Part shown: piece by piece, positions 1-64,000 of the stretch
Layout of the letters: every line of letters begins with the position of its first letter
Position numbering within the stretch: position 1 is the stretch's first letter
IMG/VR virus record: IMGVR_UViG_3300021512_000003
Coordinates: 17,889 to 81,888 of that record
Direction: 5' to 3' (one strand)
Origin: a virus
DNA length: 64,000 bases
Program-made: the position numbers and the translations under genes
Notes under the pieces: generated by a model
Databases searched by the model: none
Seen by the model: only the letters and a program-made list of their open reading frames with translations
What the model was told of the DNA's origin: nothing

Positions 1-1
1 A

Positions 2-304
2 CTCACAGGCAGTGCTAGCTCTGCTTCTGGTGTTCTAGGTACTTCTGGAAGCCTCACAGAAACTCTTGACGCAACACCACTCAGTGGTTCTGGTGTCATA
101 AGTAACACAGGCTATATTTCAGAGGTTACAGGTAACACAAGTAGTGTGGTGTATGGTCTACTTTCCTCTGTTGGTAATGTTGGAGAGACTCTTAGTAACA
201 CTATAATCAGATCAAGTGGTGTTGTTGGGGTGTTTGTACCTCTTATTCAGAAATCAACTTACATTATAAGTAAGCCTTTATTTACAACTGTGAAGTGCCA
301 CTAG
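2..304 (+). CDS. C-terminal end of a Ser/Thr/Gly-rich phage structural protein (partial)
   Basis: The frame is open from the first base of the window and ends with TAG at 302-304, leaving about 100 residues of a gene that starts upstream. The visible part is rich in Ser, Thr, Gly and Val and has no Cys until the extreme C terminus, a composition common in head or tail fibre and decoration proteins. It precedes head genes on the same strand. No family is recognised. Confidence 0.6.
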   Translation, partial: LTGSASSASGVLGTSGSLTETLDATPLSGSGVISNTGYISEVTGNTSSVVYGLLSSVGNVGETLSNTIIRSSGVVGVFVPLIQKSTYIISKPLFTTVKCH

Positions 305-339
305 GGTTTAACCTCCTTCAACCTTTATAAGGGAATAAT

Positions 340-708
340 ATGAACATAGAGTTTGAAGCTGCCGAGAGCATCACTATTGATGTATCCACATTCCTCTCAG
401 ATAGAGGTGTTCTTGCAGGAGACATAACAGAAGTAGCCTACTTCATAAAAGTGGATGCAACTGATTTAGACGAAGATGCAATCGTAGAGAAGAAGCTAAC
501 TCTTGGAGAAGTGGTCTACATTGATCCAACTGTGGTAGTGAGGTTGGCTGTTACTGATTTTGGTACAACAGCTGACAAGCTACAAGTAGGGGAAATATAT
601 AAGGCAAAGCTTGGCTTTCTTGCTCCATCTAAAGGTTGGAGTAAATATCTGGAAGGCCCACTAGCTGATAACAGAGTTATAATAAAACAAGACTTTATAA
701 GGGCATAG
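340..708 (+). CDS. Hypothetical structural-module protein (122 aa)
   Basis: The ORF starts with ATG behind an AAGGGA-like ribosome site. The protein is acidic, rich in predicted beta strands, and has no signal peptide or membrane segment. The pattern of alternating hydrophobic residues suits an Ig-like or beta-sandwich capsid or neck accessory protein, but this is inference from composition. It lies between the truncated structural gene and a secreted protein, all on the + strand with short gaps. Confidence 0.75.
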   Translation: MNIEFEAAESITIDVSTFLSDRGVLAGDITEVAYFIKVDATDLDEDAIVEKKLTLGEVVYIDPTVVVRLAVTDFGTTADKLQVGEIYKAKLGFLAPSKGWSKYLEGPLADNRVIIKQDFIRA

Positions 709-713
709 AATAA

Positions 714-1673
714 GTGAAACATCTTAAAGTACTCTCTACACTCTTCTTCTGTTGTGTGCTGTTCTCTAAAACTGTGTCAGCTGGGTGGCAACCTATAGCC
801 TCCCCAGGAAGCATCACAAACATTGAACAGCAAGCTTATACACAGTTCAATGCACCAAAAGACTCGTGGAGTTTTTCAGCACGATGGATGGGGGCCAATA
901 TAATTGGCGCTCCCACAACATTCAACCCACCAACATCACTACAGATACCAAAGCCTGCTTACTGGCAGCTTGGTAGTAACTACAGTAACACCAACCAGAC
1001 TGTTATTCAAGGTAAAGGTATCACTGGTGGTGCTTACATTAATGCAAATGACTCACCACACTCTCAATACAATAAACATATAGCATGGAGTATTAAATAC
1101 TCTAACCCTGTTCCGCTGTGGCAAGAGCAAGGCGAAGAGCTAATGCTACAGGCTGAGGTTGCTGTCCCTACGTTCATTGCCTACAACATGATAGAGCATT
1201 GTCAGTGTGCTGGTGATGGTATAGATGTTCCTGTTGGGCAAGTCTATTTCGCGCTGAACTTGGATGACGGACAGGGTGAAGATGTACAGGTCACTGTTGT
1301 CTTGTTTGATAGTAGGCCAGGGTACTTGTATGAAGTAGCCCATACAGATAAGTTTGGTAGACCCTTTGCTATGACGTACATCGGAGGCATTAAGTACTCT
1401 ACTGTCAAGGCAACAGGTGGCTATAGCTCGAATACACTCTGGCAAGACAGAATCCCATTCCGTATTCATATCACTCAGGATGACATGCTGCAGATAATCA
1501 GGGACATAAACATCAAACGAGGAGAGATAGGTGCATACCTCTTAACTGAAGATGTTAGTGCATACAGTCTTAGAACTTTCGGATTGTTGGTTGAGGTTAG
1601 TTACTCTGAAGGTGACAACGTAGAGCTAGGTGCTAGCTGGTACAACGTAAGCGCCTATAAATGGCTTCCATAG
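714..1673 (+). CDS. Secreted hypothetical protein with Sec signal peptide (319 aa)
   Basis: Translation starts at GTG 714, six bases after the upstream stop. The first 23 residues form a textbook signal peptide: a Lys-containing n-region, a Leu/Phe/Cys/Val core and a Val-Ser-Ala cleavage motif before Gly-Trp. The mature part is Gly, Tyr and Trp rich and looks like a beta-structured, periplasmic or surface protein. A Cys-Gln-Cys-Ala-Gly-Asp segment near residue 163 could bind metal or form a disulfide. A cleavable export signal is odd between head genes. It may be a host-surface or superinfection factor. No family is recognised. Confidence 0.75.
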   Translation: MKHLKVLSTLFFCCVLFSKTVSAGWQPIASPGSITNIEQQAYTQFNAPKDSWSFSARWMGANIIGAPTTFNPPTSLQIPKPAYWQLGSNYSNTNQTVIQGKGITGGAYINANDSPHSQYNKHIAWSIKYSNPVPLWQEQGEELMLQAEVAVPTFIAYNMIEHCQCAGDGIDVPVGQVYFALNLDDGQGEDVQVTVVLFDSRPGYLYEVAHTDKFGRPFAMTYIGGIKYSTVKATGGYSSNTLWQDRIPFRIHITQDDMLQIIRDINIKRGEIGAYLLTEDVSAYSLRTFGLLVEVSYSEGDNVELGASWYNVSAYKWLP

Positions 1674-1702
1674 CATACAAGGAAAACAACTGGGGAAAGG
1701 GC

Positions 1703-2161
1703 ATGACAGAAAATGAGGTTCTTAGGAAGTGTTATGACTTCCTAGAGAAGCACTTTGCTTCAACGAAGAATATAAAAGAGAATGTTGACGTTATCAAAAG
1801 TAAAGATTCAGCCCAAAGACGCGCACTCTTTGTTGTTCTCTCTCCTGACGAAGTAGACGCTCACGGAGATGTTTATTCAGAGGCTGAAGTTGAGAAGGGA
1901 TGTATCTCCTACAACACACACTGCATGAAAGCTAGTATGTTTCATCAGGTAGATGTCTCTAAAGAGAAGGCTCTAGTTGAGCAATCTTTTGTAAACCCTA
2001 CAGACTTTGCTGTAGATGACGGAAGGACAATTAAGAAAGGTGCATGGCTTCAGTGGTGGCACTTCCCAGACGAGGACATGTGGGCTCAAGTAGAGAAGGG
2101 TGTCTTCACTGGCGTCTCTGTTGAGTGTGTTGCAAGAGTAGAGGATCTATCTAATGAGTGA
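1703..2161 (+). CDS. XkdF-like putative phage serine protease (prohead protease)
   Basis: The protein resembles the XkdF family: a segment reading LSPDEVDAHGD, then a conserved SMFHQ stretch and a C-terminal block with WWHFPDEDMWAQV and FTGVSVEC. Family members are taken to be capsid maturation proteases, fitting its place just before scaffold and capsid genes. I use ATG 1703, which has GGGGAAAGGG upstream. An in-frame ATG at 1661 overlaps the previous gene and lacks a ribosome site. The stop overlaps the next start as ATGAGTGA, so the two are probably coupled. Confidence 0.75.
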   Translation: MTENEVLRKCYDFLEKHFASTKNIKENVDVIKSKDSAQRRALFVVLSPDEVDAHGDVYSEAEVEKGCISYNTHCMKASMFHQVDVSKEKALVEQSFVNPTDFAVDDGRTIKKGAWLQWWHFPDEDMWAQVEKGVFTGVSVECVARVEDLSNE

Positions 2162-3101
2162 TGGAGTAAAGGCTAAGCGTAGGCTTAGTAGGTTTAACTT
2201 TGAAGCAAGTGGCTCTAGGGTGAGTCTTGTAGGGCCAGATGTAGGAGGCCCAGCAAATGAGTATGAGGTCTTAGTTACTAAAGCAACTAAAGACATCTCA
2301 AAACTAGACTACATGGATAAAATAATTAAAGCAGCAGACGTTCAAGTGACTCTGAGCATGGAAGACTTCCTAAGCAAGTTCTTCGATATGTGGAGTAGAG
2401 ATGCAGCCGCACTAGCTAGCTTACTGGGTTATGAAGTGCAGGATGAAGAACTCTACTCTTGTTGTGAGTCCATGCAAGAAGTAATTGACAACAGGTTAGA
2501 AGGTGTTGAGTTATTGAAGTCACTACATAAAGGTGATGACTTTTTTAATCTTAACTTAGATGATCAAAAAAGAATTCTAAAAGCTCAAGCAGCTTTTGAA
2601 AAAGGTTTATCTTCTGAAGTATCTTCAGAGGGTGAAGCAAGTAAGACCATAAAGAAAAACTCTGAAGATTCCACAGGAGACACAATGTCAGAAGAAACGA
2701 AAGAAACCTTGGAAGAGGTGTTGAAATCTGTAGCTGATTTAAAAGAAGCTCTTGAAGCAGAAACAGCTGTTCGTAAGTCACTAGAGCAGAAAGAAGATAA
2801 GCGTGTAGAGATGGCCTTTATTGAGAAAGCCAAAGGCTACAGCTTTATTGAAGATTCAGAAGCAGAGGTTTTTGGAAAGATTCTAAAATCACTGTCTGAA
2901 GAAGATTCTTTGAAAGTGCTAACTATTATTGAGAAAGCACATAAGGCTGTTGAAGACAGTAACTCTGAAATGTTCGTACAGAAGAGTATGGGTGGAGAAG
3001 CTAAAGTAGACTTAGTAGCTATTGAAAAGTCTAAAGTAAATGTTCGGAAGGCTTTGGCTAAACTGGGCGTAAACGTAGACACACAAGAAGAAGGAGAATA
3101 A
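2154..3101 (+). CDS. Probable capsid scaffold protein (315 aa)
   Basis: The protein is highly charged and mostly helical. A Glu/Lys-rich coiled-coil segment covers roughly residues 175-260, as in phage scaffolds, and it lies between a protease and the decoration and capsid genes, the standard order. In XkdF-type phages the protease and scaffold are often fused, so this may be the detached C-terminal half. A second in-frame start at ATG 2685 has a strong AGGAG site 7 bases upstream. A shorter scaffold of about 138 residues, as with lambda Nu3 inside gene C, is therefore plausible. Confidence 0.7.
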   Translation: MSDGVKAKRRLSRFNFEASGSRVSLVGPDVGGPANEYEVLVTKATKDISKLDYMDKIIKAADVQVTLSMEDFLSKFFDMWSRDAAALASLLGYEVQDEELYSCCESMQEVIDNRLEGVELLKSLHKGDDFFNLNLDDQKRILKAQAAFEKGLSSEVSSEGEASKTIKKNSEDSTGDTMSEETKETLEEVLKSVADLKEALEAETAVRKSLEQKEDKRVEMAFIEKAKGYSFIEDSEAEVFGKILKSLSEEDSLKVLTIIEKAHKAVEDSNSEMFVQKSMGGEAKVDLVAIEKSKVNVRKALAKLGVNVDTQEEGE

Positions 3102-3104
3102 TAG

Positions 3105-3527
3105 ATGCCTGTTACTTCAAATGAACCTAAACGCCTTTCCGACCTAGTTAAGAAAGAGTTTTGGATTCCACAAGGCTGGTGCCGAAAAGAGGTCACTGTA
3201 AACCAAGCAGTCCAGACTACTTATGTCATGGGAACCACTCTAGGCAAGATCACAGCAAGTGGTAAGTATATCATAGCAAAGGAAACTGCTTCTGATGGCT
3301 CCAAGGTTGTGGATGCTATTTTTATTGGTGGAGATGGTGCAACCATCGGAGAAGATCTGGTGATTGCCGCTGCCACTGACACCACTGTTCTTGTCTTGAT
3401 TCGTGGCCCACTTATTGTTGGTGATGACGTACTGTTGTTTGATGCCACCTACAACAATGCCGCTAAGCTAGGTGTTGCTTATGCAAGCCTAGAAGCAAAA
3501 GACATCAGCATTGAAACACAATTTTAA
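3105..3527 (+). CDS. Head decoration protein, lambda gpD-like
   Basis: This 140-residue protein sits directly before the major capsid gene, where gpD-type capsid-stabilising proteins are found. It has the family's Ala/Gly/Val-rich beta domain with a repeated pattern around GKITASGKY and a hydrophobic stretch about residues 75-115. gpD-type proteins bind expanded capsids as trimers. The assignment rests on position, size and overall sequence character rather than a catalytic motif. Confidence 0.75.
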   Translation: MPVTSNEPKRLSDLVKKEFWIPQGWCRKEVTVNQAVQTTYVMGTTLGKITASGKYIIAKETASDGSKVVDAIFIGGDGATIGEDLVIAAATDTTVLVLIRGPLIVGDDVLLFDATYNNAAKLGVAYASLEAKDISIETQF

Positions 3528-3543
3528 AGGAGTTTATTAAGAA

Positions 3544-4575
3544 ATGCCTAATGCAAGATCTAATGGTAACGCCTTCGTTCTTAACGACTACACTGATGAG
3601 CTTCTGCTTATTCCAAACCAGTGGGGTCTGATTAACGAACTAGGTTTGTTTGAAGGACGGGGTGTTTCTAAACACACTGTTGAGTTTGATGAGACTTCTG
3701 GTTCTCTGGTACTTATTGAAGATAAGCCTCGTGGAGAGCGTTCTCAGTACAACAAAGAAGATTACAGCAAGCTGCACTCTGTACCTGTACCTCACTTCCC
3801 TTTTGATGATGCTATCACCCCTGCTGACGTACAAGGTCGCAGACGTAAGGGCTCTGTCAATGAAGATGAGATGCAAGATGAGGTACGTGCTCGCAAGATG
3901 ATGCGTATGCGTAAGAGTTGGGCTGCTACTATGGAGTATGCACGAGCACAAGCCCTACAAGGCATCGTGTACGCCCCTAACAGCACTGTATCCCTTAACT
4001 GGTACACTGAGATGGGTCAGTCTCAGACTACTGTTGACTTTGTTTTAGATACAGCTGGAACTGATTTAGTTGACAAGAATGAGAGTGTTATTGCAGCTGT
4101 GCAAGACAACATTCAGTCTGGTGAAGTTATTACTGACATTGTTGGTCTTTGTTCCCCTGAGTTCTTCTCCTCTTATGTTGGTCACGCCTCTGTAGCTGAA
4201 GCTTATAAATATTACAGCTCAAACACAGAGCCACAACGTAACCGTCTTGGTAGTGGTAGGTTCCGTCAGTTTGAACATGCTGGCTTACGTCTTATTGAGT
4301 ATCGTGGCAGCTTCCTTGATTCTGCTGGGTCTACTCAGAAGAGTATACCAGCCAACGAAGCATACTTTGTACCTATGGGTACTTCTGACATGTTCCTCAC
4401 CTACTACAGTCCTGCTCACAAATTCCAATTTGTTAACACGTTGGGTGAAGAGCAGTATATGTTTGAGTATGAGAACGGTACGGACACTGAGATTACTATT
4501 GAAACAGAGTCTAACTTCTTGAATGCTGTTAAGCGTCCACAAGCAGTTATTAAAGCACTGCGAGATGCACCATAG
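3544..4575 (+). CDS. Major capsid protein, gpE-like
   Basis: This 343-residue protein matches the phage major capsid protein E family in length and in sequence: an N-terminal region about natural ligands PNQWGLINELGLF, a central RRRKGSV/DEVRARKMMRMRKSWAATMEYARAQAL-type helical region, and a C-terminal beta-rich part. It forms the icosahedral shell. It follows the decoration gene after a GGAG ribosome site and is followed by a GC hairpin, which suggests that high-level expression is partly insulated from the next genes. Confidence 0.9.
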   Translation: MPNARSNGNAFVLNDYTDELLLIPNQWGLINELGLFEGRGVSKHTVEFDETSGSLVLIEDKPRGERSQYNKEDYSKLHSVPVPHFPFDDAITPADVQGRRRKGSVNEDEMQDEVRARKMMRMRKSWAATMEYARAQALQGIVYAPNSTVSLNWYTEMGQSQTTVDFVLDTAGTDLVDKNESVIAAVQDNIQSGEVITDIVGLCSPEFFSSYVGHASVAEAYKYYSSNTEPQRNRLGSGRFRQFEHAGLRLIEYRGSFLDSAGSTQKSIPANEAYFVPMGTSDMFLTYYSPAHKFQFVNTLGEEQYMFEYENGTDTEITIETESNFLNAVKRPQAVIKALRDAP

Positions 4576-4583
4576 GTAGTACT

Positions 4584-4607
4584 GAAGGGGCCGTAACAAG
4601 CCCCTTC
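4584..4607 (+). terminator. GC hairpin after the major capsid gene
   Basis: GAAGGGGC (4584-4591) pairs perfectly with GCCCCTTC (4600-4607) around an 8-base loop, nine bases after the capsid stop codon. No T-run follows, so it may be a weak terminator or a 3'-end mRNA stabiliser for the abundant capsid transcript. Confidence 0.5.
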
Positions 4608-4631
4608 ATTCCCTGATCATAGGAGGTAGTA

Positions 4632-4970
4632 GTGGCGAGTTTTAGACTAGCAACAGAGGAAGCCCTTCTTAACGTACAAGGTGATGGAAATATATCTATA
4701 CCTTTAGACAACCAAGCAACTCACTTTCAAGTTACAATTGAACGTGTTGCTTCTGCTACAGGGACGCTAACATTCTCTGTTAAAGGACACCCTGATGCGT
4801 CCTATGAGAACTTGGTGGATGCAGCTACAGACACACAAAAAACAATACTTCTTACCAATGGTACAACTACATTTCCTATTGACAAGTTCTTCTTGAGCTT
4901 CTTGAGGGTAGAGCCTGCAACTGTTGTTGGCCAATATAGTGTATTCGTCCAACAGAGTTACAACACGTGA
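4632..4970 (+). CDS. Hypothetical head-module protein (112 aa)
   Basis: Translation starts at GTG 4632, preceded by a near-perfect AGGAGG. The protein is beta-rich with a Thr/Val-rich middle and no membrane segment. Its stop overlaps the GTG start of the next gene (GTGA), so the two are coupled. Position between the capsid and connector genes suggests a capsid accessory or fibre base. No family is recognised. Confidence 0.75.
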   Translation: MASFRLATEEALLNVQGDGNISIPLDNQATHFQVTIERVASATGTLTFSVKGHPDASYENLVDAATDTQKTILLTNGTTTFPIDKFFLSFLRVEPATVVGQYSVFVQQSYNT

Positions 4971-6181
4971 GTATTGTAACAGGTAATGCAATTACAACAG
5001 GGATAGCGGGGGGAGGCGGCGCCCATACACCCACACCTGCAAACGTAGTCATTGTTAATGCTGCTAGTGACCTTCCGGCAGCCACAGCTGGAGAGAGACA
5101 GCTTGTAGCAAACACGGTATACGTCTTTGGCGCAAGTGTAGCCCTGACGGATAAACTAATAATTGCAGACGGAGTTTCAATAACAGGCCAAAACCCATTT
5201 GGCCCTGTACTCTCAACAACAGCCTCAAGTCTTTTTATTGGCGGTGACGCTAACTTTAACCTGTCTGAGATAAATCTTGATGTACCCTCTGGTGAAGTTT
5301 TTACAATAACTGATACAGTTCCAGGGACATCCTTTGTAAACATAAGCACAGTGCAGACAATAAGTTGTCTAAGTTACGGCACGTTTACAGACATAAGTAC
5401 ACTCATAATAAACAACTCAAACTCCCTAGATGGATACACAGGTGTAACTGTTAGTGGGTCTTCTTATACAACCATATCTCTAGTTAAGTTTGTGATGGTC
5501 TCTTCTTCAGCTTCGTTCATAGGTGTTGATTTTGGGACAGCAGTCAGTGCTAATATAGAGCTTGATAACTTAGTTACCTCCTCTCCAGCAGGAGGTATTG
5601 GTGTAAAGGTTGCAGCAGCTTCTGCAAATCTACCAGCAGGTGCTATTGGTACAATTACTAACTCAACACTGAACTTGGGTGGCATGACAGTCCCTGTCTC
5701 TGGCTACACAGCTTCTGACGTAAGATGGGCTTTCAGGGATAATAGTGGTGTCTCTAATACAGTACCAGATGCCATGTTGAGCTTAAATAGTAATGCCACA
5801 GAGACAGTTATTTCAGTAGTAAATACCCCTGTAAAGGTGGCTGGGACTTGGGTTGTAGAGCGGGTAGCTCTTTTCTCAGGAGATACGTCAGGGAGGGTAA
5901 CATCCCTCTCAGAGAGAGGTGTAACTTCACCTATTGACATTACTGCAACAATATCCGCAGCAAGTGGTTCAAATAAAGACATAACGATATACCTCGCCCT
6001 AAACGGCAGCATCATTTCCAACTCAGGGGAGACTAATAAAGTTTCAGCAGGTGATCCTAAAAACACCACAGTCTTTTGGCAAGCGGTGTTGCAGGAAAAT
6101 GATTATCTTGAGGTGTGGGTAGAGAATAACACAGATACACAAAACCTAGTTGCCGAATCAGCAATTCTTCGTGTGAGGTGA
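4967..6181 (+). CDS. Probable capsid fibre or decoration protein with beta-helix region (404 aa)
   Basis: Translation starts at GTG 4967, overlapping the previous stop. After a Gly-rich N-terminal linker (residues 8-22) comes a long Ser/Thr/Ile/Asn-rich repetitive region, residues about 50-240, typical of right-handed beta-helix fibres. A compact beta-rich C-terminal domain of about 140 residues follows and could be a receptor- or glycan-binding head. Genes of this build between capsid and connector genes are often head fibres. The fold is inferred from composition. Confidence 0.65.
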   Translation: MSIVTGNAITTGIAGGGGAHTPTPANVVIVNAASDLPAATAGERQLVANTVYVFGASVALTDKLIIADGVSITGQNPFGPVLSTTASSLFIGGDANFNLSEINLDVPSGEVFTITDTVPGTSFVNISTVQTISCLSYGTFTDISTLIINNSNSLDGYTGVTVSGSSYTTISLVKFVMVSSSASFIGVDFGTAVSANIELDNLVTSSPAGGIGVKVAAASANLPAGAIGTITNSTLNLGGMTVPVSGYTASDVRWAFRDNSGVSNTVPDAMLSLNSNATETVISVVNTPVKVAGTWVVERVALFSGDTSGRVTSLSERGVTSPIDITATISAASGSNKDITIYLALNGSIISNSGETNKVSAGDPKNTTVFWQAVLQENDYLEVWVENNTDTQNLVAESAILRVR

Positions 6182-6182
6182 T

Positions 6183-6629
6183 ATGACAGTAACAATTGAT
6201 CCTGCAGATGACCCTATTGCTCAGGTTAGGCTAACTATAGGTGATGCAGAAACAACGTATATTCTGGATGATGTGGTCATCCAATACATCCTAGACAAAC
6301 ATAGTAATGATATAACAGCATCTTCTTTAGAGGCTCTTCGTTATATTGTCTCTACGTTAGGCAAGAAGGTAGACGAAGAGGTGGGGGATGTTAAGGTTAA
6401 GTGGAGTCAACTAAGGGCACACTATAAGCAACTCCTTAGTGACCTACTAAGAGACCCATCTATCACACTAACCCCTGTCCTTCATTTCTTTGGAGGTACA
6501 AGCAAAACTGAGATAAACAGGGTTAGGAATAATTCAGACTCTAACCTACCTCCACTACAAGAAGGGGAGTTTACCACTGTGCCAAAGTCATCTACAAGAG
6601 ATGATGACAATGGCTTTCTCTTAAACTAA
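6183..6629 (+). CDS. Head-tail connector / neck adaptor-like protein (148 aa)
   Basis: An N-terminal part rich in short helices (DPIAQVRLTIGD, then YILDKH and EALRYIVSTLGKK) resembles gp6/gp15-type head completion adaptors, which form the ring beneath the portal. The last 40 residues are polar and probably disordered. It is the first gene of a tightly packed neck cluster running to the sheath gene, with a one-base gap from the upstream stop. Confidence 0.6.
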   Translation: MTVTIDPADDPIAQVRLTIGDAETTYILDDVVIQYILDKHSNDITASSLEALRYIVSTLGKKVDEEVGDVKVKWSQLRAHYKQLLSDLLRDPSITLTPVLHFFGGTSKTEINRVRNNSDSNLPPLQEGEFTTVPKSSTRDDDNGFLLN

Positions 6630-6638
6630 GAGGTGTAC

Positions 6639-6797
6639 ATGGGAAGAATTATTACTGAAGAAGAGCTTAAGGCTATTGCAGAAGCAGATGAAGAAGCTCT
6701 ATCTGCAAAACCTACTCTCAAAAGAAAGAGTACAAAGAGGAGCACCAGTGATGCCACAGTTGACAGCGAAGTTGGTGAAGAAGGGAAGGGGTCTTGA
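6639..6797 (+). CDS. Small acidic/basic protein (52 aa), unknown
   Basis: The short ORF starts with ATG 6639 behind AAGAGG. It has an acidic N-terminal half (EEELKAIAEADEEA) and a Lys/Arg/Ser-rich middle. It overlaps the next gene by 47 bases in another frame, which is why it is easily missed. Its ribosome site, its fit between the neck genes and its codon use support it, but the function is unknown. Confidence 0.5.
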   Translation: MGRIITEEELKAIAEADEEALSAKPTLKRKSTKRSTSDATVDSEVGEEGKGS

Positions 6798-7272
6798 GAA
6801 CCTATTAAAACAACTTAAAGATTTAGAGAAAGAGTCTGTAGAGATAGGGCACTTCCAAGAGCAAGGCCAGCACACTGGTTCTAAGATGAGTTATCCGGGC
6901 ATAATGAGACTACACCACACAGGTGCAACCATTAAGACAACAGGTGTAGTTATACCTCCTAGACCAATCCTCTCCATACTAGAATTTAGACTTCAAGGTA
7001 GTGGCCCACAGCTCAAGCAGGCTGTGAAGGACTGGGCTAAGAAAAGTCTCTCTAGGGAGAGTAGTCTGAATCTCCTAGAAGACATAGGGAAGTCTGTTGT
7101 TGTGATGGAGAAAGACATCTTTGGAGACCCATCCTTACTAACACCAAACAGTGAAAACACAAGAAAGCGTGTTGGTGTAGATGGCCCTGATGCCCCTCTT
7201 GTTGATACAGGTAGTTTGAGAGATAAGGTGGCTTACAGGACAACAATAGATAATACGGTTAAAGGAGGATAG
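6751..7272 (+). CDS. Neck/tail-completion protein, gp10-like (173 aa)
   Basis: I use ATG 6751, preceded by GAGGAG. An upstream in-frame ATG at 6676 would add a poorly supported N-terminal extension inside the preceding small gene. Features typical of HK97 gp10-like or virion morphogenesis proteins are visible: a Lys-rich N-terminal helix, a His-Thr-Gly loop followed by Ile-Pro-Pro-Arg-Pro, and a C-terminal PLVDTGSLRD motif. Such proteins connect head and tail. Confidence 0.7.
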   Translation: MPQLTAKLVKKGRGLENLLKQLKDLEKESVEIGHFQEQGQHTGSKMSYPGIMRLHHTGATIKTTGVVIPPRPILSILEFRLQGSGPQLKQAVKDWAKKSLSRESSLNLLEDIGKSVVVMEKDIFGDPSLLTPNSENTRKRVGVDGPDAPLVDTGSLRDKVAYRTTIDNTVKGG

Positions 7273-7275
7273 GGA

Positions 7276-7653
7276 TTGATAACACTATTAAAGACTTCTA
7301 CCCTCTCCTTTACACAACAAGCCTCTGCTGGCTATTATGTCGGTGGAGAGTGGGTAGATCCTCCTAACAGCCCTGCAATATCCGTTGAGGGGAGTCTACA
7401 GCCCTATAAGTCAAAAGGCTCTCTAAGGCAGAGTATTCTTCCAGAAGGGAAGAGTTCTGGTGATGCAAGGATCTTCTACACAAGTGCAGTCCTAAAAACT
7501 GCAACACAGTTTGGAGATACAGAGGCTGACGAGACAACAATAGATGGCAACAGGTATTACGTCTGGTTAGAGCAAGACTGGTCTCTCTACGGATTAACCT
7601 CAGATCATCATACATACGTCTTAATTAGAGAAGACCAGCAGGCAACCTTATGA
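7276..7653 (+). CDS. Head-closure / stopper-like protein (125 aa)
   Basis: The gene starts at TTG 7276 with a perfect AAAGGAGG seven bases upstream, three bases after the previous stop. It is a small beta-rich protein with a GNRYYVW-type segment. It sits between a gp10-like protein and the tail terminator, where stopper proteins lie in siphophage and myophage neck modules. The stop overlaps the next ATG (ATGA). The function is inferred from order. Confidence 0.6.
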   Translation: MITLLKTSTLSFTQQASAGYYVGGEWVDPPNSPAISVEGSLQPYKSKGSLRQSILPEGKSSGDARIFYTSAVLKTATQFGDTEADETTIDGNRYYVWLEQDWSLYGLTSDHHTYVLIREDQQATL

Positions 7654-8225
7654 TAGACGAACCAGCAATATATGCTAAGTTTGTCTCTGTTGCTCAAGTA
7701 GCAGTAGGTGCTCTCTTATCACAGACTGGGCCTACAGGTAGTCCAGAAGCCGCTGTCATCAGGTTAAGAACAAACGGTGTAAAGCCAGCCTACCCCTATA
7801 TAACTGTAGGTATCCTTGACACAAGAGATGAAAGTGGTTGGCTAACTGGTGAGTATGTAGACACAAACACAGATAACCCAGTGTATGAAACAAACAAACA
7901 ACTCCTGATTAACTTCAGATGTTATGGTGGTGATGCTCTTAGTATTATAAATGAGTTACACGGTAATCTAAGACTCCCCTCTGTAAGAGACAGCGTAAGA
8001 TCCACACTAGGTGGTAGCGTAGTCTCTTTAACTGATCCAGATAATTTGCCAGTGTTACTTGCTGACAAGTATCTTGAGTCTGCTTCTTTTAATCTGGTGT
8101 TCAATATAACAGATTCACTGACAGACAGCAACACAGGCATTATTGATAATGTGCATCTTAATGGTGAACTACACAGGTTTGATGATGACCCTGCTCCCCT
8201 CGATATGACTATTATCGAACCTTAA
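7650..8225 (+). CDS. Tail terminator / neck protein, LIC_12616-like (191 aa)
   Basis: Length, position just before the sheath gene, and the segment PAYPYITVGILDTRDESG resemble the LIC_12616-type phage neck terminator family, which caps the tail tube at the head end. A second conserved-looking block, NKQLLINFRCYG, follows. The start overlaps the upstream stop by four bases. Confidence 0.65.
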   Translation: MIDEPAIYAKFVSVAQVAVGALLSQTGPTGSPEAAVIRLRTNGVKPAYPYITVGILDTRDESGWLTGEYVDTNTDNPVYETNKQLLINFRCYGGDALSIINELHGNLRLPSVRDSVRSTLGGSVVSLTDPDNLPVLLADKYLESASFNLVFNITDSLTDSNTGIIDNVHLNGELHRFDDDPAPLDMTIIEP

Positions 8226-8258
8226 TAAAAAATAAATTAAACCTTTCAAGGAGATTAT

Positions 8259-9614
8259 ATGGCTCTTGAAGATATTGTACAGGTATCTATAAGCCTAGAG
8301 ACAAGTGCTGTGAGCAGGGCTGGATTTGGGATTCCCATTTTTATCAGTGCGCACAATTGGTTCACAGAACGAGTTAGAACATACACAAACTTAGTAGGAC
8401 TAGAGGCAGACATCCCTGCTGGCTCTGAAGAGCATACAGCAGCTAGTGCTTTCTTCTCTCAGTCACCAGCTCCTTCTCAGATCAAAGTAGGGCGAAGAGA
8501 GGTAGACTTAATAACCTTCACACCTTCTGCTGCTACGGCTACAGGGCAAGTTTATACTATCACTGTTGTGGGTACAGATGATGTAGCTGTTGTTGCTACC
8601 TTCACAACATCTACAGGATCTGAGACAGCCGCAGACATTGTAACAGACCTTAAGGCAGATTTGAGTGGTATCGTTGGTGTCACTGTTGCAGGTACTACAA
8701 CTCTAACACTTTCTAAGTCAGGTTCCACTGCATTCAGTGTTAACACTTTGAAGCGTCTTGCAGACGCATACACTGTTACAGAGACTGCTGCTGCAGGACT
8801 CTCTGCGATTGAAGCTGTAGATTCCGACTTCTACTTCATCACAGCACACGACCACACAGAGGCCTACATCCTAAGTATGGCAGCTGCAGTAGAGGCAAAA
8901 GAGAAGCTATACTTTGTCTCTAGTCAAGATGTGAATGGGTTGGCTACCTTGGCCGTTCCTGCTACAGATACACTGGGCAAACTCACTGATCTTAACTACT
9001 TCCGAACAGCAAGTATGTTCCACCAGACAGCAGACACTACCTTCCCTGAGTGTGCTTTTGTGGGTAAGGGTGGGCCTTATGAACCAGGAACTATCACTTG
9101 GGCTAATAAGCAATTAGCTGGTGTAGCCTTTGGAATTAACCCAACTTCTCTCAATGTACTCTCAGCAACAGAGCTAAACAACCTTCAAGCAAGGAATGCT
9201 AATGTTGTTATTAGGACAGGCGGCATACCCATTACAAGGGAAGGTCGTGTTGTAGGTGGTGGTAGTGGTCTTGGTGAGTGGATTGATGTTATTCGTAGTA
9301 GGGATTTACTTATTGCAAGGATCAGAGAGGCATACCAGAACAAACTAATCAACGCTCCTAAAGTGTCTTACACGGATAACGGGATAGCGGAGATGCGAGG
9401 GGTTCTAACCACCACTCTTAACCGCTACGTATCTACAGAAGCTTCGCCAAACATCCTGAGAGAGAATGATCCCTACACCACTAATTTCCCACGAGCAGCT
9501 GATGTATCACTTGCTGAGAAAAGTGCTAGTAAGCTTACAGGCTCATTCACAGCTATCTTAGCTGGTGCCATCCACGTTGTTGTCGTCACTGGCACACTTG
9601 CACTTGTAGATTAA
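8259..9614 (+). CDS. Contractile tail sheath protein, DUF3383-like
   Basis: This 451-residue protein has the DUF3383 features: an N-terminal strand with a Gly-Phe-Gly-Ile-Pro turn, a variable Thr-rich inserted domain (about residues 88-180), and a conserved C-terminal half containing AFVGKGGPYEPGTITWANK, GEWIDVIRSRDLL and an ending in IHVVVVTGTLAL. DUF3383 proteins form contractile sheaths, so the particle should be a myovirus. It is preceded by AAGGAG and followed immediately by the tube gene. Confidence 0.85.
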   Translation: MALEDIVQVSISLETSAVSRAGFGIPIFISAHNWFTERVRTYTNLVGLEADIPAGSEEHTAASAFFSQSPAPSQIKVGRREVDLITFTPSAATATGQVYTITVVGTDDVAVVATFTTSTGSETAADIVTDLKADLSGIVGVTVAGTTTLTLSKSGSTAFSVNTLKRLADAYTVTETAAAGLSAIEAVDSDFYFITAHDHTEAYILSMAAAVEAKEKLYFVSSQDVNGLATLAVPATDTLGKLTDLNYFRTASMFHQTADTTFPECAFVGKGGPYEPGTITWANKQLAGVAFGINPTSLNVLSATELNNLQARNANVVIRTGGIPITREGRVVGGGSGLGEWIDVIRSRDLLIARIREAYQNKLINAPKVSYTDNGIAEMRGVLTTTLNRYVSTEASPNILRENDPYTTNFPRAADVSLAEKSASKLTGSFTAILAGAIHVVVVTGTLALVD

Positions 9615-9627
9615 TAGGAGATATTTA

Positions 9628-10128
9628 ATGGCTTTACCAGTTTATTCATCAAAAGACGTTAAGGTGATTTGGTCGGGGGCACCTATTGACGGTCTTGCCC
9701 CTGACTCCTTTATCACCTTCTCTCGTAACTCAGACATTACGGACGAAGAGGTAGGTGCAGATGGTCAACTAGCCATCTCTCGCCTTCCTGACAAGACAGG
9801 CACCTGTACCATCTCCTTACAACAGGGAAGCAGGGGTAATTTTATCCTCTCTGGTGTCATGGTAAGTCAAGAGTCAGGTCTAGGCTTCCCTAGAGGGAGT
9901 ATCACTATCACAGACCCGTCAGGGAGTGTTCTAGCACTTCTTAAGAACTGTCACTTGAAGACAGCCCCAGAGATTACTCTTGGGAGCAGTGCAACAGGGC
10001 AGACACGGGACTGGGTGTTCTACTGTGAGGAATTGCAATTCACTTCTTCTCCAGAGGGTGTTGATCCATCTATGGTGGATGCGGCTATCATCGCTGCTCA
10101 CACTGCGACAATTATGACTAACATTTAG
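9628..10128 (+). CDS. Tail tube protein, DUF3277-like
   Basis: This 166-residue protein follows the sheath gene, as tube proteins do in myoviruses. The sequence near residue 40 (EVGADGQLAISRLPDKTGTC) and the Gln-Gly-Ser-containing strand after it match the DUF3277 type of phage tube protein. The product polymerises into the inner tail tube. An AGGAG site precedes the ATG and a GC hairpin follows the stop. Confidence 0.8.
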   Translation: MALPVYSSKDVKVIWSGAPIDGLAPDSFITFSRNSDITDEEVGADGQLAISRLPDKTGTCTISLQQGSRGNFILSGVMVSQESGLGFPRGSITITDPSGSVLALLKNCHLKTAPEITLGSSATGQTRDWVFYCEELQFTSSPEGVDPSMVDAAIIAAHTATIMTNI

Positions 10129-10144
10129 ATAAAGAAAGACTGGG

Positions 10145-10162
10145 GGGGTCACTACAGACCCC
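10145..10162 (+). terminator. GC hairpin after the tube gene
   Basis: GGGGTC (10145-10150) pairs with GACCCC (10157-10162) across a six-base loop, 16 bases after the tube stop codon. A short T-rich stretch follows. It probably attenuates transcription after the abundant sheath and tube genes, as at the capsid gene. Confidence 0.5.
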
Positions 10163-10182
10163 TTAGTTCTCTGGGAGGGGAA

Positions 10183-10680
10183 ATGGTAGAACAGAGTGAG
10201 ATACAGAAGATTGCAGAAGAGGTGTCCTTACAACAAGGTATCCTTGACAAGAAGATTGGAGAGGATGTTTATTCAGTTAAGCTATTACCAGCTACAGTGG
10301 GTGCTTCTGTTGGTTTAAAACTAATCAACTTAGCTCTCCCTATTATAGGTGTAATAGTAGATAAGAGTGGAGAGCAAGAATATGTTCTTCCAGAAGATAA
10401 GAGTATGTGGACAGAAGCCTCTATTCTCTTGGTCAGACAAATGGATCAAGTGGATGTGGTAGACACAATGAAACTCTTACTAAACCAGTCCACCTGTAAC
10501 GGTGTTACGATAGACTTTGATCAGCACTTCGCTGCTAAGTATAGCAGGTTGATCTCTCTTGTAGAGTTTGCTTTGGAGGCCAACTTTAAAGATTTTTTTA
10601 CAGAGTATCTCAAGGGAAAAGGCTTAGATTTGAGTTCCTTGAGAGAGAAGATGACGCTGGGCCAAGCACAACAAGGGTAA
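10183..10680 (+). CDS. Tail assembly chaperone, short form (165 aa)
   Basis: Its position between tube and tape-measure genes, its mostly helical 165-residue product and the overlapping downstream frame identify the G-type tail assembly chaperone. These proteins bind the tape measure while the tube polymerises. A candidate -1 slippery heptamer, G GGA AAA, lies in phase at 10614-10620 (lambda uses GGGAAAG at the same place), and a T TTT TTT heptamer lies at 10593-10599. Either would join the next frame. Confidence 0.75.
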   Translation: MVEQSEIQKIAEEVSLQQGILDKKIGEDVYSVKLLPATVGASVGLKLINLALPIIGVIVDKSGEQEYVLPEDKSMWTEASILLVRQMDQVDVVDTMKLLLNQSTCNGVTIDFDQHFAAKYSRLISLVEFALEANFKDFFTEYLKGKGLDLSSLREKMTLGQAQQG

Positions 10681-10886
10681 TACAAGAGACTAAAAAGACT
10701 ATTATTGAAGAGGTTGAGTGGTTGTTCTTCAACACAGTGGCCTCTAAGCATTGCCCTGTTAAAGACCCAAACACACTTAAATGGCAGTACACACTCCCTG
10801 ACTTCCTAAGACTACAGGAGTATGTAGAGATAATGAATGCTCTTGACACAGCCTCATACAAAGACTTAGACCTTAAGAATAAATAA
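10620..10886 (+). CDS. -1 frameshift extension of the tail assembly chaperone (GT-type)
   Basis: This frame is open from 10590 to the TAA at 10884-10886 and has no good start codon or ribosome site of its own. Shifting by -1 at GGGAAAA (10614-10620) gives a product of about 234 residues: 146 from the short form and 88 from here. The extension contains Trp and Tyr residues and a long helix ending in Lys-Asn-Lys, as in T-domains that contact the tape measure. The gene order matches lambda G-GT, and the heptamer is the direct evidence. Confidence 0.65.
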   Translation, partial: RLRFEFLEREDDAGPSTTRVIQETKKTIIEEVEWLFFNTVASKHCPVKDPNTLKWQYTLPDFLRLQEYVEIMNALDTASYKDLDLKNK

Positions 10887-10896
10887 CAGGAGATTT

Positions 10897-12948
10897 ATGC
10901 CAAACGAGATTAAAGACTGGACTATTAAGCTTGGCATGGATCTTTCTGATGTTGAGAAAGGTCTTAAGAGAATAGACGGCCTATTGGACAAACTCAATAG
11001 GAAGTCAGCCAAGATTGCAGGTGGCTCTGTAAGGGGTTCTGGAGCAAGAGCTACTACAAGTGGTGGGGGTTCTGGCACTGTACACAGGGGCTTAGAGGGT
11101 AGACAGTTTAGGGCTGAGACTAGGATAATGTCTACTGAAGAACGGGGTCAAAACATCTTAAGAAGGATTGACCCAAACACAACAGACGCTCGACTGAAAG
11201 CTATCCGTGAAGAAGTAGGTAAGACTGTCTCTGAGCTAGGCTCTCTTAGGGTTGCTGCCAAGAAAGCTACAACAGGTTTACAGTTTGATAAGATCAGTAG
11301 AAGTGTTGGGCAATTAAACAGGGACTTGGGCGGGATAACACAGAGCTTTAATAGAACTACGAGAGCTATGGAGAGGCAGAAAATAGCTGCCAACGGCCTA
11401 AGAGACAGTATGAGAAACCTTGTTAGGACTTATGCCTCTGTATTTGCAATAGTAGGTGTAGGACGCTCTTTCTTTAGGGTAGGGAAGCAATTAGAGTCGT
11501 TAGACGCAACTTTGTTAGCAGCGTCAGGCTCTACTAAGCAAGCAGCAATCGACTTTGAGTTTATAAGAAGAACCTCCCTTGGCTTAGGTATTGAGTTAAG
11601 AGAAGTGGCTGGAGGTTACGCCAAGATAGGCGCTGCATCAAGAGCCGCTAATTTTAGCACAGCACAAACAAGAGAAATCTTCTTGGCAGCTTCTGAGTCT
11701 GCAAGGTCTTTTGGTCTAAATGCCCAGAGAACTAATTTGGTGTTCTTGGCCTTTGGTCAAATCTTATCGAAAGGTAAGGTTAGTATGGAAGAGCTGCGTA
11801 GGCAGTTGGGTGAGCAGATTCCAGGTGCTTTCCAGATAGCAGCTAGATCCATGAACATGACTACCAAAGAACTGGATAAGATGGTCAGTAGTGGTAAGCT
11901 TTCCTCAGAAGAGTTTCTTCCTAAGTTTGCTGCTGAGTTAAGAAAGACTGTGAGAGAGACTGGTGCACTTGCCGCAAGTTTGAAGAAGGTTGAAGCAGAG
12001 CAACAACGTTTCACTTCTCAAATGCAGTTAAATGTTAAGGCTGGGTTTGAAGCAGGTAAGGGTGGATTCGCAAGCTTCTTTCAAGACCTCTCTGGCGTAC
12101 TACACACCCTCACCCCAGCTTTTAAAGCCTTTGGTAGAGTGTTTGGTGGTACTGTAGCAGTAATAGGTACAGCAGTTAGGCTGCTTATGCCCCTTATCAA
12201 CTTTGTTATAACACCGTTTACAAACTTAATCAATCTCATGGGTGCAGGTTTTAGTGCAGAGAAGTCTATTAAAGACTTAACCCTCCTAGACCGCTCTCTC
12301 AGGGTCATAGGGAATACACTTAAGAGTGTTGTTGGTTTGTTCTTTATTGCATTTGGTCTTGTAGAAGAGTTCAATAAGCTAGTAAGTATAGACGGCTCTG
12401 AGATATTTGCAGAGCAAATAAAGAAGATACATGTAACAATACAAGCTTTTGTAGGCTTCTTAAAAATAGTACCTAATACTATAAAGACTCTTTTAGGTAA
12501 GACTTTTTTAGGCAAGGCTATTTCAGCACTTGGTGGCGCCTTTTCAGGAATAGGTAAGTTTATAGTTACTAAGTTACCGCAAGTATTAGGTAAGGCTTTT
12601 AATGCAGTTTTTCAGGTAGTAAATAAATTACCCCTCTTTGGACTCTTATTTAGGATACCTGCACTAATAAGCAGGATGTCCAGTGGAGACTATGTAGGTG
12701 CAGCTATAGAGGTAGGTGCAGGGGTTGCCTCTTTTGTGCCAGGGACAGGAACTGCTGCTGCTGTCACTGCTGATATAGCACTCTTATTGCGGGACAGGGA
12801 GAGAAGAGCTGCCTCTACAAAAGGCACAGCCCCAGTCTCTGTAACTAGCGTAGTAAACGTAGAAGGCTTAACTGTAGAAGGTGCTGCTGATGTAATTTCA
12901 GAGGAAGTTGTTAACAAGATGCTATCAGGTGTAGCTAGAAATAACTAG
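10897..12948 (+). CDS. Tape measure protein (683 aa)
   Basis: The tape-measure domain is visible at about residues 205-360: RRTSLGLGIELREVAGGYAKIG, then LAFGQILSKGKVSMEELRRQ and LGEQIPGAFQIAARSM. The N-terminal 180 residues are helical and Arg/Lys rich. Hydrophobic, probably membrane-active segments lie near residues 425-470 and 545-640. The protein sets tail length and is ejected before the DNA. At 683 residues it is short, implying a modest tail. Confidence 0.9.
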   Translation: MPNEIKDWTIKLGMDLSDVEKGLKRIDGLLDKLNRKSAKIAGGSVRGSGARATTSGGGSGTVHRGLEGRQFRAETRIMSTEERGQNILRRIDPNTTDARLKAIREEVGKTVSELGSLRVAAKKATTGLQFDKISRSVGQLNRDLGGITQSFNRTTRAMERQKIAANGLRDSMRNLVRTYASVFAIVGVGRSFFRVGKQLESLDATLLAASGSTKQAAIDFEFIRRTSLGLGIELREVAGGYAKIGAASRAANFSTAQTREIFLAASESARSFGLNAQRTNLVFLAFGQILSKGKVSMEELRRQLGEQIPGAFQIAARSMNMTTKELDKMVSSGKLSSEEFLPKFAAELRKTVRETGALAASLKKVEAEQQRFTSQMQLNVKAGFEAGKGGFASFFQDLSGVLHTLTPAFKAFGRVFGGTVAVIGTAVRLLMPLINFVITPFTNLINLMGAGFSAEKSIKDLTLLDRSLRVIGNTLKSVVGLFFIAFGLVEEFNKLVSIDGSEIFAEQIKKIHVTIQAFVGFLKIVPNTIKTLLGKTFLGKAISALGGAFSGIGKFIVTKLPQVLGKAFNAVFQVVNKLPLFGLLFRIPALISRMSSGDYVGAAIEVGAGVASFVPGTGTAAAVTADIALLLRDRERRAASTKGTAPVSVTSVVNVEGLTVEGAADVISEEVVNKMLSGVARNN

Positions 12949-12956
12949 GAGGTCTG

Positions 12957-13583
12957 GTGGGGTTATACTATATAAAAACAAAAGAGGGTACTGTATATGA
13001 GCTTGATTCAACAAACTCTATACAAATATCTCTCCCATCACAAGCAACAAGGTTCCCTGTAGAGAGTGGGTCAGTTGTGTCAGATCATTATGTTAATAAG
13101 AACATAACAGCCCAGTTCAGTGGAACTGTCTCCTCTATCAAGAGTGTCAGGTTACAGCCACAGAGAGATAAAACACACAAATTAGTTCATAAATCTCCAC
13201 AAGACTATATTAAAGGTTTGTATGAGATAAGAGACTCTAAGGAGAGTTTTACACTCTACTACAGTAATGATCTCAACCCAATCCTTAATTGTGTTTTTGA
13301 AGTGTTGTCTATTAGCCAAAACCAGAACAGAGGCTCTGTTGGCAAGGACTCTAGCTACACTGTCTCTTTTACGGCAATACAGATAAGGTTTGCTTCTCCT
13401 TCACAGGTTATGTCTGAACCTAGGACTGAGTTTGTAGATCTGTTTTCAAAACAACAGTCAGGGGCAGGAGCAACTGACGAACCAACGGCAGACAAGGAAG
13501 GCACCCTTGATAAGGGTGTTAGGTTGTTCAAAGATCCATTTTTAGACAGTGCAAGAGTAACAGGCTTAGTAGGAGGAAGTTGA
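12957..13583 (+). CDS. Baseplate protein, Dit-like (208 aa)
   Basis: Translation starts at GTG 12957 after AGGAGG. The gene lies directly after the tape measure, the normal place of a distal-tail-type hub protein. The first 150 residues look like a beta-barrel that adjoins the tube, including an LPSQATRFPVESGS-type start. The last 50 residues are polar. The stop overlaps the next start (TGATG). The assignment relies on position and length. Confidence 0.65.
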   Translation: MGLYYIKTKEGTVYELDSTNSIQISLPSQATRFPVESGSVVSDHYVNKNITAQFSGTVSSIKSVRLQPQRDKTHKLVHKSPQDYIKGLYEIRDSKESFTLYYSNDLNPILNCVFEVLSISQNQNRGSVGKDSSYTVSFTAIQIRFASPSQVMSEPRTEFVDLFSKQQSGAGATDEPTADKEGTLDKGVRLFKDPFLDSARVTGLVGGS

Positions 13584-13915
13584 TGCCATTAACTCTAAAC
13601 GTACCTAACACAGCACACTCCTTACAGACTGTATCTCTTGGTGGTATAGATTATGACATCACTTACACCTACAACACAAGAGATTCTCGTTGGAGGATGG
13701 ACATAAGTAAGCAAGGTGTTGTTGTTAAGTCAGGGATAAAGATTATGGAGAATCAGTCACTCCTAGGGAGATACCTCCTCAGTAATTTCGAGCATGGGGA
13801 TATATTCTGTGTAAGGGTGGAGAAAGACAGTTCTAATGTAGGACGAGACAACTTAGGTTTAGATAAAGCCTATGAGTTGGTGTATTACACAAACGAAGAA
13901 CTAAGTCAACTCTAG
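13583..13915 (+). CDS. Baseplate plug-like protein, DUF6983 type (110 aa)
   Basis: The start is ATG 13583 with AGGAGGA six bases upstream. The sequence contains the DUF6983-like core: an N-terminal strand series, YNTRDSRWRMDI, then a GIKIMENQSLLGRY segment. This family is annotated as cyanophage-type baseplate plug. It is placed between Dit-like and hub genes as expected. Confidence 0.7.
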   Translation: MPLTLNVPNTAHSLQTVSLGGIDYDITYTYNTRDSRWRMDISKQGVVVKSGIKIMENQSLLGRYLLSNFEHGDIFCVRVEKDSSNVGRDNLGLDKAYELVYYTNEELSQL

Positions 13916-13926
13916 GGGAGAGGGAG

Positions 13927-15012
13927 ATGTCTGATGTTTTCATTAGAAGCTATGAGCTAAGTATTGGTAGTAAGCAAAAGATGTTAGAGCTTGCAGTTTC
14001 TCCTTTGCTAATAAGACCCTCTTTACGATCAGGTTTAAGTAAGGGGCGATTAAGCCCAGACAAACCCTCACTCGGTAAGTATAGGGACTACTTAACAGTC
14101 CAGCCTGGGGAAACAACACTAAAGATAAAAGACTTACAGATAACAGCAGACATAAAGTACCTAGGCAGTATGTCTACTAATAATGATCAAACCTCCACTA
14201 TCAAGATATACAACATAGCCCCATCAAGGCTAAAGTATATTGAGGATAACGGAATTGTATTACTGAAGGCTGGCTATGTACAAAATGCTGAACTCCCCCT
14301 TGTCTTCACGGGACAGATTGAAACACACCACACAAGAAAACAAGGGCAAGATCAAGTTACCACTCTTTTCTGTAAAGACCACCACATCACTCTAGGAAAC
14401 TCCCGGGTGAGCCTTCATTGGGGGAAGCCCTCTAAAGGGAAGACGTTGACATACAGAGATGTGTTGGAGGACTTGATAGAGGAAGCTAAGGTTAGAGGAG
14501 TACCTCTAGGAGGATTCTACCCCCATTCAAAACCACTCCAACCAACCCAAGAAGCTCTGGCTTTAAACCTAGATGGCTTCACTGGTGCTGCTCTAACCGT
14601 ACACAAGATAGATGCACCCCTCCCTAATGGATACAATGCCGAAGGAAAGCTCTTAGATGAGATACAAGAGCTTTGTAACGACATTGACTACAGGATGTAC
14701 CTTTCTCTTGGAAGTCTCTATGTAGAGCCTAAAACAGCCCCAGAAAGGGTAGAGGTTATCACCTTAGATAACTCACAGATAAAGAGCATTAAACCCCAGA
14801 ATGATTCTTCTACTAAGAGCCTTTCCTCAAAAGATAAGAAGAAGGGTGTTGTTGTTGACATGCTGTTGAATGGAAGTGTTAGCTTAAAAACTGTTGTGAA
14901 GATAAAAGAAGGTGAGTACAAGGGGAGTTACAAAGTAGACACTGTTACTCACAAGCTGGACTACGAGGGTGGAAGCTGGGATACCAGCATCAAGACCACT
15001 CAGGGAGGTTGA
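13927..15012 (+). CDS. Baseplate hub protein, gp27/gpD-like (361 aa)
   Basis: The gene order (plug, hub, spike) and domain character point to the hub that joins tube and spike. The middle carries ADIKYLGSMSTNNDQTSTIKIYN and FTGQIETHHTRKQGQD, typical of late-control-D/hub proteins. A C-terminal strand-rich segment near residues 280-360 ends in a Gly-rich tail. Spacing to the spike gene is three bases. Confidence 0.75.
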   Translation: MSDVFIRSYELSIGSKQKMLELAVSPLLIRPSLRSGLSKGRLSPDKPSLGKYRDYLTVQPGETTLKIKDLQITADIKYLGSMSTNNDQTSTIKIYNIAPSRLKYIEDNGIVLLKAGYVQNAELPLVFTGQIETHHTRKQGQDQVTTLFCKDHHITLGNSRVSLHWGKPSKGKTLTYRDVLEDLIEEAKVRGVPLGGFYPHSKPLQPTQEALALNLDGFTGAALTVHKIDAPLPNGYNAEGKLLDEIQELCNDIDYRMYLSLGSLYVEPKTAPERVEVITLDNSQIKSIKPQNDSSTKSLSSKDKKKGVVVDMLLNGSVSLKTVVKIKEGEYKGSYKVDTVTHKLDYEGGSWDTSIKTTQGG

Positions 15013-15015
15013 GAA

Positions 15016-15687
15016 GTGATTAATCCAAGCGAAGCTTTTGGAACGTTGCTTAAAGACTTTGCAAGACAAAGACTATACACAGCTATCCCTGCTGTAGTAG
15101 AGGCAGTGAATGATTTTGGTAAAGATCAAACAGTAGATGTTAGACCTGTTATTACGAGAGTCTACGATGATGGTGTGATTCAACAGCCTGGTATTGTTGC
15201 AGGTGTCCCTGTTGTATATCCCTCTGGTGGTGGTGGGATGTTGTCCTTCCCTATAGAGAGGGGTGATACAGTATTAGTTGTTTACTCTATGAGGAGTATT
15301 GATGATTGGTTAGAGAGTAGTGGTGGAGCGATAACTCAAATCCCTACAACCAACAGGCATCATAACCCCACAGACGCAATAGCAATACCTGGCCTGTACA
15401 CTAAGAAGAGTAACCTTTCTCCTAACACAAAAGATGTCGAGCTTAAGTTCAATAACCTGTCTTTCAGGTTAGAGAAGAGTAGTGGTGATATGGTGTTAGA
15501 GAATCCAAGTCATTCACTGAAGCTTAAAGCAGATGGCAGTGTGTTGCACTCCTCTGGTGCTCAGATAACAGCAGAAGGTGACTTCATCACTGCTACAGGG
15601 GTGTCTTTAAACTTACACGTACATGCACAAGCAAATGATTCAGATAACAACGTACAAGTGCCTACATTCCCACCTACCGTGATATAG
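15016..15687 (+). CDS. Baseplate spike, gp138-like (223 aa)
   Basis: Translation starts at GTG 15016. The N-terminal OB-fold-like domain has VRPVITRVYDDG, PVVYPSGGGGMLSFPI and RGDTVLVVYSMRSIDDW, matching the gp138 N-terminal family of membrane-piercing spikes. The C-terminal part is a short repetitive beta region ending with LHVHAQAND, where the His-X-His could hold a metal at the tip. It forms a trimer on the hub. Confidence 0.85.
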   Translation: MINPSEAFGTLLKDFARQRLYTAIPAVVEAVNDFGKDQTVDVRPVITRVYDDGVIQQPGIVAGVPVVYPSGGGGMLSFPIERGDTVLVVYSMRSIDDWLESSGGAITQIPTTNRHHNPTDAIAIPGLYTKKSNLSPNTKDVELKFNNLSFRLEKSSGDMVLENPSHSLKLKADGSVLHSSGAQITAEGDFITATGVSLNLHVHAQANDSDNNVQVPTFPPTVI

Positions 15688-15703
15688 AGGTGCAGAGAAG
15701 CTT

Positions 15704-16153
15704 ATGGTAGATATATTTATAGACCCTCTTACACACGACATAAGTCTAGAAGATAATCAGATGAGGCTTACAGCGTCTGTTGAAGAGCTTACGAGACAGA
15801 AGGTAGCTGTAACACTTCTTGCCTTTAGGGGAGAGTGGTTTGCTAATCAAACATATGGAGTACCTTACCTACAACAAGGAACTAACACACTCCAACTTCT
15901 TGGGAAGACTAATAAGAATATTGCAGACACAGAGATAAAGGATGCAATCCTTACAAGAGATGGCGTAGTTAGTATTACTAAATATGAATCTTCTTTAGAC
16001 AGTCAAAGAAATCTTATAGTCTCAGCTGAAGTATTAACTGAAACAGGGGAGACAGTGACTATAGTGTTTGACATTACAGAAGGTATTCCAGCATACACAG
16101 GCGCTATTGCTGGTATTGCTATAGCAGGTGTAGCCATTGCAGGGACAATTTGA
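15704..16153 (+). CDS. Baseplate wedge protein, gp25-like (149 aa)
   Basis: Typical gp25/W features are present: a short N-terminal strand, LTRQKVAVTLLAFRGEWFANQTYGVPY, then a central ITKYES-type strand. The protein helps start sheath assembly. An unusual Ala/Gly/Ile-rich tail covers the last 25 residues. It is preceded by the spike gene and followed by DUF1353 and fibre genes that separate it from the gpJ-like gene. Confidence 0.8.
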   Translation: MVDIFIDPLTHDISLEDNQMRLTASVEELTRQKVAVTLLAFRGEWFANQTYGVPYLQQGTNTLQLLGKTNKNIADTEIKDAILTRDGVVSITKYESSLDSQRNLIVSAEVLTETGETVTIVFDITEGIPAYTGAIAGIAIAGVAIAGTI

Positions 16154-16171
16154 TGAAGAGGTACAATAGTT

Positions 16172-16552
16172 GTGATTAGTTATTCCTCTGAACTAGCCCT
16201 TAAAAAGGAGAAGTTAGGGTTGTGGTCTTTAAAACAAGACTTCACATTCTCTTATAACAACAAACAGTACGTTATTAAAAATAATTTTTTAACTGATCTT
16301 GCTAGTGTACCTTTTCCGCTATCGTTGTGGCTGAAGCCTGATGGAGTATATAAAGAGTCTGCTGTTATACATGATTGGTTCTTAAAGGAGATGTACAACG
16401 GTAACTTAAACATCTCTCGTAAGTATGCTTCTAACGCCTTCCTCGCTAGTCTCCGGTATCAAAATATACCAATGTATAAAATAATCATCCTTTACTCTGG
16501 TGTCCGGTTGTACGACTTCTGTAAATATCTACAAAAGGATTTATTAAAATGA
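16172..16552 (+). CDS. DUF1353 protein (126 aa)
   Basis: Translation starts at GTG 16172 after AAGAGG. The protein contains the DUF1353 signature: FLTDLASVP near residue 40 and a VIHDWF motif near residue 66. DUF1353 proteins occur in many tail gene clusters. Their role is not established, although the His-Asp pair has prompted suggestions of metal binding. Its place between wedge and fibre genes agrees with that habit. Confidence 0.8.
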   Translation: MISYSSELALKKEKLGLWSLKQDFTFSYNNKQYVIKNNFLTDLASVPFPLSLWLKPDGVYKESAVIHDWFLKEMYNGNLNISRKYASNAFLASLRYQNIPMYKIIILYSGVRLYDFCKYLQKDLLK

Positions 16553-16584
16553 AGGGAAAGACAATGTTATTTAGGGGGCAGTAA

Positions 16585-17478
16585 GTGACAGATACAGTAT
16601 TCCAGAACGGCGTAACAATAGTTGAGGCTGATTGGCTCAATGATGTAAATAGAGTCCAGTATACAATAGCTGGTAATCCAGTAGATTTAGCAGAGATGCA
16701 GGTAAACCTAGGTATTTCTTCTAAAGCTAATATCTCTGGTGACGTGGCGCAGGATTTTGCAGCAAAAGATTTAGTAGCTACTGGAGACATCACGTTAGGC
16801 ACAAATAATACCAGCGCCTTACGGGTGACCGACACCGCGGGGGAACGGATCGATGCTATCCGGATGGACTCGTTCGACAATTTGCGGATTGGCGATTCTT
16901 CTGGCGTCGATTTTCTTCAGATCGACTCACTGTTTGACCAAAAATTTAATATTGCGGGGTCAGAGGGGTTTAGGGTAACCGGCACGGGGTCAAAAACCAC
17001 CGGGGTGCATGAGGTCACTTCCGGTGTTAAGTTCCCCTCAACACAAGTGCCAAGTGCAGACCCTAACACGCTGGATGATTACGAGGAAGGGACATGGACG
17101 CCTTCTTTAAGTGGCTCCGTGACCGCAGGGGACACCACATATATTACTCAAAATGGATGGTACACAAAAAATGGGAATGTCGTAACCGTACAGGGTCGAA
17201 TAACGGTAGACCTAAAAGGCACCTTAGATGGTCTTGTGCAGATAGACAGCCTTCCCTTTACATCATCCAGTATAAGTAACTCTTACGGAACATGCACAAT
17301 CAGCTTTGCGGAGGGTTTGGCTATTACTGCCGGGGAGAGTATAACGGGATTTGTTCAGCAGGGTGCTACTTTTATTCGCTTGCGGATTTGGAACGCTGCT
17401 ACAGGGAGTGTGTACTACGATGACGCTGGGCTAACAGACGGCGCGGACTTTATGTTTGTTGCGGTATACAAGGTATAA
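16585..17478 (+). CDS. Tail fibre / receptor-binding protein with foreign C-terminal module (297 aa)
   Basis: Translation starts at GTG 16585. The N-terminal 35 residues (VFQNGVTIVEADWLNDVN) resemble the attachment motif of many tail fibres. A short shaft follows. From about residue 75 (base 16,800) the DNA becomes clearly more GC rich and uses CGG, CCG and GGG codons that are rare in neighbours, so the receptor-binding part looks newly acquired. The C-terminal beta domain has a DYEEGTWTPSLSGSVT start seen in fibre tips. Confidence 0.75.
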   Translation: MTDTVFQNGVTIVEADWLNDVNRVQYTIAGNPVDLAEMQVNLGISSKANISGDVAQDFAAKDLVATGDITLGTNNTSALRVTDTAGERIDAIRMDSFDNLRIGDSSGVDFLQIDSLFDQKFNIAGSEGFRVTGTGSKTTGVHEVTSGVKFPSTQVPSADPNTLDDYEEGTWTPSLSGSVTAGDTTYITQNGWYTKNGNVVTVQGRITVDLKGTLDGLVQIDSLPFTSSSISNSYGTCTISFAEGLAITAGESITGFVQQGATFIRLRIWNAATGSVYYDDAGLTDGADFMFVAVYKV

Positions 17479-17481
17479 AAT

Positions 17482-18078
17482 ATGATCACTAAACGGTATG
17501 AACAGAAGCTAGAAATTATGGACGATGGCCGGATTCAATGTTTGTTATCTACAATCGTAATCATGGATGGAGTAGAGATGGCTCCGAAGTTCCATCGTCA
17601 TGTTGTTGATGTTGATGATGACCTGACCAATCAATCAGAGCGGGTTAAAGCTATCGCCCCTTTGATCTGGACGCAAGAAGTAAAAGCCGCGAGGTCAACA
17701 TTCAAAGCCAATCCAGAAGCCACAACAGCTATAACCCAAGGCATTGTAGAGAAAACTAAGGCAATCAATCACGTCCTACCAAGCGGGGCAATCGTCCAGC
17801 AAGTGTTCGATATTGTAGAAGAGGACGGGGTAGAGGTTGGGATAGCCGCGCGGCCTAACAAATTGATTGACGTAGAAGCAGACACTACAAACGAATCTGA
17901 GCAAGTTAAAGGTTTGGCGCTTGGCACATGGAATCAAGAAGTAAAGGCCGCAGCTAATGCACGAAGGATCGCCACTATTGCAGAAAAAGGTAAGGCACTT
18001 CCTGAAGTGGTAGCGACAGCGAAAGCCAAGGCTAAGGAAGACACTGATTCTGTAGCAGGGAAAGCAGCAAGGACATAA
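17482..18078 (+). CDS. Fibre-associated protein with internal duplication (198 aa)
   Basis: The gene follows the fibre by three bases and shares its higher GC content up to about 18,000, so the two probably moved as a unit. Two homologous units are visible, about residues 34-71 and 122-158. Both read as an acidic VDVD/VEAD strand, then N-(Q/E)-SE-(R/Q)-VK-(A/G) and W-(T/N)-QEVKAA. Single-unit relatives are common next to fibres and may act as fibre chaperones. The last 40 residues are Ala/Lys rich. Confidence 0.65.
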   Translation: MITKRYEQKLEIMDDGRIQCLLSTIVIMDGVEMAPKFHRHVVDVDDDLTNQSERVKAIAPLIWTQEVKAARSTFKANPEATTAITQGIVEKTKAINHVLPSGAIVQQVFDIVEEDGVEVGIAARPNKLIDVEADTTNESEQVKGLALGTWNQEVKAAANARRIATIAEKGKALPEVVATAKAKAKEDTDSVAGKAART

Positions 18079-18106
18079 CAGAGTACAACTACTTTAGGGG
18101 GAGAGG

Positions 18107-19558
18107 ATGGCTGGACTGAGTAGTGACGGTTTAACTATAAAAAGATTACCAGAGATTATTGATGAAATAACTACCTCCGAAAGGAATAACATTTCTTCTA
18201 ACATCTCAACAGAAGATGATGAAGTCTTAGGACAACTAAACAACATTATTGGAACGTCTCTTGCAGAGCTTTGGGAGCTAGTTGAGTCAGTTAATGACAA
18301 CTTTAATGTAGATAAGGCAGAAGGTAGAAACTTAGACGACCTTGCAGCCTTAGTAGGTATTTCTCGGATTGCTGCCTTAAAGACAACAGGCTCTGCAAGA
18401 TTTACCGGAGTTGACGGCTCTGTAGTCCCTCTTGGAGCTTTAGCACAGAACCCTGTGAGTCTTGATAGGTTTCTAACAACAGAGGTGGTGAACATACAAG
18501 CAACTGCTTGCTATGCTGCAACTATAACACCAGCACAAGTGTTAGACTCTACCTTGTATCGACTCACTATCAACACAACAGATTACGATTTCACCACCAC
18601 TGGCTCTGCAACGGATGTTCAGATCATACAAGGACTACAGGGGCTTATTGCTGTAGATACAGCAGCAACATGGATAGCAACACTAAACACAGAGAGTACA
18701 CTCCTAACAATAACAACAGATGATCCTAATGACATCTCTATTATAACCACCACGCTATTGACAGCAGATAGCGTTACGGTAGACGGTAGTATAGAGGCAG
18801 AGATTGCAGGGGCTGTTATTGCTCCTCCCAACTCAGTGATCTCTGTAGTGAGTAGTGTTGCTGGATGGGATGAAGTTACTAACCCAGAAGCCTTGACTGC
18901 AGGCAGAGCAGAAGAGTTAGACGAAGAGCTTAGGCTCCGTATAAGGGTGAGTCAGCAGATCAATGGTCTCTCTACAGTAGATGCTATTGAAGATGTAGTG
19001 TCCACTGTAGCAGGGGTGTCTAGTGTTCAGGTGATTGAGAATGTCACTCTCGTAACAGACGCTTTCGGAAGACCCGCTAAGAGCTTTGAGACGCTTGTAG
19101 ACGGCGGTACAGACTTAGACGTAGCTCAGGCTATATGGGTCTCAAAAGCAGCAGGAATAGCCACGTATGGAGGCTTAAGCGTAAGTGTTATTGATAGTAA
19201 GGGAAGACAGCGTGATGTTAACTTCTCAAGACCAGAAGACATCTACCTTGCCTTTAGGATAACCTATAGTTTGTATGATGAGGAAACCTTTCCAACAGAG
19301 GGTGAGCAGGCTATAAAAGATGCTGTTGTTGCTACAACCTCCCTACTACAACTAGACGAGGATGTAATCCCCTCTAGGTATTACGGCCCAATCTACAATG
19401 CTGTATCTGGTATTGATTCCTTAACTGTAGAAGTGCAAGCACTGGTTAACCAAGGTGACACCCCTTCAGGTGGTTCTTGGCAAACTACAAAACTTGCTAT
19501 ATCGTTTAACGGTAGAGGGACTACAGTAGACACAGATATAACAATAGTAGCGGTGTAG
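18107..19558 (+). CDS. Baseplate J-like protein (483 aa)
   Basis: The protein matches gpJ/gp47 baseplate wedge proteins: an N-terminal helix-rich EVLGQLNNIIGTSLAEL region, an NLDDLAALVGI segment, and a conserved TAGRAEELDEELRLRIR block after a Thr-rich inserted domain (about 140-235). A VQVIEN strand and a C-terminal half that packs on the central hub follow. A GGGGGAG site precedes ATG 18107. Confidence 0.9.
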   Translation: MAGLSSDGLTIKRLPEIIDEITTSERNNISSNISTEDDEVLGQLNNIIGTSLAELWELVESVNDNFNVDKAEGRNLDDLAALVGISRIAALKTTGSARFTGVDGSVVPLGALAQNPVSLDRFLTTEVVNIQATACYAATITPAQVLDSTLYRLTINTTDYDFTTTGSATDVQIIQGLQGLIAVDTAATWIATLNTESTLLTITTDDPNDISIITTTLLTADSVTVDGSIEAEIAGAVIAPPNSVISVVSSVAGWDEVTNPEALTAGRAEELDEELRLRIRVSQQINGLSTVDAIEDVVSTVAGVSSVQVIENVTLVTDAFGRPAKSFETLVDGGTDLDVAQAIWVSKAAGIATYGGLSVSVIDSKGRQRDVNFSRPEDIYLAFRITYSLYDEETFPTEGEQAIKDAVVATTSLLQLDEDVIPSRYYGPIYNAVSGIDSLTVEVQALVNQGDTPSGGSWQTTKLAISFNGRGTTVDTDITIVAV

Positions 19559-19561
19559 CTT

Positions 19562-20332
19562 ATGGCCTTACCTAGAGTTTTTAATCACTTAGAGCAAGGG
19601 TCAGAAAGGCTGCTTTGGCAGTGGAGAAACTCTCCTAATCTAAAGGGACTCCTTCAAAGCTACATGGAGAGTGTACAGGAAGTAGAGACCACACTCTTTC
19701 AAATGCTAAACGCAAGGGGCTTAGATACAGCAACAGGAGAACAGCTAGACATCCTTGGGAAGATTATTGGAGAGCCTAGGACAGGAAGAAGTGATGAAGT
19801 CTACAGAGAAGCCCTTAAGCAGAGGGTGGTGGTTAATAATGCTGATGGGTCTACTGAGGTTGTATTAGAACTTATTCAGCTTGTTACAGGTGCTTCAAGA
19901 GTTACCTTCTTTGAGCACTACCCCGCATCACTAATACCTTTTGCAACAAGTGAACCTTCACTAGAAACCCTCTTACTGATGGTTAAGGCTAAGTCGGCAG
20001 GGGTCAGATTAACACAGATGTTGTTTGACCCAACAGATGCTACAGTGATACCTCAAGAAGTAGGGGATGTCTCCGGAGGCAACCTTGTAACAGATGTAGG
20101 TGACCTTATTGTTGATGACAATGGAAATAATATCTCTGTAACTGTATATGGCACAGTAAGCCCTGGCTTATCCCCACTAGCTTCGACTAATGACCCACCA
20201 GGAACCAGTGCGCTCGCTTCTGTTGTATCTTTTGAGATACCAATTTCTGAGGCTACCATCTTAGTAGATAACAACGGTAATGAGATAGTAGATGATAACA
20301 GCAACCAAATACAAATAGTAATCCCAGACTAA
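19562..20332 (+). CDS. Baseplate wedge protein, DUF2612/gpI-like (256 aa)
   Basis: The N-terminal 150 residues have the DUF2612/P2 gpI-like pattern, including ARGLDTATGEQLDILGKIIGE and YREALKQRV. The region after residue 155 contains two similar Asp/Asn-rich segments (VDDNGNNI and VDDNSNQI), perhaps a short fibre-anchoring repeat. It follows gpJ by three bases, as gpI follows gpJ in P2-like clusters. Confidence 0.8.
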   Translation: MALPRVFNHLEQGSERLLWQWRNSPNLKGLLQSYMESVQEVETTLFQMLNARGLDTATGEQLDILGKIIGEPRTGRSDEVYREALKQRVVVNNADGSTEVVLELIQLVTGASRVTFFEHYPASLIPFATSEPSLETLLLMVKAKSAGVRLTQMLFDPTDATVIPQEVGDVSGGNLVTDVGDLIVDDNGNNISVTVYGTVSPGLSPLASTNDPPGTSALASVVSFEIPISEATILVDNNGNEIVDDNSNQIQIVIPD

Positions 20333-20341
20333 GGAGTGGAT

Positions 20342-20680
20342 ATGGCTACTAGACCAACTGATGATTTTGTGTGGGCCACTGACAGTATCACTGAGCCTGT
20401 CTCAGGCTTACCTAACAAGACGGCCCCAACACCAGAGCTTGCTGCTTCTGGTCTCATAGGTAATGAGAATCTAGGCAGACAACACTACAACTACTTATTG
20501 AATAACCTCGCTGGGTGGGTTGCTCACTTAGACGAGAGGCACTCTACGGGGGACTTTGTGTTGGCAGATAGTAGTGAGACAGCTACAACAATTAATGCAA
20601 GATTAGGCGGTACTTGGAGTGATAAAGGGACGGACACCATAGCAGGTGAGGCAGTCCGTCTATTTAAGAAAACAGCATAA
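20342..20680 (+). CDS. Small tail-fibre-linked protein (112 aa)
   Basis: I use ATG 20342, five bases after AAGGAG. A GTG at 20336 would overlap the ribosome site. The protein begins with TRPTDDFVWA and has a GRQHYNYLLNNLAGWVAHLDE helix, a pattern seen in short proteins before fibre genes of other phages. It may adapt the fibre to the baseplate, which is inferred from position only. Confidence 0.7.
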   Translation: MATRPTDDFVWATDSITEPVSGLPNKTAPTPELAASGLIGNENLGRQHYNYLLNNLAGWVAHLDERHSTGDFVLADSSETATTINARLGGTWSDKGTDTIAGEAVRLFKKTA

Positions 20681-20696
20681 GAGAGGGTAAATAAGA

Positions 20697-21872
20697 ATGA
20701 CAACAATACAAATATCAGGGTTCCCTTCTGCCACTACATTGGCTGATGCTGACATTACACATATTAAGCAAGGGACTACAGACAAGAAGGCTACAATGGC
20801 ACAGATTAAGACTGCTGCTGCTGTTGCTGTAAAGGAAGAAGGCTCTACTGTTGTAGCACAGCCAAAAGCTATTAACTTTTCTGGTGAAGGTGTGTCTGTA
20901 ACAGACGATAGTGGGGTAGCTGATGTTGCTATTATAGCAGGGTCTAGTGAAGACAACCTCATTATTAATGGGAACTTTGATATATGGCAGAGAGGTACTT
21001 CGTTTACTTATACCAACAGCTTCGCTCCTTCTTATGCAGATAGATGGAGAGTGCAAGGTACAGGGGGAGGAACAGTATCTCGTCAAAATCATGTACTCGG
21101 TCAAACAGATGTCCCAGGAGAGCCTGCTCACTTCCTCAGAACAACAGGGGGGAGTGGCGCTATTAGTGTGATACAGCTTGTAGAGGGCGCCCGGTCTCTG
21201 GCAGGTCGGACAATAACAGTAAGCTTTTACTTAAGGACGGCATCTGCGACTTCGGTAAGAACACAAGTCATTCAGAGGTTTGGAATTGGTGGAAGTGGTG
21301 ATGTCACACAAGCTGCCAGTTTTGAATCTGCAACCGTAGGGGCTTTCGCTAAACACTCATTCACATATACCACGGCAGGACTCTCAGGAAAAACGATAGG
21401 TACAGGTAGCCACACGTATATAAGCATAGAGAGTAACAGCACTCCAAACAACTTTGACATATCTCAAGTAAAAGTAGAGATAGGCGACACAGCCACTCCA
21501 TTCAAACGCAGACACCCCTCAGAAGAGTTAGCCCTTTGCCAGAGGTACTACCAGAAAACATACGAGCTTGATGTCTTCCCAGGAGACACTTCTGAAAACA
21601 AAGAGGGGGCTTTCTTTGGTGTAGTTGTTGGTGGGGCTTCCACTATTGGTTCTTATCATGGCCCAGTTAGGATGAGGGACACACCATCTGTCACTTTCTA
21701 CTCTGCAAGGACAGGAGGGGCTTCTGGGACATTCTGGGACGTCCTTTCTAATACTGACAAGGCTGTTACAGCTGTTGCTTCAGGGGAGACTGGTACAGGT
21801 GTTAATCTGAATGTTGCTGCTAGCACTACAACCACAATGGGCGGTCACATTGTCTTAGACGCAGAGCTATAA
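20697..21872 (+). CDS. Tail fibre with carbohydrate-binding-like domain (391 aa)
   Basis: The N-terminal 75 residues (LADADITHIKQG) form the usual fibre base. A conserved NLIINGNFDIWQRG...YADRW block at about residues 87-115 and a C-terminal SEELALCQRYYQKTYE block are hallmarks of phage fibres with a jelly-roll, glycan-binding-like domain. It is the last structural gene before lysis and probably makes the second fibre type beside 16585-17478. Confidence 0.75.
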   Translation: MTTIQISGFPSATTLADADITHIKQGTTDKKATMAQIKTAAAVAVKEEGSTVVAQPKAINFSGEGVSVTDDSGVADVAIIAGSSEDNLIINGNFDIWQRGTSFTYTNSFAPSYADRWRVQGTGGGTVSRQNHVLGQTDVPGEPAHFLRTTGGSGAISVIQLVEGARSLAGRTITVSFYLRTASATSVRTQVIQRFGIGGSGDVTQAASFESATVGAFAKHSFTYTTAGLSGKTIGTGSHTYISIESNSTPNNFDISQVKVEIGDTATPFKRRHPSEELALCQRYYQKTYELDVFPGDTSENKEGAFFGVVVGGASTIGSYHGPVRMRDTPSVTFYSARTGGASGTFWDVLSNTDKAVTAVASGETGTGVNLNVAASTTTTMGGHIVLDAEL

Positions 21873-21886
21873 GGAGCAATAGACTA

Positions 21887-22225
21887 ATGCCAGCAGCAGA
21901 GACTGGAGCTATAACCCTGTCTTGGTCTTTACTTCTCAAATATGTATGGGCACCTTTTATTGGACTTCTGATATGGTTTGGTAAAAGCTTATATGTAAGT
22001 GATAAAGAAAAGACTACTGAGATAATAGAACTACAGGGGAAGGTTAAAGCCTTAGAGGAACACTCTATTAGTGAAGAGCGGATCAGGGTCTTAATAAAAG
22101 AAGCTATGACCCCTTTGTACGAGGATATGTCAGAAGTCAGTTCCAGCATAAAGGCACTGGCAGAGACAGTGGTTCAGCTACGGATAGATCTTGCTAGGGC
22201 AAATGCCTTAAAGGACGGTGTGTAG
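21887..22225 (+). CDS. Membrane-anchored coiled-coil protein, possible holin-related (112 aa)
   Basis: One membrane segment spans about residues 15-33 (WSLLLKYVWAPFIGLLIWF). A predicted coiled coil follows, about 40-70 and 85-105, in the cytoplasm or periplasm. It opens the lysis cluster and overlaps the next start. Such proteins resemble the XhlA/haemolysin type that assists holins. The sequence alone does not prove this. Confidence 0.65.
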   Translation: MPAAETGAITLSWSLLLKYVWAPFIGLLIWFGKSLYVSDKEKTTEIIELQGKVKALEEHSISEERIRVLIKEAMTPLYEDMSEVSSSIKALAETVVQLRIDLARANALKDGV

Positions 22226-22695
22226 TGGAGGTAATTAGGAGGTCTTTGAAAGAGGCGTGTTCTAGTAAGGTGGTGTTAGTTAATGATGACGAGGGGGTGC
22301 TAACTAAAACCCTCTCGGCAGAGGGGATTAATACAGTGTTAGTGGGAGGAACACCGAAGTCTATTAGGGGTGTTCTTGGAAAGGTGAAGCCTAACCTAGT
22401 TATCGTAAATGTGGATGGTTGTATAGAGTATGGGAAACACATCTGTAAGGACATAAAAGAAGACAAGACGTTTAGGAATATCCCTGTAATCTTTGTCTCA
22501 TCTAATGAGAAACCAGAGGACAGAAGAGATGCATTCCTCTTTGGCTGTTTAGATTACATAGAGAAGCCCTACGAGGACGATAGGCTCTTAGCTAAGGTTA
22601 GGTCTTACATTAGCTTAGGAAGTGTTGAGCGAAGTATTAAGAGCCTTCTCGTCCACCTAGAGAGTAGGTGCTATTGTAGTGAGAAGGTGGCATGA
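22225..22695 (+). CDS. Degenerate receiver (REC)-like domain protein in the lysis cluster (156 aa)
   Basis: The start GTG 22225 overlaps the previous stop. The fold pattern of response-regulator receivers is clear: an acidic pair D21-D22, a hydrophobic strand LVIV before the phosphorylation position, GKHICKDIK, then NIPVIFVSS and a conserved Lys at 114 in YIEKPY. The residue aligned to the phospho-acceptor Asp is Asn62, with Asp64 two residues on, so phosphorylation may be lost. No output domain follows. A receiver-like protein between holin-type genes is unexpected. It could sense or sequester a host partner. Confidence 0.7.
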   Translation: MEVIRRSLKEACSSKVVLVNDDEGVLTKTLSAEGINTVLVGGTPKSIRGVLGKVKPNLVIVNVDGCIEYGKHICKDIKEDKTFRNIPVIFVSSNEKPEDRRDAFLFGCLDYIEKPYEDDRLLAKVRSYISLGSVERSIKSLLVHLESRCYCSEKVA

Positions 22696-22943
22696 TGGTG
22701 AAGCCAGATGAGAAGGATGCAATGAAGATTAGAAGACATATTGCACTAACTTCTTTTTATAGTTTGCTAGCAACATTATTCATTTGCCTGCTTACTGCAC
22801 TGTACGGGGATGAAACTTCAGCAAAGAACATAGCAACAATGGCTATAGTACTCAGCCCTATAATTATCAGCCTCACAGGATTAATCGCTGGGTATAAGTG
22901 GCAGTGTGTTCAAGGGGGGAAGAAGGATGTTGGGACTCAGTAA
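22692..22943 (+). CDS. Putative holin with two membrane segments (83 aa)
   Basis: Two hydrophobic helices, about residues 20-37 and 48-67, are separated by a short acidic loop, and the C terminus is charged with a Lys-rich tail. This is a class II holin-like build. It sits directly upstream of the spanin genes and overlaps both neighbours by a few bases, which suggests translational coupling within the lysis operon. Confidence 0.65.
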   Translation: MMVKPDEKDAMKIRRHIALTSFYSLLATLFICLLTALYGDETSAKNIATMAIVLSPIIISLTGLIAGYKWQCVQGGKKDVGTQ

Positions 22944-23352
22944 GCTGAAAATGATGGTGGTAGGTGTCTTTGTATTTGCCTTGTTGAGCTTGCTTGTAAC
23001 AACTAAAGTGGTCTGGAGTAAGTATCAGAAGCAGGTTGGTATATCTAACAACCTTAGATCACAAGTAGAGCAAACTGTCTCCATCAACCAGACACTTGCA
23101 AACACAATAGCTGAATTAAAAAGACAACAGATTAAGACAGAGGGGATTCTTGCACTAAGAGAGAGAAGAAAGGAAAAAGTAGAGGAAGAACTTCTAAGAA
23201 AGGTAGTAAAAATAAAGGAGGAGAGGGATGCGTGTCTTGATATGCCTGTTCCTGTTAGCATTCTTAACAGCTTGTACACCAACACAGATAGTGAGGGAGG
23301 TAGATATAGTAGAGAGGAAACCCCCAGCACAACTACTGGAGGCTTGCCCTGA
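22927..23352 (+). CDS. Inner-membrane spanin, Rz-like (141 aa)
   Basis: I use ATG 22927, which follows GGGGGGAAGAAGG. The GTG at 22906 is less likely. An N-terminal membrane anchor (about residues 8-27) is followed by a long Glu/Lys/Arg-rich coiled coil and a conserved C-terminal ERDACLDMPVP segment typical of Rz. With the overlapping lipoprotein gene it should fuse inner and outer membranes at lysis. Confidence 0.85.
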   Translation: MLGLSKLKMMVVGVFVFALLSLLVTTKVVWSKYQKQVGISNNLRSQVEQTVSINQTLANTIAELKRQQIKTEGILALRERRKEKVEEELLRKVVKIKEERDACLDMPVPVSILNSLYTNTDSEGGRYSREETPSTTTGGLP

Positions 23353-23479
23353 GCCTTCTTTTAGTGGGAGCACTTACAGAGATGTCCTCGTACTGACAGC
23401 TGAGCTACAAGCTGCACTAGAAGACTGTGACTCTAAGCTTTTCTCTATAAGAGAGTTTTACGGAAAAACTCTGAAGTAA
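23228..23479 (+). CDS. Outer-membrane spanin lipoprotein, Rz1-like (83 aa)
   Basis: A lipobox LTAC places the lipidated Cys at residue 16 after a hydrophobic signal. The mature protein is small. The gene starts inside the Rz-like gene in another frame and extends 127 bases past it, the classic overlapping Rz/Rz1 arrangement. Its existence supports a Gram-negative host. No endolysin is beside it. The candidate endolysin lies at 62659-63000. Confidence 0.85.
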   Translation: MRVLICLFLLAFLTACTPTQIVREVDIVERKPPAQLLEACPEPSFSGSTYRDVLVLTAELQAALEDCDSKLFSIREFYGKTLK

Positions 23480-23483
23480 ACCC

Positions 23484-23969
23484 TTAACAGAAAACCCCTC
23501 CTTGGAGCTTTCTTAGCTCCCGCTCGAATGATGGGTCACTCCTGTTTCGTAGTTGAGCTTCTTCTGAGGCTACCCTCCTCCCCTCTACGACTTTAGTGAC
23601 CCATCCCTTATCTACTCGCTCTTGCCCATACAAATAAGCCCCGAATACAATATCCCCACCAGCACCCCTATGTAAACCTATGTCAAGTCTCCAAGGATAC
23701 ACCTTGGTATCCAGACCCATATCCCAGAGTAAGGCTCGCCTCTTCTCTTCGGGCATACTGCCCCACCCACCCTCAACTACTACTCTGTCCAACTCCTCAA
23801 CACCTTTTAGTGGGTAGTTCAGTCTTAGTGTGATAGGGTCTTCCTCCTTTCTGTACTCTCTGTCTGCTTCCATCTTCTGTATTACAAGGTCTTGGGCTTC
23901 TTTCTTTGAATACCCTGAATCCAAAAGATTATAGAAAACCTCTTCAAAGTTTACCTGCCAATCCTCCAT
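23484..23969 (-). CDS. Hypothetical protein (161 aa)
   Basis: First gene on the - strand, converging on the lysis operon with only four bases between the stops. It has a helical N-terminal part (EEVFYNLLDSGYSKKEAQDLVIQKM), a Trp-rich middle and a charged C-terminal helix. No membrane segment or known motif is recognised. Codon use matches its neighbours. Confidence 0.7.
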   Translation of the reverse strand: MEDWQVNFEEVFYNLLDSGYSKKEAQDLVIQKMEADREYRKEEDPITLRLNYPLKGVEELDRVVVEGGWGSMPEEKRRALLWDMGLDTKVYPWRLDIGLHRGAGGDIVFGAYLYGQERVDKGWVTKVVEGRRVASEEAQLRNRSDPSFERELRKLQGGVFC

Positions 23970-23987
23970 TACCCAACCCCTCTTTGC

Positions 23988-24080
23988 TTATGAAGAATGC
24001 TCATCATCGTCCCCTGTTGGCATAAACTTGTATACAAGGACACAGATGATAAGTGTTACAACACCAATTATAAAATTCAC
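23988..24080 (-). CDS. Tiny membrane protein (30 aa)
   Basis: A GTG start at 24080 overlaps the TGA of the upstream gene as GTGA, and AGGGG lies upstream. The product is a hydrophobic helix (IIGVVTLIICVLVYKF) followed by an acidic tail with three Asp. The coupling and the clear membrane segment support it, although it is too short for statistical certainty. Confidence 0.45.
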   Translation of the reverse strand: MNFIIGVVTLIICVLVYKFMPTGDDDEHSS

Positions 24081-24664
24081 TCAAACCCCTCTTTACATAT
24101 CTTCTCATCTATGTACTCTGGATACTCCACATTACACAGCAACCACTCAACAAAATCCTGCCACTCAGTAAGCCTGTGATCTTGTCTTTGACTCACTATG
24201 TTCTGAAGAGCTTTGTAGTTTGTACAGACCAACCTCTCCTGTAGCCACCCCTCTGGTAAGTTTTTCTTGATTCGGTTAATATCCTTTTTATCTTTCCTGA
24301 TCACCTCGTTCAGATTATCAATAGCAGCTAGTGTTGTACCTTTATCGAAGTCAAGACAGGTAGTAAGCCTTTTGTTCAATGTGTGGAGGGTGCTGGAGCT
24401 TTGCTTAGTCACCCCTGCACGATAGGTGTCAAACTCTGACCAGAAGTCTCTTGAGCTTTGTATGAAGATCCACACCTGTATAGACTCAAGAAACTTATTA
24501 TGACCACCTCCCTTATGTGCTAGCTTAGAGGCTCTCTTTTTAGCCCTGCTGTACCTCTCTTCAGTCCAGAAGTCTGTTAGTAGGATGTTGTGGTCATAGT
24601 ATGACAAACTCATACCAAGTAATGCCTGCTCATGGCCAGCTTCTTTTAACATAGAACAAATCAA
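24077..24664 (-). CDS. ThyX-like protein (possible flavin-dependent thymidylate synthase relative, 195 aa)
   Basis: The arrangement recalls ThyX: FDTYRAGVTKQSSSTLHTL in the middle, where ThyX has its RTG/Ser-rich substrate motif, and a C-terminal CTNYKALQNIVSQRQDHRLTEWQDF block. Proteins of this type are frequent in phages. The classic RHRXXSXNEXSXR signature is not intact, so activity as dUMP methylase is unproven. It lies in a run of nucleotide-metabolism genes and its start overlaps the next gene's stop by four bases. Confidence 0.5.
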   Translation of the reverse strand: MICSMLKEAGHEQALLGMSLSYYDHNILLTDFWTEERYSRAKKRASKLAHKGGGHNKFLESIQVWIFIQSSRDFWSEFDTYRAGVTKQSSSTLHTLNKRLTTCLDFDKGTTLAAIDNLNEVIRKDKKDINRIKKNLPEGWLQERLVCTNYKALQNIVSQRQDHRLTEWQDFVEWLLCNVEYPEYIDEKICKEGFE

Positions 24665-25221
24665 GATTTAACCTCTGTCTCAAGAGCTTTAATAATCTGT
24701 GGTAGGGAACACCACTCCCTGAAAGAATGGACTACACAGGACAAAGGGACATCTTGCCTAAACCCAGTCTCGAATCTGAGCTTAGGGGTTTCTGCTGGAA
24801 GGGAGTTTAGGAATACGTTCCTATCGTCTATTGCTATATCACAAGAAACAGCATACTTCTCCTTTGTAGCTGCAAACCCCTCCATGAAAGGAAAATACCT
24901 GTCAAGAAACCTGTACTTGCTCCTGAAGTGATTGCCTTTACAGTGAGATGCAAAGAATATGTTATACTCTTCACTTAAATCTCTCAGAGCTTCAACAGAG
25001 CCTTTTATAGGCACACCCATGTCATACAATCCCTCATTCCTCCAGAAGTCCATAGGGTCTGTTGTTTGTGGGAAGTAGGTAGATAAGTCGTAGTCTACAA
25101 GACCTCGTTCTGGGTACTCCTTTTCTACCTTTGTCTGAAGCTCAAGCCACCTCCACCAAGTTCGAGATAAATCTACAACAGTGAGGTCAACGTCTACAAG
25201 TATTCTCTTCTTAACTGACAT
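24661..25221 (-). CDS. 5'(3')-deoxyribonucleotidase-like HAD phosphatase (186 aa)
   Basis: The HAD motif I, VDVDLTVVD, is at the N terminus, and an acidic motif near residue 132 (DIAIDDRNVF) matches motif IV. A short-cap layout and length of about 190 residues fit the NT5C deoxyribonucleotidase group, which removes phosphate from deoxynucleoside monophosphates. Its neighbours, a ThyX-like protein and a dNMP kinase, fit a role in remodelling the dNTP pool. Confidence 0.75.
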   Translation of the reverse strand: MSVKKRILVDVDLTVVDLSRTWWRWLELQTKVEKEYPERGLVDYDLSTYFPQTTDPMDFWRNEGLYDMGVPIKGSVEALRDLSEEYNIFFASHCKGNHFRSKYRFLDRYFPFMEGFAATKEKYAVSCDIAIDDRNVFLNSLPAETPKLRFETGFRQDVPLSCVVHSFREWCSLPQIIKALETEVKS

Positions 25222-25882
25222 AGAAATCCTCCGCTAAGTCCATCATCTTCTGTAAGTACTCTTTCTCTGTCCCTGTATTATACACGTCTACTGTGTTCTT
25301 TACAACACCTTCCCTAATATACCCCCTACTGTCTCCTGTAAACTCACCTCTACCTCTTACACGGACTAGGAGAATATCTTCATGCCTCAGTCTCTTGAGT
25401 AATGGGTATATCTCTTCCTCAAAACCTGTAGAGTCATCTATATACCAGTGCTTACTTTGAAGGCTGTTCGCTCTTGTGTCCCCAAAATAAGCTTTACCGA
25501 AAGAAGGCTTTACAATAATCTCAGAAACGTATATCAAAGCTTCTCTAACAGAGAGGTGGATAAAGTCTCTGTCTTGTTTATCAGCTAACCTCTCTCCAGA
25601 ATCCTTTCCTAAGAACGCCATTAGTTTCTTAAAAGCTTGTGTGGTTATGGTAAACTCAGGAACTGGTGTCTCCTTCGTATCCCTCTCATTATACAACGTG
25701 TCAAACTCTTTCTTAGAGAGGCAGAATAACTCTCGTGTAAGAACTATAAGCTTGTCCTTACAACGACAGTCTCTTATGTTGTACCACCTCTGAAGGAAGT
25801 CTACGAAGAAGGTCTTCCCACAGAGACGTGGCCCATTCAGTAAGAGTATCTTACTTGTTAAGAAGCCACTCTGCTCACTCAC
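25211..25882 (-). CDS. P-loop deoxynucleoside monophosphate kinase-like protein (223 aa)
   Basis: A Walker A motif, GPRLCGKT, is at residues 17-24. A C-terminal VRVRGRGEF segment followed by a VDVYNTGTEKEYLQ region resembles the T4 gp1-like dNMP kinases. It would phosphorylate dNMPs for replication. It overlaps both adjacent genes by about 10 bases. Confidence 0.6.
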   Translation of the reverse strand: MSEQSGFLTSKILLLNGPRLCGKTFFVDFLQRWYNIRDCRCKDKLIVLTRELFCLSKKEFDTLYNERDTKETPVPEFTITTQAFKKLMAFLGKDSGERLADKQDRDFIHLSVREALIYVSEIIVKPSFGKAYFGDTRANSLQSKHWYIDDSTGFEEEIYPLLKRLRHEDILLVRVRGRGEFTGDSRGYIREGVVKNTVDVYNTGTEKEYLQKMMDLAEDFYVS

Positions 25883-26093
25883 TCGCTACACCGAAGTCCT
25901 TAGACCTTGTGAAAGAGCCTTTATACTCGAACAACACATAAGCAAGGAGACCCTGCTTAAGAACCCAAGGAGCCACCTCTTCCTCTGTAAGCTCAGGGGA
26001 ATAGCCCCTTAGCTCTGAACCTCCTAGAGAATACTTCATCTCGTACCTCACAACATAAGTACGTTCTTTTGGCTGCTGTACTTTCTCACTCAT
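25875..26093 (-). CDS. Hypothetical protein (72 aa)
   Basis: A small soluble protein starting MSEKVQQPKE, with an antiparallel-strand-like YVVRYEMKYS segment and an acidic helix (LTEEEVAPWVL). It is encoded between a phosphoesterase and a dNMP kinase with overlapping ends. No family is recognised. Confidence 0.7.
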   Translation of the reverse strand: MSEKVQQPKERTYVVRYEMKYSLGGSELRGYSPELTEEEVAPWVLKQGLLAYVLFEYKGSFTRSKDFGVASE

Positions 26094-26097
26094 TTTA

Positions 26098-27138
26098 CTA
26101 CTCCTTGTTGTATTTTCTTCTCAGATAGTCGATGTCAACAAACATTGGATTGTAGCTTCCGTCTCTTACGTTGTGCTTTACGATGACACCTCGCCAGTGG
26201 TGGTTTCCTTGGTGCCCTTTGTAGTCCTCTGAGTGTGCGTAGTAGGCCCCTGCTATGACGGCCCACTGTTGCCTACCAGAAGCAGGTAAGAACCTTGTAG
26301 CTACGTCTAATGTTTGCTTGTGCCCCATTGTAAAGGATTCTCCTACGTTTTTCAAGACATTCATAGCAGTTCCTCCGTAGGGTCTTCCTGTCATTGGGTT
26401 AGCCATGTAGTGTACATAGCTGACACCATCTACTATAACAGGTTTTAGGAAATCATGCACCTCCCATCCGAACTCTTTATATTTGAGGTTGTCATAAGAG
26501 AGGAGTCCAGAGAGTTCTGGATTGGCCTCTACGTGACGCTCAATACGAGACTCATGGTTGCCCATGACAAGTATCATTGTGGGTTTATATGGCGCCCCTC
26601 CTGACGTTTTTAGAGCTTCTTGGTACTTGTGTAAGGGTTTTAAGAGAAAGCGCATACCTTCTATTGCTGCCTCTATATCCTTATTCACCCTCTTCCCTTC
26701 TGCTCTTTTCTTACCTTTGTCATAAGAGGATAGTGAGGGCATATCAGCATGATCTCCCAGGTTCACTATAACATCAGGCTTCCTCTCAACAATGTACTCT
26801 CCTAACCAAGAGAGGTATGCCATGTCTATGTCTGGTTTGCATTGAGTGTCTGGGATGACTAAGTGTGTTTTCTCTCTGGTGTCTGTAGGGTTGTGTGGTG
26901 TTGTCTCTATCCTAAAAACACCTTCTTCACTAACCACCTTCTCTTGTTTGTTCTCCGTTGTACCTACCTTCTTTGCATCATTCTCCAAATGCCACAACTG
27001 GTAAGTCTCCTTTCGGAGGAAATCTGTTACAGTACTCTTCCCTATCCCGTATGTTTGGGCAATCTCTCTTGCAAGAAGGCCACTACCATCCAACTCAAGA
27101 ACACCTAGCTTTACTGCCTCTTCTTGTAGACTACCCAT
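26098..27138 (-). CDS. Calcineurin-like metallophosphoesterase with N-terminal HTH (346 aa)
   Basis: I use ATG 27138, five bases after GAGGGGG and overlapping the upstream stop (ATGGGTAG). Residues 1-40 form a helix-turn-helix with REIAQTYGIGKSTVTDFL. The catalytic domain has the five phosphoesterase motifs: DTQ near 95, GDHAD near 125, GNHE near 192, GHK near 270 and a late His-containing segment. The substrate is unknown. HTH-phosphoesterase fusions are common in phage replication modules and may act on nucleic acid. Confidence 0.8.
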   Translation of the reverse strand: MGSLQEEAVKLGVLELDGSGLLAREIAQTYGIGKSTVTDFLRKETYQLWHLENDAKKVGTTENKQEKVVSEEGVFRIETTPHNPTDTREKTHLVIPDTQCKPDIDMAYLSWLGEYIVERKPDVIVNLGDHADMPSLSSYDKGKKRAEGKRVNKDIEAAIEGMRFLLKPLHKYQEALKTSGGAPYKPTMILVMGNHESRIERHVEANPELSGLLSYDNLKYKEFGWEVHDFLKPVIVDGVSYVHYMANPMTGRPYGGTAMNVLKNVGESFTMGHKQTLDVATRFLPASGRQQWAVIAGAYYAHSEDYKGHQGNHHWRGVIVKHNVRDGSYNPMFVDIDYLRRKYNKE

Positions 27139-27694
27139 CAGCACCCCCTCTGGATTTCTCTTGAACAACCTTCCTCATAATATCTTTCCTCTTCTTTGCA
27201 TTAGAAGTGTCTTCACTGGAGAAGCCTTTCATCCTCAAGTATCGTTTTACAACCTCTTCCCTCTTCATAACAAGGATAACACGTTTTTCTAATCTTGCCT
27301 CTTCAAAAGATATTGTGTGCTTTTCTGAATAAGTTTTGATGTCGTGACAAGGTTTACACAAGAAGGCCAGATCGTCCTCTGTTATAAAGACTAATCCTTC
27401 AATAAAAGCTTGAAGGTCTTTGCTTGACCTTAGAGAGTGTCCTCCCTTTTTATGATCAACTTGTAAGTGTTTCGTTGCCAACTCTAGGTTACAACAAGAG
27501 CAGACACCCCCCCAAACCGTTGGGAACCTCTCACTAGGTTTTGGGTTGGTTATACGCCCTCTGTTCTTCTTAATAAATGTGAGCTTAACAGGGTGCTTCT
27601 CCCACAGCCCCCGCCTTATACCTCCTCTTAAGAAAGAGAAGAACCTACTCTCTGTAGGCCATATCTTCGGGTAATCCTCCCAAGGTTTCTTCAT
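27131..27694 (-). CDS. HNH endonuclease (187 aa)
   Basis: A zinc-binding HNH core is visible: CSCCNLEL near residue 70, VDHKKGGH near 88 and LCKPCHDIKT near 121. These supply two Cys pairs and the catalytic His. The C-terminal 50 residues are helical and basic. It may be a free-standing nuclease or a packaging-type HNH. It overlaps the phosphoesterase gene. Confidence 0.75.
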   Translation of the reverse strand: MKKPWEDYPKIWPTESRFFSFLRGGIRRGLWEKHPVKLTFIKKNRGRITNPKPSERFPTVWGGVCSCCNLELATKHLQVDHKKGGHSLRSSKDLQAFIEGLVFITEDDLAFLCKPCHDIKTYSEKHTISFEEARLEKRVILVMKREEVVKRYLRMKGFSSEDTSNAKKRKDIMRKVVQEKSRGGADG

Positions 27695-27701
27695 ATCTCT
27701 C

Positions 27702-27884
27702 CTACCAGCACCTTACAATGAAGCTTCTTACCTCTTTAAAAAATAACACTGCTGCAGTACACACACTACTAATAAGTACTAAAGGCACAACAAGTTGTAA
27801 GAGGATGAGTACAGCAGGTCTTCTTATTCACTTTCTCTCTACTAGGTCTAATGGTGTGGTAAATTCTTCTCTTAGTGGCCTCAT
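27702..27884 (-). pseudogene. Small membrane-protein gene interrupted by an in-frame TGA
   Basis: ATG 27884 has GGAGAG upstream and reads 18 codons to TGA (27828-27830). Directly after it, in the same frame, follow 41 more codons encoding a strongly hydrophobic helix (VLILLQLVVPLVLISS) and a basic tail to TAG at 27702, eight bases before the HNH start. The parts look like one 60-residue single-pass protein broken by a point mutation, a sequencing error or read-through. Other genes here use TGA as stop, so general recoding is unlikely. Confidence 0.4.
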
Positions 27885-27956
27885 ATACTCTCCACAAATC
27901 TTTTTATGTGTACTTAGGTAGAAAACTGCTTAACTCAATCCACCGCTATATTGATA

Positions 27957-28112
27957 TTATGGCTTGGTTGCGAGCATGAGTGCTCCCACACAGATAGCCC
28001 AAACAACAAGTGGGTTACTTAAAGTTAAATCCACTCCAACCACTGCGCCTATCGGTAGGAGTATTGTGCAGCCGGTAAAAGCCCCCGTACAAAAAGGGTA
28101 AATCTTGTCCAT
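27957..28112 (-). CDS. Small two-helix membrane protein (51 aa)
   Basis: ATG 28112 is preceded by AGGAGAT. The product has two hydrophobic stretches (FTGCTILLPIGAVVGV and VVWAICVGALMLA) joined by a short loop. It fills what would otherwise be an empty 470-base interval. The function is unknown. Small hydrophobic proteins of this sort are common in phage early regions. Confidence 0.6.
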   Translation of the reverse strand: MDKIYPFCTGAFTGCTILLPIGAVVGVDLTLSNPLVVWAICVGALMLATKP

Positions 28113-28168
28113 AATACATCTCCTGACTCTAGGTTACTGTCTCGCCCTATAACACCTCGTGTGTTTAT

Positions 28169-29209
28169 TCACTTCCTACCTCCGGTAGTCTCAACACCAT
28201 GCTTAATGTAAAACTCTTCTACATCTAAAATATCTCCATCCCACCTACGCATTCTTGCTAGGTCGAAATATTCCTGGCTCAAGCTTATCCAGTCTCCTTC
28301 TATTTCTAAATTGTCCCATGTAGTGTAGGCTAGAGGTTCAGGATACCACTCTTTAAACTTAGCAGCAACGGCCTGTATGCACTCCCTGTCCGTCTTTAAG
28401 TCTTTTAGGTAGTGGTAGGCAGCCTTCTTCCCAAAACGCACACCAGCGAGCTTATTGGCCTTATAGTTATCCGCTGTGTCTTCACAAAGCCATTGGAAAT
28501 AAAAGAACTTCCTCCCTACTCCTTTTATGTCTTTATTTGCATTCTCTTTAAGGCCACCTAAGCCATGTACATAGAGAGGTCTTGCCATAAGAGGCACACC
28601 ACTAGAGTCCTTTCTGAAGTCAAATACCCACCCCTCATTACCAAAAGCATCCTTATCGAAAGTGGCAGCTATATACTTCTTATCTTTACTACCCTCACCT
28701 ACCCTCCGTCCCTTCCACTGCCAGTAATTTAGAACATCGTCTGCTTCTACGTCTGTAATCACCTTTGCTTTGTGGTATAACACCATATAATCTTTTACAG
28801 CTTGCAAGTTGAGAGGTTTCTGCTTTCCTAGCCTGTTCCCCTTATACTGCTGTACCGTAGCAAGGTGGTGCCGGAATGTCAACCCCTCATCTAAGTACAC
28901 CTCATATGCAGAAGCATCACAAGCTTTAAGAATGTAGCTTAATATGCTCTTAACATTCTTATATGCCTGTTCTACAGGGGGAGCTTCTATCTTATCCTCT
29001 ATCTCGAAATCTGTGATATGGAAAGGAAGTAGCCTAGCCTCTGTTCTTGTCACGTTTGTCTCTGTAATAAACTCCTTAAAGGCTGTCCTGTGAGCAAAGG
29101 GTTTAGCCTTCCCTGTCTTCCTGTGTGTTACAACTATGGTTCTCTTTTCTCCAGCAGCAGAAGCTCTGAAGGCAAGAAGACTACCATCTATTGCTACGAA
29201 GTTACCCAT
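28169..29209 (-). CDS. 5'-3' exonuclease / flap endonuclease, T7 gp6-like (346 aa)
   Basis: I use ATG 29209, overlapping the upstream stop. PIN/FEN acidic motifs are in order: FVAIDGS at the N terminus, YEVYLDEG near 113, TDVEADDVLNYW near 160 and ATFDKDAF near 190. It removes RNA primers or degrades host DNA. It sits in the replication operon upstream of the candidate SSB and polymerase. Confidence 0.8.
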   Translation of the reverse strand: MGNFVAIDGSLLAFRASAAGEKRTIVVTHRKTGKAKPFAHRTAFKEFITETNVTRTEARLLPFHITDFEIEDKIEAPPVEQAYKNVKSILSYILKACDASAYEVYLDEGLTFRHHLATVQQYKGNRLGKQKPLNLQAVKDYMVLYHKAKVITDVEADDVLNYWQWKGRRVGEGSKDKKYIAATFDKDAFGNEGWVFDFRKDSSGVPLMARPLYVHGLGGLKENANKDIKGVGRKFFYFQWLCEDTADNYKANKLAGVRFGKKAAYHYLKDLKTDRECIQAVAAKFKEWYPEPLAYTTWDNLEIEGDWISLSQEYFDLARMRRWDGDILDVEEFYIKHGVETTGGRK

Positions 29210-29504
29210 CAGTGTCACCACCTATGAACTTGTCAACCATAATCTCATCAAACAAGTCATTGAAAGACTCTTCCCCGTGATCTCCAGAATAAAGCCACTC
29301 AACTTCTTTTGCTAGTCTCCCTGCTAAACCAATGATCTGAAGAGATGTCTTTAACCTAGAGATTGTAGGTTCTTCGAACCTATTTCCCAGTGTATCTCCC
29401 CAATCATCTACTGTTGTGTCATCGTTTGCTTGGATCTCCCGGTCTAACTCCTCAGCAAACAAAACAATCTCAAAGCACTTATATTCAAAATGTCCACCGC
29501 TCAT
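29202..29504 (-). CDS. Conserved small phage protein, MSGGHF type (100 aa)
   Basis: The start is ATG 29504 (MSGGHFEYKCFEI) after GAGG. A TTG/GTG a few bases upstream is less likely. Proteins with the MSGGHF(E/D)Y opening are widespread in phages, about 90-110 residues long, with unknown function. The rest is acidic and helical. Its stop overlaps the exonuclease start. Confidence 0.7.
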   Translation of the reverse strand: MSGGHFEYKCFEIVLFAEELDREIQANDDTTVDDWGDTLGNRFEEPTISRLKTSLQIIGLAGRLAKEVEWLYSGDHGEESFNDLFDEIMVDKFIGGDTDG

Positions 29505-29559
29505 ACACACCTCGTCTCTTGTTAAGGAGGGAGAGGGAAAACCCCCTCCCTAGACACAA

Positions 29560-30408
29560 CTACCAAGGGGTGTCGGACTCTGAGTCATCTGTTGGAGGAG
29601 CTTCCTGTAGTGTTCCTGAAGAACCTTCCTCCTCTAGGACATCTTGCACCACTACCTCTTCTTTAGGTGTTGCCTTTTCCTCTAACTCTTCCCCTTTAAT
29701 GAAGGCTGAGAGAGGGACAGTGAGGGCCAACACATCTTGGACGTAAGTTTTAATTTGATCTGTGGTTAAGTCTGGATCAGCTTTCTTGGTCTTTAGTGCC
29801 ATATTAGCCTTACAAGCATTCCTTACAGCATGACCTACAGAGGCACCTACATCCCGCTTGCTCATGCCTGGATTCTTCCCCTGACACCACGCTTCGGCAG
29901 CAATACCTAGTGTGTGAAGCTCTTTAGCCAACTCTTCTACTTTAGGGTTGTCTGGTTTAAACTTATGCCCATAATACTCCAAAGCAGCATTAATTGCATG
30001 ACCAACCTTAATACCTGTTAGATCAAAAGGTGTAGCTGGAGTGTTACCTTGGCCTCCTCCTGTAGCCTCTTTTGATTCGTAAGCCTTCCCTTCTACAAGG
30101 TTCATAATAGTTAGGCCAGACTTCTTGGCGTTCTTGAAGTCTCCGTTTTGTATGTATTGGAGAAGCACCTTACTACCTGCACCAAGAATAGCATACCCCT
30201 CACCATCTAATCGCTTTACAAAGAAGTTATCTTTGTCCGTACTCCCTAAGCCATACCATGCCTCCACTCCATCAGTATCATTCTTTATTAGCATAGAGAG
30301 TCGGTGTGTGTTTGTTATGCTCTTTCCTTCCCACACAAATGTGTCAGGCTCTTTAAGTTGGTAAGCACCGCACTTCATAACTGTTCCAATTACATTCTGT
30401 AAACTCAT
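29560..30408 (-). CDS. Candidate single-stranded DNA-binding protein (282 aa)
   Basis: The C terminus is a long acidic, disordered tail ending Asp-Asp-Ser-Glu-Ser-Asp-Thr-Pro-Trp, the type of tip by which SSBs recruit replication proteins. The N-terminal 130 residues look like a beta-rich domain with scattered aromatic and Lys residues. The neighbouring exonuclease and polymerase fit. No OB-fold motif can be proved by eye, so the role is inferred. Confidence 0.45.
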   Translation of the reverse strand: MSLQNVIGTVMKCGAYQLKEPDTFVWEGKSITNTHRLSMLIKNDTDGVEAWYGLGSTDKDNFFVKRLDGEGYAILGAGSKVLLQYIQNGDFKNAKKSGLTIMNLVEGKAYESKEATGGGQGNTPATPFDLTGIKVGHAINAALEYYGHKFKPDNPKVEELAKELHTLGIAAEAWCQGKNPGMSKRDVGASVGHAVRNACKANMALKTKKADPDLTTDQIKTYVQDVLALTVPLSAFIKGEELEEKATPKEEVVVQDVLEEEGSSGTLQEAPPTDDSESDTPW

Positions 30409-30468
30409 AACCTTGCTCTCTCTTATGTTAGGTTTCTAAATATTTCGCTTGAATATCTCTGAGACACT

Positions 30469-30903
30469 CTATACTGCACCTTGTTTTTGCATCCACTTCT
30501 TTATTGCAGCTGGTTGTTTGATGTGTTCTGGTACTTCAAAGTTATGCGCCTTTGCATACTCCAGAAGCTCTACTTTCTTAGTAAGGGTTTCTAAAGTGGC
30601 CATGGTATCAGAACTCTCCTCTACCTGTAAAGGAGTTTCTTCCACAATAACTGCATCTTCCCCTAAAGGAGCTTCCTCTTCAGAAGCATCTACCTCGATA
30701 CCTTGTGAAACACCTTCTTCACCTTTTACAAGAGTAATACTGTAGTAGCCAGCACCATACCGCTTACCACAGAACTCATTCTTCCCACCCCTGTCTACAA
30801 AGAATCCCTCTTTGTTGGCGTCCTCTAAGGCAGTGAGGAAGTTAGTTATACCAAGGTGGTCATACCCAGCTTGTGCAGTTATCGTTTTCTTTTCAATAGT
30901 CAT
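30469..30903 (-). CDS. Hypothetical replication-region protein (144 aa)
   Basis: An N-terminal domain with aromatic residues (GAGYYSITLVKGEEG) is followed by a strongly acidic linker (about 70-100) and a C-terminal basic helix ending MQKQGAV. This layout suits a DNA- or protein-interaction factor. It is the first gene downstream (in its own direction) of the first 49-bp repeat and cassette array. Confidence 0.65.
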   Translation of the reverse strand: MTIEKKTITAQAGYDHLGITNFLTALEDANKEGFFVDRGGKNEFCGKRYGAGYYSITLVKGEEGVSQGIEVDASEEEAPLGEDAVIVEETPLQVEESSDTMATLETLTKKVELLEYAKAHNFEVPEHIKQPAAIKKWMQKQGAV

Positions 30904-30967
30904 ATATATTCTCTTTTTGTTAAAATTTGTTTGTGTGGAGATAAACTTCTATCGTAATGCCTAACCT

Positions 30968-31016
30968 TTTGATTTCATCAGTATGACTTTGTGTAGTCTG
31001 TATAGTCCAGTGTTAT
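30968..31016 (+). repeat. 49-bp repeat, copy 1 (attI-like docking site)
   Basis: This sequence is identical over all 49 bases to copy 3 (57401-57449) and closely related to copy 2 (39434-39482). It contains GACTTTGTGTAGTC, a small inverted repeat, and ends GTGTTAT. The copies diverge immediately after GTTAT, which is the core where the first cassette starts. In integrons that position belongs to attI. An alternative reading is a - strand promoter element, discussed in the findings. Confidence 0.7.
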
Positions 31017-31049
31017 AAATAATAACCAAGAACCTAGGAGGTTCTAAAT

Positions 31050-31295
31050 ACGAAACCAATAAACCACCTAAACTATAAAACGATTGAGAAAGACCTCAAC
31101 CAAGCACTACAATCCCACATCTCTTACGAAGATTGGATGGAGTTTATTGTAAGACTTGTAGGCGGCTCGGAAGACATCTACCAGATCAACTACATACTTC
31201 CAACCAGTGCTGGTATTACTACAGAAGTTCCGCTTGCAGAAGCAACTTCTTTATACGTGGGTATAATTCGTCTTGTTGCTCCTCCGCAAGTGTGA
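31050..31295 (+). CDS. Possible + strand cassette gene lacking an ATG (81 aa)
   Basis: An open frame runs from ACG 31050 to TGA 31295 and reads like a real protein (a helical start, then YILPTSAGITTEV). A perfect AGGAGG lies eight bases before the ACG, where an ATG would be expected. It may start at ACG, be a mutated gene, or be a shadow. It overlaps the opposite gene 31219-31431 by 77 bases. It would have the normal integron orientation. Confidence 0.35.
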   Translation, partial: TKPINHLNYKTIEKDLNQALQSHISYEDWMEFIVRLVGGSEDIYQINYILPTSAGITTEVPLAEATSLYVGIIRLVAPPQV

Positions 31296-31431
31296 GTACA
31301 TCCCTGAAAACTTGCTTATCCTCACTACCGTCTGCAAGGAGGATTTTGGGGACGAGGAGGTAATCTACCTCTCCATTGATATGCCTCTTTATGTTGTCCA
31401 GAACTCCTTGAAGTAAAAGTGTATCTATCAT
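31219..31431 (-). CDS. Cassette-borne hypothetical protein (70 aa)
   Basis: ATG 31431 is preceded by AGAGGACAGAG. The soluble protein is Leu/Val rich with an acidic C-terminal helix. It occupies the right half of the first cassette of array 1, antisense to the attC orientation like most other cassette genes here. No family is recognised. A protein-like frame also exists on the opposite strand, so confidence is moderate. Confidence 0.5.
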   Translation of the reverse strand: MIDTLLLQGVLDNIKRHINGEVDYLLVPKILLADGSEDKQVFRDVLTLAEEQQDELYPRIKKLLLQAELL

Positions 31432-31457
31432 ATCTCTGTCCTCTTATCTAAAATTAT

Positions 31458-31515
31458 TTCTAACAAGTTAATGTTGTCGGAATTGCTACGCAATCCGCAA
31501 ATTAAGACGTTATGT
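31458..31515 (+). other. attC-like recombination site (array 1, first)
   Basis: The left box TTCTAAC and right box GTTATGT bracket an imperfect inverted repeat with GGAATTGC-TAC-GCAATCC at its tip. AACAA on the left and GACGTT on the right give the usual orientation, in which a cassette gene would normally end just to the left on the + strand. Confidence 0.75.
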
Positions 31516-31516
31516 G

Positions 31517-31891
31517 TCAGTACTGCTCTCTCATTTGCTGTCGAAGTTGCACAATTTCATTCTTCAGCTTCTCATTTTCCTCCACCAAATCTTGATTCAA
31601 GTCTTTAACTACCTCATCCTTATGGTTGGAGTAAATAGCTTGGCGCAACTCCTTGTAATCATACGTGTGGTTAGCCCTCCCCCCACGGTATCCTTTAAAT
31701 CCATCCATCAAGGCGTTTCGGTAATTTGTCCAGTGATCAGAGTCAACGTAATAACTGACATCAGTATATAAATCGCCCAATACCTCATTCATCAAAGCTA
31801 CAAGTTTGGGTTTAAAGCTGTCCATTATTTTCTGTGCTTCTTCTTTCCCTTGCTCTGTAAGTTCTGGGTATAAAGGATAATCTTCACTCAT
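31517..31891 (-). CDS. Cassette-borne hypothetical protein with C-terminal coiled coil (124 aa)
   Basis: ATG 31891 follows GGGAGAG. The N-terminal part carries helices and a Tyr/Gly-rich middle (FKGYRGGRAN). The last 30 residues (LVEENEKLKNEIVQLRQQM) form a leucine-zipper-like coiled coil. The stop is two bases right of the attC-like core. It fills the second cassette of array 1. Confidence 0.7.
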   Translation of the reverse strand: MSEDYPLYPELTEQGKEEAQKIMDSFKPKLVALMNEVLGDLYTDVSYYVDSDHWTNYRNALMDGFKGYRGGRANHTYDYKELRQAIYSNHKDEVVKDLNQDLVEENEKLKNEIVQLRQQMREQY

Positions 31892-31914
31892 TTTAATCTC
31901 TCCCGTTTAATCGC

Positions 31915-31993
31915 ACATAACAAAGCACTGAAAAATCGGACTGGCAGAAGAGCCAGCCACTTACAATAGGCGCTATACAGCCGCCTGTTACTA
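31915..31993 (+). other. Degenerate attC-like site (right end of array 1)
   Basis: The left box ACATAAC and AAAGCACT...GGACTGGC/GCCAGCC are well formed, but the right core is weak (GTTACTA at 31987) and the outer arms do not pair. Its left half resembles the terminal site of array 3 at 59273. It marks the end of the array. Confidence 0.5.
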
Positions 31994-31997
31994 ACAC

Positions 31998-32207
31998 TTA
32001 TGTATTTGACGGTTCAACTTCTTCGCTAAACTGTAACCCGTATGTAGCACATTCTGTGCAAATTTCAGTTTGAATGTACTCACCTTCTCGGTCGTTAGTT
32101 GTGTTCAGCCCATATCTGCTTACCCTAAAAACTGAGTCGCAGTTGATGCACTTTGCTATATAAGCTCTTTTGTGCTTATTACTATGCCTAATTAACTCCA
32201 CTATCAA
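31998..32207 (-). CDS. Zinc-ribbon-like small protein (69 aa)
   Basis: Two Cys pairs, CINC near residue 20 and CTEC near residue 51, suggest a single zinc ribbon. The rest is basic at the N terminus and acidic at the C terminus. The stop is five bases from the degenerate attC site. The start overlaps the next gene's stop, so it belongs to the phage operon or to a cassette that has lost its right attC. Confidence 0.65.
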   Translation of the reverse strand: MIVELIRHSNKHKRAYIAKCINCDSVFRVSRYGLNTTNDREGEYIQTEICTECATYGLQFSEEVEPSNT

Positions 32208-32424
32208 AACCTCTACTGGTAATATAACAACGGGCTGTTTTGTCTCTCACTTCATACCCCTCACATAACAAAGCGGCTCTTAGCATCTTGATAGTGTCTT
32301 TAATCCTCCTGATAGAGGGGAGCTTCCTGTATTGTGTAAATTTGTGAACCTCTCCAACAGACTCGTATATCCAACCATCACATCTAATTTTAAAACAATC
32401 ACCAACCTTTATACATTGTACCAC
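32188..32424 (-). CDS. Hypothetical protein (78 aa)
   Basis: I use GTG 32424, which overlaps the upstream gene only slightly. The long frame up to 32550 would add a hydrophobic N terminus that is just the other strand phase of the upstream gene. The protein begins MVQCIKVGDCFKIRCDGW and looks like a small beta domain followed by helices. Its function is unknown. Confidence 0.55.
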   Translation of the reverse strand: MVQCIKVGDCFKIRCDGWIYESVGEVHKFTQYRKLPSIRRIKDTIKMLRAALLCEGYEVRDKTARCYITSRGFDSGVN

Positions 32425-32779
32425 AAGGTCTGGCTTTTGTGTTATGTGTTTTCTTGCTTTCTTCTTCAGAGTCACCACCGTCAAGAAACATGTTATCGTA
32501 GTGTTGATGAGGTAAAACAACCACAGAATCACAGGCATTACAGACACCAACCAGTCTTACAAGTCCAGAGCCATCACTAAAAGGTGTATTTCTTAATTGA
32601 AATGTTACATTTTGAAATGACTTGCAAGGACTACAAGCTGCTCTTTTAGTGTCTCCAACCTTCAATGTTTGCTGCATATCTTTGTTGTTAAAACTCAAAC
32701 CCACCCCTCTACTTGTACCATTGTTGTTTGACGTATCTTCATAAAACAAGAGTATAGCACACTTAAAAATTAATGACAA
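32399..32779 (-). CDS. Zinc-ribbon phage protein (126 aa)
   Basis: Cys pairs at CSPC (near residue 49) and CNAC (near 81) enclose FQLRNTPFSDGSG and GVCN segments, a pattern of a widespread small phage zinc-ribbon family that ends in a Pro-His-Gln segment. ATG 32779 overlaps the polymerase stop and has GGAAGG upstream. ATG near 32677 is an alternative. The acidic C terminus is variable. The function is unknown. Confidence 0.65.
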   Translation of the reverse strand: MSLIFKCAILLFYEDTSNNNGTSRGVGLSFNNKDMQQTLKVGDTKRAACSPCKSFQNVTFQLRNTPFSDGSGLVRLVGVCNACDSVVVLPHQHYDNMFLDGGDSEEESKKTHNTKARPCGTMYKGW

Positions 32780-35280
32780 TCCTTCCAGCTTCCTCCAATA
32801 ACGTATCCTGCTGTTAGTGGTACGTTTAGATTAAAATGCTTCCCAGCCTCATTTACAGATTGTGCTGCAAGCTCTCCTGTTGGAGAATAAGCAATATAGT
32901 AATCATCTTTCTTCCCTTTTTTTATGTCACTCCACATAATACCACCTTTCTCCTCTATTGTCTTGAAATTAATTGCTTCTTTTTCTGTAGGAAATGTCCT
33001 TATGTCTACTAATTCTTTACTTACACTATTCTGCCCTTCATCGTGATAAGCAATAGACTGCATGGAACACTTCTTCTTTGTTACATCCTCTTTAAATGGA
33101 TTACCAGAGTAGCCTAGTGCTTTATATTTCCTGTCTAGCCACACCATAGCCCACTTCATGCAGATAACACCTGCTGACTGGAACTTCACATTCAAAAGTG
33201 AGTGTTGACTCCTCGTAGGTAGTTGTCTACCATCTATTGCTGTAAGGAATTTCTTATTATTTGTACTCCACTCTGATTCAACTTGTTGTTTGTATATCGC
33301 AAGAGGTAGTGCATCTTCCCAGAAACTCTCGACCTCTTTCTTCCCTTTTGCCAAGCTCCAGTTCATTTGCTTTGCAGCCCCTGCTGCTGAAGAGCCGTAA
33401 GTTAGTGAGTATTTTAATGTCTTACTGTCATCTCTACTAATACCTTTACTCTCTGCTCTTCTCGAATGAAGGTCCTGTGGCTTCTTAGCTATGAGGGATG
33501 TACAATATGGGTGGCCTTCTGTATCACAGTTCCAAACGTAGTGCCCCTCTATCCTAGCCTCTAGACCATCAGCATCGTACCCCTCTAAGAAAGCGTACCT
33601 TGGGTCTGCCATGAAGAGTGCTCTCATGTGTTCTCCGTACAGACTACTGCTTCGAGGTACGTTAGCTACCCCCTTATGCTGGAATCTTGAGGTAGCACAA
33701 CCACAGGGGTCTGCTGGGGTGGGTATGCGTCCGTCTATGGCTAACCTGCCATGTGAGAGCCACCCTGTAATCCTCTTCTTCTTTTCACTGGCAGGGGAGT
33801 AGATAGAGTTCTTCCTGTGTCTGTATGTAAGCCACTCTACGATGTGCTTTACATACCACACTTTCCTACCTAGCCTTACGAGGTTATCACACAACTCTTT
33901 GTCTGCATTCTTAGTGAAGACAGGGAGGCCAACAACCTTTAATGGTTTGTTGAGTTTATGCTTCAGAAGCTTCTCTCTAAGGCCACTAGGTCTCACTCTC
34001 AAATTAGCACACCTCTCTTTCTCGAAAGGTGTACCTATTGTGGCCTCAATATACCTATCTACAGCAGCTTCAAACTTCTCTTGTGTCAGCTTCTTCTTCT
34101 TACTATCCAGTGTTAGGTCTTTGTCTTTCCAGTTCAGAGGGTTCCACCCCAGTGTTATTAGGTATGCCTTAATGTCTTCTTGGTGAGACAGTAGCATTGG
34201 CTCTGTAGTAACAAGAGACTCTCCCTCTGGTAAGGGGAGATCCCACATCTTATTAAAGATCTCAACCTTTCTTGGAAGGATAAGGGTTTTCTTTACTCTC
34301 TTGCCTACCTCTCTTTCTTCGTGAGCTACAACCCTACCTCCGTGCTTTTCTAAGAATTTAGCTAGATTAGCAGACATAGTACCGTCCCCAACAAATTGTC
34401 CTTTTGGAGGTATGAACTTTTTAGCTTCTGTCTTCCCTATCTTTTTTGGTGGTAGGAGGTGTTCTACATCTTGCTCTATCTTATCCATTTTCTGTGTAAG
34501 ATCTTTTACGCACCACTCAGCAAGCTTAATATTGAACTTAAAGCCGAAGTGTTCTTGTCTTGTTATAACCTCTGCTACAGCCTTCTCTAACTTGTAAGCC
34601 TCACCCCAAGACCACGTACCCCACTCCTTCTGGAGCATCTTGTACACTGCTAGGTTAGCTATACAGTCTTGGATGTTGTAGTAGAGCATGTCTGCACCAA
34701 ACCACGTAAACCTGTCCTCGTCCCACTCTTTTCCATGTCTGAACTCAACCTTAAAAGAGCCTGCTGCTTGAGACATCTTTGCAAGGGAATGTCCACACCA
34801 CCTATCTGGGTTTAACACTTTAGACATAACAAGTGTGTCGTGAATGTATACGTCTTTACCACCTACCGTGTCAGACTCTTCTTTATTGAAGCCAACAGTG
34901 TATGGTTGGTCATAAAGTAGGTCCATTAAGAGAAGGTCGTAGTTAATAATGTTATGACCTATAAGCATCTTTGCCTCGTCTTTGATGAAGGCAGGCACCT
35001 CGCTTAGTGGGTAGTGTGTGTATTCATACTGTGTGTAGTGCTCTAGTGGCACAGTGAGTCCATTCGGGTATGTTGTGGTGTGAGATCTACCGTCAAACAG
35101 TATCTTGTCACCATCACAAAATGCAAACAACTCAGAAGTGGTTGTGTCAAGAAATACAAAGCAATGTGCCTTAAAAGAGGGAAGAAGCTTATATGGCATT
35201 TTGCTGTAGTCAATAGACTCATAATTGAGTAGGTTATTAGCTTCTGCATCAAATATTAACTTCCTTCCTGACATATTCAT
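32770..35280 (-). CDS. Family A DNA polymerase with 3'-5' exonuclease, T7-like (836 aa)
   Basis: The exonuclease motif IFDAEANNLL is at the N terminus, with HNIINYDLLLMDLL and YNIQDCIANL as the second and third motifs. The polymerase motifs follow: EGYDADGLEARIEGHY (A), a Lys-Ser-Tyr/Gly segment KTLKYSLTYGSSAA (B) and AYHDEGQ (C). It is longer than T7 gp5 by about 130 residues, mainly between exonuclease and palm. It is the replicative polymerase. Confidence 0.95.
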   Translation of the reverse strand: MNMSGRKLIFDAEANNLLNYESIDYSKMPYKLLPSFKAHCFVFLDTTTSELFAFCDGDKILFDGRSHTTTYPNGLTVPLEHYTQYEYTHYPLSEVPAFIKDEAKMLIGHNIINYDLLLMDLLYDQPYTVGFNKEESDTVGGKDVYIHDTLVMSKVLNPDRWCGHSLAKMSQAAGSFKVEFRHGKEWDEDRFTWFGADMLYYNIQDCIANLAVYKMLQKEWGTWSWGEAYKLEKAVAEVITRQEHFGFKFNIKLAEWCVKDLTQKMDKIEQDVEHLLPPKKIGKTEAKKFIPPKGQFVGDGTMSANLAKFLEKHGGRVVAHEEREVGKRVKKTLILPRKVEIFNKMWDLPLPEGESLVTTEPMLLSHQEDIKAYLITLGWNPLNWKDKDLTLDSKKKKLTQEKFEAAVDRYIEATIGTPFEKERCANLRVRPSGLREKLLKHKLNKPLKVVGLPVFTKNADKELCDNLVRLGRKVWYVKHIVEWLTYRHRKNSIYSPASEKKKRITGWLSHGRLAIDGRIPTPADPCGCATSRFQHKGVANVPRSSSLYGEHMRALFMADPRYAFLEGYDADGLEARIEGHYVWNCDTEGHPYCTSLIAKKPQDLHSRRAESKGISRDDSKTLKYSLTYGSSAAGAAKQMNWSLAKGKKEVESFWEDALPLAIYKQQVESEWSTNNKKFLTAIDGRQLPTRSQHSLLNVKFQSAGVICMKWAMVWLDRKYKALGYSGNPFKEDVTKKKCSMQSIAYHDEGQNSVSKELVDIRTFPTEKEAINFKTIEEKGGIMWSDIKKGKKDDYYIAYSPTGELAAQSVNEAGKHFNLNVPLTAGYVIGGSWKDCH

Positions 35281-35330
35281 AACCTATAGTTAAAGTAACA
35301 AGCTCCTGCACTGTTTTGCAACTTGTGCAT

Positions 35331-35666
35331 TTAGTCGTGCTTTGCCTCTTCCAAGTTAGCCAAGGCTGCTGCCAACTCATCTTCAAAGTAATGCTTACCT
35401 CCAATCAACACTGTACTTCGCAAGTCTTCTCCACACAACCACCCTATGTCAATGTCTGCACCAATGTCTTCACTAAAGACAACTCCACTGTTACTAGAAA
35501 GGATTTTTCCAGTAACACCTGTAAATAAAAAACATTTATCCGTATGACGGAAACGCTTACCACCCATAGACCACCTATACCCAAGGACAAATAAGCGCTC
35601 TTGTATAACCTTACTCACTTCCTTGTCGTAACCAATGTTAAACTTCATATTTTTAAATTCAAACAT
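35331..35666 (-). CDS. Hypothetical protein (111 aa)
   Basis: Start ATG 35666 follows AGAGG. The protein opens with FEFKNMKFNIGYDKEVSKVI and has a Gly/Tyr-rich middle (LGYRWSMGGKRF), a pattern seen in small phage proteins of unknown function, then an acidic helical C terminus. It lies between polymerase and a small gene in the same direction. Confidence 0.65.
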   Translation of the reverse strand: MFEFKNMKFNIGYDKEVSKVIQERLFVLGYRWSMGGKRFRHTDKCFLFTGVTGKILSSNSGVVFSEDIGADIDIGWLCGEDLRSTVLIGGKHYFEDELAAALANLEEAKHD

Positions 35667-35753
35667 ATACACCTCTTATTTTATGTGATCTGTTGTACTG
35701 TGGGTACAAGCATAGCATACAGTACTGTGCGACACAAGTACGTTCCTTTTTCC

Positions 35754-35927
35754 TTACCTTTGGTAACCCGTTGTGCCATCTCTTAACTCTCTTATTAACC
35801 TGATAGCTTTATTTAACTTTAGGAAGACATCGGCAGCTACCTCTACATCGCACAACAAGTAGATAGATTGCTGCGTCTCCCTTAGCTCTGCAATAAAATC
35901 ATCTATCTCATTTTGTTGTTTTGTCAT
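35754..35927 (-). CDS. Small helical protein (57 aa)
   Basis: ATG 35927 has AGAGG eight bases upstream, and the frame runs to TAA 35754. The product is almost entirely helical, with heptad-like hydrophobic spacing (IDDFIAELRETQQSIYLL). It explains an otherwise empty 300-base interval. The function is unknown. Confidence 0.6.
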   Translation of the reverse strand: MTKQQNEIDDFIAELRETQQSIYLLCDVEVAADVFLKLNKAIRLIRELRDGTTGYQR

Positions 35928-35973
35928 CACACTGCCTCTTGTTAAGTGTTAGTTGGTTTCACTCTAACCGGTG

Positions 35974-36735
35974 TTAAGCATACTGACTAATTCCCTCTTC
36001 ACACCACACATCACTCGACCCATCAAGACTAGCATGAGCAACCTTGTCAATAAAACTGTACTCCTCCTCACCCTGAAACTCTGAGACAAACTTGTACTTT
36101 CTTATAGCCATATACTTTGCTTCGTTCTTCATCATTGTAAAAAGTAGACCTTCCGATGTGTCTTCATTCTCAATGAAGCCTAAAGGTACTCTCTGAATAA
36201 ACTTTGTGGCAGCAAGCCAGTACGCTTCACTTACCTCTACCTCAGACAGATTAAACCTTCTAGTAACCATGTGCGGCATAGACAGTGCCCATCTTCCAAT
36301 TTCTTTTTCTAAAGGGGTTTTATTTAATAGACAATGCTGGTAACAGGCTTTCCCTAGAACACTCTTGAACTTACTGTAGTGCTGTAATGTCCTGTGATCA
36401 GCTACAGTGTTAAAATCATACAGCCCCGCCAAATTCTCAGCCCGACAGTTCAGCGTATCCTTATCTCTAAAAACTATCTTACTGCAATCTGAGTCAGGTA
36501 GGAAGTGTTTTGCAACAAGAGTGTGTACGAACACATTAAACACTCTCCCTTGTGTTGTTTTGCGGCTTAAAAACACCCTAAGCCTTGGGCTAGAGTTCTT
36601 GCGCCTTTTGCTTATATAAGGTTTCAACACCTTCTCTCCAAACTTCTTTGTCCAACTCATAACTCTACCAAGACTGCTGATATAGGCGTTATCTATTCCG
36701 TTAATAGCTTTCCACTCTTCACTACTCATAGTCAC
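35974..36735 (-). CDS. NUMOD4/degenerate HNH protein with extra C-terminal domain (253 aa)
   Basis: The N terminus has a NUMOD4-like EEWKAINGIDNAYISSLGRV. The following HNH-like region keeps VHTLVAKHFLP and a final Asn-Leu but reads FRDKD where the catalytic His-X-Asp-Gly-Asn should be, so cleavage is doubtful. Residues 150-253 have a helix series (EAYWLAATKF, LLFTMMKNEAKYMAIRK) resembling region 2 of ECF sigma factors. That likeness is weak and only suggestive. Confidence 0.55.
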   Translation of the reverse strand: MTMSSEEWKAINGIDNAYISSLGRVMSWTKKFGEKVLKPYISKRRKNSSPRLRVFLSRKTTQGRVFNVFVHTLVAKHFLPDSDCSKIVFRDKDTLNCRAENLAGLYDFNTVADHRTLQHYSKFKSVLGKACYQHCLLNKTPLEKEIGRWALSMPHMVTRRFNLSEVEVSEAYWLAATKFIQRVPLGFIENEDTSEGLLFTMMKNEAKYMAIRKYKFVSEFQGEEEYSFIDKVAHASLDGSSDVWCEEGISQYA

Positions 36736-36744
36736 CTCTTACAA

Positions 36745-37020
36745 TTAAAACTCTGGTCTACACCCTTCACCATCACTCTCTTGTGCAGATGTATGCTTGT
36801 TCCTTGCTTCCCACTCTTGTATTGTATCACAATGTACGTCCTCAAGGAAGCCCTCTGGTGGTTCTATAAAGTCTCCTGTTGAGTTATCGTAGAACAAAGG
36901 AACCTTCCCAGTACGCCCATACTTCCTGTCGTCAAGGACTACCAAAGAACGTGTGTTCTTTTCTTTAGTGGTTTGGTCTGGGTCTTTATTCCCCTCTAAG
37001 CCAATCATGTAGTGACAACA
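36745..37020 (-). CDS. Primase-helicase, exon 2 (C-terminal 91 codons)
   Basis: This segment supplies the end of the helicase core: CCHYMIGLEGNKDPD, then TRSLVVLDDRKYGRTG, which aligns with the T7 gp4 segment ending ALERNQQ and its CRFTGDTG motif. It has no ribosome site at its left-over TTG and is in phase with exon 1 after removal of 714 bases. The spliced junction reads ...RSMMR-CCHYM..., matching family spacing. Confidence 0.8.
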   Translation of the reverse strand, partial: CCHYMIGLEGNKDPDQTTKEKNTRSLVVLDDRKYGRTGKVPLFYDNSTGDFIEPPEGFLEDVHCDTIQEWEARNKHTSAQESDGEGCRPEF

Positions 37021-37734
37021 CAAATATGTTCAAGGAGGTTCGCTACTACCTCCCCCGCACCACCTCTTAGGTGCTGCTGCTCTAGCTTTCACTAGAAGTT
37101 CAGACTATATCACCATCTCCTTATAAGAGATGCCTTCCATTTCCACCACCAATAGCTTGTGGTGTACGAGCTTACGCTCTAGTCGTTGAGGTTTACTAAC
37201 TTCTTTGTAGTACCCCTAGCCTTGTACCAAGCATCACCTGAGCAATACAGTGAGTTGGTTACAGCATGTTGTACGTTTTCTTGTTGGGATACTACCTCAA
37301 GATTACTTAAAGAGTTATTTACTGTGTTACCATCTATATGGTTTACAACTTCATTTTTATTAAGTTGTCTACCTATATGTACTGAAGCAATTAACCTATG
37401 TAGCATATAAAGCTTATCTTTTAGCCTTACACGCATATAGGGGTTTTTACTTCTTCCCCAGTGCTTGTAAGGTTTTAACCTCTTAATTTGAGGTTTTCTT
37501 GCTATACTATATATGTTACCTTTTAAGTCTACAAAGTATTTATCCATTTCTGGTACTTGCAGTAAATCTTGTTTTGTTAGTCTTACCTGCTGATTGCCCA
37601 TTGTAACATCCTTTTATTGTTCATCATTGTATCACACATAACTACCAAGCTCTACAACTATAAAAAGGCTTTAGGGGTTTCCAGCAATTAAAAAGGTTTG
37701 CAAAGAGAGTCACCTCTCTAGGGCGCTATTGTTA
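37021..37734 (-). ncRNA. Group I self-splicing intron in the helicase gene (714 nt)
   Basis: The helicase frame stops immediately after exon 1 and resumes in phase 714 bases later. The insert carries group I core elements: a GGAAACCCCTAAAGCC-type P4-P6 strand (37667-37689), AACGACTAGAGC (about 37176-37187) and GATATAGTCTGAAC (37098-37111), whose GACTA and TAGTC pair as P7. The 5' exon ends in T and the intron ends in G, as required. An HNH nuclease ORF lies inside. Confidence 0.85.
37179..37601 (-). CDS. Intron-encoded HNH homing endonuclease (140 aa)
   Basis: An N-terminal NUMOD4-like strand region (KYFVDLKGNIYS) is followed by the HNH core: MLHRLIASVHIG, then VVNHIDGNTVNNSLSNLEVVSQQEN, containing His-Ile-Asp-Gly-Asn and Asn-Leu. 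It would cut intronless alleles of the helicase gene and spread the intron. Its stop codon lies in the P7 strand of the intron, a usual economy for intron ORFs. Confidence 0.85.
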   Translation of the reverse strand: MGNQQVRLTKQDLLQVPEMDKYFVDLKGNIYSIARKPQIKRLKPYKHWGRSKNPYMRVRLKDKLYMLHRLIASVHIGRQLNKNEVVNHIDGNTVNNSLSNLEVVSQQENVQHAVTNSLYCSGDAWYKARGTTKKLVNLND

Positions 37735-39231
37735 ACGCATCATAGACCTACTACCAGTGAACTGAGAACTATAAACCTTCCCTCCAAACTCATGTGGCTG
37801 GCCTTTATCTGGTGCTTTAAGATGACAGAAGCAATAATAAGTAAAACCTAAATCTATACTCATCTTACTAATCTCATCAGCAAACCTATCAAGCTCCGTG
37901 TTTGCCTCGGAGGGAGTCATCCCTGTTGTAAGCCTGGTTATCGGGTCAATAATGATGTCTTCGCAATGCTCAATAAGAACTGCATGACGTATAGCCCCTT
38001 TCAGCTCATCCCAACTACACCTACCATAGTTATTATACAGGCAAAGACGTGGGCCTGTCTTGTCCGAGGCTGCTATTAAGTCTTCTTGAGTGAAGTAGTT
38101 TGACCTGTCAACAGGAGGGGCTTTCTCTTGGAACTCACCACAATCATCAACATAGAGGACAACCTCCTCTCCTTTCTCATTAAAGAAGATAGCCTTCTCT
38201 GGATTAGTGAAGTCCTTCTTAGACTCCTTACCAGCTACACGGTGAATCGTCTCCGTTGTCGGTTCCTCGAATTTAAACACAGCAACCTTCTGAGGCTTAC
38301 CTAGTGAGTTCTTATCTCGCGCCAATATGTGACTAATTAGTTTATCTGCTAGACAACTCTTGCCCTGCTTCACACCTGCCCCAAAGTAATACCCCTCCCC
38401 CAACCTACGTCCTAATGTAAGTCTTGTTAAAGACCTCCAAGGCCACGTCTTACCTACCACAGGTAACTTATGTGTCTCCTCTCTAATCTCCTCGTAGAGA
38501 GTAAAACCTTCTGGTGTGTACTGGGAAGGCTTCATCAGCATCCAGTAAAGAGCTGTACTCCCCTCTTTCAAGTAGACATCACAAGGGTCACTATCTTCTG
38601 GTAGTTTTGCCACAAGCATATCTGGGAATAGTCCATATACGTCAGCAGTGGCCTCATTGCCTCTCTTTATCTTCTTTAGTCTCTCTTGTGGTGTTGCACT
38701 ATCGTTATCAAAAGCAAACACCTTCTCACTAAATTTATTCAGGTAACGTGTATTTGCTTTCTGTCCTAAGTTCTGAACAGCGTTAGCTGTCCCACAACCA
38801 ATACTTAGTGTGGTGGGATTACCTTTACCTTTGTAACCTTCCTTTAGGCATTGCCACATAAGCATACAATCTATCTCACCCTCACTAACAAATACTTTCT
38901 TCCCCCCAGTCTTATTACCAGATACCAGCCCAAACAAATCGCACTTAACACCGTGATACCCTATAGAGGTGAAGTGGAAGTTACCTTGCTTTGGCTTAGT
39001 CAAGTCTCGCTTCTTATAACCTACAATCCTATCTTCTATTGTGTAGGGGAAGTAGTGAGCTATAGGTGTACGGCCATCACTACTGCTAAGCTCAGTTCTA
39101 ACACCAAAATGCTCTGCTGTCTTTTGTGTGATCTTCCTTTCTTCTATAGGAAGGATAGGAAAGGTGAGTACGTCTGCTAACGTCTGCTCCTTCACTCTCC
39201 CATAGCTTACTCCTGCTGTAGCTTTATTCAT
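37735..39231 (-). CDS. Primase-helicase, exon 1 (Toprim and helicase domains, about 499 codons)
   Basis: Residues about 110-180 form the Toprim domain (VSEGEIDCML, AFDND). Walker A is GAGVKQGKS at about 284-292 and Walker B is IIIDPITRL. The T7 gp4-like enzyme unwinds the fork and may prime. I use ATG 39231, preceded by AGGAGAG. ATG 39255 is an alternative. The reading frame continues through the group I intron into 36745-37020 after splicing, giving about 590 residues. Confidence 0.9.
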
Positions 39232-39433
39232 CTTCTCTCCTGTTTGGTATGTCATAGTCTCACCTATCCATTAAAGCCTTTTAATTATCTGGTGTGTGTA
39301 TACATAGTTAATACCTTATCGTTAATACCTCATCTTTTTATAATGTACATACTAAGACGTTCTCTAAAACCGTACAGTATTCTTGTTCCTCTGTTAGCCT
39401 TACCACAGGCTTACTACTACTGGTTTGTAAGTG

Positions 39434-39482
39434 CTTGATTTTACTCCTACGACCTTGCGTAGTCTGTATAGTCCAGTGTTAT
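39434..39482 (+). repeat. 49-bp repeat, copy 2 (attI-like docking site)
   Basis: The right 31 bases, including TAGTCTGTATAGTCCAG and the terminal GTGTTAT, are nearly identical to copies 1 and 3. The left part has several changes but keeps TTGATTT. A GTAAGTG upstream is shared with copy 3. The cassette array begins at the final GTTAT. Confidence 0.7.
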
Positions 39483-39486
39483 AAAC

Positions 39487-39687
39487 CTAATCATTGTTAG
39501 GTTTTGGCTTAAAGTCACCATCAGCATCGCAATGCTCAGGTGGCCACCCATGCTTTCTAATATTCATCGCTCTAAGCGGATACTTTATTAAATACCTATA
39601 GAGCGTCTCAAGCATTAACCCAATACCCACAATAATAAAAAATGTAAGAACTGGACTGTCGCTCATAAATTCATAAATTGTTGTCAT
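39487..39687 (-). CDS. Cassette-borne single-pass membrane protein (66 aa)
   Basis: One membrane helix (PVLTFFIIVGIGLMLETLYRYL, in two halves about residues 12-33) is followed by a basic and then acidic soluble tail. The stop is four bases from the attI-like core and the start lies before the attC-like site at 39710, so it fills the first cassette of array 2. Confidence 0.65.
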   Translation of the reverse strand: MTTIYEFMSDSPVLTFFIIVGIGLMLETLYRYLIKYPLRAMNIRKHGWPPEHCDADGDFKPKPNND

Positions 39688-39709
39688 ATCTATGGCCTGT
39701 TAAGTCGGT

Positions 39710-39781
39710 TTATAACAAAGCAGTCAAGCTGACAGTCTCTACGCTGCGCTTCGTTCCTGCCGCTTACTTATTGCGTTATGT
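39710..39781 (+). other. attC-like site 1 of array 2
   Basis: Left box TTATAAC with AAAG, right box GTTATGT preceded by TTGC. The arms pair imperfectly around a CTACGCTGCGC... centre of about 60 bases. The orientation matches that of classical attC with the expected gene on the left + strand. The TTA of the core is the stop codon of the methyltransferase on its right. Confidence 0.8.
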
Positions 39782-40468
39782 TGCACTAATTCTATCTTGT
39801 GCAATCTTAAAGTATTCTTCATCTAGCTCAATGCCAATAAACTTACGACCAAGGTTTTTACAAGCTACGCCTGTGCTACCGCTACCTAAAAACGGGTCGA
39901 GTATTGTTGCACCTTTATCACTAAACTTTATCAATAGGTATTCCAATAAATCAACTGGCTTTTGTGTTGGGTGTAATTTATTGCCAGTTCTATTGAACTT
40001 TAAAATATTAGGATCACGCTTACCGTTTATAAGTCTACGTCCTTTCTGTATAAAAATAATCATTTCATACTTTGGTGCAAAGTCGGCTTTTAAATCACCC
40101 ATACTAGTGTTGTTCTTTTCCCATATAAGTATATTCTTTATTTTAAATTTTTGCTCTAGTGCTTGCTTGAATTTATCAATATTATGAAAGCTACAAAAAA
40201 CATAATGCGCCGTATTGTCCGCAGCAACTCTAAATAATTCATCAATCCAAACATCAAGCCATCTTAAGTCTTTATCGTTTTTTATCTTACTGTATTTCTC
40301 AATCCTATAGTTACTCTGAAACTCCATACCATATGGCGGGTCGGTCAATATCATATCAACTGAACCATCAGGTATTTCTTTCATTCTTTCTAAGCAGTCT
40401 CCTTGCATCAACCAAGGATTTAGATCTTCTTTTTCTATATCTGCTAGTCGTTCATTTTTGTAGTGCAT
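39776..40468 (-). CDS. Cassette-borne DNA methyltransferase, N6-A/N4-C type (230 aa)
   Basis: Catalytic motif DPPY is at residues 43-46 and the AdoMet-binding motif DPFLGSGSTG is near residue 200, with a Gly-Asp-Cys target-side segment at the start. The order places it with the beta-class DNA amino-methyltransferases. No restriction partner is in the cassette, so it may protect phage DNA from host enzymes. Its TAA stop is formed by the recombination core. A second, different methyltransferase lies at 52391. Confidence 0.85.
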   Translation of the reverse strand: MHYKNERLADIEKEDLNPWLMQGDCLERMKEIPDGSVDMILTDPPYGMEFQSNYRIEKYSKIKNDKDLRWLDVWIDELFRVAADNTAHYVFCSFHNIDKFKQALEQKFKIKNILIWEKNNTSMGDLKADFAPKYEMIIFIQKGRRLINGKRDPNILKFNRTGNKLHPTQKPVDLLEYLLIKFSDKGATILDPFLGSGSTGVACKNLGRKFIGIELDEEYFKIAQDRISAT

Positions 40469-40493
40469 TTTAATCTTTCCTTTAGTTCGTGCA

Positions 40494-40569
40494 ATATAAC
40501 AACAATTTCAAAAAGACACGTACAGTTTGTTCCAAACGTGCCCTTAGCATTTTAAATTAAGGGTTATGT
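40494..40569 (+). other. attC-like site 2 of array 2
   Basis: Boxes ATATAAC (left) and GTTATGT (right) enclose an inverted repeat with GACACGT...ACGTGCC-type arms. It is longer than most sites in this array and ends in AAGGGTTATG, slightly off the GCGTT consensus. Confidence 0.65.
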
Positions 40570-40584
40570 TACTAAACCAAGCGT

Positions 40585-40974
40585 TTACCAACTACATAAA
40601 TCATGCTGTTTATTTAGAGAGTGCATCTCTACATCTTCGCACGTCTCAATATCAAACATTCCAATATGGCAATCACTTGGCTCAATATTTAAAGTCTCAG
40701 CTAGCCATTTGTATGCTTCTTTTCTTTTCATATCTCCAAATTTCCATAATGGATCAAAGGCTCTATGCGCTGCGCTTTTTGCTTTTCTTAGCTCTTTATT
40801 TGCCAACCTACCTAATGGCTTTGTTGTTCCTTTGTGTGTACCAACGTAGGCATCACAACCAACACAAGAGTAAAAACTCAAGCTAAATAAATCCTTTCGG
40901 TGTGGGTAAACTTCCTTTCCTGTAACTGCCTTTGAGAATTGTTTGCAGTATGGGCATGTTGGTGTCAAATTCAT
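40585..40974 (-). CDS. Cassette-borne DUF3268-like zinc-finger protein (129 aa)
   Basis: I use ATG 40974 after AAGGA. An ATG at 41004 would run into the attC site. The protein has CPYC near residue 7, EVYPHRKDL, then a second Cys pair CVGC, GTHKGTTKPLGRLA and AHRAFDPLW, which together match the DUF3268 zinc-finger family found in phages and mobile DNA. Its function is not established. Confidence 0.8.
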   Translation of the reverse strand: MNLTPTCPYCKQFSKAVTGKEVYPHRKDLFSLSFYSCVGCDAYVGTHKGTTKPLGRLANKELRKAKSAAHRAFDPLWKFGDMKRKEAYKWLAETLNIEPSDCHIGMFDIETCEDVEMHSLNKQHDLCSW

Positions 40975-41000
40975 TCTATCAATCCTTTTTAGTGGTGGTA

Positions 41001-41073
41001 ACATAACAAGGTTTTCAAAGCGGACACATTACAGCGTACCGCTTTCATTTAGCCGTTTAAAACGAGGTTAGGT
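41001..41073 (+). other. attC-like site 3 of array 2
   Basis: Left box ACATAAC with AAGG and right box GTTAGGT. The internal arms AAAGCGG and CCGCTTT pair well. The outer right arm (AACGAG) is less regular. Confidence 0.65.
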
Positions 41074-41099
41074 TGCAAAAACAACATTTAAGTTGTCCA

Positions 41100-41297
41100 T
41101 TAAGTGACTGAACGAATATCCAGACTTTTCATGCTTTTTATGTAAAGAACTCTCATACCAGTCGCCATCTCCATTGCAACCTTTAATTCTGCATTATTAG
41201 GCTCGAATCTTGAGTATAAGATAGTATAATCACCATTCAATTCAGGAGAACTCTTACTATTGAGTATAACTTTCTCGCCTGCTTTAAATTTAGCCAT
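41100..41297 (-). CDS. Cassette-borne hypothetical protein (65 aa)
   Basis: ATG 41297 is preceded by AAGGGG. The protein starts MAKFKAGEKVILNSK, the style of a small SH3-like or KOW-like beta domain, and has a Met-rich helix. It occupies cassette four, antisense to the attC orientation. No family is recognised. Confidence 0.65.
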   Translation of the reverse strand: MAKFKAGEKVILNSKSSPELNGDYTILYSRFEPNNAELKVAMEMATGMRVLYIKSMKSLDIRSVT

Positions 41298-41323
41298 AGA
41301 ATAACCCCTTTAATTTAACAGCA

Positions 41324-41382
41324 GCCTAACAAGGCTGCTGTTTTGGAAGCGCTGAAGCGCTCCACAAAGCTTTACGTTATAT
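41324..41382 (+). other. attC-like site 4 of array 2
   Basis: Boxes GCCTAAC and GTTATAT with a perfect GGAAGCGCT-GAAGCGCTCC-type hairpin in the middle. Its central 40 bases are the same as those of the array 3 site at 57689-57747. Confidence 0.8.
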
Positions 41383-41609
41383 GTAATAAGTGTCCACACA
41401 AACTTCAGCATGAATGTGTATCTGGTCTTTTCCACATCTCTATCTAAACCATCTTAAACAGTCGTATACTTAAACCCCCTCACAACAAACCGGACACCCT
41501 TGTGAGGTTAAGCGGTAGCCCACCAAGGAGGAGGGCAAGCACTCAAACTTTACTTACGATTAACACTCAGTTCTGTGGTGGCAATAACTGACCAACCACA
41601 GGAAAGCAT

Positions 41610-41708
41610 ATGGACCCAATTAGCATCATCCTCACCCTTAAAGTCGCAACCCTATCCGTTGCGCTAGTTACTGAACTCGTCAAGCTGTATAAAGAACTTA
41701 GTAAGTAA
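41610..41708 (+). CDS. Very small hydrophobic protein in a cassette otherwise without ORFs (32 aa)
   Basis: ATG 41610 has AGGAAAG upstream. The product MDPISIILTLKVATLSVALV... is one amphipathic or membrane helix. It lies on the + strand, the usual integron orientation, in a 530-base cassette (41377-41909) that has no longer frame. The left half of that cassette has an inverted repeat CCTCACAA/TTGTGAGG (about 41469-41500) and shows no gene, so it may encode an RNA. Confidence 0.4.
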   Translation: MDPISIILTLKVATLSVALVTELVKLYKELSK

Positions 41709-41843
41709 CTAACAATTAGAGTGCAGTACCAAAGATAATCTATAAAACGGTTTCAGAATCCAACTGAATAAAATGGAGTTTAAAATAAATCTTAAATCAG
41801 TAGCGTCTTATCCTCCTTGAGTTTGGCGCTCATTAAATATTAC

Positions 41844-41915
41844 ATCTAACAATCACATTAAGTCACTTCGTTCGGACTGTCGCTGACGCGTCAGCCGCTT
41901 ATGTGGGCGTTATAT
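41844..41915 (+). other. attC-like site 5 of array 2
   Basis: Boxes ATCTAAC with AATCACATTAAG and GTTATAT preceded by GGGC. The core GGACTGTCGCTGACGCGTCAGCC contains GCTGACGCGTCAGC as a perfect palindrome. Confidence 0.75.
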
Positions 41916-42172
41916 CACTCATCCACCCATAAAAGCTTTTTAGTTATTCTGGTTTCAGTCACTTCTTTAGAGGTCTCAATGATCTCTGATTTTGTTTTGA
42001 ACATCACGAACAGCCTCTCAAGCTCTGCGTCGAGTGCTGCATCAAAAATATCACTCATCCCATGATCGGTGGCGTAGTCGCGCATACAAAGGAGTTCTAT
42101 GGTGTAATCTCCCAGCTCACACCCGTCAAGGTGCGCGTATTCGGTCAGAATGTTGTATCTATCTTCGTTCAA
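41915..42172 (-). CDS. Cassette-borne hypothetical acidic protein (85 aa)
   Basis: It reads MNEDRYNILTEYAHLDGCELGDYTIELL at the N terminus and is helical and acidic, ending WVDE. The TGA stop begins at the last base of the right box of the neighbouring site. The compact fit (start 14 bases from the next left box) is typical of the cassettes here. No family is recognised. Confidence 0.65.
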   Translation of the reverse strand: MNEDRYNILTEYAHLDGCELGDYTIELLCMRDYATDHGMSDIFDAALDAELERLFVMFKTKSEIIETSKEVTETRITKKLLWVDE

Positions 42173-42185
42173 AATAACCTCCGTA

Positions 42186-42241
42186 ATCTAACAATCAATT
42201 TAAACCGGATTGCTACGCAACCGCTTAATTGAGCGTTATAA
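42186..42241 (+). other. attC-like site 6 of array 2
   Basis: Boxes ATCTAAC and GTTATAA. The arms AATCAATTTAAACCGGATTGC and GCAACCGCTTAATTGAGC pair with the left arm carrying the extra bases, as in attC of aadA cassettes. The site is almost the same as that at 58787-58842 in array 3. Confidence 0.85.
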
Positions 42242-42250
42242 GGCTTAGCC

Positions 42251-42502
42251 CTAATTCTCTTTCTCCCAATTCCTTTCGCCTTTTTCAAAGGCAACAGCGA
42301 TGTCCAGCACCTCTCTCACGGTTTTTCCGTACTGGTGCTGCGAAGGAAGGCTGAATATCTCAACAGGTACTTTTTCCATACCTGGTTGGCTTCCAATCAA
42401 AGAGTTTTGTTGTATTTTAACGCCACATCCCTCACCTGTGCCGTCTTCCACTAGCATACGCTCTATAAAGTCGATGCGGTCTTTGTCTGTAATTTCGCTC
42501 AT
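42251..42502 (-). CDS. Cassette-borne hypothetical protein, DKDRIDFIE type (83 aa)
   Basis: The protein opens MSEITDKDRIDFIERMLVED, an N-terminal helix pattern seen in small proteins of mobile DNA and phages, then a short beta region and a C-terminal helix with VREVLDIAV. ATG 42502 has AAGGAT upstream. The function is unknown. Confidence 0.7.
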   Translation of the reverse strand: MSEITDKDRIDFIERMLVEDGTGEGCGVKIQQNSLIGSQPGMEKVPVEIFSLPSQHQYGKTVREVLDIAVAFEKGERNWEKEN

Positions 42503-42529
42503 GTTTATATCCTTGGTAGGTAAATCGCC

Positions 42530-42586
42530 TTATAACAAGGCATTGCAGCGGACGCGCTCTGCGCGCCGCATAGTTTTGCGTTAGCT
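42530..42586 (+). other. attC-like site 7 of array 2
   Basis: Boxes TTATAAC and GTTAGCT with TTGC before the core. The centre, GCGGACGC-GCTCT-GCGCGCCGC, forms a strong GC-rich stem. This is one of the clearest sites in the window. Confidence 0.85.
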
Positions 42587-42780
42587 ATCATTAATTACTC
42601 TACGCACTGCACACAATTTATCCCCGACAACGATGTAGCCCGCTTTTATCCGTTGTGTAAACTGGGCGCGTTGCACTCCGATTGCTCGCGCAAATGCGCT
42701 TTGATTCCTTTGAAAGTTTCGGCTATAAAGTCGGCCAGCCTTTTCAGCCCGTCCGCTTTGCATTTTTCGCTAGGTTTCAT
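42581..42780 (-). pseudogene. Frame-disrupted cassette gene for a small HTH-like protein
   Basis: ATG 42780 overlaps the previous stop (ATGA) and starts a frame with KPSEKCKADGLKRLADFIAETFKG that ends early at 42646. The continuation lies in another phase: NQSAFARAIGVQRAQFTQ then VVGDKLCAVRR, which looks like a Cro-type helix-turn-helix, ending at the TAA formed by the recombination core (42581). Joined, they give about 66 residues. A frameshift, a sequencing error or programmed shift near 42705 are possible. Confidence 0.5.
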
Positions 42781-42986
42781 AGTAGATTAGAGTCGATATA
42801 TTCCTGCGCTTCATCCTTGGAAGCGAAGGTGAGCGCACCTTTTTCATCGCTCACATCAGCTCGCGCAATCGAATCATATATTAAAAACGGCCCTGCAAAA
42901 TCAAACCGCCAAAGCCGAGTTGGGTGAAACCTGCATTCCATAACCCAACCCCCTATGTTGTCTGCGTTGCAAATTTCGTGACTCAT
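42777..42986 (-). CDS. Cassette-borne hypothetical protein, first gene of a two-gene cassette (69 aa)
   Basis: ATG 42986 has GAGGAG upstream. The protein has a Trp/Phe-rich beta-like middle (RLWRFDFAGPFLIYD) and a C-terminal helix (SKDEAQEYIDS). Its TGA overlaps the ATG of the next gene, so the cassette is a small operon. It has its own promoter at 43035-43063. Confidence 0.65.
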   Translation of the reverse strand: MSHEICNADNIGGWVMECRFHPTRLWRFDFAGPFLIYDSIARADVSDEKGALTFASKDEAQEYIDSNLL

Positions 42987-43034
42987 GTTGTTTCTCCTCA
43001 GCGCCTTCGGGTCACTCCCTTAGCTCATGTATGT

Positions 43035-43063
43035 ATAGTAATATACACCCCACACACTGTCAA
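43035..43063 (-). promoter_or_regulatory. Sigma70-type promoter inside cassette 8
   Basis: On the - strand TTGACA (43063-43058) and TACTAT (43040-43035) are separated by 17 bases. It points at gene 42777-42986 and lies between that start codon and the attC-like site at 43094, so this cassette can be expressed wherever it lands. Confidence 0.7.
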
Positions 43064-43093
43064 CGAAATGCTATACAAATAATCAAATAAAAT

Positions 43094-43155
43094 AGCTAAC
43101 AAAGCAACTCAAATCCGACTCCGCTGGCGCTTGCGGTTTAGCTGAGGCGTTATGT
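43094..43155 (+). other. attC-like site 8 of array 2
   Basis: Boxes AGCTAAC with AAAGCAACTCAAATCC and GTTATGT preceded by GAGGC. The tip CTCCGCTGGCGCTTGCGG is like the tips of the sites at 58403 and 62257. Confidence 0.8.
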
Positions 43156-43350
43156 GGAAAAACAGGCCTCAAGGGCATCTAAATACTGTGGTAAATTCTC
43201 ATAGTTTCCCGTAAGCTCAGCCGTCTTCCTTTCACTAGCGACTGCTCTTGCTGATGAGAGAACGCGGAGCACTTGATGGCTGGTTCCGCCCTGCCAGCTT
43301 AGTGCTTTTATAGCCTCTTCCAAAAACGGATCTTGTTTATTATTTGTCAT
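43150..43350 (-). CDS. Cassette-borne hypothetical protein (66 aa)
   Basis: A soluble helical protein (FLEEAIKALSW, then VLRVLSSARAVASERKTAEL) with a short Pro/Tyr segment near the end. The TAA stop is the TTA of the attC core read on the - strand. It is the last complete cassette gene of array 2. Confidence 0.65.
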   Translation of the reverse strand: MTNNKQDPFLEEAIKALSWQGGTSHQVLRVLSSARAVASERKTAELTGNYENLPQYLDALEACFST

Positions 43351-43387
43351 ATAGATATACCTATAGTTTATTTGTGGTTATAAATTC

Positions 43388-43428
43388 ACATAACAAGGCA
43401 GTCAAGCAGACTGCTGAAAGCGTTGCTT
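43388..43428 (+). other. Shortened attC-like site (right end of array 2)
   Basis: The left box ACATAAC with AAGGCAGTCAAGCAG is normal. The right core is GTTGCTT, preceded by AAAGC, and the whole site is only 41 bases. It ends the array, 60 bases before the next phage gene stop. Confidence 0.5.
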
Positions 43429-43488
43429 TTTTCAAGTTCTTTGGGGATTTCATGTTTCATTCCTCTTAGTGTAAAGATGTATTTTACC

Positions 43489-43926
43489 TTATGACCAAAG
43501 CCCTGTAAAGTATTTAGCAAACAATCGTAAACCCTCTTTACACTTCTCTTCGTAGACAGACACATCTTCTTTGTATCTTGTATATTCTTGTGGGTTGTCG
43601 GGAGCTAAGCTCAGGACTCCGTTGCCTACAAGATCAGGGAAGGTGAAATTATAATCTTCCATACAAGGCTCACCATAGGGGTCAAAAGCTTCCACCATAC
43701 GATCAAGCACGTACAGCCAAGCCTCCAGCCCACCTAACCCACTCAAAGCATCTCCCTCTTCCACCTCACAATAAGAGGATAGCTCTTTCTTGAATAGAAT
43801 AAGAAGTGGGTGGATGATTAGTTTTAATGTTTCATCTACACTCCATATGTCCCACTCATCAACCTTTATCTTAACCTCTCTCTCTCCACCACAAGTTCTT
43901 GGGTAGTTCCCTATCTGTACTTCCAT
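43489..43926 (-). CDS. Hypothetical phage protein (145 aa)
   Basis: An acidic protein with several Trp and Tyr residues (DEWDIWSVDETL, LGGLEAWLYVLDRMVEAFDPYGEPC). It lies to the right of cassette array 2, so it marks the return to phage sequence. No family is recognised. Confidence 0.65.
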   Translation of the reverse strand: MEVQIGNYPRTCGGEREVKIKVDEWDIWSVDETLKLIIHPLLILFKKELSSYCEVEEGDALSGLGGLEAWLYVLDRMVEAFDPYGEPCMEDYNFTFPDLVGNGVLSLAPDNPQEYTRYKEDVSVYEEKCKEGLRLFAKYFTGLWS

Positions 43927-44021
43927 ATTAAACCTCTAGTATGTTGGTGTTCAGTTAAATACTAAACAGCCTCTCTACGTGTAAAAAACATGTATCTGGT
44001 AGGGTAGCCTACCTTTTCACA

Positions 44022-44041
44022 GAAAACCCCCTACACAGGGG
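44022..44041 (-). terminator. Rho-independent terminator for gene 44074-44382
   Basis: On the - strand CCCCT-GTGT-AGGGG (44041-44028) is followed by GTTTTC. It lies 32 bases after the stop of the gene to its right and separates it from 43489-43926. Confidence 0.6.
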
Positions 44042-44073
44042 CTTAGGAGGCTTCTCGCTTACAATACACTCCC

Positions 44074-44382
44074 CTAATAGGTGCACTTCTGAGAAAAGGA
44101 GGGCACACCTTGAAGTGTATCCGCATCCTTAGCAGTTTTCCCACAACTAACCGTACATTGTGTGCCGTTATTCTCTACTTCCAGTTTAGCCTTTGCAAAG
44201 AGTCCTTTTGTAACCCCATACTCCCAAGCATAGTTTTGATATGTTTGAGCCTTGAAGGGACTTTCATTCTCTGTTGAGGTGTACCCTCTTTCGTAAGCAT
44301 CGCAAACACTTCTTACAAGGTTGTCCAAAGCTTTATCCTTTTGTGTGGTTGAAGTTGGGAGGTTATAGGAAAATATATCCAT
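44074..44382 (-). CDS. Hypothetical leftward early protein (102 aa)
   Basis: I use ATG 44382. The N-terminal half is helical (KALDNLVRSVCDAYERGY) and the C terminus has three Cys (QCTVSCGK and KCTY). This is the first - strand gene left of the strand switch, adjacent to the iteron region, a position often taken by replication or control factors. No family is recognised. Confidence 0.6.
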   Translation of the reverse strand: MDIFSYNLPTSTTQKDKALDNLVRSVCDAYERGYTSTENESPFKAQTYQNYAWEYGVTKGLFAKAKLEVENNGTQCTVSCGKTAKDADTLQGVPSFSQKCTY

Positions 44383-44430
44383 TGTCAAATAAAATAATAT
44401 TGACTTGGAGTAGTTGCAAGCGAGTCTTTG

Positions 44431-44532
44431 GTAGTACTGTACAGTATTACAGTGTAGTACTACACTAACTAACTATATTACTTATAACACTACTTATTAT
44501 ATTACTTATAATACTTCTCTTATATTACTTAC
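44431..44532. repeat. Palindrome and three AT-rich iterons at the divergent strand switch
   Basis: GTAGTACT and AGTACTAC (44431-44438 and 44456-44463) form an inverted repeat. Then TATATTACTTA recurs three times at 44474, 44498 and 44521, a 23-24-base period, in a nearly pure AT stretch. It lies between divergently transcribed gene blocks. Iterons next to an AT-rich unwinding zone suggest a replication origin or an early regulatory hub. Confidence 0.6.
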
Positions 44533-44659
44533 TATATTAATTCAGTATTACTATATAGTATTACTTCTTTAGGGTATCACACCTTTTTCAGAAACACAAC
44601 ACTACAGCTCGATTTTGTTCACTAAGCAAATAAAAGAGGTGTAGAAAATAGAGTAAAGA

Positions 44660-44959
44660 GTGCTTAAAGAGAGAGAAAAATGGTGTTTTATTACACTTCT
44701 CTTGCTATTTATTTCTCTCTCCACTATACTCCTTATCTCATTATTTCGGAGAGGTAATACAGTGAAACTAAGTGAATGTAGTGTAGGTAGAGTGGTGCTA
44801 ATACAAGAGGATGGTCGCCCAACAGAGGTTGGTCATGTTGTAGGGTTTTCTCGACTGTATCAGACAGCTCCACTAGAGAGCACGAAAGTAGAAGTTATGA
44901 TCCCTAGTGGGAAGACTATTGTTACTTCAGTTGGTGATTTGGAGGTGTATTGTGGGTGA
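44660..44959 (+). CDS. Membrane-anchored hypothetical protein (99 aa)
   Basis: Starts at GTG 44660 with AAAGAG upstream. A membrane helix covers residues 10-28 (ITLLLLFISLSTILLISLF), followed by Arg-Arg and a soluble beta-rich domain of about 65 residues. It is the first + strand gene after the strand switch. Its last bases overlap the next start. Confidence 0.65.
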   Translation: MLKEREKWCFITLLLLFISLSTILLISLFRRGNTVKLSECSVGRVVLIQEDGRPTEVGHVVGFSRLYQTAPLESTKVEVMIPSGKTIVTSVGDLEVYCG

Positions 44960-45203
44960 TCCTAGAAAGTGTATTTCTGCTATGGGTGGGCACATTAAAT
45001 GGCAACTAATAACAAAACCCAACAACTCTACCTTTTTATGTGTTATCTTCACAGGGGAGGATTATGAGTTTGGATATTGGGATGAATCTGTGTGTTGCTG
45101 GGATTGTCCAGAGAAGGGGTGGGTAGAGGATTCTGAGGTGTTAGGGTGGTTTGAGCTACCCCTACCACCAGAACCTAATCAAGAGGCACTAAAAGGTGTG
45201 TAG
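44952..45203 (+). CDS. DUF551-like protein (83 aa)
   Basis: I use GTG 44952, five bases after GGAGGT. The frame's earlier Met at 44907 lies inside the upstream gene. IKWQLITKP, a Trp-rich middle and a C-terminal WFELPLPPEP segment match the DUF551 pattern of small phage proteins, which typically end in a Trp-X-Pro-Leu-Pro motif. The function is not established. Confidence 0.7.
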   Translation: MGDPRKCISAMGGHIKWQLITKPNNSTFLCVIFTGEDYEFGYWDESVCCWDCPEKGWVEDSEVLGWFELPLPPEPNQEALKGV

Positions 45204-45492
45204 TGTTAGAGCTAATGTAGTGTTCTCTGCCTACATCGCTGTAGGGGATTATGACTCTCTTGCAGTGTGGGGCTTAGAAGAGTCTGGTGCGGGTGGTTAC
45301 GAGTCACTGGATGGACTCCCTACAGTGTGTGTTGAGACAGAGTTAGAGAACCTTGGGGCACAAGACTGGTATGACTGTCTACCAAAAAAGGCTACAGAGC
45401 AAGGCGTGTACTTCTTAACAGGGTCTGCTTCTTTTGAGGAAGACGATGTTGAATACTTGACAGCAGATTACCAAAGTATTAAGGTGTGTTAA
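45196..45492 (+). CDS. Hypothetical early protein (98 aa)
   Basis: The start GTG 45196 overlaps the preceding stop. The protein is acidic, Tyr/Gly rich, with four Cys, and looks like a compact beta fold. It belongs to the first operon of the rightward early block. No family is recognised. Confidence 0.65.
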   Translation: MCSVRANVVFSAYIAVGDYDSLAVWGLEESGAGGYESLDGLPTVCVETELENLGAQDWYDCLPKKATEQGVYFLTGSASFEEDDVEYLTADYQSIKVC

Positions 45493-45577
45493 TGGGGTAG
45501 CTATTGCTAGCCACACAACTCAAGAGACTTTTCATTCACTATTTCAATTTCACTAATAAGCACAAGAGGGTAAAACA

Positions 45578-45814
45578 ATGAAAGAAGTTATCTTAGTAGA
45601 AGAAAATAAGAACACTATTGACTTATGGAGAGTGGACACCTCCAGACCCATCTTTGCCAAGAAAGGTGGTAAGCTTGTTGGTATGCTTTTGAGAGAGTCT
45701 GATGGGTGGGTCGTAAGGTATGGTGACGGGAGGGGTGTAACAGGGCACTACAGTACAAAAAAAGAGTGCCTCGCATCGACTACAGATTTTAGCTACACCT
45801 TCCGCACAAAATAG
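45578..45814 (+). CDS. Early protein, paralogue of 53130-53387 (78 aa)
   Basis: The middle reads FAKKGGKLVGMLLRESDGWVV, then TGHYSTKKECL and a final YTFR. The gene at 53130 has the matching pattern GKVVGMLVKEVEGW, TGHFEDLSDC and YTF. The family is unknown to me. A strong hairpin follows the stop. Confidence 0.7.
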   Translation: MKEVILVEENKNTIDLWRVDTSRPIFAKKGGKLVGMLLRESDGWVVRYGDGRGVTGHYSTKKECLASTTDFSYTFRTK

Positions 45815-45824
45815 TAACAAACAA

Positions 45825-45856
45825 GGCTGTCCTTTGTTCCAGTACTTAGGACAGCC
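45825..45856 (+). terminator. Hairpin after gene 45578-45814
   Basis: GGCTGTCCT (45825-45833) pairs perfectly with AGGACAGCC (45848-45856) around a 14-base loop. There is no T-run, so termination strength is uncertain, but it separates the operon from the non-coding repeats beyond. Confidence 0.5.
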
Positions 45857-45882
45857 CCTCTAATCACTCTGCCAGTAGTAAC

Positions 45883-46038
45883 CCACTCAAGCGACTTCTC
45901 ACCTCACCTTTCAATTTTCCCGCAGTAAACTTATCCACTCAAGCAATTCCTCATTCAGCTGTTCAGTTTCACTAGCACAGGTTGATCCACTCGAGCGATT
46001 TCTCGTTCCACTCAAGAGAGTTTTCATCTCAGGTTTCA
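45883..46038. repeat. Tandem 52-bp direct repeats in a non-coding stretch
   Basis: CCACTCAAG/CCACTCGAG begins at 45883, 45935 and 45987, an exact 52-base spacing. Each unit continues with a C-rich, TTTC-containing body such as TTCAATTT or TTCAGTTT. A partial extra copy starts at 46008 and a diverged one lies near 45517. No gene covers 45815-46206. The rest is AT-rich sequence leading to gene 46207, which has AAAGGAGAG upstream. Confidence 0.65.
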
Positions 46039-46206
46039 ATTTCGCCAGAGAATTTTTATTCAGGCGTATTAGGAAAAACTAATATAAAGATTTTATTATA
46101 TAAGGGAACACTAATATTAGGCTTTCCTGATATACATTTTGTTGTTGCTTTATACTGGTTATTCCTTTAGTCTAAAAACCAACATTTACAAAAAGGAGAG
46201 GTGATT

Positions 46207-46413
46207 ATGCTTATTGATGCAGATTGTGTGCAGGATGCCTGCAAACAGTTAAGAAATTTTCGGGCCTGGAGCCCGTATAGATATGGGGGCGTGTGGTTTT
46301 TAGCGCAAATTAACGAAACAGAAGTGGTCTGTTTTCGAACAAAACAGACGGTAGTGAAACACCTACTAGCTGCAAACGTAGTAAATATTGAAATTTGGAA
46401 AGCAGGGGGTTAA
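46207..46413 (+). CDS. Hypothetical early protein (68 aa)
   Basis: I use ATG 46207, eight bases after AAAGGAGAG. A GTG at 46201 is too close to it. The protein has a Cys/Ala/Arg-rich helix at the start, a Trp-Phe-containing middle and a basic C-terminal helix. It opens a run of eleven small + strand genes whose base use differs somewhat from the structural genes. Confidence 0.65.
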   Translation: MLIDADCVQDACKQLRNFRAWSPYRYGGVWFLAQINETEVVCFRTKQTVVKHLLAANVVNIEIWKAGG

Positions 46414-46416
46414 ATT

Positions 46417-46698
46417 ATGGGGTTATTAGATTTATTGATGCCACGGACGGAGCCACAAGAAAACCTTGCACAGGATGACGGGGTTTTTCTTGATTTATTA
46501 ATAGTATCAGCAAGAGATTTTGCGAGAATACACGAACAAACACGGCTAGAGATAGACACACTAAATAGACTGTTTTTGCGTTATAATCGTATGCGCTACT
46601 ATATGCAGCAAACACAACGTAATGAGATAAACATCACGCACAACATAGACGCGCACTATATAAAGCGGGATAACAATATTATTTTAAAAAGTAGTTGA
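46417..46698 (+). CDS. Hypothetical early protein (93 aa)
   Basis: Follows the previous gene by three bases. The protein is helical, with Arg/Tyr-rich segments (LRYNRMRYYMQQTQRNE) after an acidic N-terminal part. No family is recognised. Confidence 0.65.
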   Translation: MGLLDLLMPRTEPQENLAQDDGVFLDLLIVSARDFARIHEQTRLEIDTLNRLFLRYNRMRYYMQQTQRNEINITHNIDAHYIKRDNNIILKSS

Positions 46699-46757
46699 CA
46701 AGCTAAAACAAATGAGTAAGGATAGCTGCATCTTTTATGAAAACAGAGGGCTTAAAA

Positions 46758-47009
46758 ATGAAACTGGCTAATGAGTATGCGGTGATAGCTAGCAATTTAG
46801 AGAGAGGTGAGCGGTACAGCTTCATTAATATAGCGCACTGGGATAGAATGCTAAGGGAGATAGCAGGAATACTACAGGTGGCAGACTATGACACAAAGCA
46901 GGCGGCTGTAGCTGTACTGGTTACACTAGCGAGTGACTACAGAAACAAGGGCTTGTATAGCAACATAGTATTATCAATCACAAAAGAAATAGAGGGATTA
47001 ACAGCATGA
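46758..47009 (+). CDS. Hypothetical early protein (83 aa)
   Basis: I use ATG 46758, seven bases after AGAGGG. An in-frame ATG at 46737 has no ribosome site. A TTGACA lies at 46698 and may be part of a promoter. The helical protein reads MKLANEYAVIASNLERGERYS and then a Val/Ala/Leu-rich core. Its stop overlaps the next ATG. Confidence 0.65.
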   Translation: MKLANEYAVIASNLERGERYSFINIAHWDRMLREIAGILQVADYDTKQAAVAVLVTLASDYRNKGLYSNIVLSITKEIEGLTA

Positions 47010-47428
47010 ATATTAAACGAATTGAAGAATATTTGAAAAAGCATAATAGCGGTAAAACTGGCTATGACATCGTTGAATTTTACACTTTCGTTGACAACGC
47101 GCAGCAGTATATAAAAGCAACAAAGCAGGCAAGAATGATTTGCTCAATTGACACTGTATCAAAAAGCGGAATGTCTCGAAAAATGAAGTTTTTAGAGCTG
47201 AAAAAGAACACAAGGACAAGCCAACATCAGCTGTTAAATTTTAACGTATTTTTTAGGGCAATGGGGTACAGACCGGTACGCGATAGCGATTATTTTAGAA
47301 TTAGTGGCTGTGGAATGGATATGGTTTTTCATACTAATTATGAGATAATTCACCGACTACACCACCTGGGTTTCATCACTAAAAAGACGTGCGAAACACT
47401 GGCACAGAGAACACCACACATAATCTAA
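47006..47428 (+). CDS. Conserved mobile-element protein with GCGMDM motif (140 aa)
   Basis: The sequence SKSGMSRKMKFLEL, then LGYRPVRD-like and ISGCGMDMVFHTNYEIIH, with a C-terminal KTCETLAQRTP, matches the pattern of a small protein that recurs in phages, plasmids and genomic islands. The function is not known. It overlaps the upstream gene by four bases. Confidence 0.7.
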   Translation: MNIKRIEEYLKKHNSGKTGYDIVEFYTFVDNAQQYIKATKQARMICSIDTVSKSGMSRKMKFLELKKNTRTSQHQLLNFNVFFRAMGYRPVRDSDYFRISGCGMDMVFHTNYEIIHRLHHLGFITKKTCETLAQRTPHII

Positions 47429-47441
47429 AAAGGGTAGAGAA

Positions 47442-47726
47442 ATGAGTGATTATTTGAAATGCACATTATTGAGCATTGACGCATGGGCCGATGGTAACGG
47501 TGGATGGGATTGGAACGATTGGCACACAATAGAGGAAGACATCTACATTGACCCAGACCTATCCAATCGAGAACTAATTAAATTTTTTAGGGATGATCTA
47601 AATTTGATAAATGATAAATCAAAAGGTTTTGTGAGCATTGAGGATGACGATTATAACATACTATTGAAAATTAGGCAGACTGGCGAGCCTATTTATGCCC
47701 TCTGCTATGGGATGCACTCTACATAA
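47442..47726 (+). CDS. Hypothetical acidic early protein (94 aa)
   Basis: Rich in Asp, Trp and Tyr, with a WADGNGGWDWNDW segment near residue 15 and an acidic second half. Negative charge of this kind is common in small inhibitors that mimic DNA, which is only a speculation. GGG-type ribosome site upstream. Confidence 0.65.
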   Translation: MSDYLKCTLLSIDAWADGNGGWDWNDWHTIEEDIYIDPDLSNRELIKFFRDDLNLINDKSKGFVSIEDDDYNILLKIRQTGEPIYALCYGMHST

Positions 47727-47749
47727 CGTCTAAAAGAGGAGTACAGAAA

Positions 47750-48085
47750 ATGAACACAAGAAGAGAAAATATCACAACAGCTAAAACACAACTAATCATT
47801 GATTGTATGCAAACCAGAGGTAGTGACAATACAAAAATTGAACACCTGGGAGAATGTTTAAAAGACAAAACACAGGAGGGCATTATTGAGTATTTACAAT
47901 CGGATGATTGTTGCTGTAAACTCCCTCTGTCATTCTGTAGTATTTTAGAGAGTGCGGAAATAATCGGAATAATACAGACAGGGGCAACACAGCAACAGGA
48001 GGATGTTGTTGCAGCAAACTGGCTGTACATGATGTCTAGACACATTCTGCTATTAGTTAATCAGCCTGTGTTACAAATAAGCTAA
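47750..48085 (+). CDS. Hypothetical early protein with Cys-rich segment (111 aa)
   Basis: ATG 47750 has GAGGAG upstream. A DDCCCKLPLSFC segment near residue 58 holds four Cys. The rest is helical. A promoter-like TTGCAT with an AT-rich -10 lies after the stop (about 48095-48125) and would serve the next gene. No family is recognised. Confidence 0.65.
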   Translation: MNTRRENITTAKTQLIIDCMQTRGSDNTKIEHLGECLKDKTQEGIIEYLQSDDCCCKLPLSFCSILESAEIIGIIQTGATQQQEDVVAANWLYMMSRHILLLVNQPVLQIS

Positions 48086-48153
48086 TTATTTTCTTGCATT
48101 ATGTACAATAATCATTAATATAGCGCATATCAAAACAAAACAGGGATTAAGAA

Positions 48154-48462
48154 ATGCAAAAAACATTATCAGTGAATGATTTTATAGCAGAATTTGAGGC
48201 TTATGGTCGAGAATATAATTTCACACGAGAAAGCCTTGTTTCTCTTTTTGAGTTTTTCGAGGAATTTGAGGGTTTCGAGTTAGATGTTATAGGTATTTGT
48301 TGCCAGTTTACAGAGTATGATTATGAGGATCTGCCAGCCGCATTTGATCATGTGCTAGATGAGAGTGAAGAGTATAGTAACGAGGAATGGCTCGAGGCTT
48401 TAAACGAACTAACTATAGCTATACCTGTTAGTGCTGATCTGTTAGTTATTTCTGAATTTTAA
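48154..48462 (+). CDS. Hypothetical acidic early protein (102 aa)
   Basis: The protein is very acidic (about a quarter Asp and Glu) with FEFFEEFEGFELDVIGICCQFTEYDYEDLP in the middle. Related short proteins occur in phages and conjugative elements. Its charge and size again fit a DNA-mimic type protein, but no motif proves it. Confidence 0.7.
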   Translation: MQKTLSVNDFIAEFEAYGREYNFTRESLVSLFEFFEEFEGFELDVIGICCQFTEYDYEDLPAAFDHVLDESEEYSNEEWLEALNELTIAIPVSADLLVISEF

Positions 48463-48474
48463 GAGGCGCTCACT

Positions 48475-49035
48475 ATGACCCCTAAAAAGCAAAAATGGTT
48501 AGTTCAACACAAGGAATGCGACAGGCGGGTAAGAGTAGACACAGCTGTTAGGCGCGATACGCTCTACAGCATAGATCTGGAACTGTTTCGCCTACGCTCG
48601 TACAAACTACAGCACGAACAATTAGGGGGGATAATAGCTGGCGCTTGCGTATATACGGGCGAGGCGGCAAGGAGGTACAGACACACGGCTACCAATAGGC
48701 TGGTTAATGTAAAATCCATACCTAAATATACGAGCGCTAGCAATATTGCATATGATCGGGCCTGTGTTGCTATGACATCTAATTTTACAGAATGGGGCAC
48801 GTTGTGCAAACACTACGAGAGAGCATTAAGCATATTTTCCGAATTAGCTGACACAAAACAGCACCTAGCAGATTGTAGGCAAGCGTTAAAATGCAAACCG
48901 ATCAAGTGCGCAGAGGATCTTTTAGCGTTACGTGTACGTGCCGGTAAGTTAAGGGCAAGCATGCGCGAACCACACGACACAACTATCACTGCATTTTTGC
49001 GACTGATTAAACGATTGAACAAAAACAGGAATTAA
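48475..49035 (+). CDS. Hypothetical basic early protein (186 aa)
   Basis: Largest protein of this run. It is rich in Arg and Lys, helical, with several Cys. GC-rich codons such as GCG and CGC are more frequent than in adjacent genes. It may bind nucleic acid. No known domain is recognised. The ribosome site is GAGGCG. Confidence 0.65.
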   Translation: MTPKKQKWLVQHKECDRRVRVDTAVRRDTLYSIDLELFRLRSYKLQHEQLGGIIAGACVYTGEAARRYRHTATNRLVNVKSIPKYTSASNIAYDRACVAMTSNFTEWGTLCKHYERALSIFSELADTKQHLADCRQALKCKPIKCAEDLLALRVRAGKLRASMREPHDTTITAFLRLIKRLNKNRN

Positions 49036-49039
49036 GAAA

Positions 49040-49318
49040 ATGAATACACACAACATGGTTAAAGTCATTAAATTAAATAATGATCTGTTAAGGTTTGCAC
49101 AATCTAAAATTGCACTAGAGCTGGATCGTAAGTTTATCTCGTCGAATATACTGAGGGCGGGTAATGAATTAAAATGTAATCAGCTAAAAAGCGCGGCTCT
49201 TCGGCGATTTAATAAACACAAATCTGTTATAGCAAAGTGTAATCGCGATACTGCGCGGATACACGATAGAATAGTATCAGCTAAGTTTCAATACACAGGC
49301 AAAGAAGTAATTCAATAA
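49040..49318 (+). CDS. Hypothetical basic early protein (92 aa)
   Basis: Follows the previous gene by four bases. The protein is basic and helical, with a SNILRAGNELKCNQLKSAALRRFNKH segment split over the middle. Together with 48475-49035 it forms a pair of basic proteins. No family is recognised. Confidence 0.65.
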   Translation: MNTHNMVKVIKLNNDLLRFAQSKIALELDRKFISSNILRAGNELKCNQLKSAALRRFNKHKSVIAKCNRDTARIHDRIVSAKFQYTGKEVIQ

Positions 49319-49391
49319 AAGGGGTTGCAATGGGTTGTATTAGGGTATATATTTAATCCATCAAAACAAAACAGAGAGAGAGACACACATT

Positions 49392-49631
49392 ATGAATATA
49401 ACAATAGCTACCCTACTATCACGCAACGAAGAAAACAGCATCCAAGTAACTACCCGAGCCAGTACGGAAGATGGCCAGCTCTGGCTGGCGATGTCAGAAG
49501 GTGAGCTAGACAGGGCAGAGATGTTCTTAGATGGCAACGGCTTGTCCGGTGTGTATTTTGACCCCTCAATCACTCCAGTAAACTACCGCACATGGGTGAG
49601 CGATGAAAATGGTATAACATTTTATAACTAA
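49392..49631 (+). CDS. Hypothetical acidic early protein (79 aa)
   Basis: ATG 49392 follows GAGAG. The protein has an N-terminal beta-like portion and an acidic segment (SEGELDRAEMFLDGNG) before a Tyr/Trp-containing end. A TTGCAA with TATATA (about 49332-49359) upstream resembles a promoter. Confidence 0.65.
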   Translation: MNITIATLLSRNEENSIQVTTRASTEDGQLWLAMSEGELDRAEMFLDGNGLSGVYFDPSITPVNYRTWVSDENGITFYN

Positions 49632-49677
49632 GCTCACACTATGTTATATGATGATCAATAGAACAGAGGACAGGACA

Positions 49678-49941
49678 ATGTACAGAACGTATTACGCATG
49701 GGTAGGCCAAGGAGCCACCACGGGCACACCTAACAAAAACACGGGGTTTTACAGTATGTGTGGTGATGTTATCGCATTTGATAGTAGGAAGGCGCGTGAT
49801 AACTACTGTGAGCAATACAGCGAGCGGCATAATAGTTACCCAGTGCCCACAAGCCGCAGGGATGCCAGGCAGTATCACCTGGGCATGAGTGTATATGACT
49901 ATAATGAATATATTGATACGCTAGTGGTTAATTTTTATTAA
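49678..49941 (+). CDS. Hypothetical early protein (87 aa)
   Basis: I use ATG 49678, seven bases after AGAGGACAGG. The frame's earlier Met at 49648 lacks a site. The protein starts MYRTYYAWVGQGATTG and has an acidic and aromatic C terminus. It may be an RNA- or protein-binding factor. No family is recognised. Confidence 0.65.
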   Translation: MYRTYYAWVGQGATTGTPNKNTGFYSMCGDVIAFDSRKARDNYCEQYSERHNSYPVPTSRRDARQYHLGMSVYDYNEYIDTLVVNFY

Positions 49942-49965
49942 ATTAACGAAAGTTTTAAAAAAAGG

Positions 49966-49993
49966 TTGCTCTTGTCTCTGTAGGGTGTATAGT
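49966..49993 (+). promoter_or_regulatory. Promoter candidate before 50023
   Basis: TTGCTC (49966-49971) and TATAGT (49988-49993) are 16 bases apart and the start codon lies 30 bases downstream. The last gene of the run is thus likely transcribed on its own. Confidence 0.55.
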
Positions 49994-50022
49994 GTGGATA
50001 TACCAACTAAGGGGCACTATCG

Positions 50023-50232
50023 ATGAAAACACTAAACTTGAATATAGAAAAAACTACTACTGGTTTTGCAGTAATCAGTCAAGCATTTAATAATGGATCG
50101 GCTTTATGTTCTCTCAATAAGGGCTCTGTTATTACTACAGTGAGCTCGCTACAGCAAGCAAGCGAAATAAGAGACAAACTCATCAGTGCACACAATAACT
50201 CTGTATCTGATCGTACGGCAATAATCGGCTAA
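50023..50232 (+). CDS. Hypothetical early protein (69 aa)
   Basis: Small Ser/Asn/Thr-rich soluble protein with a C-terminal helix (LQQASEIRDKLISAHNN). It has its own promoter and a strong terminator after it, so it is a single-gene unit. No family is recognised. Confidence 0.65.
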   Translation: MKTLNLNIEKTTTGFAVISQAFNNGSALCSLNKGSVITTVSSLQQASEIRDKLISAHNNSVSDRTAIIG

Positions 50233-50250
50233 GCAAGATCGTAATACAAT

Positions 50251-50275
50251 AAAAGGCCCTTGTGGGCCTTTATTT
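50251..50275 (+). terminator. Strong Rho-independent terminator
   Basis: AAAGGCCC and GGGCCTTT form an eight-base stem with a TTGT loop, followed by ATTTT, 20 bases after the stop of gene 50023-50232. It closes the small-gene run. Confidence 0.85.
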
Positions 50276-51175
50276 TGCCTGTCTTTCCTAGACACTATAT
50301 AAGGCCGCCTACCGGCCAGATACACTACACCAAACCTGACACACCTCTAAGCCCCTAAAACCTCTTACACACTCTCTACAGGCTCTCTTTAATCACATGC
50401 CTTGGCATGGCTCCCAGCCTGTGTATCTTTTGTAGCTGTATATGTGCAGGCTGTATCACTATTTGTCCCTGGCGCGTATCACTGTGTGTACTACAGGCGG
50501 GTTACTGCAGGTAGTACTAGGTGAGTAGTACATACTGTAGGTAGTACTAGAGGTGAGACTGGGGTGTTATATAGTGGAATACGTTTTACTAGGCGCGTAT
50601 ATGATGGGTTATTACAGGTGGCGTTTATTGTTGTGGGTTATAGGGTAGGGTTGTAGTGTGGGTTTTACTAGTAGCGTTTATTAGTAGCGTTTAACAATTA
50701 TTATCATCACAAAGCACCCACTACAGCATCCTCTCACGTAAAAGACAGGGCTAGGCTACTGGCGCAAGGACATCACACTACAGCGTGTAATTCCTCTGGT
50801 TATTACCTGATTACTGCTAGTTAGTTCCTGTAATGACTATTACAGGAAATAGTGAATCCTTGTAATACAATCACTTACGTCATATTGGCTTGGTAGTATT
50901 TCAATACAGGAAATAGGCCTGATATTTGAGAATTACTAGGGGTTACAGGGGGACAGGTTCCTTGGCGTTAAATACCTCTATATCAGGTACAGATACCAGT
51001 ACTTCAAATACAGATACCCATGTATCGAGTACAAATACCTATATACTAGGACTAGAAGCCCATATACCACAACATATACAGGTACTCCTGTAAGGTGACC
51101 ATGTATCACCCTTGGTCACAACACCTCCGTGTAATTCATACAGCACTACACAGAGGGGTATTACGCCCCTAATGT
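50276..51175. other. 900-base non-coding region with palindromes and short direct repeats
   Basis: No credible gene is present on either strand. It contains TTCCTGTAAT-GACT-ATTACAGGAA (50825-50848), a second ACAGGAAATAG half-site near 50906, twice-repeated GGTAGTACTAG near 50510 and 50540 (similar to the GTAGTACTAC arms at 44431-44463), and two to three TACAGATACC-type repeats near 50980-51020. A replication origin, packaging site or regulatory region are possible. Confidence 0.6.
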
Positions 51176-51409
51176 ATGTCCTTATCACACAGTATTACTG
51201 GCTTGGTATACACACGATATTTCCTCCCAGTGGGTATTACAGATGTCGGTAATACAGCCCCAGAGGTAGGGGAAAAATGGGGCTGGTATATCAGCTACAG
51301 AGGGCAGGATATTTGTAGCTGGACATACAAAAGAGAGAAGGGCTGTTGGCCCTTTGTTGGTAAGAGAATAAGTAAGAAAGAGATAAAAGCTCTTTATGAT
51401 CACAGGTGA
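51176..51409 (+). CDS. Possible small protein (77 aa)
   Basis: The frame reads like a compact protein with Trp/Tyr-rich strands (GWYISYRGQDICSW) and a basic C-terminal helix (ISKKEIKALYD). It lacks a clear ribosome site, and the non-coding region ends just before it. The start may be further in. Support is moderate. Confidence 0.5.
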   Translation: MSLSHSITGLVYTRYFLPVGITDVGNTAPEVGEKWGWYISYRGQDICSWTYKREKGCWPFVGKRISKKEIKALYDHR

Positions 51410-51442
51410 TATTTGCCCATGAAGATATTTCCAAGGCTTGTA

Positions 51443-51470
51443 TTGACATGGGCAGTAATACGAGTATAAT
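51443..51470 (+). promoter_or_regulatory. Strong sigma70 promoter before 51505
   Basis: TTGACA (51443-51448) and TATAAT (51465-51470) are both perfect, with a 16-base spacer. Transcription would start near 51477 and reach ATG 51505. This argues against the longer frame that starts at 51406. Confidence 0.85.
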
Positions 51471-51504
51471 TCTCCACATGATAAATAAAACAGGAGGTTA
51501 CAAG

Positions 51505-51714
51505 ATGTCAGATGCTCAAATGGGTTTACTACTTGGCCTAATGATAGGACTTATGTTTGGGGTTGTTGTTACTATGGTGATTGTAGATAGCCCCTCAGGC
51601 CAAGCGCTTCTGAGAGAGCGCACTTCCATCGTCTCAGAGTGTGAGAAAGCACTCCCAAGAAACCAACACTGTGAAGTGAGAATGGAAGCATTCGTAGGAG
51701 AGGAAGGACAATGA
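51505..51714 (+). CDS. Small membrane protein (69 aa)
   Basis: I use ATG 51505, which follows AGGAGG and the promoter at 51443. An N-terminal membrane helix (MGLLLGLMIGLMFGVVVTMVIV, about residues 6-27) is followed by a soluble tail with two Cys. The stop overlaps the next ATG (ATGA). Confidence 0.7.
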   Translation: MSDAQMGLLLGLMIGLMFGVVVTMVIVDSPSGQALLRERTSIVSECEKALPRNQHCEVRMEAFVGEEGQ

Positions 51715-51968
51715 AAACACTACAAAGCCTTGCAGCACTCTTTACATTTCTTTGTCTTGCAATTGTAGTTGCAGCGGTCTGCTCACACAGCTTACAACTC
51801 CTTATCCAAGAAGACCACTACAAGGAGGTAAACAGACAAGAGATGATAGACGGACTAAAGAATTGTGAAGAGGTGTTTGGGAGAGAATGTACGTTATCTT
51901 ATTCTATAGCTCCTATCAAAATAACAAACAACACGTCTAAGAAAGGCGTAGAGAAGCGTTCTCTCTGA
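51711..51968 (+). CDS. Small membrane protein (85 aa)
   Basis: A membrane helix (LAALFTFLCLAIVVAAVC) is at the N terminus and a soluble tail carries two further Cys. It is coupled to the previous gene, and both have the same layout (N-terminal helix, polar tail with Cys), so they probably act together at the membrane, for instance in superinfection exclusion. That role is inferred. Confidence 0.65.
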   Translation: MKTLQSLAALFTFLCLAIVVAAVCSHSLQLLIQEDHYKEVNRQEMIDGLKNCEEVFGRECTLSYSIAPIKITNNTSKKGVEKRSL

Positions 51969-52055
51969 AGATGTACATTGATAAGGGTAGAATAACAGGA
52001 GGCTTAGAGAGCCTCTAAGGAGCTTTAATGGCAATACTCCTTAGTATTAAGGATA

Positions 52056-52123
52056 TGTCAACATATTGACACATATACAGAAGAGAGGTTTTAGGCTACT
52101 TCGTAAGTGTCAAATAATTGACA
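52056..52123. promoter_or_regulatory. Two identical operator-like palindromes, TGTCAA-N4-TTGACA
   Basis: The first site is 52056-52071 (N4 CATA) and the second 52108-52123 (N4 ATAA). Their centres are exactly 52 bases apart, about five DNA turns, so one protein could bind both on the same face. The right arm of each site is TTGACA, usable as a -35 box, so binding would block a promoter for the block 52188-56039. Confidence 0.65.
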
Positions 52124-52187
52124 GTGTTAGGTACAGGGTGATATTGTTTGTTAATGATATTTTATTATTAGAGGATAAGGGGTATTT

Positions 52188-52355
52188 ATGCTAGTTAGTA
52201 TTACATTGGAAGGTATTTTAGAGGTTACACCAGAGAGTAGTTTAGAGGGGTATGCTTTAGGTGTATGGGCGAGAGATAATCTGAAAGAGGGTGGTAATCT
52301 CTTCCTTAATATCTATGAAGACCCAGAAGAGATGGGTGAAGGTGAAACTCAATAG
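52188..52355 (+). CDS. Small acidic protein (55 aa)
   Basis: ATG 52188 is preceded by GAGGATAAGGGG. The protein is acidic with an ITLEGILEVTPESSLEGYALGVW start and an Asn-Leu-Phe-Leu-Asn-Ile strand. It is the first gene after the twin palindromes and could be a regulator or short early product. No family is recognised. Confidence 0.6.
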   Translation: MLVSITLEGILEVTPESSLEGYALGVWARDNLKEGGNLFLNIYEDPEEMGEGETQ

Positions 52356-52390
52356 TGGATGCACTTATATGTTTGACAGGAGAGTAACAA

Positions 52391-53113
52391 ATGAGTAAAG
52401 TAACACTGATGCAGGGCGATTGCCTTGAGCGGATGAAGGAGATTGAGAGCGGGTCGGTTGATATGGTATTGACTAGCCCTCCGTATAATATGAACTTGCG
52501 GATACGGAACGGTAGGTACTGCTCCCGCCAAATAGTAAAAGAACTCAGCACGAAATATACTAACTTCCCCGACAATCTCCCCATGAAGGAATACTTCGAG
52601 TTTAATAGAAAAGTTATAAACGAGTGTCTGCGGGTTTCGGATCTTGTCTTTTACAACGTGCAGTTTTTAACCGGAAATAAGCCAGCGTTATTCAAGTTAC
52701 TAGGAGAGTTCAACGAAAAGGTGAAAGAGTTTATCATCTGGGATAAGGGTAACGCGCAGCCTGCAATAGGCAAGGGTGTAATGAACAGTCAGTTTGAGGT
52801 TTTAATTGTGCTACAAAACTCTAAGCCAGAAAGCAGGGCGTTCCAAACTGCGCAGTTTGACCGAGGGACGTTATCAAATGTGTTTGCTATTAAAAGGGGG
52901 AAGAAGGTAGAGAAAACACACGGAGCCACATTCCCGCAGACACTTGCAGAAAAAGTTATATCCTGCTTTTCTGCAAGCGGTTCGACTATTCTTGACCCGT
53001 TCATGGGCAGTGGTACGACTATACTGGCTGCTCAGAATCTCAATCGTAATGGTATAGGGATAGAGCTAGACGAGGGATATTTCAAGATAGCACAGGAGAG
53101 GGTGGGGCAATGA
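52391..53113 (+). CDS. DNA methyltransferase, TSPPY type (240 aa)
   Basis: The catalytic motif TSPPYN is at residues 28-33 and the AdoMet motif DPFMGSGTT near 215, with a target region between. TSPPY is typical of the beta-class N4-cytosine/N6-adenine enzymes. The start (TLMQGDCLERMKEIESGSVDMV) is close in sequence to the cassette methyltransferase at 39776, although the middles differ. Base use is slightly more GC rich than in neighbours. No restriction partner is visible. Confidence 0.85.
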   Translation: MSKVTLMQGDCLERMKEIESGSVDMVLTSPPYNMNLRIRNGRYCSRQIVKELSTKYTNFPDNLPMKEYFEFNRKVINECLRVSDLVFYNVQFLTGNKPALFKLLGEFNEKVKEFIIWDKGNAQPAIGKGVMNSQFEVLIVLQNSKPESRAFQTAQFDRGTLSNVFAIKRGKKVEKTHGATFPQTLAEKVISCFSASGSTILDPFMGSGTTILAAQNLNRNGIGIELDEGYFKIAQERVGQ

Positions 53114-53129
53114 ACAGGGAGCTAATAGT

Positions 53130-53387
53130 ATGATTAGTGCTGTACCAAGTTCAGAAGGCAAGGCAGTCATAGAAGCTAAGAATGTAAACGAGTACGAACC
53201 TATCCTTGCTATTAAAGAGGGAAAAGTTGTAGGTATGTTGGTTAAAGAGGTAGAGGGGTGGATACTCAGAACAGGAGGAAGGTGTGGATCAACAGGTCAC
53301 TTTGAAGACCTCTCTGATTGTATAGAATCTGGGGAGGAGTGTGGGTACACCTTCCACCAAGATGTAGAAGTGAAGGATGCTAAATGA
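53130..53387 (+). CDS. Early protein, paralogue of 45578-45814 (85 aa)
   Basis: It shares AIKEGKVVGMLVKEVEGWIL, STGHFEDLSDC and the final YTF with the gene at 45578. The Asp/Glu-rich ends differ. Its stop overlaps the next start. The function is unknown. Confidence 0.7.
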   Translation: MISAVPSSEGKAVIEAKNVNEYEPILAIKEGKVVGMLVKEVEGWILRTGGRCGSTGHFEDLSDCIESGEECGYTFHQDVEVKDAK

Positions 53388-53539
53388 CCTATTTGATGTT
53401 GTGTATTCACAAGCAAACTAAACTGAAATTAGTCTCATGGGCTACAGTTTGTAAGGGGCAGCATGAGCAGGGCTTTGTCTACAAGAAGTGCTGCGTAGTG
53501 TGTGGTGGAGAGGTAATCAGACAGAGACTACCTATATGA
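53384..53539 (+). CDS. Small protein with CXXC motif (51 aa)
   Basis: ATG 53384 overlaps the previous TGA, and the TGA at 53537 overlaps the next ATG. The frame is basic, with KKCCVVCGG near the end, which could bind zinc with earlier Cys. The two overlaps support it as a real gene in the operon. Confidence 0.55.
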   Translation: MTYLMLCIHKQTKLKLVSWATVCKGQHEQGFVYKKCCVVCGGEVIRQRLPI

Positions 53540-53832
53540 AAATATCTGATGAAGGTACAGCTTTGTTATTAAGAGAGGAGCTTGCAGATGATGGGGTTGT
53601 TACTACCTACTACACAATAACCCTTGCCTCTATTTTATCTGAAGCTTCTTATATGAAGATCAGTAGAGAAGATATTATGAATGGATGTTTCTTTTTTAAG
53701 GTGTTCCTTACTACAGAAGATGGTGAAGAGATTGCCGAGATTGTGTTAGCAGAGCCTAAGAGGGTTTCTGATAGCTTCAAAGCTCTGCTTGCTGACATCG
53801 GTTTTAAGACACTACAATCTAAACTTAGTTAA
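53536..53832 (+). CDS. Hypothetical protein (98 aa)
   Basis: ATG 53536 overlaps the upstream stop. A longer frame from 53488 lies within the upstream gene. The protein has a helical N terminus, a Tyr-rich strand (VVTTYYTITLASIL) and an acidic C-terminal part ending in a helix. No family is recognised. Confidence 0.65.
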   Translation: MKISDEGTALLLREELADDGVVTTYYTITLASILSEASYMKISREDIMNGCFFFKVFLTTEDGEEIAEIVLAEPKRVSDSFKALLADIGFKTLQSKLS

Positions 53833-53845
53833 TAGGAGGTTTTAT

Positions 53846-54835
53846 ATGAGGCTTGAGGATATTGGTTTTTATACGTTGAGCGATGAGAGGGCTAAGAGCA
53901 CATCTCCAACATCACAAATGAAGCGTTGTGAGATGATTATTAATGAGTACTGTAATTTCAAGTGCCCCTACTGCAGAGGTTTGGCTGAGATGGTGTTCGA
54001 TAATAGAATAAAAAAGGAACTCTCGATAGAGGAGATTAAGAGAAATATTGATCTCTGGTGTGACGGACTCCCCTTGGAGAATATTAGGTTTTCTGGTGGG
54101 GAGCCTACTTTCCATAAACACATTGTCCAAGCTGTTGAGTATGCCAGACAAAGTGGGGTTAAGAGGGTGGCGATTTCCACCAATGGTTCCAACAAGAGAA
54201 AAATATATGAAAGGTTGCTTGCCGCAGGGTGTAATGACTTTTCAATATCTCTTGACGCAGCAGATGCAGAAACAGGTGACAGGATGGCTGGTAACATCTC
54301 TGGTGCATGGGCAAAGGTGGTCAGAAATATCGAGTGGATTTCACAAAGAACTTATGTTACTGTAGGTGTGGTGTTGGAGCCAGAAAATATTGAAGGGTTT
54401 ATTCAGATTGTTGAGTATGCAAGCTCACTTGGGGTTTCTGACATACGAGTTATCCCCTCTGCACAGTGGGATCAGCCACTACCAGGATTGGCAAACATCA
54501 ACCAAAGTATACTAGACAGACACCCTATTCTGAGGTATAGAGTAAACAACTTCATACTAGGAAAGAGAATCAGAGGTTTAACTGAAACTTCAGCAAAAAG
54601 TTGTCCACTAGTATTGGATGATTCAGTCATTGCCGGAGAAGACCACTACCCATGTGTAATCTATATGCGAGAGCAAGGACAACCCATAGGCAAAGTAAGT
54701 GAAACAATGAGGCAGGAGCGCGTTGATTGGCTCAAGCGTACTAATACCCACCAAGAACTGATATGCAAAAATAATTGCCTTGACGTGTGTGTGGATTACA
54801 ATAAGAGAAGTGTAGGGTTTTCAATAAAGGGGTAA
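53846..54835 (+). CDS. Radical SAM enzyme with C-terminal Cys cluster (329 aa)
   Basis: I use ATG 53846, 6 bases after AGGAGG. The CX3CX2C motif is at Cys36, Cys40 and Cys43 (CNFKCPYC), followed by a GGEP motif (RFSGGEPTFHK) that contacts AdoMet. The C-terminal part has a Cys-rich region (SCPL, YPC, CKNNCLDVC) suggesting a SPASM-like auxiliary cluster. Such enzymes modify peptides or small molecules. A substrate peptide could be one of the small adjacent genes. No phage role is known to me. Confidence 0.8.
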   Translation: MRLEDIGFYTLSDERAKSTSPTSQMKRCEMIINEYCNFKCPYCRGLAEMVFDNRIKKELSIEEIKRNIDLWCDGLPLENIRFSGGEPTFHKHIVQAVEYARQSGVKRVAISTNGSNKRKIYERLLAAGCNDFSISLDAADAETGDRMAGNISGAWAKVVRNIEWISQRTYVTVGVVLEPENIEGFIQIVEYASSLGVSDIRVIPSAQWDQPLPGLANINQSILDRHPILRYRVNNFILGKRIRGLTETSAKSCPLVLDDSVIAGEDHYPCVIYMREQGQPIGKVSETMRQERVDWLKRTNTHQELICKNNCLDVCVDYNKRSVGFSIKG

Positions 54836-54838
54836 GTT

Positions 54839-55282
54839 ATGACAAAAGATGACGCAGTAACTTACGCAACAGAAGCACACAGGGGTCAGATGTATGGCGA
54901 TAAACCTTACGTTTACCATTTAGAGCAAGTGGCAAAGGAGTACCTCTCGTTTTTCAGAGGGAGTGCAGTAGAGGATGGTGTAGTTGTAGCCTACCTCCAC
55001 GATGTCTTAGAGGACACAGATAAGACAGAAGAAAACTTACTACAGGCAGGCTTCTCTCAAGGAGTTGTTTCTTGTGTTAGCAAGCTCACCTTTTGGAACA
55101 AGTTATCACGGGAGCAGTACATAGAGGACATTAGAGTGTTGCGTCATAGTCCGACAATACTACGTGTTGCTTGGGAGGTTAAGGTGGCAGACACAATGTC
55201 AAACTTGAGACACAGTGTAAAGGAGGGTAACGTAAGGAGAATATCTAAATACATGGAGCAAGTGAGGAGACTTTATGCTTAA
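54839..55282 (+). CDS. HD-domain phosphohydrolase, SpoT-like (147 aa)
   Basis: Metal-binding residues of an HD hydrolase are visible: His14, His27, the pair His54-Asp55 in AYLHDVLEDT and a late Asp in KVADTMSNLRHS. The YLHDVLEDT segment resembles the (p)ppGpp hydrolase half of SpoT, with no synthetase domain attached. It could destroy host alarmone or another nucleotide signal, limiting a stringent or anti-phage response. It lies three bases after the radical SAM gene. Confidence 0.75.
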   Translation: MTKDDAVTYATEAHRGQMYGDKPYVYHLEQVAKEYLSFFRGSAVEDGVVVAYLHDVLEDTDKTEENLLQAGFSQGVVSCVSKLTFWNKLSREQYIEDIRVLRHSPTILRVAWEVKVADTMSNLRHSVKEGNVRRISKYMEQVRRLYA

Positions 55283-55349
55283 GACAACTCTGATAGGTTA
55301 GAGAGGGCACGTTAGTGGTGTGCATATATTTATTTCACAGGAGAAGAGT

Positions 55350-56039
55350 ATGATTGTATTGAACAGAATAGAGACACCAGATGGTACACAAATTACAAGT
55401 CACTACAGGCACGACTATGTGAGCCACGAAGATGCAAATGGGTTCGTTTACAGTGTAGATGGTGGTTTGGACTACATTAAGCGTAGTGCCCATAGAGACG
55501 CTCCTTCGTGTAAAGAGCTTTCAGTGTACTCTGAAGATCCTTTTGAAGAAGTTCGGGAGGCATTCCTCTGGGGTACTTATGGGAAAGATGGTGGAGAGGC
55601 TCTTAAGCACGTAGCTCTTTGTGAGCTGACAGATGAACACATACAGGCTATACTTGACACACAGGGTCACTTATCTGTAGACGTGTGTGAGCTGTTCCTC
55701 TTAGAGCAGAAGTGGAGAGAGAGTCACCAAGAGAGGCCTAGAGAGCAATCTGAACTAGGGGTACAAGAAGAGCACATTAGGTGGGGTAAGGCACTTGCTG
55801 AGATGCTCCTTGGTGCTGAGGAGTACAATAGTCATAAGGTGACAGAGTTCTCTACCTTTCCAAAGAAGATGCTTCTGTTGTTGTGTAAGGAGTTGGAGAA
55901 AGTGGAGGTTTCTTGTACATACATCCAACTCTGCACGGATATGTCAGGAAGTGTTTACCAACAGGACTATTGGGGAGAAGGGGATCACCCGCTGGGGCAC
56001 AGAGACAGGCTACTGTTAGGTGTTGGAGAGATAACTTAG
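55350..56039 (+). CDS. Hypothetical protein (229 aa)
   Basis: I use ATG 55350 after AGGAG. The middle contains a GGLDYIKRSAHRD segment, then GTYGKDGGEALKHVALCELTDEHIQAIL, a pattern of a small family seen in phages. The C-terminal part has Cys/Tyr-rich strands. The function is unknown. It is the last gene of the operon and is followed by a strong terminator. Confidence 0.65.
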   Translation: MIVLNRIETPDGTQITSHYRHDYVSHEDANGFVYSVDGGLDYIKRSAHRDAPSCKELSVYSEDPFEEVREAFLWGTYGKDGGEALKHVALCELTDEHIQAILDTQGHLSVDVCELFLLEQKWRESHQERPREQSELGVQEEHIRWGKALAEMLLGAEEYNSHKVTEFSTFPKKMLLLLCKELEKVEVSCTYIQLCTDMSGSVYQQDYWGEGDHPLGHRDRLLLGVGEIT

Positions 56040-56050
56040 TATACAGTGAA

Positions 56051-56072
56051 GGGGCACAAAGCCCCTTTTTTT
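56051..56072. terminator. Bidirectional Rho-independent terminator between convergent operons
   Basis: GGGGC and GCCCC form a stem with an ACAAA loop, followed by seven Ts on the + strand. It sits between the + gene ending at 56039 and the - gene ending at 56081 and could serve both directions. Confidence 0.85.
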
Positions 56073-56080
56073 ATTACCGA

Positions 56081-56752
56081 TTATTCAGACTCTAGGACAA
56101 GCTCTCCATTATCAACGTACAACCTATACACCTGACCATTAACTCTATCTGTTACTCGAAGAACAGCAAAACCCTTCTTACCCATCTTAGCCATATCTAT
56201 GGCTACAGGCTCACTTCCCTGCATACCTGCAAGTGCGTTCTCTCTGAAGTCAATACCTGTGTTCCAACCTAGTGCCTCTCCAAGAGGTGAAGCTGGTAGA
56301 GAGTTAATCTGTATAGCTCTTGAGTTCCAATTATACTTATTAGACCCAACACCGCCTAGAGGCTCTGCAACACCGTCACGTCTATTCTTGATGTTGACAG
56401 CAATACCTACCTTAGCTCCTTCATTCTCAGAGTTAAGAGAGATTACAGAAGACTCCAGTCCAATTTGGTGTATTGTTGCCACACCTTCATGTGAGTTCCA
56501 GGCTTCTGTAGCCACACCAAAGGAGTGACCTATGCCATAGAGGGCTGTGTTGTGAGAGTTTAGTTGAGCAGCTACAGACAAGTTCCTGTTTGCTGTGAGG
56601 GAGGTGGCTCTGTTATCAGCAGTTATGCCGTAGGTGATGTGATCAGTGCTGGACTGGTACTTTACGTGGAGAGGCTCTTTGACTACCTCTGCTGTAAGAA
56701 AACCACAAGAAAATGTAGTTGTGAGGGTTAGTGCTAGTATTGTCTTTTTCAT
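56081..56752 (-). CDS. Secreted hypothetical protein with fibre-like C terminus (223 aa)
   Basis: I use ATG 56752, because a good promoter starts transcription after the longer frame's start. The first 24 residues are a signal peptide (KKTILALTLTTTFSCG). The C-terminal region SRAIQINSLPASPLGEALGWNTGIDF resembles tips of phage fibre proteins. As an exported protein with a fibre-like tip it could modify the cell surface. This is speculative. Confidence 0.65.
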   Translation of the reverse strand: MKKTILALTLTTTFSCGFLTAEVVKEPLHVKYQSSTDHITYGITADNRATSLTANRNLSVAAQLNSHNTALYGIGHSFGVATEAWNSHEGVATIHQIGLESSVISLNSENEGAKVGIAVNIKNRRDGVAEPLGGVGSNKYNWNSRAIQINSLPASPLGEALGWNTGIDFRENALAGMQGSEPVAIDMAKMGKKGFAVLRVTDRVNGQVYRLYVDNGELVLESE

Positions 56753-56786
56753 GGTAAGCCTCTTAGTTATGTGTCTTAGTAGGCAC

Positions 56787-56815
56787 ACTATAACTTAAGA
56801 GGCTCGTAATTGCAA
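56787..56815 (-). promoter_or_regulatory. Promoter for gene 56081-56752
   Basis: On the - strand TTGCAA (56815-56810) and TATAGT (56792-56787) are 17 bases apart. The start site near 56780 excludes the ATG at 56788 and supports translation from 56752. Confidence 0.7.
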
Positions 56816-56834
56816 ATGTTGGTCAGCTAATAGT

Positions 56835-57374
56835 CTACTCTTTGTCTTCCAGACGTGTTTGGATCTGCTCTGCACACAAATATAAATCCCTTCCCATAAG
56901 AACTTCCTCAATCTCGTCTTTTGATAAAAACCCTTTGTAGATATTCCTCAAGGCTTCGTCGTAGTGCTTCACTTTGAAATCACCACCAGCGATAAACTCA
57001 TTTCTCTTACCACACTCTCCCCCTGACCAAGCATGGATGAGCATCTGTGCATAAGGAGAGATACTAAAGCTAGAACACCCCAACACAAGAATACTGCCTG
57101 CACTATAGATCTTCCCGTGCAAGCAGGCTGTTGTCTTTGCAGGTGTGTTCTGTAGGGCTTGGTATATGAGGAGGGCTGTGTCCGTATCTCCTCCATTTGT
57201 GTCCAAAAGTATTTCTATTTGGTCATCAACTGTAGCATTGTAGATTAAGTCTATAAGGGAGTGATATTGTGAAGATCCTTGAATGTCGTCTTTGAAGTAC
57301 AAACTATAAGAGGTCCCTATAGGAGAAGCTTTTATTGTGTAAGGCAGGTCTTCGTAACTCTCTTCTACTTCCAT
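56835..57374 (-). CDS. ClpP-like serine protease (179 aa)
   Basis: I use ATG 57374. The Ser nucleophile is probable Ser94 in IYSAGSILVLG and the His is His114 in MLIHAWSGG, with an earlier LDTNGGDTDTALLIYQAL segment that matches the ClpP active-site region. It is small (179 residues) and has no partner ATPase nearby. ClpP-like proteins in phages often act as prohead proteases, but this gene lies far from the capsid genes. Confidence 0.75.
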   Translation of the reverse strand: MEVEESYEDLPYTIKASPIGTSYSLYFKDDIQGSSQYHSLIDLIYNATVDDQIEILLDTNGGDTDTALLIYQALQNTPAKTTACLHGKIYSAGSILVLGCSSFSISPYAQMLIHAWSGGECGKRNEFIAGGDFKVKHYDEALRNIYKGFLSKDEIEEVLMGRDLYLCAEQIQTRLEDKE

Positions 57375-57400
57375 TGGAGGCACCCTGTTGTGTGTAAGTG

Positions 57401-57449
57401 TTTGATTTCATCAGTATGACTTTGTGTAGTCTGTATAGTCCAGTGTTAT
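57401..57449 (+). repeat. 49-bp repeat, copy 3 (attI-like docking site)
   Basis: Identical in all 49 bases to copy 1 (30968-31016), 26 kb away. The following bases differ from copy 1 directly after GTTAT. It starts 20-30 bases from the start codon of the ClpP-like gene. Confidence 0.7.
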
Positions 57450-57454
57450 GTGGC

Positions 57455-57664
57455 TTATTGGTTATCCACTTTCACAGTAATAGCGCCATCCAGTGTTATG
57501 CAGTATCTTTCAAGCCCAAGGGAGACTCTGTATTCTGGGTAGCCTTTTCTTAGGCACTCAGCCTCTGTGTAAATTGCTACTGGCGGAATAATGAAGGCGC
57601 AATACAATATGAGTAAGACGGCTGGTGTAACGACAGCTAGTATTATCTTTTCGATTAAAATCAT
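57455..57664 (-). CDS. Cassette-borne membrane protein (69 aa)
   Basis: ATG 57664 follows GGAG. A membrane helix (IILAVVTPAVLLILYCAFII) is at the N terminus and a soluble region with two Cys follows. It fills the first cassette of array 3, with its stop six bases from the 49-bp repeat. No family is recognised. Confidence 0.65.
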   Translation of the reverse strand: MILIEKIILAVVTPAVLLILYCAFIIPPVAIYTEAECLRKGYPEYRVSLGLERYCITLDGAITVKVDNQ

Positions 57665-57688
57665 ATCTTTCTCCGGAGATAAAGCACC

Positions 57689-57747
57689 TCATAACAAGGT
57701 GCTGTTTTGGAAGCGCTGAAGCGCTCCACAAAGCTTTAGTGTTATAA
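57689..57747 (+). other. attC-like site 1 of array 3
   Basis: Boxes TCATAAC with AAGG and GTTATAA preceded by TTTAGT. The central GGAAGCGCTGAAGCGCTCC hairpin is identical to the array 2 site at 41324, so both cassettes probably come from the same pool. Confidence 0.8.
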
Positions 57748-58095
57748 AACTCGATAGGCATGGTAGTAACCAGCCGCGCGTCTTTTAAATGTGCCGATCG
57801 TGGTAATATGCAGTTTTCCAGCGTTAAATTCATTACCATCTGGATCAACCCAGCGGCGAGTATAAAAAACTCGCTCTAGGTACCTCCCTGGCTTGTGTAT
57901 GTCGACCACCTTTAAAATCATTTCCCCGATTCCTTCAGCAACAAGCTCATGATCTCCTGAAGCGGTCGGCTCACTTTTGCACCCTGGAATCCATACGTAA
58001 TCCGAGTAATATTCACCAGTAACGGCATACCATTCATGGGTTCCCGTATAAAACGGGAATTTAACTCTAATATGCTGCCCATTGTGCAATTCCAT
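57742..58095 (-). CDS. Cassette-borne hypothetical protein (117 aa)
   Basis: I use ATG 58095, with GGAGGAG six bases before it. The frame upstream would enter the attC site. The protein is beta-rich and aromatic (WYAVTGEYYSDYVWIPG) and ends with Arg-Val-Leu. Its TAA is formed by the recombination core. No family is recognised. Confidence 0.7.
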   Translation of the reverse strand: MELHNGQHIRVKFPFYTGTHEWYAVTGEYYSDYVWIPGCKSEPTASGDHELVAEGIGEMILKVVDIHKPGRYLERVFYTRRWVDPDGNEFNAGKLHITTIGTFKRRAAGYYHAYRVL

Positions 58096-58112
58096 AACTC
58101 CTCCAAATCGTT

Positions 58113-58178
58113 TTATAACAAGGCGTTTCACGCAGACCGCGCAAAGTGACGCGCGACTGGTGAACTTAGTCGTTAGTT
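58113..58178 (+). other. attC-like site 2 of array 3
   Basis: Boxes TTATAAC with AAGGCGTTTCACGC and GTTAGTT preceded by TTAGTC. The centre GCAGACCGCGCAAAGTGACGCGCGACTGG is GC rich. Confidence 0.7.
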
Positions 58179-58373
58179 TGCTTCGTTATCTATTTGAATT
58201 TTCATTTTTACCCCCCTATACGTAAATTCCGATGGCTCGGTATCTTTGCCTTTTGCAGCGGTGAAGGACTCAAGAAATAAATCCAGACCAAAAACATTAA
58301 GCCCAGCATCCAATATTGCCTGCCCAGTTATACCGGTATTTTTATTGCTCCTTGTGAATTTATTTTGTGACAT
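58173..58373 (-). CDS. Cassette-borne hypothetical protein (66 aa)
   Basis: A polar N terminus (SQNKFTRSNKNTG) precedes a hydrophobic helix (AILDAGLNVFGLDLFLESF) and a Lys-rich C terminus. The TAA stop is the core TTA. No family is recognised. Confidence 0.65.
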   Translation of the reverse strand: MSQNKFTRSNKNTGITGQAILDAGLNVFGLDLFLESFTAAKGKDTEPSEFTYRGVKMKIQIDNEAN

Positions 58374-58402
58374 TTGGTGTTACTCCGTAGGTATTACTGG
58401 CA

Positions 58403-58464
58403 ACCTAACAGTCGCATTAAAATCTAACTTCGCTGGCGCTTCGCAGTTTATGCGAGCGTTAGAG
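58403..58464 (+). other. attC-like site 3 of array 3
   Basis: Boxes ACCTAAC and GTTAGAG preceded by GAGC. The tip CTTCGCTGGCGCTTCGC is closely like that of the site at 43094. Confidence 0.8.
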
Positions 58465-58761
58465 TGCTAAACAGTCTCTTATTTGCTTAGCCTTGCTTTC
58501 CTGCCCTTTTGTGAATGCTCTTCCTTTTTGAACCTCAATGACCCCTAGTATTTCTTCGGCTGTGAATTGCTCTATGCACTCGTCGTCTGATCGGAAGGCG
58601 CATTCTCCATCGAAGGAGATTTTAAGAAATTTGGTAAGATGACATTGTATCGTCGTCATCGCCCCCTCCGCTAAACTCCACACCACCACACTGAAACTGT
58701 CGCTGCTGTAAGCAGTTCGCCCTCCGCCACCGGGTTTTTTAGCGGTTCGTTCTAATCTCAT
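58459..58761 (-). CDS. Cassette-borne hypothetical protein (100 aa)
   Basis: ATG 58761 follows AGGAGCAGGG. A second start, ATG near 58659 after GGAGGGGG, would give 66 residues. The second half (FDGECAFRSDDECIEQFTAEE) is acidic with three Cys and the end is a basic helix. The TAA stop comes from the core. No family is recognised. Confidence 0.65.
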   Translation of the reverse strand: MRLERTAKKPGGGGRTAYSSDSFSVVVWSLAEGAMTTIQCHLTKFLKISFDGECAFRSDDECIEQFTAEEILGVIEVQKGRAFTKGQESKAKQIRDCLAL

Positions 58762-58786
58762 AATCCCTGCTCCTTGTTTAGCCGTA

Positions 58787-58842
58787 ATCTAACAATCAAT
58801 TTAATTCGGATTGCTACGCAACCATTTAGTTGAGCGTTATAA
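58787..58842 (+). other. attC-like site 4 of array 3
   Basis: Boxes ATCTAAC with AATCAATTTAATTCGGATTGC and GTTATAA preceded by GAGC. It is nearly the same as the array 2 site at 42186-42241. Confidence 0.85.
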
Positions 58843-59040
58843 GCTTGGTTCCGGCTTGCTATTAGCTTTCATCTCCTCTCGCTTAACGCAGTGTGCCGGA
58901 ACGTTAATCTCTATCTGCACCATCTGCTCATTGAAATCCACGCCGACTATCTTCCCGACCACACCATTAACTATTACGCGCTCGTGGTGCTTAACGCCTT
59001 CGTCTAAAATGTTTTTGGCTCTAATTGTTTGGCCTATCAT
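58837..59040 (-). CDS. Cassette-borne hypothetical protein (67 aa)
   Basis: ATG 59040 follows AGGAG. The protein is a small beta-rich domain (IVNGVVGKIVGVDFNEQMVQIEI) with an N-terminal strand that recalls OB-like or SH3-like folds and a polar end. The TAA comes from the core. It sits in cassette five. Confidence 0.65.
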   Translation of the reverse strand: MIGQTIRAKNILDEGVKHHERVIVNGVVGKIVGVDFNEQMVQIEINVPAHCVKREEMKANSKPEPSL

Positions 59041-59064
59041 TTCGTTCTCCTGTCTCTGCGAGGG

Positions 59065-59247
59065 TTATGTTCTAAATGTTAGCCCACAAATAATTGCGAT
59101 AATAGAACTAATAATTACAACATTTACAACACGGTTGTTCCTCTCCCGACGATTTTTTTTTGCGAAGTCCTGTGCGTAGCTTAATTCCTGTTTAGTTACA
59201 GGTGTGCCAAGTTTTATGGCTTGGCGTATAGAGAAAAAACTTTTCAC
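59065..59247 (-). CDS. Cassette-borne membrane protein (60 aa)
   Basis: I use GTG 59247, eight bases after GGAG, since a longer frame would enter the attC site. A basic N-terminal half (AQDFAKKNRRERNNR) is followed by a membrane helix (VVNVVIISSIIAIICGL). Its TAA is the TTA of an isolated GTTATGT core at 59064, with no left half of an attC site beside it. Confidence 0.6.
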   Translation of the reverse strand: MKSFFSIRQAIKLGTPVTKQELSYAQDFAKKNRRERNNRVVNVVIISSIIAIICGLTFRT

Positions 59248-59272
59248 TACTGCCACTCCAATATTAAAATAA

Positions 59273-59326
59273 ACATAACAAAGCACTTAAAAATCAGACT
59301 GTCTTCAACTACAAACTACACAGTCA
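59273..59326 (+). other. Degenerate attC-like site (right end of array 3)
   Basis: The left half ACATAAC with AAAGCACTTAAAAATC is normal, and GACTGT/ACAGTC can pair, but no right core is present. The left half resembles the terminal site of array 1. The next phage gene ends at its right edge. Confidence 0.5.
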
Positions 59327-59542
59327 CTTCCTCGCAACACGCTTATAGTGTGCATTGGTTTTGTTAGTTTTTACCTTCTTCTTTGAAGTTAAGTGCCACA
59401 ACCCACACGCAGTACACGCATACGGTGCTAGGTTTTTTGCTTCCCAACGATAAGACCTTGACTTAAACTTCACAGAGACACAAAGGATCTTTACATAAAA
59501 CCTCGCATCTTTCTTTGTTTGAAAGACTATCTTATTGCACAT
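59324..59542 (-). CDS. Small basic protein with Cys pair (72 aa)
   Basis: CTACGLWH near residue 48 forms a possible zinc half-site, and the protein is otherwise Lys/Arg rich. Size and charge fit a nucleic-acid-binding phage protein. It marks the return to phage sequence after array 3. Confidence 0.65.
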   Translation of the reverse strand: MCNKIVFQTKKDARFYVKILCVSVKFKSRSYRWEAKNLAPYACTACGLWHLTSKKKVKTNKTNAHYKRVARK

Positions 59543-59601
59543 AAGCCTCCAACTTGACTAGCACTCCCATTAAAAACCAGGCTCCTTCTGGGCAGCACTG
59601 C

Positions 59602-60201
59602 TCAACCACACTTACTGTTCCCACAACTGGTACATACCAAACAACCTTCGCTGAAGTGTAGCACCCCACCACATTCTGTGCAAGCCTTTCCTTCAGCCAC
59701 TTGTCCGTTCTTAATATATGCAGAGAGGAATTTCTTTAAGTGAAATATAAAACTCCCTACAAACACATCCTCAACATCATCAAGACAGGTTACAATATTC
59801 CGAACAAGAACGCCGTGTCGAAGTAATAAGCTAATACTTCGTGTTAGCTTGTCTACGTTGTTACCCTTAGCAATCTTTGCCTCTGTAGAGAGTATATGCT
59901 CTTCTAAGATGCCTTTTGACCTAGCTAAGGCAAACACCCTCTCTACGGCATCACTGGTTGTCACCGTCTTCTCTGGACTATTAGTTTGGCAGAAGAGAGC
60001 AAATGGTTGGTCGTAATTGTCTTTGTGGTAAACTGTAGTTAAATACCACTTCTTACCTTCAAACCTGAGAGTCTTCATCCTTGCAGGAGAGTCTTCAGGT
60101 AGTATTACGTTCTCTTTTATTATCTCTTCCTGTTGTGTTTCTTCTATGTCTTTGTTTATGGACACACTGGTGATCTTACCTGTTATCTGATAATTAGCCA
60201 T
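59602..60201 (-). CDS. Protein with C-terminal zinc ribbon (199 aa)
   Basis: The last 30 residues hold CTECGG, then CLVCTSCGNSKCG, the style of the C-terminal zinc ribbon seen in class II ribonucleotide reductases and RNA polymerase subunits. The first 160 residues are helical with no catalytic motif of those enzymes. It may be a regulatory or anti-sigma type protein. No family is assigned. Confidence 0.65.
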   Translation of the reverse strand: MANYQITGKITSVSINKDIEETQQEEIIKENVILPEDSPARMKTLRFEGKKWYLTTVYHKDNYDQPFALFCQTNSPEKTVTTSDAVERVFALARSKGILEEHILSTEAKIAKGNNVDKLTRSISLLLRHGVLVRNIVTCLDDVEDVFVGSFIFHLKKFLSAYIKNGQVAEGKACTECGGVLHFSEGCLVCTSCGNSKCG

Positions 60202-60520
60202 TATTCTCTCTTTTGTTGTTATGGTGTTCTAAGATTTGCTGTGCCCTCCCTAGGATAGCTGGGTGTCTTAGTGGGAGGTTAAAGCCACTAGAGCCATCCC
60301 ACCCCTCAAAGTCTTCATCGTAATACCCAATACCTTCTTTATGTTCACACTGGAGGTCACAAAGCTCATCAGCCCACCGCTGCCATGTATGGTCAGACAC
60401 TATAGAATCATCTAGGTGGTAATAGATACAAGAGTGTATCAGCATCTGTGCCCTTCTTTGCCTTATCTTCTCTTGTCTTGTTTGGTCTACATTGATAACA
60501 CACCCGCCTAAACACAACAT
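60194..60520 (-). CDS. Conserved phage protein resembling a DNA ligase N-terminal segment (108 aa)
   Basis: RAQMLIHSCIYYHLDDSIVSDHTWQRWADEL resembles the start of NAD-dependent ligase adenylation domains. The rest (EGWDGSSGFNLPLRHP) is typical of a common small phage family. It is much too short to be a ligase. ATG 60520 lacks a clear ribosome site. The stop overlaps the next start. Confidence 0.6.
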   Translation of the reverse strand: MLCLGGCVINVDQTRQEKIRQRRAQMLIHSCIYYHLDDSIVSDHTWQRWADELCDLQCEHKEGIGYYDEDFEGWDGSSGFNLPLRHPAILGRAQQILEHHNNKRENNG

Positions 60521-60532
60521 TCAGTGAGGTAC

Positions 60533-60700
60533 TTACTTTGTAGCGTAAGCCTGCACCATCTGCTCAACGTATGTTGTGTTTGTCCCTGTCATAGCTGCAA
60601 CTACATTAATAAACGCTAAAAACTTAACATCACCACTGTCCCTAGCTTCAATTAGAGTTTTTGCCATTTGCTTCAATTCTTCTGGTTTGTATTTGTCCAT
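60533..60700 (-). CDS. Small helical protein (55 aa)
   Basis: ATG 60700 (MDKYKPEELKQMAKTL) opens a frame to TAA 60533, filling a 250-base gap. The protein is helical with an Asn-Val-Val-Ala-Ala-Met-Thr-Gly segment. The ribosome site is weak. No family is recognised. Confidence 0.55.
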   Translation of the reverse strand: MDKYKPEELKQMAKTLIEARDSGDVKFLAFINVVAAMTGTNTTYVEQMVQAYATK

Positions 60701-60771
60701 AGACACACCGCTTAGTGTAGAATAAATAGGTCGCTGTTATAATGAAAAGGTATCATACTTAGTTAGAGGTT

Positions 60772-61221
60772 TTACTGTTGTATCTTAATAATCTGTTTAG
60801 GGATATGCACACCCCCGTACTCAGTAACACCTACTAACTCGAACACCTCTCCGACTAAATCCTTACCCTCACCACTAAAACCAACTAATCCGTTGACAGC
60901 ATTGCTTATAAAAGGGTCTACTGTGATAGTATTTCCTAGAATAGTGCGACAAACTAAGGTGTTCTCTTTTGTGTAGTTCTCAACAAATACTTGCAGCTTC
61001 ACACCAGTAGTGTATCTGGTCTGCTGGCTTGATAGTTCTTTACTTACCTCAGACACCTCTTCACGTAAGCTTACTACCATATCTATAGTCCCCAAAAGAA
61101 AGATAGTATTAGAGCCTCTGTAATCGCCACTACCTGCACAACGAACTCCACGCTCCTCAACCTCCAGTAAAAGATCTTTACACTTACTTGCAGGTAAGCT
61201 AGATATAGATGTTGTAGTCAT
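60772..61221 (-). CDS. Hypothetical protein (149 aa)
   Basis: N-terminal helix, then a beta-rich second half with Val/Thr-rich strands (LQVFVENYTKENTLVCRTIL) and a C-terminal VHIPKQIIKI segment. No membrane region or metal motif is visible. No family is recognised. Confidence 0.65.
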   Translation of the reverse strand: MTTTSISSLPASKCKDLLLEVEERGVRCAGSGDYRGSNTIFLLGTIDMVVSLREEVSEVSKELSSQQTRYTTGVKLQVFVENYTKENTLVCRTILGNTITVDPFISNAVNGLVGFSGEGKDLVGEVFELVGVTEYGGVHIPKQIIKIQQ

Positions 61222-61298
61222 ACATCTTTCCTCTTAGTTATTAAGACATATAAGTACCAATACTCCAAACACTGTATACGGCAACAACCCGCATGTTG

Positions 61299-61571
61299 CT
61301 AAATCTCTTTGTGAACAAAAAGCAGATTACACAGTCGGCGCGATAGTTCTTTTGTTGTCATTCTTTCTCCAACTGTTTGCTGCTGTAGTTCCACAAGCAA
61401 CTCTTCAATTAGTACCCTCTTCCTACAAAGGAATTGTTGCTGGTACTCTTCTATGTTTTTTAGTTCCTCTGCTTCTCTCTGTGATGTTCCGTGGAATGCT
61501 ACAAAAAAGAACACAACCACAGAGATTGTGACAACCACCATAAACAGATTAAGAAAAGTCTGGACTTCCAT
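61299..61571 (-). CDS. Membrane-anchored coiled-coil protein (90 aa)
   Basis: I use ATG 61571. The earlier part of the frame overlaps the gene 61591-61755. A membrane helix (LFMVVVTISVVVFFFVAF) is followed by a Glu/Gln-rich coiled coil (EAEELKNIEEYQQQFL) and a basic C terminus, resembling a spanin or holin-associated layout. Confidence 0.6.
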   Translation of the reverse strand: MEVQTFLNLFMVVVTISVVVFFFVAFHGTSQREAEELKNIEEYQQQFLCRKRVLIEELLVELQQQTVGERMTTKELSRRLCNLLFVHKEI

Positions 61572-61590
61572 AATAAACCTATACATCAGA

Positions 61591-61755
61591 TTAAAGTTTG
61601 TTGTCAAGCTCACGCTGAGAACTCTGCCCTTCTGGTTGGTGCGAATCCTCCTCAAAAGTAAACTTAGTAGGAGCCTTAACTTTTATTGTAAGTGTGGCAA
61701 ATACCTCGTTACCTACAACGTAAAAATCTTCACATACACTACTCAGTAGTTCCAT
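61591..61755 (-). CDS. Small hypothetical protein (54 aa)
   Basis: ATG 61755 is preceded by AGAGG. The frame ends at TAA 61591 and was hidden behind a longer overlapping frame. The protein has beta-type strands (DFYVVGNEVFATLTIKVK) and a polar acidic tail. No family is recognised. Confidence 0.6.
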   Translation of the reverse strand: MELLSSVCEDFYVVGNEVFATLTIKVKAPTKFTFEEDSHQPEGQSSQRELDNKL

Positions 61756-61764
61756 AATGAGCCT

Positions 61765-61941
61765 CTAACAAGTTAATGTTGGTGGGAGAGATGCACCTAC
61801 GTCAGCCTCTGAGTGCAGAGGAACGTCTCTCCACTCAGTTAAGATTGGGTTTTCGGCTCTTAACTCGTGGACGCTTATAACCGTCCTGTATTGTAAGATA
61901 GTCTTCCCAGTACTCTCTAACCTATAACGTAATTCAAACAT
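61765..61941 (-). CDS. Hypothetical protein (58 aa)
   Basis: I use ATG 61941. The protein has a strand-rich core (YRTVISVHELRAENP) and ends in a Pro-Thr-Leu-Thr-Cys tail encoded in CTAACAAGTTAATGTTG, which matches the left half of the attC-like site at 31458. A fossil half-site may therefore have been absorbed into the gene end. Confidence 0.5.
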   Translation of the reverse strand: MFELRYRLESTGKTILQYRTVISVHELRAENPILTEWRDVPLHSEADVGASLPPTLTC

Positions 61942-61999
61942 AATAAGTAACTCCATGCGACACCGTACCCAAGGCGTCTACAGTTAAACCTAAACTCTA

Positions 62000-62043
62000 G
62001 AGGTGTGTGGTACGGCACACCTCAGCACAGTCAGCTGACTGTG
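62000..62043. other. Two adjacent hairpins in a non-coding gap
   Basis: GAGGTGTG/CACACCTC (62000-62007 and 62016-62023) is followed two bases later by the perfect palindrome CACAGTCAG-CTGACTGTG (62026-62043). Neither has a T-run. They could be a structured leader or 3' end, an operator or a relic of a recombination site. Confidence 0.5.
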
Positions 62044-62064
62044 GCCCGAGTCACCCTACAAAAT

Positions 62065-62229
62065 TTAAGTAAGCTCTTTGAGTAAGGATTCTATCTTGTC
62101 TGTCTTATTTAAGAATAAAGTGAATTCTTGCTCAAAGCATTTTAATTTATCCAACATACCTAAAGCGTCCTTAACACATTGCCTTTCTGCCATTAATTGC
62201 TGTATTAGTTTAATACCTTCTTTGTCCAT
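62065..62229 (-). CDS. Small helical protein next to an attC-like site (54 aa)
   Basis: ATG 62229 begins a frame to TAA 62065 with MDKEGIKLIQQLMAERQ and a long helix carrying one Cys. Its start is 28 bases from the left box of the site at 62257, the usual cassette layout, so it may be a cassette gene. No family is recognised. Confidence 0.6.
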   Translation of the reverse strand: MDKEGIKLIQQLMAERQCVKDALGMLDKLKCFEQEFTLFLNKTDKIESLLKELT

Positions 62230-62256
62230 AATCTTTAACCTTACGTAAGTAAATGC

Positions 62257-62315
62257 TTATAACAGACTATTAAAACCGACTGCGCTGACGCTTGCGGTTT
62301 ATGGCTACGTTATAT
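62257..62315 (+). other. attC-like site near the right end
   Basis: Boxes TTATAAC and GTTATAT preceded by CTAC. The arms ACCGACTGCGCTGACGCTTGCGGT form a clear stem. The right half matches the site that ends the window (63947-64000). No 49-bp repeat is visible to its left. Confidence 0.8.
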
Positions 62316-62443
62316 TTCTTCTAAATAAACTCTTCAATGCCATACCAGTCCAACTAAAGTACTGCTTGTGTACATATAGTGTGATTGAAAGCACACCCAG
62401 CAAGAGTATTTACTAATCACGCCTGACTTCTCTTTAAAAACCC

Positions 62444-62659
62444 TCACCAACGTCTCCAGTCAGCATAGTCACTCATCTCCACAGACACCTCTACATGCTT
62501 ACCACAATATAAGACGTATACAAACCTTATACAGGTGCTTGTAAAACTGACTTCTTGCAAGTCCCACCAAGCATCTTCACCAAAGGTGTCCAAAAAAGAC
62601 TCCTCGTTGTCAAAGATATAGTGGATCTCTTTCTCTAGTTCAGTAAGGAAGGTCGACAT
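62444..62659 (-). CDS. Hypothetical protein (71 aa)
   Basis: I use ATG 62659, overlapping the endolysin stop. The protein is acidic and aromatic (EIHYIFDNEESFLDTFGEDAWWDL) with a strand region and a final Asp-Trp-Arg-Arg-Trp. No family is recognised. It may assist or regulate the endolysin gene it follows. Confidence 0.6.
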   Translation of the reverse strand: MSTFLTELEKEIHYIFDNEESFLDTFGEDAWWDLQEVSFTSTCIRFVYVLYCGKHVEVSVEMSDYADWRRW

Positions 62660-63000
62660 CACATAGCACCCCAGTGAGTCATTGAGTAGTGGTTCCCGTC
62701 ATTAAAGCGACCTCCCCACCTATTATCTTCATGCTGCTCTTCCCACCAAGCACCTATTAAGGCGTGGTCTGATGTCTGCTTCAGCAAGACACCATTCTTC
62801 ATTAGGTTGATGTCTTGGGCTAGTTTAAGTTTATGGCAAGAGTTCTTATGACCGTAGCCCATCTTCTCCCCAAACTCACCGTGTACTCGCCTGTCCCTGA
62901 AGGAATCTCCTAGCCTTACATCATACCCTAGTGAGTGTATGTAGTCAAGTAAGCAAGGGAGTTGTTGTGCAAAGAGTTCTTGCTTCTTTCCTAATTTCAT
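62659..63000 (-). CDS. M15-family peptidase, probable endolysin (113 aa)
   Basis: The M15 zinc-ligand pattern is visible: SCHKLKLAQDINLM (His and Asp) and a C-terminal Asp-Gly-Asn-His-Tyr with a final His-Trp. Length and arrangement match phage L-Ala-D-Glu or D-Ala peptidases that cut peptidoglycan stems. It is far from the holin and spanin genes at 21.9-23.5 kb and lies near attC-like sites, which is odd for a lysis gene. Confidence 0.8.
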   Translation of the reverse strand: MKLGKKQELFAQQLPCLLDYIHSLGYDVRLGDSFRDRRVHGEFGEKMGYGHKNSCHKLKLAQDINLMKNGVLLKQTSDHALIGAWWEEQHEDNRWGGRFNDGNHYSMTHWGAM

Positions 63001-63001
63001 A

Positions 63002-63325
63002 TTAAGTGCCCCCTCCTTTTGAAAGGAGAAGTTCAGAAAGAATCTCTACAAGAGCCTCACTTGTTTTAATAAGACTTTCCTCCACCACTTTTTGTGTAGT
63101 CACGAAGTTAGTCAGGGCAGGCTCTCCTAGCGTAGTGAGTCTGTGGTAAAACTCATTCCAATACTTATCTGTGTCTACCCTCTTTGTGAGTTTTTTTGTT
63201 TGCTCTTGCATCTCAGCACCAGTAACACCTTTGAAGTTTAAAGCTAGGTAGATACTGTCCTCTACAAAAGTATCAAACTGAAGGACTTCTCTCAGAAGCT
63301 TCTCTGTACTTGTCACATCTTTCAT
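63002..63325 (-). CDS. Hypothetical helical protein (107 aa)
   Basis: The protein is all-helical with heptad-like repeats, including SEALVEILSELLLSKGGG at the end. It precedes the endolysin gene by one base, so the two are cotranscribed. No family is recognised. Confidence 0.65.
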   Translation of the reverse strand: MKDVTSTEKLLREVLQFDTFVEDSIYLALNFKGVTGAEMQEQTKKLTKRVDTDKYWNEFYHRLTTLGEPALTNFVTTQKVVEESLIKTSEALVEILSELLLSKGGGT

Positions 63326-63394
63326 AAACCCACCCTGTTACCCTTAGCCCTACCCCTTGTAAGGCTTTATCTGTAGTTGTTCTTTGGAACAGTA

Positions 63395-63560
63395 TTGTAA
63401 CGCCTACGCGCCCTGTGTGGCGCGAGTAGAGAGGCTTGGCAAATCATTGTCGGCCCATTTGAGCATCTACTTATTTCGCTTGCCTGCGCAGACGGTGGCA
63501 AGGCTCCGATTGCACACCACCAGGAACCCCCAGCGATCGACCCCTACGCTGGGTCATGCA
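63395..63560. other. GC-rich island of unknown nature
   Basis: About 165 bases are much more GC rich than the surrounding sequence, with motifs such as GCCTACGCGCC and GGCGCGAG. Frames run through it on both strands (including a 74-residue + frame), but none looks coding. It could be imported, a structured RNA or an assembly artefact. Confidence 0.4.
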
Positions 63561-63577
63561 ATTCTGTATATTCTCTG

Positions 63578-63727
63578 CTATATTGCTTGCACAGAATGTA
63601 TAGTTTGAGCGTGTGCTCCGTTCCACTTAAAAGAGTATGCAGTCAAACCTTGTTCACTGGCAGCTCTCACTGCAGGTGATTTGTCCTCGTACAAAATGTC
63701 AGTGCAAAGATCATCAAAACGTCTCAT
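63578..63727 (-). CDS. Possible small protein (49 aa)
   Basis: The frame from ATG 63727 (MRRFDDLCTDILYEDKS) to TAG 63578 reads like a small helical protein, but the ribosome site is poor and its end lies close to the GC-rich island. Support is limited. Confidence 0.4.
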   Translation of the reverse strand: MRRFDDLCTDILYEDKSPAVRAASEQGLTAYSFKWNGAHAQTIHSVQAI

Positions 63728-63775
63728 CCCTTCTATCCAGAAAAATAGAACATAGGAAATACATTACAACAGTAT

Positions 63776-63913
63776 CTATCTCGTTCTTAACCCTTGCTGT
63801 TCTAACACTGACATTAGGTCATAGAGTTCAACATACGTCCAAACAGCATGTATCCCCAGAATAATTATGCAGCCAAGAAAAATCAACTGCTGTAAGTAGT
63901 AATAATCTTTCAC
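63776..63913 (-). CDS. Small membrane protein (45 aa)
   Basis: GTG 63913 follows GGGGTG. The product has one membrane helix (LIFLGCIIILGIHAVWTYV) and an acidic to basic tail. It lies 34 bases from the attC-like site at the window end, as a cassette gene would. Confidence 0.5.
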   Translation of the reverse strand: MKDYYYLQQLIFLGCIIILGIHAVWTYVELYDLMSVLEQQGLRTR

Positions 63914-63946
63914 CTGTAAGCACCCCACCAATTAATATATAAACGA

Positions 63947-64000
63947 ACATAACAAGGCCATTAAATCCGACAGCGTAGCTGCGGTTTATGGCTACGTTAT
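63947..64000 (+). other. attC-like site cut by the window end
   Basis: Left box ACATAAC with AAGGCCATTAAATCC, a tip CCGACAGCGTAGCTGCGG, and the right core GTTAT at the last base. Its right half is the same as that of the site at 62257-62315. Further cassettes may lie beyond the window. Confidence 0.75.

Follow-up and report, generated by a model that had tools for sequence, protein, structure and literature searches.

Integron-type cassette arrays behind repeated attI-like sites in a myophage genome with no recognisable integrase

Results

Cassette arrays and attC sites

The 81.8 kb genome of a myophage contains five clusters of attC sites, four of them headed by an attI-like site, and no match to an integron integrase. 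We consider it probable that these loci form an integrase-less, phage-adapted integron platform that is served in trans by the integrase of a host. The window, the whole 64,000-nt stretch of DNA that was analysed, covers positions 17,889 to 81,888 of record IMGVR_UViG_3300021512_000003 and was scanned together with a further stretch of the same record (L001). A first-pass annotation made from the letters of the window had described three arrays, a number that the whole record raises to five clusters.

A covariance model (R1) was trained on 28 attC from the integron arrays of MK672802 (Vibrio) and MZ568829 (Shewanella), after two near-duplicates among 30 extracted sites had been left out; none came from the window. 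Applied to both strands of the window and L001, the model returned 20 matches at E<=10, every one on the + strand. The matches at 63947 and L001:74 are a single site (the ends of the two stretches overlap by 127 bp), leaving 19 distinct attC in the record, 16 of them with E<0.01; the weakest three are 62257 (E 0.063), 42530 (0.15) and 57689 (2.1). Only 11 of the 13 matches inside the window fall in the three arrays first described, so the earlier figure of about 17 sites there must count degenerate ones and may count the attI-like heads as well. Further sites were added by eye at 41323, at 40497 (doubtful) and at the decayed or cut-off array ends 31918, 43391 and 59276, none of which the model scores. 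The main features of the window are listed below (coordinates, strand, description).

30968..31015, +, attI-like site (variant A) at the head of array A, crossing over after G31012; closure score 6 for the first cassette on its own attC
31458..31515, +, attC A1; R1 36.9 bits, E 3.8e-7
31914..31998, +, last attC of array A, degenerate, with the left half preserved; by eye, interval closure score 4, no R1 match
31219..31891, -, array A genes 31219-31431 and 31517-31891; no Pfam match over cut-off
39434..39481, +, attI-like site (variant B) at the head of array B, crossing over after G39478; closure score 6 for the first cassette on its own attC
39487..39687, -, gene of the first array B cassette
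39710..39781, +, attC B1, left neighbour of the methyltransferase cassette; R1 E 1.5e-4, MFE not better than shuffles
39776..40468, -, methyltransferase cassette gene (N6_N4_Mtase DNA methyltransferase); Pfam 8.4e-42
40494..40569, +, doubtful candidate attC B2, the methyltransferase cassette's own site; by eye, closure score 7, no R1 match
40585..40974, -, cassette gene for a DUF3268 zinc-finger protein; Pfam 5.5e-38
41001..41073, +, attC B3; R1 E 2.1e-5
41323..41382, +, attC B4, near copy of the 57689 site; by eye, z -2.47, no R1 match at E<=10
41844..41915, +, attC B5; R1 E 5e-7
42186..42241, +, attC B6; R1 E 4.2e-8, z -4.1
42530..42586, +, attC B7; R1 E 0.15
43094..43155, +, attC B8; R1 E 0.0023, fold not better than shuffles
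43388..43440, +, last attC of array B, truncated to its left half; by eye, closure score 4, no R1 match
41100-41297, 41915-42172, 42251-42502, 42777-42986 and 43150-43350, -, other array B genes; weak PHROG matches only, function unknown
57401..57448, +, attI-like site (variant A) at the head of array C, crossing over after G57445; circle score 3
57455-57664, 57742-58095, 58173-58373, 58459-58761 and 58837-59040, -, genes of array C; 57742-58095 has a match to phrog_30464, of unknown function
57689..57747, +, attC C1, near copy of B4; R1 E 2.1, z -2.9
58113..58178, +, attC C2; R1 E 0.0077
58403..58464, +, attC C3; R1 E 0.0043
58787..58842, +, attC C4, B6 family; R1 E 2.3e-6
59273..59330, +, last attC of array C, truncated to its left half; by eye, interval fails to close (score 1), no R1 match
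62257..62315, +, attC D1 of cluster D, no attI seen; R1 E 0.063
63947..64000, +, attC D2 at the record end, equal to L001:74-129; R1 E 1.1e-7 for the full L001 copy

The model was also run on other phages. H101, which has a published CALIN, gave 4 matches at E<2e-6 plus several weak matches, the best of which had E 0.063, and a second published CALIN, MW202573, gave a single weak match (0.065), indicating that the model misses some real attC. No match at E<=1 was obtained in 1.06 Mb of sequence, in 79 stretches, from terminase relatives; outside those stretches, attC are present in 2 of the 44 whole records searched. Eight stretches from named phages of Vibrio and Pseudoalteromonas, carrying non-cassette homologues of the methyltransferase or the DUF3268 protein, contained no model-supported attC (a single match, at E 0.7). 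The window itself gave no Rfam match at the gathering threshold and no tRNA, and a pattern for the attC family had zero matches in viral contigs. Scans by regular expression and arm pairing proved unspecific and were replaced by the covariance model.

The sites have the architecture that defines attC, with outer boxes RYYYAAC and GTTRRRY, pairing inner boxes and unpaired bases on one arm. Paired cells make up 87.5% of the alignment of the phage attC, and base-pair covariation among these sites is 0.417 compared with 0.109 after shuffling, a difference to be read with caution since the sites were aligned by fitting them to the model. In the bottom-strand folding proposed by the first-pass annotation, the full attC stem was the best DNA fold in 12 of the 20 sites tried, whereas 39710 and 43094, both found by the model, folded no better than shuffles. 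The terminal attC is decayed in all four attI-headed arrays. With at least two attC and no integrase, the clusters have the composition of CALINs. Taken together, the model matches, covariation, circle closure and homology breaks at G/TT (below) support the identification of the phage sites as attC, as their layout had suggested at first reading; a lack of attC model matches, which the first-pass annotation had named as a refutation, was not observed.

attI-like sites and a 97-aa gene

The attI-like heads fall into two variants with a common 23-bp core ending G/TTA. This core occurs exactly in four places in the genome, all of them array heads, and nowhere else at <=6 substitutions. The variant A copies at 30968 and 57401 are identical at 45 of 45 positions, the shared run stopping 4 nt past G/TT, and the variant B copies at 39434 and L001:4826 share 44 identical bp. 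At four of the five clusters the head ends in CCAGTG/TT and shows, by eye, no similarity to the attI of Vibrio or Shewanella. Neither TIGR02249 nor PF00589 matched anywhere in the record, which thus shows no integron integrase or tyrosine recombinase. An exact 20-mer of attI found one match in 84,980 species genomes, in an apparent conjugation gene of a MAG, which is not credible; the partner integrase therefore cannot be named. Exact attI words gave no useful match in viral contigs.

One of the four attI copies, that of array E, is abutted by a divergent gene of 97 aa. A phage of 36 kb (G005), otherwise unrelated by protein comparison, contains a closely similar attI twice: one copy adjoins a homologue of this gene (44-45% amino acid identity), in a position and orientation relative to attI like those in the myophage, and the second keeps only the start of the homologue. 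The 97-aa protein has no Pfam match, a best PHROG E-value of 0.12, no match in phage records and, with a structure model of moderate confidence, no Foldseek match in the PDB at E<=0.001. Separately, a search for the TATAGYCCAGTGTTA motif at 2 mismatches matched in G056, G008 and G010 near chance level and was discarded.

Cassette units and their rearrangement

The intervals bounded by G/TT behave as gene cassettes, units whose ends meet in circular form: each start is complementary to the flank of its own attC, as in an excised circle. Over 24 intervals the mean closure score was 4.4 for own pairs, 0.8-2.0 for other pairs and 0.68 for the array form (0 of 20,000 permutations); control bacterial integrons scored 5.5. 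Closure was poor (score 1-2) in 5 of the 24, two of which belong to the four intervals with a decayed site at their end.

Several junctions point to past movement. To the right of G/TT, the head of the first array A cassette matches the head following L001:882 at 35 of 35 bp, while to the left the two share 1 bp, so that the same cassette head is joined to attI in one array and to attC in the other. The stop codon of the methyltransferase gene, TAA, is the complement of TTA in G/TTA, and nine further phage contigs show the same fusion of this gene's end to the crossover. The same methyltransferase cassette has different neighbors in different phage contigs, with breaks at G/TT; in two contigs that share the gene (L126 and L127), identity over the final 50 bp up to the stop is 98%, falling to 40% over the 10 bp beyond the stop. 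That recombination happened at these sites in the past is, from such comparisons of sequence, well supported. That it occurs today, and by which integrase, we infer.

Searches through the sheath and terminase proteins found no close relative of this phage, and no pair of closely related genomes differing by one cassette was found. The comparison with related phages that the first-pass annotation had called for, to see whether the blocks are invariant, was for this reason made indirectly. Array C had no match in phages by distant blastn. As proteins, the product of the cassette at L001:133-786 (against phages) and that of 42251-42502 (against plasmids) were without match; the remaining cassette proteins were compared through DNA queries only.

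Most genes in the arrays are oriented against their attC and read toward attI, so that a promoter Pc would not serve them. In the control arrays of Vibrio and Shewanella, 34 of 37 annotated genes differ from this pattern. We dropped reversed genes as a peculiarity of phages, since 3 of the 18 annotated genes in the Vibrio control integron are reversed. One of these is a methyltransferase unrelated to that of the phage, its stop likewise fused to the crossover.

Discussion

The phage thus has several integron-type cassette arrays, four of five behind its own attI-like landing site, and no integrase. During infection, an integron integrase of the host, or of a co-resident element, would act in trans on attC in their folded bottom-strand form; circular cassettes would be captured into the phage attI sites and then reshuffled. 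Selection on the phage may retain those cassettes whose genes lie along the phage operon, here mostly opposite to attC. The benefit is likely a quick turnover of small genes for interaction with the host. The methyltransferase, the sole cassette gene with a readable role, probably serves anti-restriction.

The arrays might instead be passengers, pieces of bacterial arrays captured repeatedly together with a host attI by illegitimate recombination and now immobile. The missing integrase and the decayed terminal attC fit such an origin, as does the Shewanella prophage M16-3, whose two arrays each have a host-type attI (PMC9892861). We regard this as unlikely, given that an otherwise unrelated phage carries a closely similar attI and, beside it, a gene homologous to that of 97 aa, that no integron was found in species genomes with the exact attI 20-mer, that the genes lie mostly along phage operons and opposite to attC, unlike 34 of 37 control genes, and that one cassette head stands behind attI in one array and behind attC in another. 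An enzyme of the phage itself would be another solution: the 97-aa gene, placed where intI sits in integrons and conserved in position and orientation beside attI in two otherwise unrelated phages, could take part in recombination as an unrecognized recombinase or helper. Yet 97 aa is too short for a tyrosine recombinase, Pfam, PHROG, phage-record and PDB searches give no support, and the gene abuts one attI of four here and is reduced to its start at the second copy in G005, all of which makes this role very improbable. Least credible, to the point of being hardly tenable, is that the hairpins are regulatory elements or terminators merely resembling attC. They do sit between short operon genes, and several are strong, but an attC-specific model matches them on one strand only, for which terminators give no reason, and neither circle closure nor switch points at G/TT would be expected of terminators; the initial distinction from terminators is borne out.

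The preferred reading, a phage platform worked by a borrowed integrase, has precedents, and the first-pass statement that no comparable phage had been described was too strong. Qi et al. 2023 (PMC9892861) report 17 CALINs in a set of 21 phages that carry parts of integrons, attC of virulent phages used by IntI1, and the two-array, attI-headed prophage. The virulent-phage CALINs, such as that of Pseudoalteromonas phage H101/PH101, are likewise integrase-less attC arrays in a lytic-type phage, and methyltransferase cassettes occur among them too; the part of that paper available describes no attI of a virulent phage's own (PMC9892861). In H101, annotated genes also run opposite to the attC found by our model. 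The present phage differs from these CALINs in having five clusters, of which four carry a repeated attI of the phage's own, and in the attI-linked gene that it shares with G005. M16-3 (MZ568829) also carries two arrays in one genome with an attI copy each (PMC9892861), but has an integron integrase, an attI of Shewanella type, and genes and attC in the same direction. Sedentary chromosomal integrons share with the phage the attC architecture, circle closure and, as at array E, an attI-headed array with a divergent gene beside it. Unlike them, the phage is without intI, its divergent gene is the unknown of 97 aa, it has several arrays per genome, and its cassette genes are mostly reversed (3/18 in the Vibrio control). 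Repeated phage attI sites and an attI-linked gene were not found in print in our literature search.

Lytic phages are thought to acquire accessory genes mostly through illegitimate or homologous recombination. More tentatively, and at about even odds, phages may have an integron branch of their own: an integrase-less platform of a small divergent gene and a phage attI, copied to several loci, borrowing the host integrase, with mostly mirror-oriented cassettes and small counter-defence genes traded between otherwise unrelated phages. If so, phages would evolve along a new route, through a dedicated site-specific capture system that occurs in otherwise unrelated phages and depends on an enzyme borrowed from the host; counter-defence in phages would be tied directly to bacterial integrons, and one could test where many of the orphan genes of phages come from. 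The circle-closure test offers a simple signature for finding further cases, and the sequence word TGTATAGYCCAGTGTTA, paired with the 97-aa gene, could serve for finding further modules of gene, attI and array.

attC sites in the phage record

The IMG/VR virus record is 81,888 bp long, with the window covering bases 17,889-81,888 and L001 the initial 17,888 bases. The same 127 bases stand at both ends, so that the closed genome measures 81,761 bp. Because PHROGs matches include terminase, portal, tail sheath, baseplate parts, DNA polymerase, primase-helicase and exonuclease, the phage is probably contractile-tailed with a lytic make-up. The closest terminases among the matches listed from the phage collection, those of Aeromonas and Klebsiella phages, are ~50-56% identical, and a megablast of window positions 1-24000 against this collection returned no match. 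Searches of the whole record with TIGR02249 and PF00589 revealed no integrase.

The first-pass annotation had described hairpin-forming sites with attC layout and asked for a covariance search. We built a model from 28 attC sites in the integron arrays of two phages, Vibrio MK672802 and Shewanella MZ568829, with none from the window. This independent model bore the description out: it returned 20 matches at E<=10, which correspond to 19 distinct sites, all on the + strand; 16 of these sites had E<0.01, compared with none at E<=1 in 79 terminase-relative loci (1.06 Mb). Among published phage CALINs (attC arrays without integrase) used as positive controls, H101 gave four strong matches and MW202573 a single weak one (E 0.065), indicating that the model is not fully sensitive. 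Covariation of paired columns among the phage's own sites was far above shuffled and slid controls, in an alignment that had been fitted to the model. When bottom strands were folded, 12 of 20 sites had the full stem with bulged bases as their most favourable structure. Taken at the level of sequence, the hairpin sites are attC sites. The three arrays originally reported (A, B and C) are present, and the record adds two further clusters, D and E.

attC clusters of the phage (window positions unless prefixed L001; attC matches on the + strand)
A, 30968-31998, attI-like head
B, 39434-43440, attI-like head
C, 57401-59330, attI-like head
D, 62257 across the record end to L001:1350, not among the attI-like-headed clusters
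E, L001:4826 to ~8260, attI-like head

The heads come in two variants, identical between A and C over 45 bp and between B and E over 44 bp; the variants agree, with few mismatches, along 28 nt on the left side. All four heads contain the same 23-bp core without a mismatch, and no other place in the genome matches it even when 6 substitutions are allowed. When aligned, the four are alike from TTGATTT to G|TTAT, the cassette crossover point being G|TT, and divergent beyond. The final attC is decayed or has its right side cut off in each of the four arrays with an attI-like head (window 31914, 43388 and 59273; L001:8209). Four exact copies of an 18-bp leader, AAGAACCTAGGAGGTTCT, which is self-complementary about a Shine-Dalgarno sequence, all fall within cassette regions (L001:898, 6520 and 7196; window 31028); three of the copies precede an ATG on the + strand.

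Cassette boundaries within the genome

When an integron cassette is excised, its first bases come to lie against the flank of the attC that it carries. We scored the match of interval head to own attC flank beyond GTTA/TAAC, a match first noticed by eye and scored afterwards. The mean was 4.4 for own pairs (n=24 intervals, in which the A1, D4 and E4 heads are copies of one another), compared with per-head means of 0.8 to 2.0 for other pairings and 0.68 for 19 array-neighbour pairs; the observed total was reached in 0 of 20,000 permutations. The first intervals behind the four attI-like heads scored 6, 6, 3 and 5, and five of the 24 intervals scored low (1-2). Two integron controls, with 14 and 10 cassettes, each scored 5.5, with 0 of 20,000 permutations; a third, at 5.3, had too few cassettes (n=3), and H101 (5.3 versus 3.0, 3 cassettes) was not significant.

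Comparison of 25 junctions revealed pairs alike on one side only, left or right, with similarity changing over at G|TT. The head of array A matches L001:882 over 35/35 bases on the right and 1 on the left, and the array C head over 45/45 on the left and 4 on the right; L001:1344 and L001:7784 agree in runs of 63 bases on the left and 3 on the right. Cassettes of this phage may still be active today; neither an integrase partner nor a strain pair differing by one cassette was found.

A methyltransferase cassette in other phage contigs

A search with the N6_N4 methyltransferase (MTase) cassette of array B (39776-40468, - strand) retrieved 65 viral loci, and the attC model was run on these and on seven loci from a DUF3268 search (72 in total). 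Nine of the 65 MTase loci contained 17 matches at E<=1, and three of these nine hold the six with E<0.01. Every match lies on the other strand from the methyltransferase gene. The DUF3268 loci gave no match (0/7). In a further 43 whole records of search loci the model gave no match at E<=0.01; the route used there missed some matches found otherwise.

Gene ends were compared for the window and 42 of the 65 loci. The window shares an identical stop codon fused to C (TAA|C, complementary to G|TTA) with nine contigs (L126-L131, L135, L141 and L160), and the sequence 3' of the stop differs in each. An attC at this stop is model-supported in seven of the ten, L127, L131 and L141 lying outside the scoring. 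Among the remaining 32 compared loci, the sole match is a weak one in L121 (E 0.066).

Model support for attC at the MTase stop
Window, L129, L160: E<0.01
L126, L128, L130, L135: E 0.05-0.3

The clearest case is the pair L126/L127, whose MTase proteins are 96% identical: DNA identity is 98% in the final 50 bp before the stop, 93% in the 700 bp before it, and 40% in the first 10 bp past it, where unrelated sequence starts. The terminal 12 bases, agtgcaacataa, are alike in the window and ten contigs (L126-L131, L133, L135, L141 and L160, with L141 one base off), and most proteins behind this end are 37-47% identical to the window MTase. L133 has the same last bases followed by T rather than C. 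Judging from these comparisons, the 3' end of the gene is conserved as DNA beyond the protein's need.

Gene orientation relative to attC

With one main ORF assigned per interval by our own scoring, 20 of 24 intervals carry it opposite to attC and two with attC, one being mixed and one having no ORF. The crossover TTA serves as stop in seven reversed ORFs. Annotated genes in H101 likewise run opposite to its attC by the present model; the parts of Qi et al. 2023 (PMC9892861) covered here describe its cassettes as same-direction and typical, leaving polarity relative to attC unstated. Of 37 annotated genes in the control arrays (MK672802, MZ568829), 34 have the direction of their attC. All three exceptions fall in the Vibrio record, one being a reversed methyltransferase (L003 29527-30195, in Vibrio phage MK672802; stop fused to the crossover, unrelated to the window MTase). 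Reversed genes are thus common in the phage arrays seen here and not peculiar to phages. The reversed genes of the window phage read with surrounding leftward operons, so selection for expression would be a sufficient reason for the reversal.

attI-like sites and gene97 in other phages

The 36-kb phage contig G005, whose terminase, portal and head protein belong to PHROGs other than those of the window phage, carries attC in two clusters and, twice over, the sequence TGTATAGCCCAGTG|TTA, similar upstream to the attI-like site of the window. One copy (L173:4928) directly heads an interval closing at its cluster's first attC (circle score 4). The other (L174:4894) lies ~1.2 kb ahead of the first attC that the model supports, and one or more additional junctions fall in this gap. 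It adjoins the gene of a 101-aa protein homologous to gene97 (45% identity, E 2e-24), a gene of which only the start is left at the remaining G005 copy. Gene97 (L001:4532-4825, 97 aa) abuts the attI-like head of array E, the position held by intI in an integron. Among window-phage ORFs as called here, only gene97 and two methyltransferases match G005 at E<=1e-3. Searches with gene97 gave neither a Pfam family nor a phage record, its PHROG matches are unconvincing, and its predicted structure had no significant PDB match.

In a third phage, G004, three attC stretches are headed by sites alike by eye, which resemble inverted attC. Eight of 12 records searched whole contain attC at E<=1, and PF00589 is absent from all eight (which may be fragments); G002, outside these eight, has it. 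Two of 44 terminase-relative records, both with a terminase ~58% identical, each have one interval between two attC, with circle scores of 4 and 7, and the window-type attI-like site is absent from both.

According to parts of PMC9892861, there are 17 CALINs and four temperate phages with an integron or intI, IntI1 acted on five of the six virulent-phage attC assayed, and MTase cassettes occur in phage CALINs. By title and opening lines, no other paper on phage-borne arrays is among the matches listed, whose scope excludes preprints and most subscription journals. Neither a repeated phage attI in a virulent phage nor an attI-linked phage gene was found in the literature examined, some of it in part. 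We give close to an even chance to a phage-own, integrase-less integron platform that borrows a host integrase and whose mostly mirror-oriented cassettes are traded between otherwise unrelated phages; its odds are slightly lowered by the presence of reversed cassettes in the bacterial control as well.

Other genes in the record

The ribonucleotide reductase large-chain gene (L001:1398-4517) contains intein-splicing and LAGLIDADG domains mid-gene. An HNH endonuclease ORF (window 37179-37601) adjoins the primase-helicase and is related to an ORF at L001:12135-12797 (35% identity over 57 aa); both are perhaps homing endonucleases. A second N6_N4 methyltransferase (window 52391-53113, + strand) lies outside the arrays and is 37% identical to the cassette MTase.

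Follow-up and report, generated by a model that had tools for sequence, protein, structure and literature searches.

Gene content and layout of the locus

We analysed a 64,000-nucleotide stretch of DNA (hereafter the window) from an 81.9-kb virus record, representing an uncultivated tailed phage of about 82 kb with myovirus-like baseplate genes. Its capsid is nearest to those of Limnohabitans phage DC31 (53%) and Curvibacter phage P26059A, a similarity insufficient for naming a host. Between positions 52188 and 56039 of the window, a rightward and tightly packed run holds the genes for three enzymes and for small proteins, with two palindromes ahead of it and a strong terminator at its end. 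The enzymes are a beta-class DNA methyltransferase, a radical-SAM enzyme (rSAM) and a small alarmone hydrolase (SAH) that is complete. The genes are separated by 3-35 nt or joined by ATGA overlaps (at 53384 and 53536), and clear ribosome-binding sites precede positions 52188, 52391, 53846, 54839 and 55350. The operator-like palindromes, TGTCAACATATTGACA (52056..52071) and TGTCAAATAATTGACA (52108..52123), both match TGTCAA-N4-TTGACA exactly, and the second overlaps a sigma70-like TTGACA -35 box at 52118. They are the sole perfect copies of this pattern within the window, compared with a chance expectation of 0.01, and two copies were found in none of 100 shuffles. The run is closed by an intrinsic terminator, GAAGGGGCACAAAGCCCCTTT (56048..56068, plus strand), and a weak hairpin (55307-55323) lies between the SAH gene and the last gene. 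The latter (55350..56039, plus strand; Shine-Dalgarno sequence AGGAGA before the ATG at 55350) encodes a 229-aa protein for which the family search gave a DUF7695 match below threshold and nothing else. An earlier sequence-only reading of this DNA did not name this gene; the open reading frames that it did list all sit where it placed them. It had also proposed one rightward unit behind twin operators, and that layout was recovered. The compact same-strand genes with their Shine-Dalgarno sequences, between twin palindromes and a terminator, suggest a shared transcript, probably under repressor control.

The methyltransferase (240 aa; 52391..53113, plus strand) matches PF01555 (N6_N4_Mtase; E 1.7e-34) and phrog_67 (E 6.6e-53) and carries motif IV (TSPPYN) ahead of motif I (DPFMGSGT), which is the beta-class order and bears out its earlier assignment as a DNA methyltransferase. 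Its nearest solved chains are 8s9m (an N4-cytosine methyltransferase) and 5hfj (DpnA), and the predicted target is either N4-C or N6-A. No cognate nuclease was seen beside the gene. When the whole region was used in a search for the nearest phage DNA, matches were confined to this gene, which shares 72% identity across 507 bases with Pseudoalteromonas phage Y7.

The SAH (147 aa; 54839..55282, plus strand) is a stand-alone hydrolase domain without a synthetase domain, matching PF13328 (HD_4) above cut-off (E 2.6e-07), phrog_990 and the N-terminal part of SpoT/RelA. Its metal and catalytic residues (H27, H54-D55, E58-D59, D118 and N122) are intact, and the same residues are found in 6yvc, 7smg and phage homologues. 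Loss of the metal ligands had been named beforehand as evidence against a hydrolase like that of SpoT; all of them are present, and the protein matches both SpoT and solved SAHs. We consider it a predicted small alarmone hydrolase with (p)ppGpp and/or (p)ppApp as target. A PADLOC search gave no match for this protein. Its HD family is present in 328 phage records, and earlier papers report phage members, under the name HD-alarmone PDEase for jumbo phages (PMC7824862) and as an SAH for Pakpunavirus Adele (PMC12846349).

The remaining genes of the run encode tiny proteins, all on the plus strand. Three were described as linked in the sequence-only reading, and three do lie between the methyltransferase and the rSAM: an 85-aa phage protein (53130..53387), a 51-aa Cys-containing ORFan (53384..53539) with an ATGA overlap at each neighbour, and a 98-aa ORFan (53536..53832) immediately upstream of the rSAM. 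The count becomes four if the 55-aa protein at the start of the run (52188..52355, with SD-like AGGATAAGGGG) is included. This last protein had no family match and gave one marginal, unconvincing match among the rSAM loci (E 0.015). The 85-aa protein has a paralogue at 45560-45811 of the window, far from the rSAM (phmmer E 1.4e-13).

A virus-enriched radical-SAM family

The rSAM (329 aa; 53846..54835, plus strand) matches PF04055 (Radical_SAM; E 1.6e-23) and has both hallmarks of the superfamily, the CxxxCxxC motif of the SAM cluster (C36-x3-C40-x2-C43) and the SAM-binding GGE (G84-G85-E86), each invariant in 71 sequences. Towards the C-terminus, C253, C270, C307 and C311 are invariant in the 71-row alignment and C315 is conserved in at least 90% of its rows. 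At motif level these five Cys provide the set expected of a twitch domain with one auxiliary cluster, and they fall short of the seven-Cys SPASM motif for two. The earlier description of extra Cys clusters is thus retained for one twitch-type motif, with a predicted auxiliary [4Fe-4S] cluster, while its SPASM-like character is not.

In the structure model (pLDDT 92.9), the closest full-length fold is BlsE (TM 0.65/0.66), followed by DesII and MoaA. BlsE is a cytosylglucuronate decarboxylase, and all three enzymes act on nucleotide or nucleotide-sugar substrates. From these fold neighbours and the conserved Arg residues, the substrate of the rSAM is probably phosphate-bearing, i.e. a nucleotide, nucleotide-sugar or nucleic acid. 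The likeness to BlsE is one of fold and not of membership, as the BlsE family model TIGR04466 scored 36.6 bits against a cut-off of 400. Sactipeptide maturases (5why, SuiB, SkfB) are also present in the fold-match list, and the sub-threshold NCBIfam matches include peptide maturases.

The search for relatives found 104 sequences, of which 80 viral loci were kept. Members occur on more than 100 IMG/VR contigs, and within the collection searched none comes from a named isolate phage. Among the titles and abstracts listed by literature searches, none bore on this family in phages. Mean column identity is 45-48% over the 71 rows, and the invariant residues reach far past the SAM core (G7, Y9, R15, R27, R232, R275, D258-D259 and the auxiliary Cys), including a GFY near the N-terminus that mostly reads GFYTL. 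Many related phages have the rSAM alone. The family is uncharacterised, virus-enriched and normally autonomous.

Genomic neighbours and candidate substrates

Of 41 virus contigs that carry the rSAM, only the present one has an HD_4 gene at a distance of 8 kb or less, and contig-wide searches ruled out a conserved island of methyltransferase, HD and rSAM genes. These results speak against the single functional block envisaged in the sequence-only reading, which had itself named absence of linkage in other phages as counter-evidence; such absence is largely what we found. In a 735-kb record outside the 41-contig set, an HD gene lies about 6 kb from the rSAM. A related proposal is that the run forms one anti-defence device, with the methyltransferase directed against restriction, the SAH against alarmone-based abortive infection and the rSAM against another nucleotide-signal defence. 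Each of the three activities would suit counter-defence or takeover, the operators would be common to all three genes, and published authors assign such a role to phage HD-alarmone hydrolases (PMC7824862, PMC12846349). However, the three enzymes do not co-occur in a conserved manner, the rSAM stands alone in many related phages and matches pVip through its SAM core only, and the HD protein lacks a PADLOC match, so that we regard a joint device as rather unlikely. For the methyltransferase and the SAH, each taken separately, a predicted anti-defence role is plausible.

In other phages, the rSAM repeatedly pairs with a dedicated folded partner of about 90 aa. This protein, recognised by a CRPK/FWxHL signature, adjoins the rSAM in 25 of approximately 82 loci (about a third), which are scattered over the rSAM tree with at least nine presence changes (starred branches), and in one phage it is fused to the rSAM. 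Its model is well folded (pLDDT 94.4), with an alpha-beta-beta-beta-alpha order. All 11 copies detected contig-wide lie within 2.4 kb of an rSAM, a figure that is partly circular as the profile was trained on rSAM-adjacent copies; of the new contigs from an independent search, about half had no rSAM within 5 kb. The collection scan for the partner was seeded with a 7-sequence subset of 24 partner sequences. Fold searches of the partner against PDB and BFVD returned no significant match, with SRP9/14 chains heading the non-significant list. The partner is absent from this phage and its closest relatives: the 98-aa protein was rejected as a diverged copy (hhalign probability 0.2% against partner profile A4), as was the 85-aa protein by profile comparison.

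An action of the rSAM on RNA, within the tRNA and RNA repair gear of large phages, is about as unlikely as a joint anti-defence device. Several loci (L001, L025, L033, L034, L043 and L076) have RtcB next to the rSAM, and RNA ligases, RlaP and a poly(A)/CCA-type polymerase are among its near neighbours. RlaP occurs within 8 kb in six contigs against 2.3 expected (P 0.02), and the order of secondary structure in the partner, with SRP9/14 at the top of its non-significant fold list, also points towards RNA. However, the partner has no significant fold match, RtcB within 3 kb amounts to just 2 cases against 0.4 expected (P 0.06), a proximity too weak for a fixed partner, and neither RtcB nor RlaP is found in the phage of this window. 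GGDEF, also considered as a general rSAM partner, is adjacent in one clade only, with five changes on the tree, and its adjacency is therefore explained by inheritance.

The sequence-only reading had suggested that the tiny proteins might be peptide substrates of the rSAM, which would make one or more of them a precursor and the rSAM a RiPP-type maturase. In favour, the tiny genes immediately precede the enzyme and overlap through ATGA, Cys is present in the 51-aa and 85-aa proteins, and sactipeptide and ranthipeptide maturases appear among the sub-threshold profile and fold matches of the rSAM. A conserved small precursor gene adjoining the enzyme was nevertheless not seen across the 82 family loci, and the substrate-peptide reading is unsupported because the tiny proteins have no convincing relatives beside the other rSAM copies. 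Moreover, the 85-aa and 98-aa proteins have no relatives at all among 50,697 phage records, the 85-aa paralogue is remote from the rSAM, the SPASM seven-Cys motif is missing, and the small neighbour that does recur elsewhere is a different, well-folded domain of 90 aa, fused to the rSAM once. We therefore hold this reading to be very improbable; a clade-specific tiny substrate is possible, because the closest rSAM clade consists of only four sequences. Least probable, and rejected here, is the view of the rSAM as a viperin of phage origin that forms 3'-deoxy-3',4'-didehydro nucleotides, since the PADLOC pVip profile (E 8e-17, rSAM residues 31-158) and the viperins in the fold-match list are outweighed by a score of 50 bits for NCBIfam NF038283, whose cut-off is 180 (residues 32-147 only), a fold match confined to the SAM core (TM 0.45) and the conserved twitch C-terminus of the family.

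Proposed reading and comparison with known systems

We favour, with a probability of roughly 0.6, a co-regulated single accessory unit of three independent enzymes, in which the rSAM modifies a conserved, probably phosphate-bearing substrate and not the tiny proteins. A repressor on the two palindromic operators would probably hold the unit, and the strong terminator would end it. The orphan methyltransferase would mark DNA, and the SAH would strip the 3'-pyrophosphate from (p)ppGpp and/or (p)ppApp. In the rSAM, the C36/C40/C43 cluster would make the 5'-deoxyadenosyl radical, and with its one auxiliary [4Fe-4S] cluster the enzyme would act on a nucleotide, nucleotide-sugar or nucleic acid, leaving the neighbouring tiny proteins unmodified. 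More tentatively, this virus-enriched rSAM/twitch family (more than 100 mostly large uncultivated phages) might modify a universal host substrate (a nucleotide, a nucleotide-sugar or RNA) in a way not yet described, often aided by a 90-residue partner of new fold. In this phage, its co-expression with the alarmone hydrolase and the DNA methyltransferase might then amount to a cassette for host takeover.

Taken by itself, the gene run is the kind of accessory cassette that is ordinary for phages, and phage SAHs are already known. The new part is the viral rSAM family with its unusually strict conservation. The rSAM and its small folded partner offer a concrete pair for testing the chemistry, and the search for the substrate is redirected away from the adjoining tiny ORFs.

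Compared with known systems, the methyltransferase resembles phage orphan beta-class enzymes (phrog_67, DpnA-like, CcrM-like) in its motif IV-I order and single polypeptide, with no unusual feature detected. The SAH shares the HD_4 fold and the full H..HD..ED..D..N set with the PaSAH-type 6yvc/6z3n, the (p)ppApp hydrolase 7smg and the phage HD-alarmone PDEase of phrog_990; unlike known SAHs, its gene adjoins those of an rSAM and a methyltransferase, and it is only about 40% identical to other phage members. With prokaryotic viperins the rSAM has the radical-SAM core in common, but it is unmatched outside that core, scores under the family cut-off and has an additional twitch domain. Its CxxxCxxC SAM core, partial TIM barrel and C-terminal auxiliary-cluster Cys are those of BlsE, DesII, MoaA, PapB and W_rSAM_matur, whereas it falls far under every NCBIfam equivalog cut-off and is set apart from other twitch and SPASM enzymes by an N-terminal GFYTL..RA motif, a C-terminal CX3CX3C motif and its enrichment in viruses.

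Radical-SAM family and its predicted chemistry

The lasting point of this analysis is an uncharacterised viral family of radical-SAM (rSAM) proteins with a recurrent folded partner. The window's member (53846-54835) matches PF04055 and falls far under every cut-off of the NCBIfam equivalogs, the best being MoaA (78 bits vs 284). Relatives above 50% identity occur in 3 of 50,697 phage records, all three of them uncultured huge-phage records. IMG/VR holds at least 104 relatives, of which 80 were kept, on contigs ranging from small fragments up to 545 kb, and a few further ones lie on MAG contigs, several of which are probably viral, judging from neighbour genes. Very distant cellular relatives (23-24% identity) were found in MAGs of Anaerolineales and Desulfococcaceae.

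In an alignment of 71 sequences, columns are on average 45-48% identical, and a GFY near the N-terminus (mostly GFYTL), the SAM-cluster cysteines 36/40/43 and GGE 84-86 are invariant. C253, C270, C307 and C311 are likewise invariant and C315 is kept in at least 90%; because of these five C-terminal cysteines, the family likely carries a single auxiliary cluster of the twitch type and not SPASM. Confidence in the AlphaFold2 model is high (pLDDT 92.9). Over its full length it matches BlsE best among PDB entries (TM 0.65/0.66), followed by DesII, MoaA, and then the viperin and sactisynthase cores. These fold matches, taken with several invariant arginines, weakly suggest that the substrate is a nucleic acid or a small molecule that bears phosphate.

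Several gene neighbours also hint at nucleotide or RNA substrates, without amounting to evidence. RtcB adjoins rSAM in about six independent loci, RNA ligases and RlaP lie nearby in some, and a mini-GGDEF protein adjoins it inside one clade, while a PHP-domain gene resembling 3',5'-nucleoside bisphosphate phosphatases lies directly downstream of the cellular relatives (L092:7866-10153, L093:4125-6705). Contig-wide, proximity to rSAM is only suggestive for RtcB (P 0.06 within 3 kb) and RlaP (P 0.02 within 8 kb).

Some family loci have further peculiarities. The rSAM of a 735-kb uncultured phage (L003:7506-8972) carries a fused N-terminal region that resembles GGDEF on visual inspection (FSGDE), and Pfam detected no GGDEF there at E 0.1. 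The open frame of the rSAM relative in the 485-kb record LR745208 (L004:7764-8822) is devoid of the CxxxCxxC region; this copy is possibly degenerate, frameshifted or an assembly error. Others have a second gene at most a few kb from the family rSAM; this gene is an rSAM by Pfam at L032:6489-7373, and rSAM-like by sequence at L070:10149-10973, L087:6973-7554, L088:9564-10427 and L089:9242-10261.

A recurrent small partner

For the neighbourhood test, ORFs were tiled in 84 loci and then clustered. A recurrent small neighbour of about 90 residues, unlike the window's tiny proteins, emerged in 25 of ~82 loci (L083:7389-7661, L065:7726-7992 and ~22 others among them), directly adjoining rSAM in most and fused to its C-terminus in L077 (8001-9236). 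Its signature is W..WRxGS...R...A(I/V)G(Y/W)C...CRPK...(A/V)VMF...FWxHL..EF. The model is a compact alpha-beta-beta-beta-alpha domain (pLDDT 94.4) with no significant match in PDB or BFVD, and the family has no match above cut-offs in Pfam or PHROG.

In 41 contigs, 11 of 11 partner copies lie within 2.4 kb of rSAM (0.55 expected, P 2e-15). The profile used contig-wide was trained on rSAM-adjacent copies, and a second search was therefore begun from the partner; among its new contigs, rSAM lies within 5 kb in L107, L108, L114 and L119, and none does in L109, L118 and L121/L122. Partner presence is spread over all branches of the rSAM tree without clustering (17 changes, of which well-supported branches require at least 9), and the window's record and its three closest relatives, forming one clade (support 99), are devoid of it. 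We conclude that the CRPK protein is a real but dispensable rSAM partner. The window's 85-aa (53130-53387) and 98-aa (53536-53832) proteins were considered as diverged versions and rejected after their profiles were compared with the partner's.

Gene run in the window phage

The virus record comprises 81,888 bases, of which the window covers 17,889-81,888. Its capsid protein is nearest to those of Limnohabitans phage DC31 and Curvibacter phage P26059A. The nearest relatives of its T7-type DNA polymerase are those of many myophages. Elsewhere in the record (L005), the large terminase gene (11534-14027, outside the window) is split by ~1 kb with an HNH-type ORF, where a group I intron match (12007-12556) is sub-threshold (21 bits vs gathering 50), and a 1039-aa ribonucleotide reductase-like ORF (1398-4517, minus strand) has an apparent intein-like insertion.

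The run described in the sequence-only reading was confirmed. Eight rightward ORFs (52188-56039) are spaced by 3-67 nt or joined by ATGA overlaps, and a strong terminator (56048-56068) lies 3' of them. Upstream are two exact copies of TGTCAA-N4-TTGACA, spaced 52 bp, the second overlapping a consensus -35 box; 0.01 copies are expected by chance, and two copies appeared in 0 of 100 shuffles. The window has no further perfect copies, and the record's other 17.9 kb has none at up to 2 mismatches.

The proposal that methyltransferase, rSAM and HD protein act as one device is not supported. Their linkage is not a conserved system, because an HD gene occurs near rSAM almost only here (among the loci, in the window's record and, ~6 kb away, L003) and methyltransferases, present in some rSAM loci, are ordinary passengers. 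In the 41 larger contigs, HD_4 adjoins rSAM only in the window's record (1 within 8 kb vs 0.55 expected). Nor do the tiny proteins find support as RiPP-type rSAM substrates, since no convincing relatives were found near other family members. The 85-aa and 98-aa proteins have no relatives in the phage collection; the former has a paralogue in the window (45560-45811, plus strand; phmmer E 1.4e-13).

Enzymes of known kinds

The methyltransferase (52391-53113) is, by its motif order (TSPPYN ahead of DPFMGSGT), a beta-class enzyme. It matches PF01555 (E 1.7e-34) and phrog_67, its nearest solved chains are an N4-cytosine methyltransferase and DpnA, and it resembles common phage orphan methyltransferases, with nothing odd. 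A second, DPPY-type DNA methyltransferase lies at 39776-40468 (minus strand).

The HD protein (54839-55282) was rightly read as SpoT-like, and is a stand-alone hydrolase domain of that kind. Among solved structures it is related to small alarmone hydrolases (6yvc/6z3n and 7smg, the latter a (p)ppApp hydrolase) and to Rel N-terminal domains. Every metal ligand and catalytic residue to be expected (H27, H54-D55, E58-D59, D118, N122) is kept and is shared by these structures and by phage homologues. Matches include phrog_990 (E 1.3e-34) and 328 phage records. HD-alarmone phosphodiesterases, proposed to act against alarmone-based immunity, have been described in jumbo phages (PMC7824862), and a small alarmone hydrolase in Pakpunavirus Adele, whose authors are undecided between ppGpp and ppApp (PMC12846349); the window's protein is thus an already known kind of phage enzyme.
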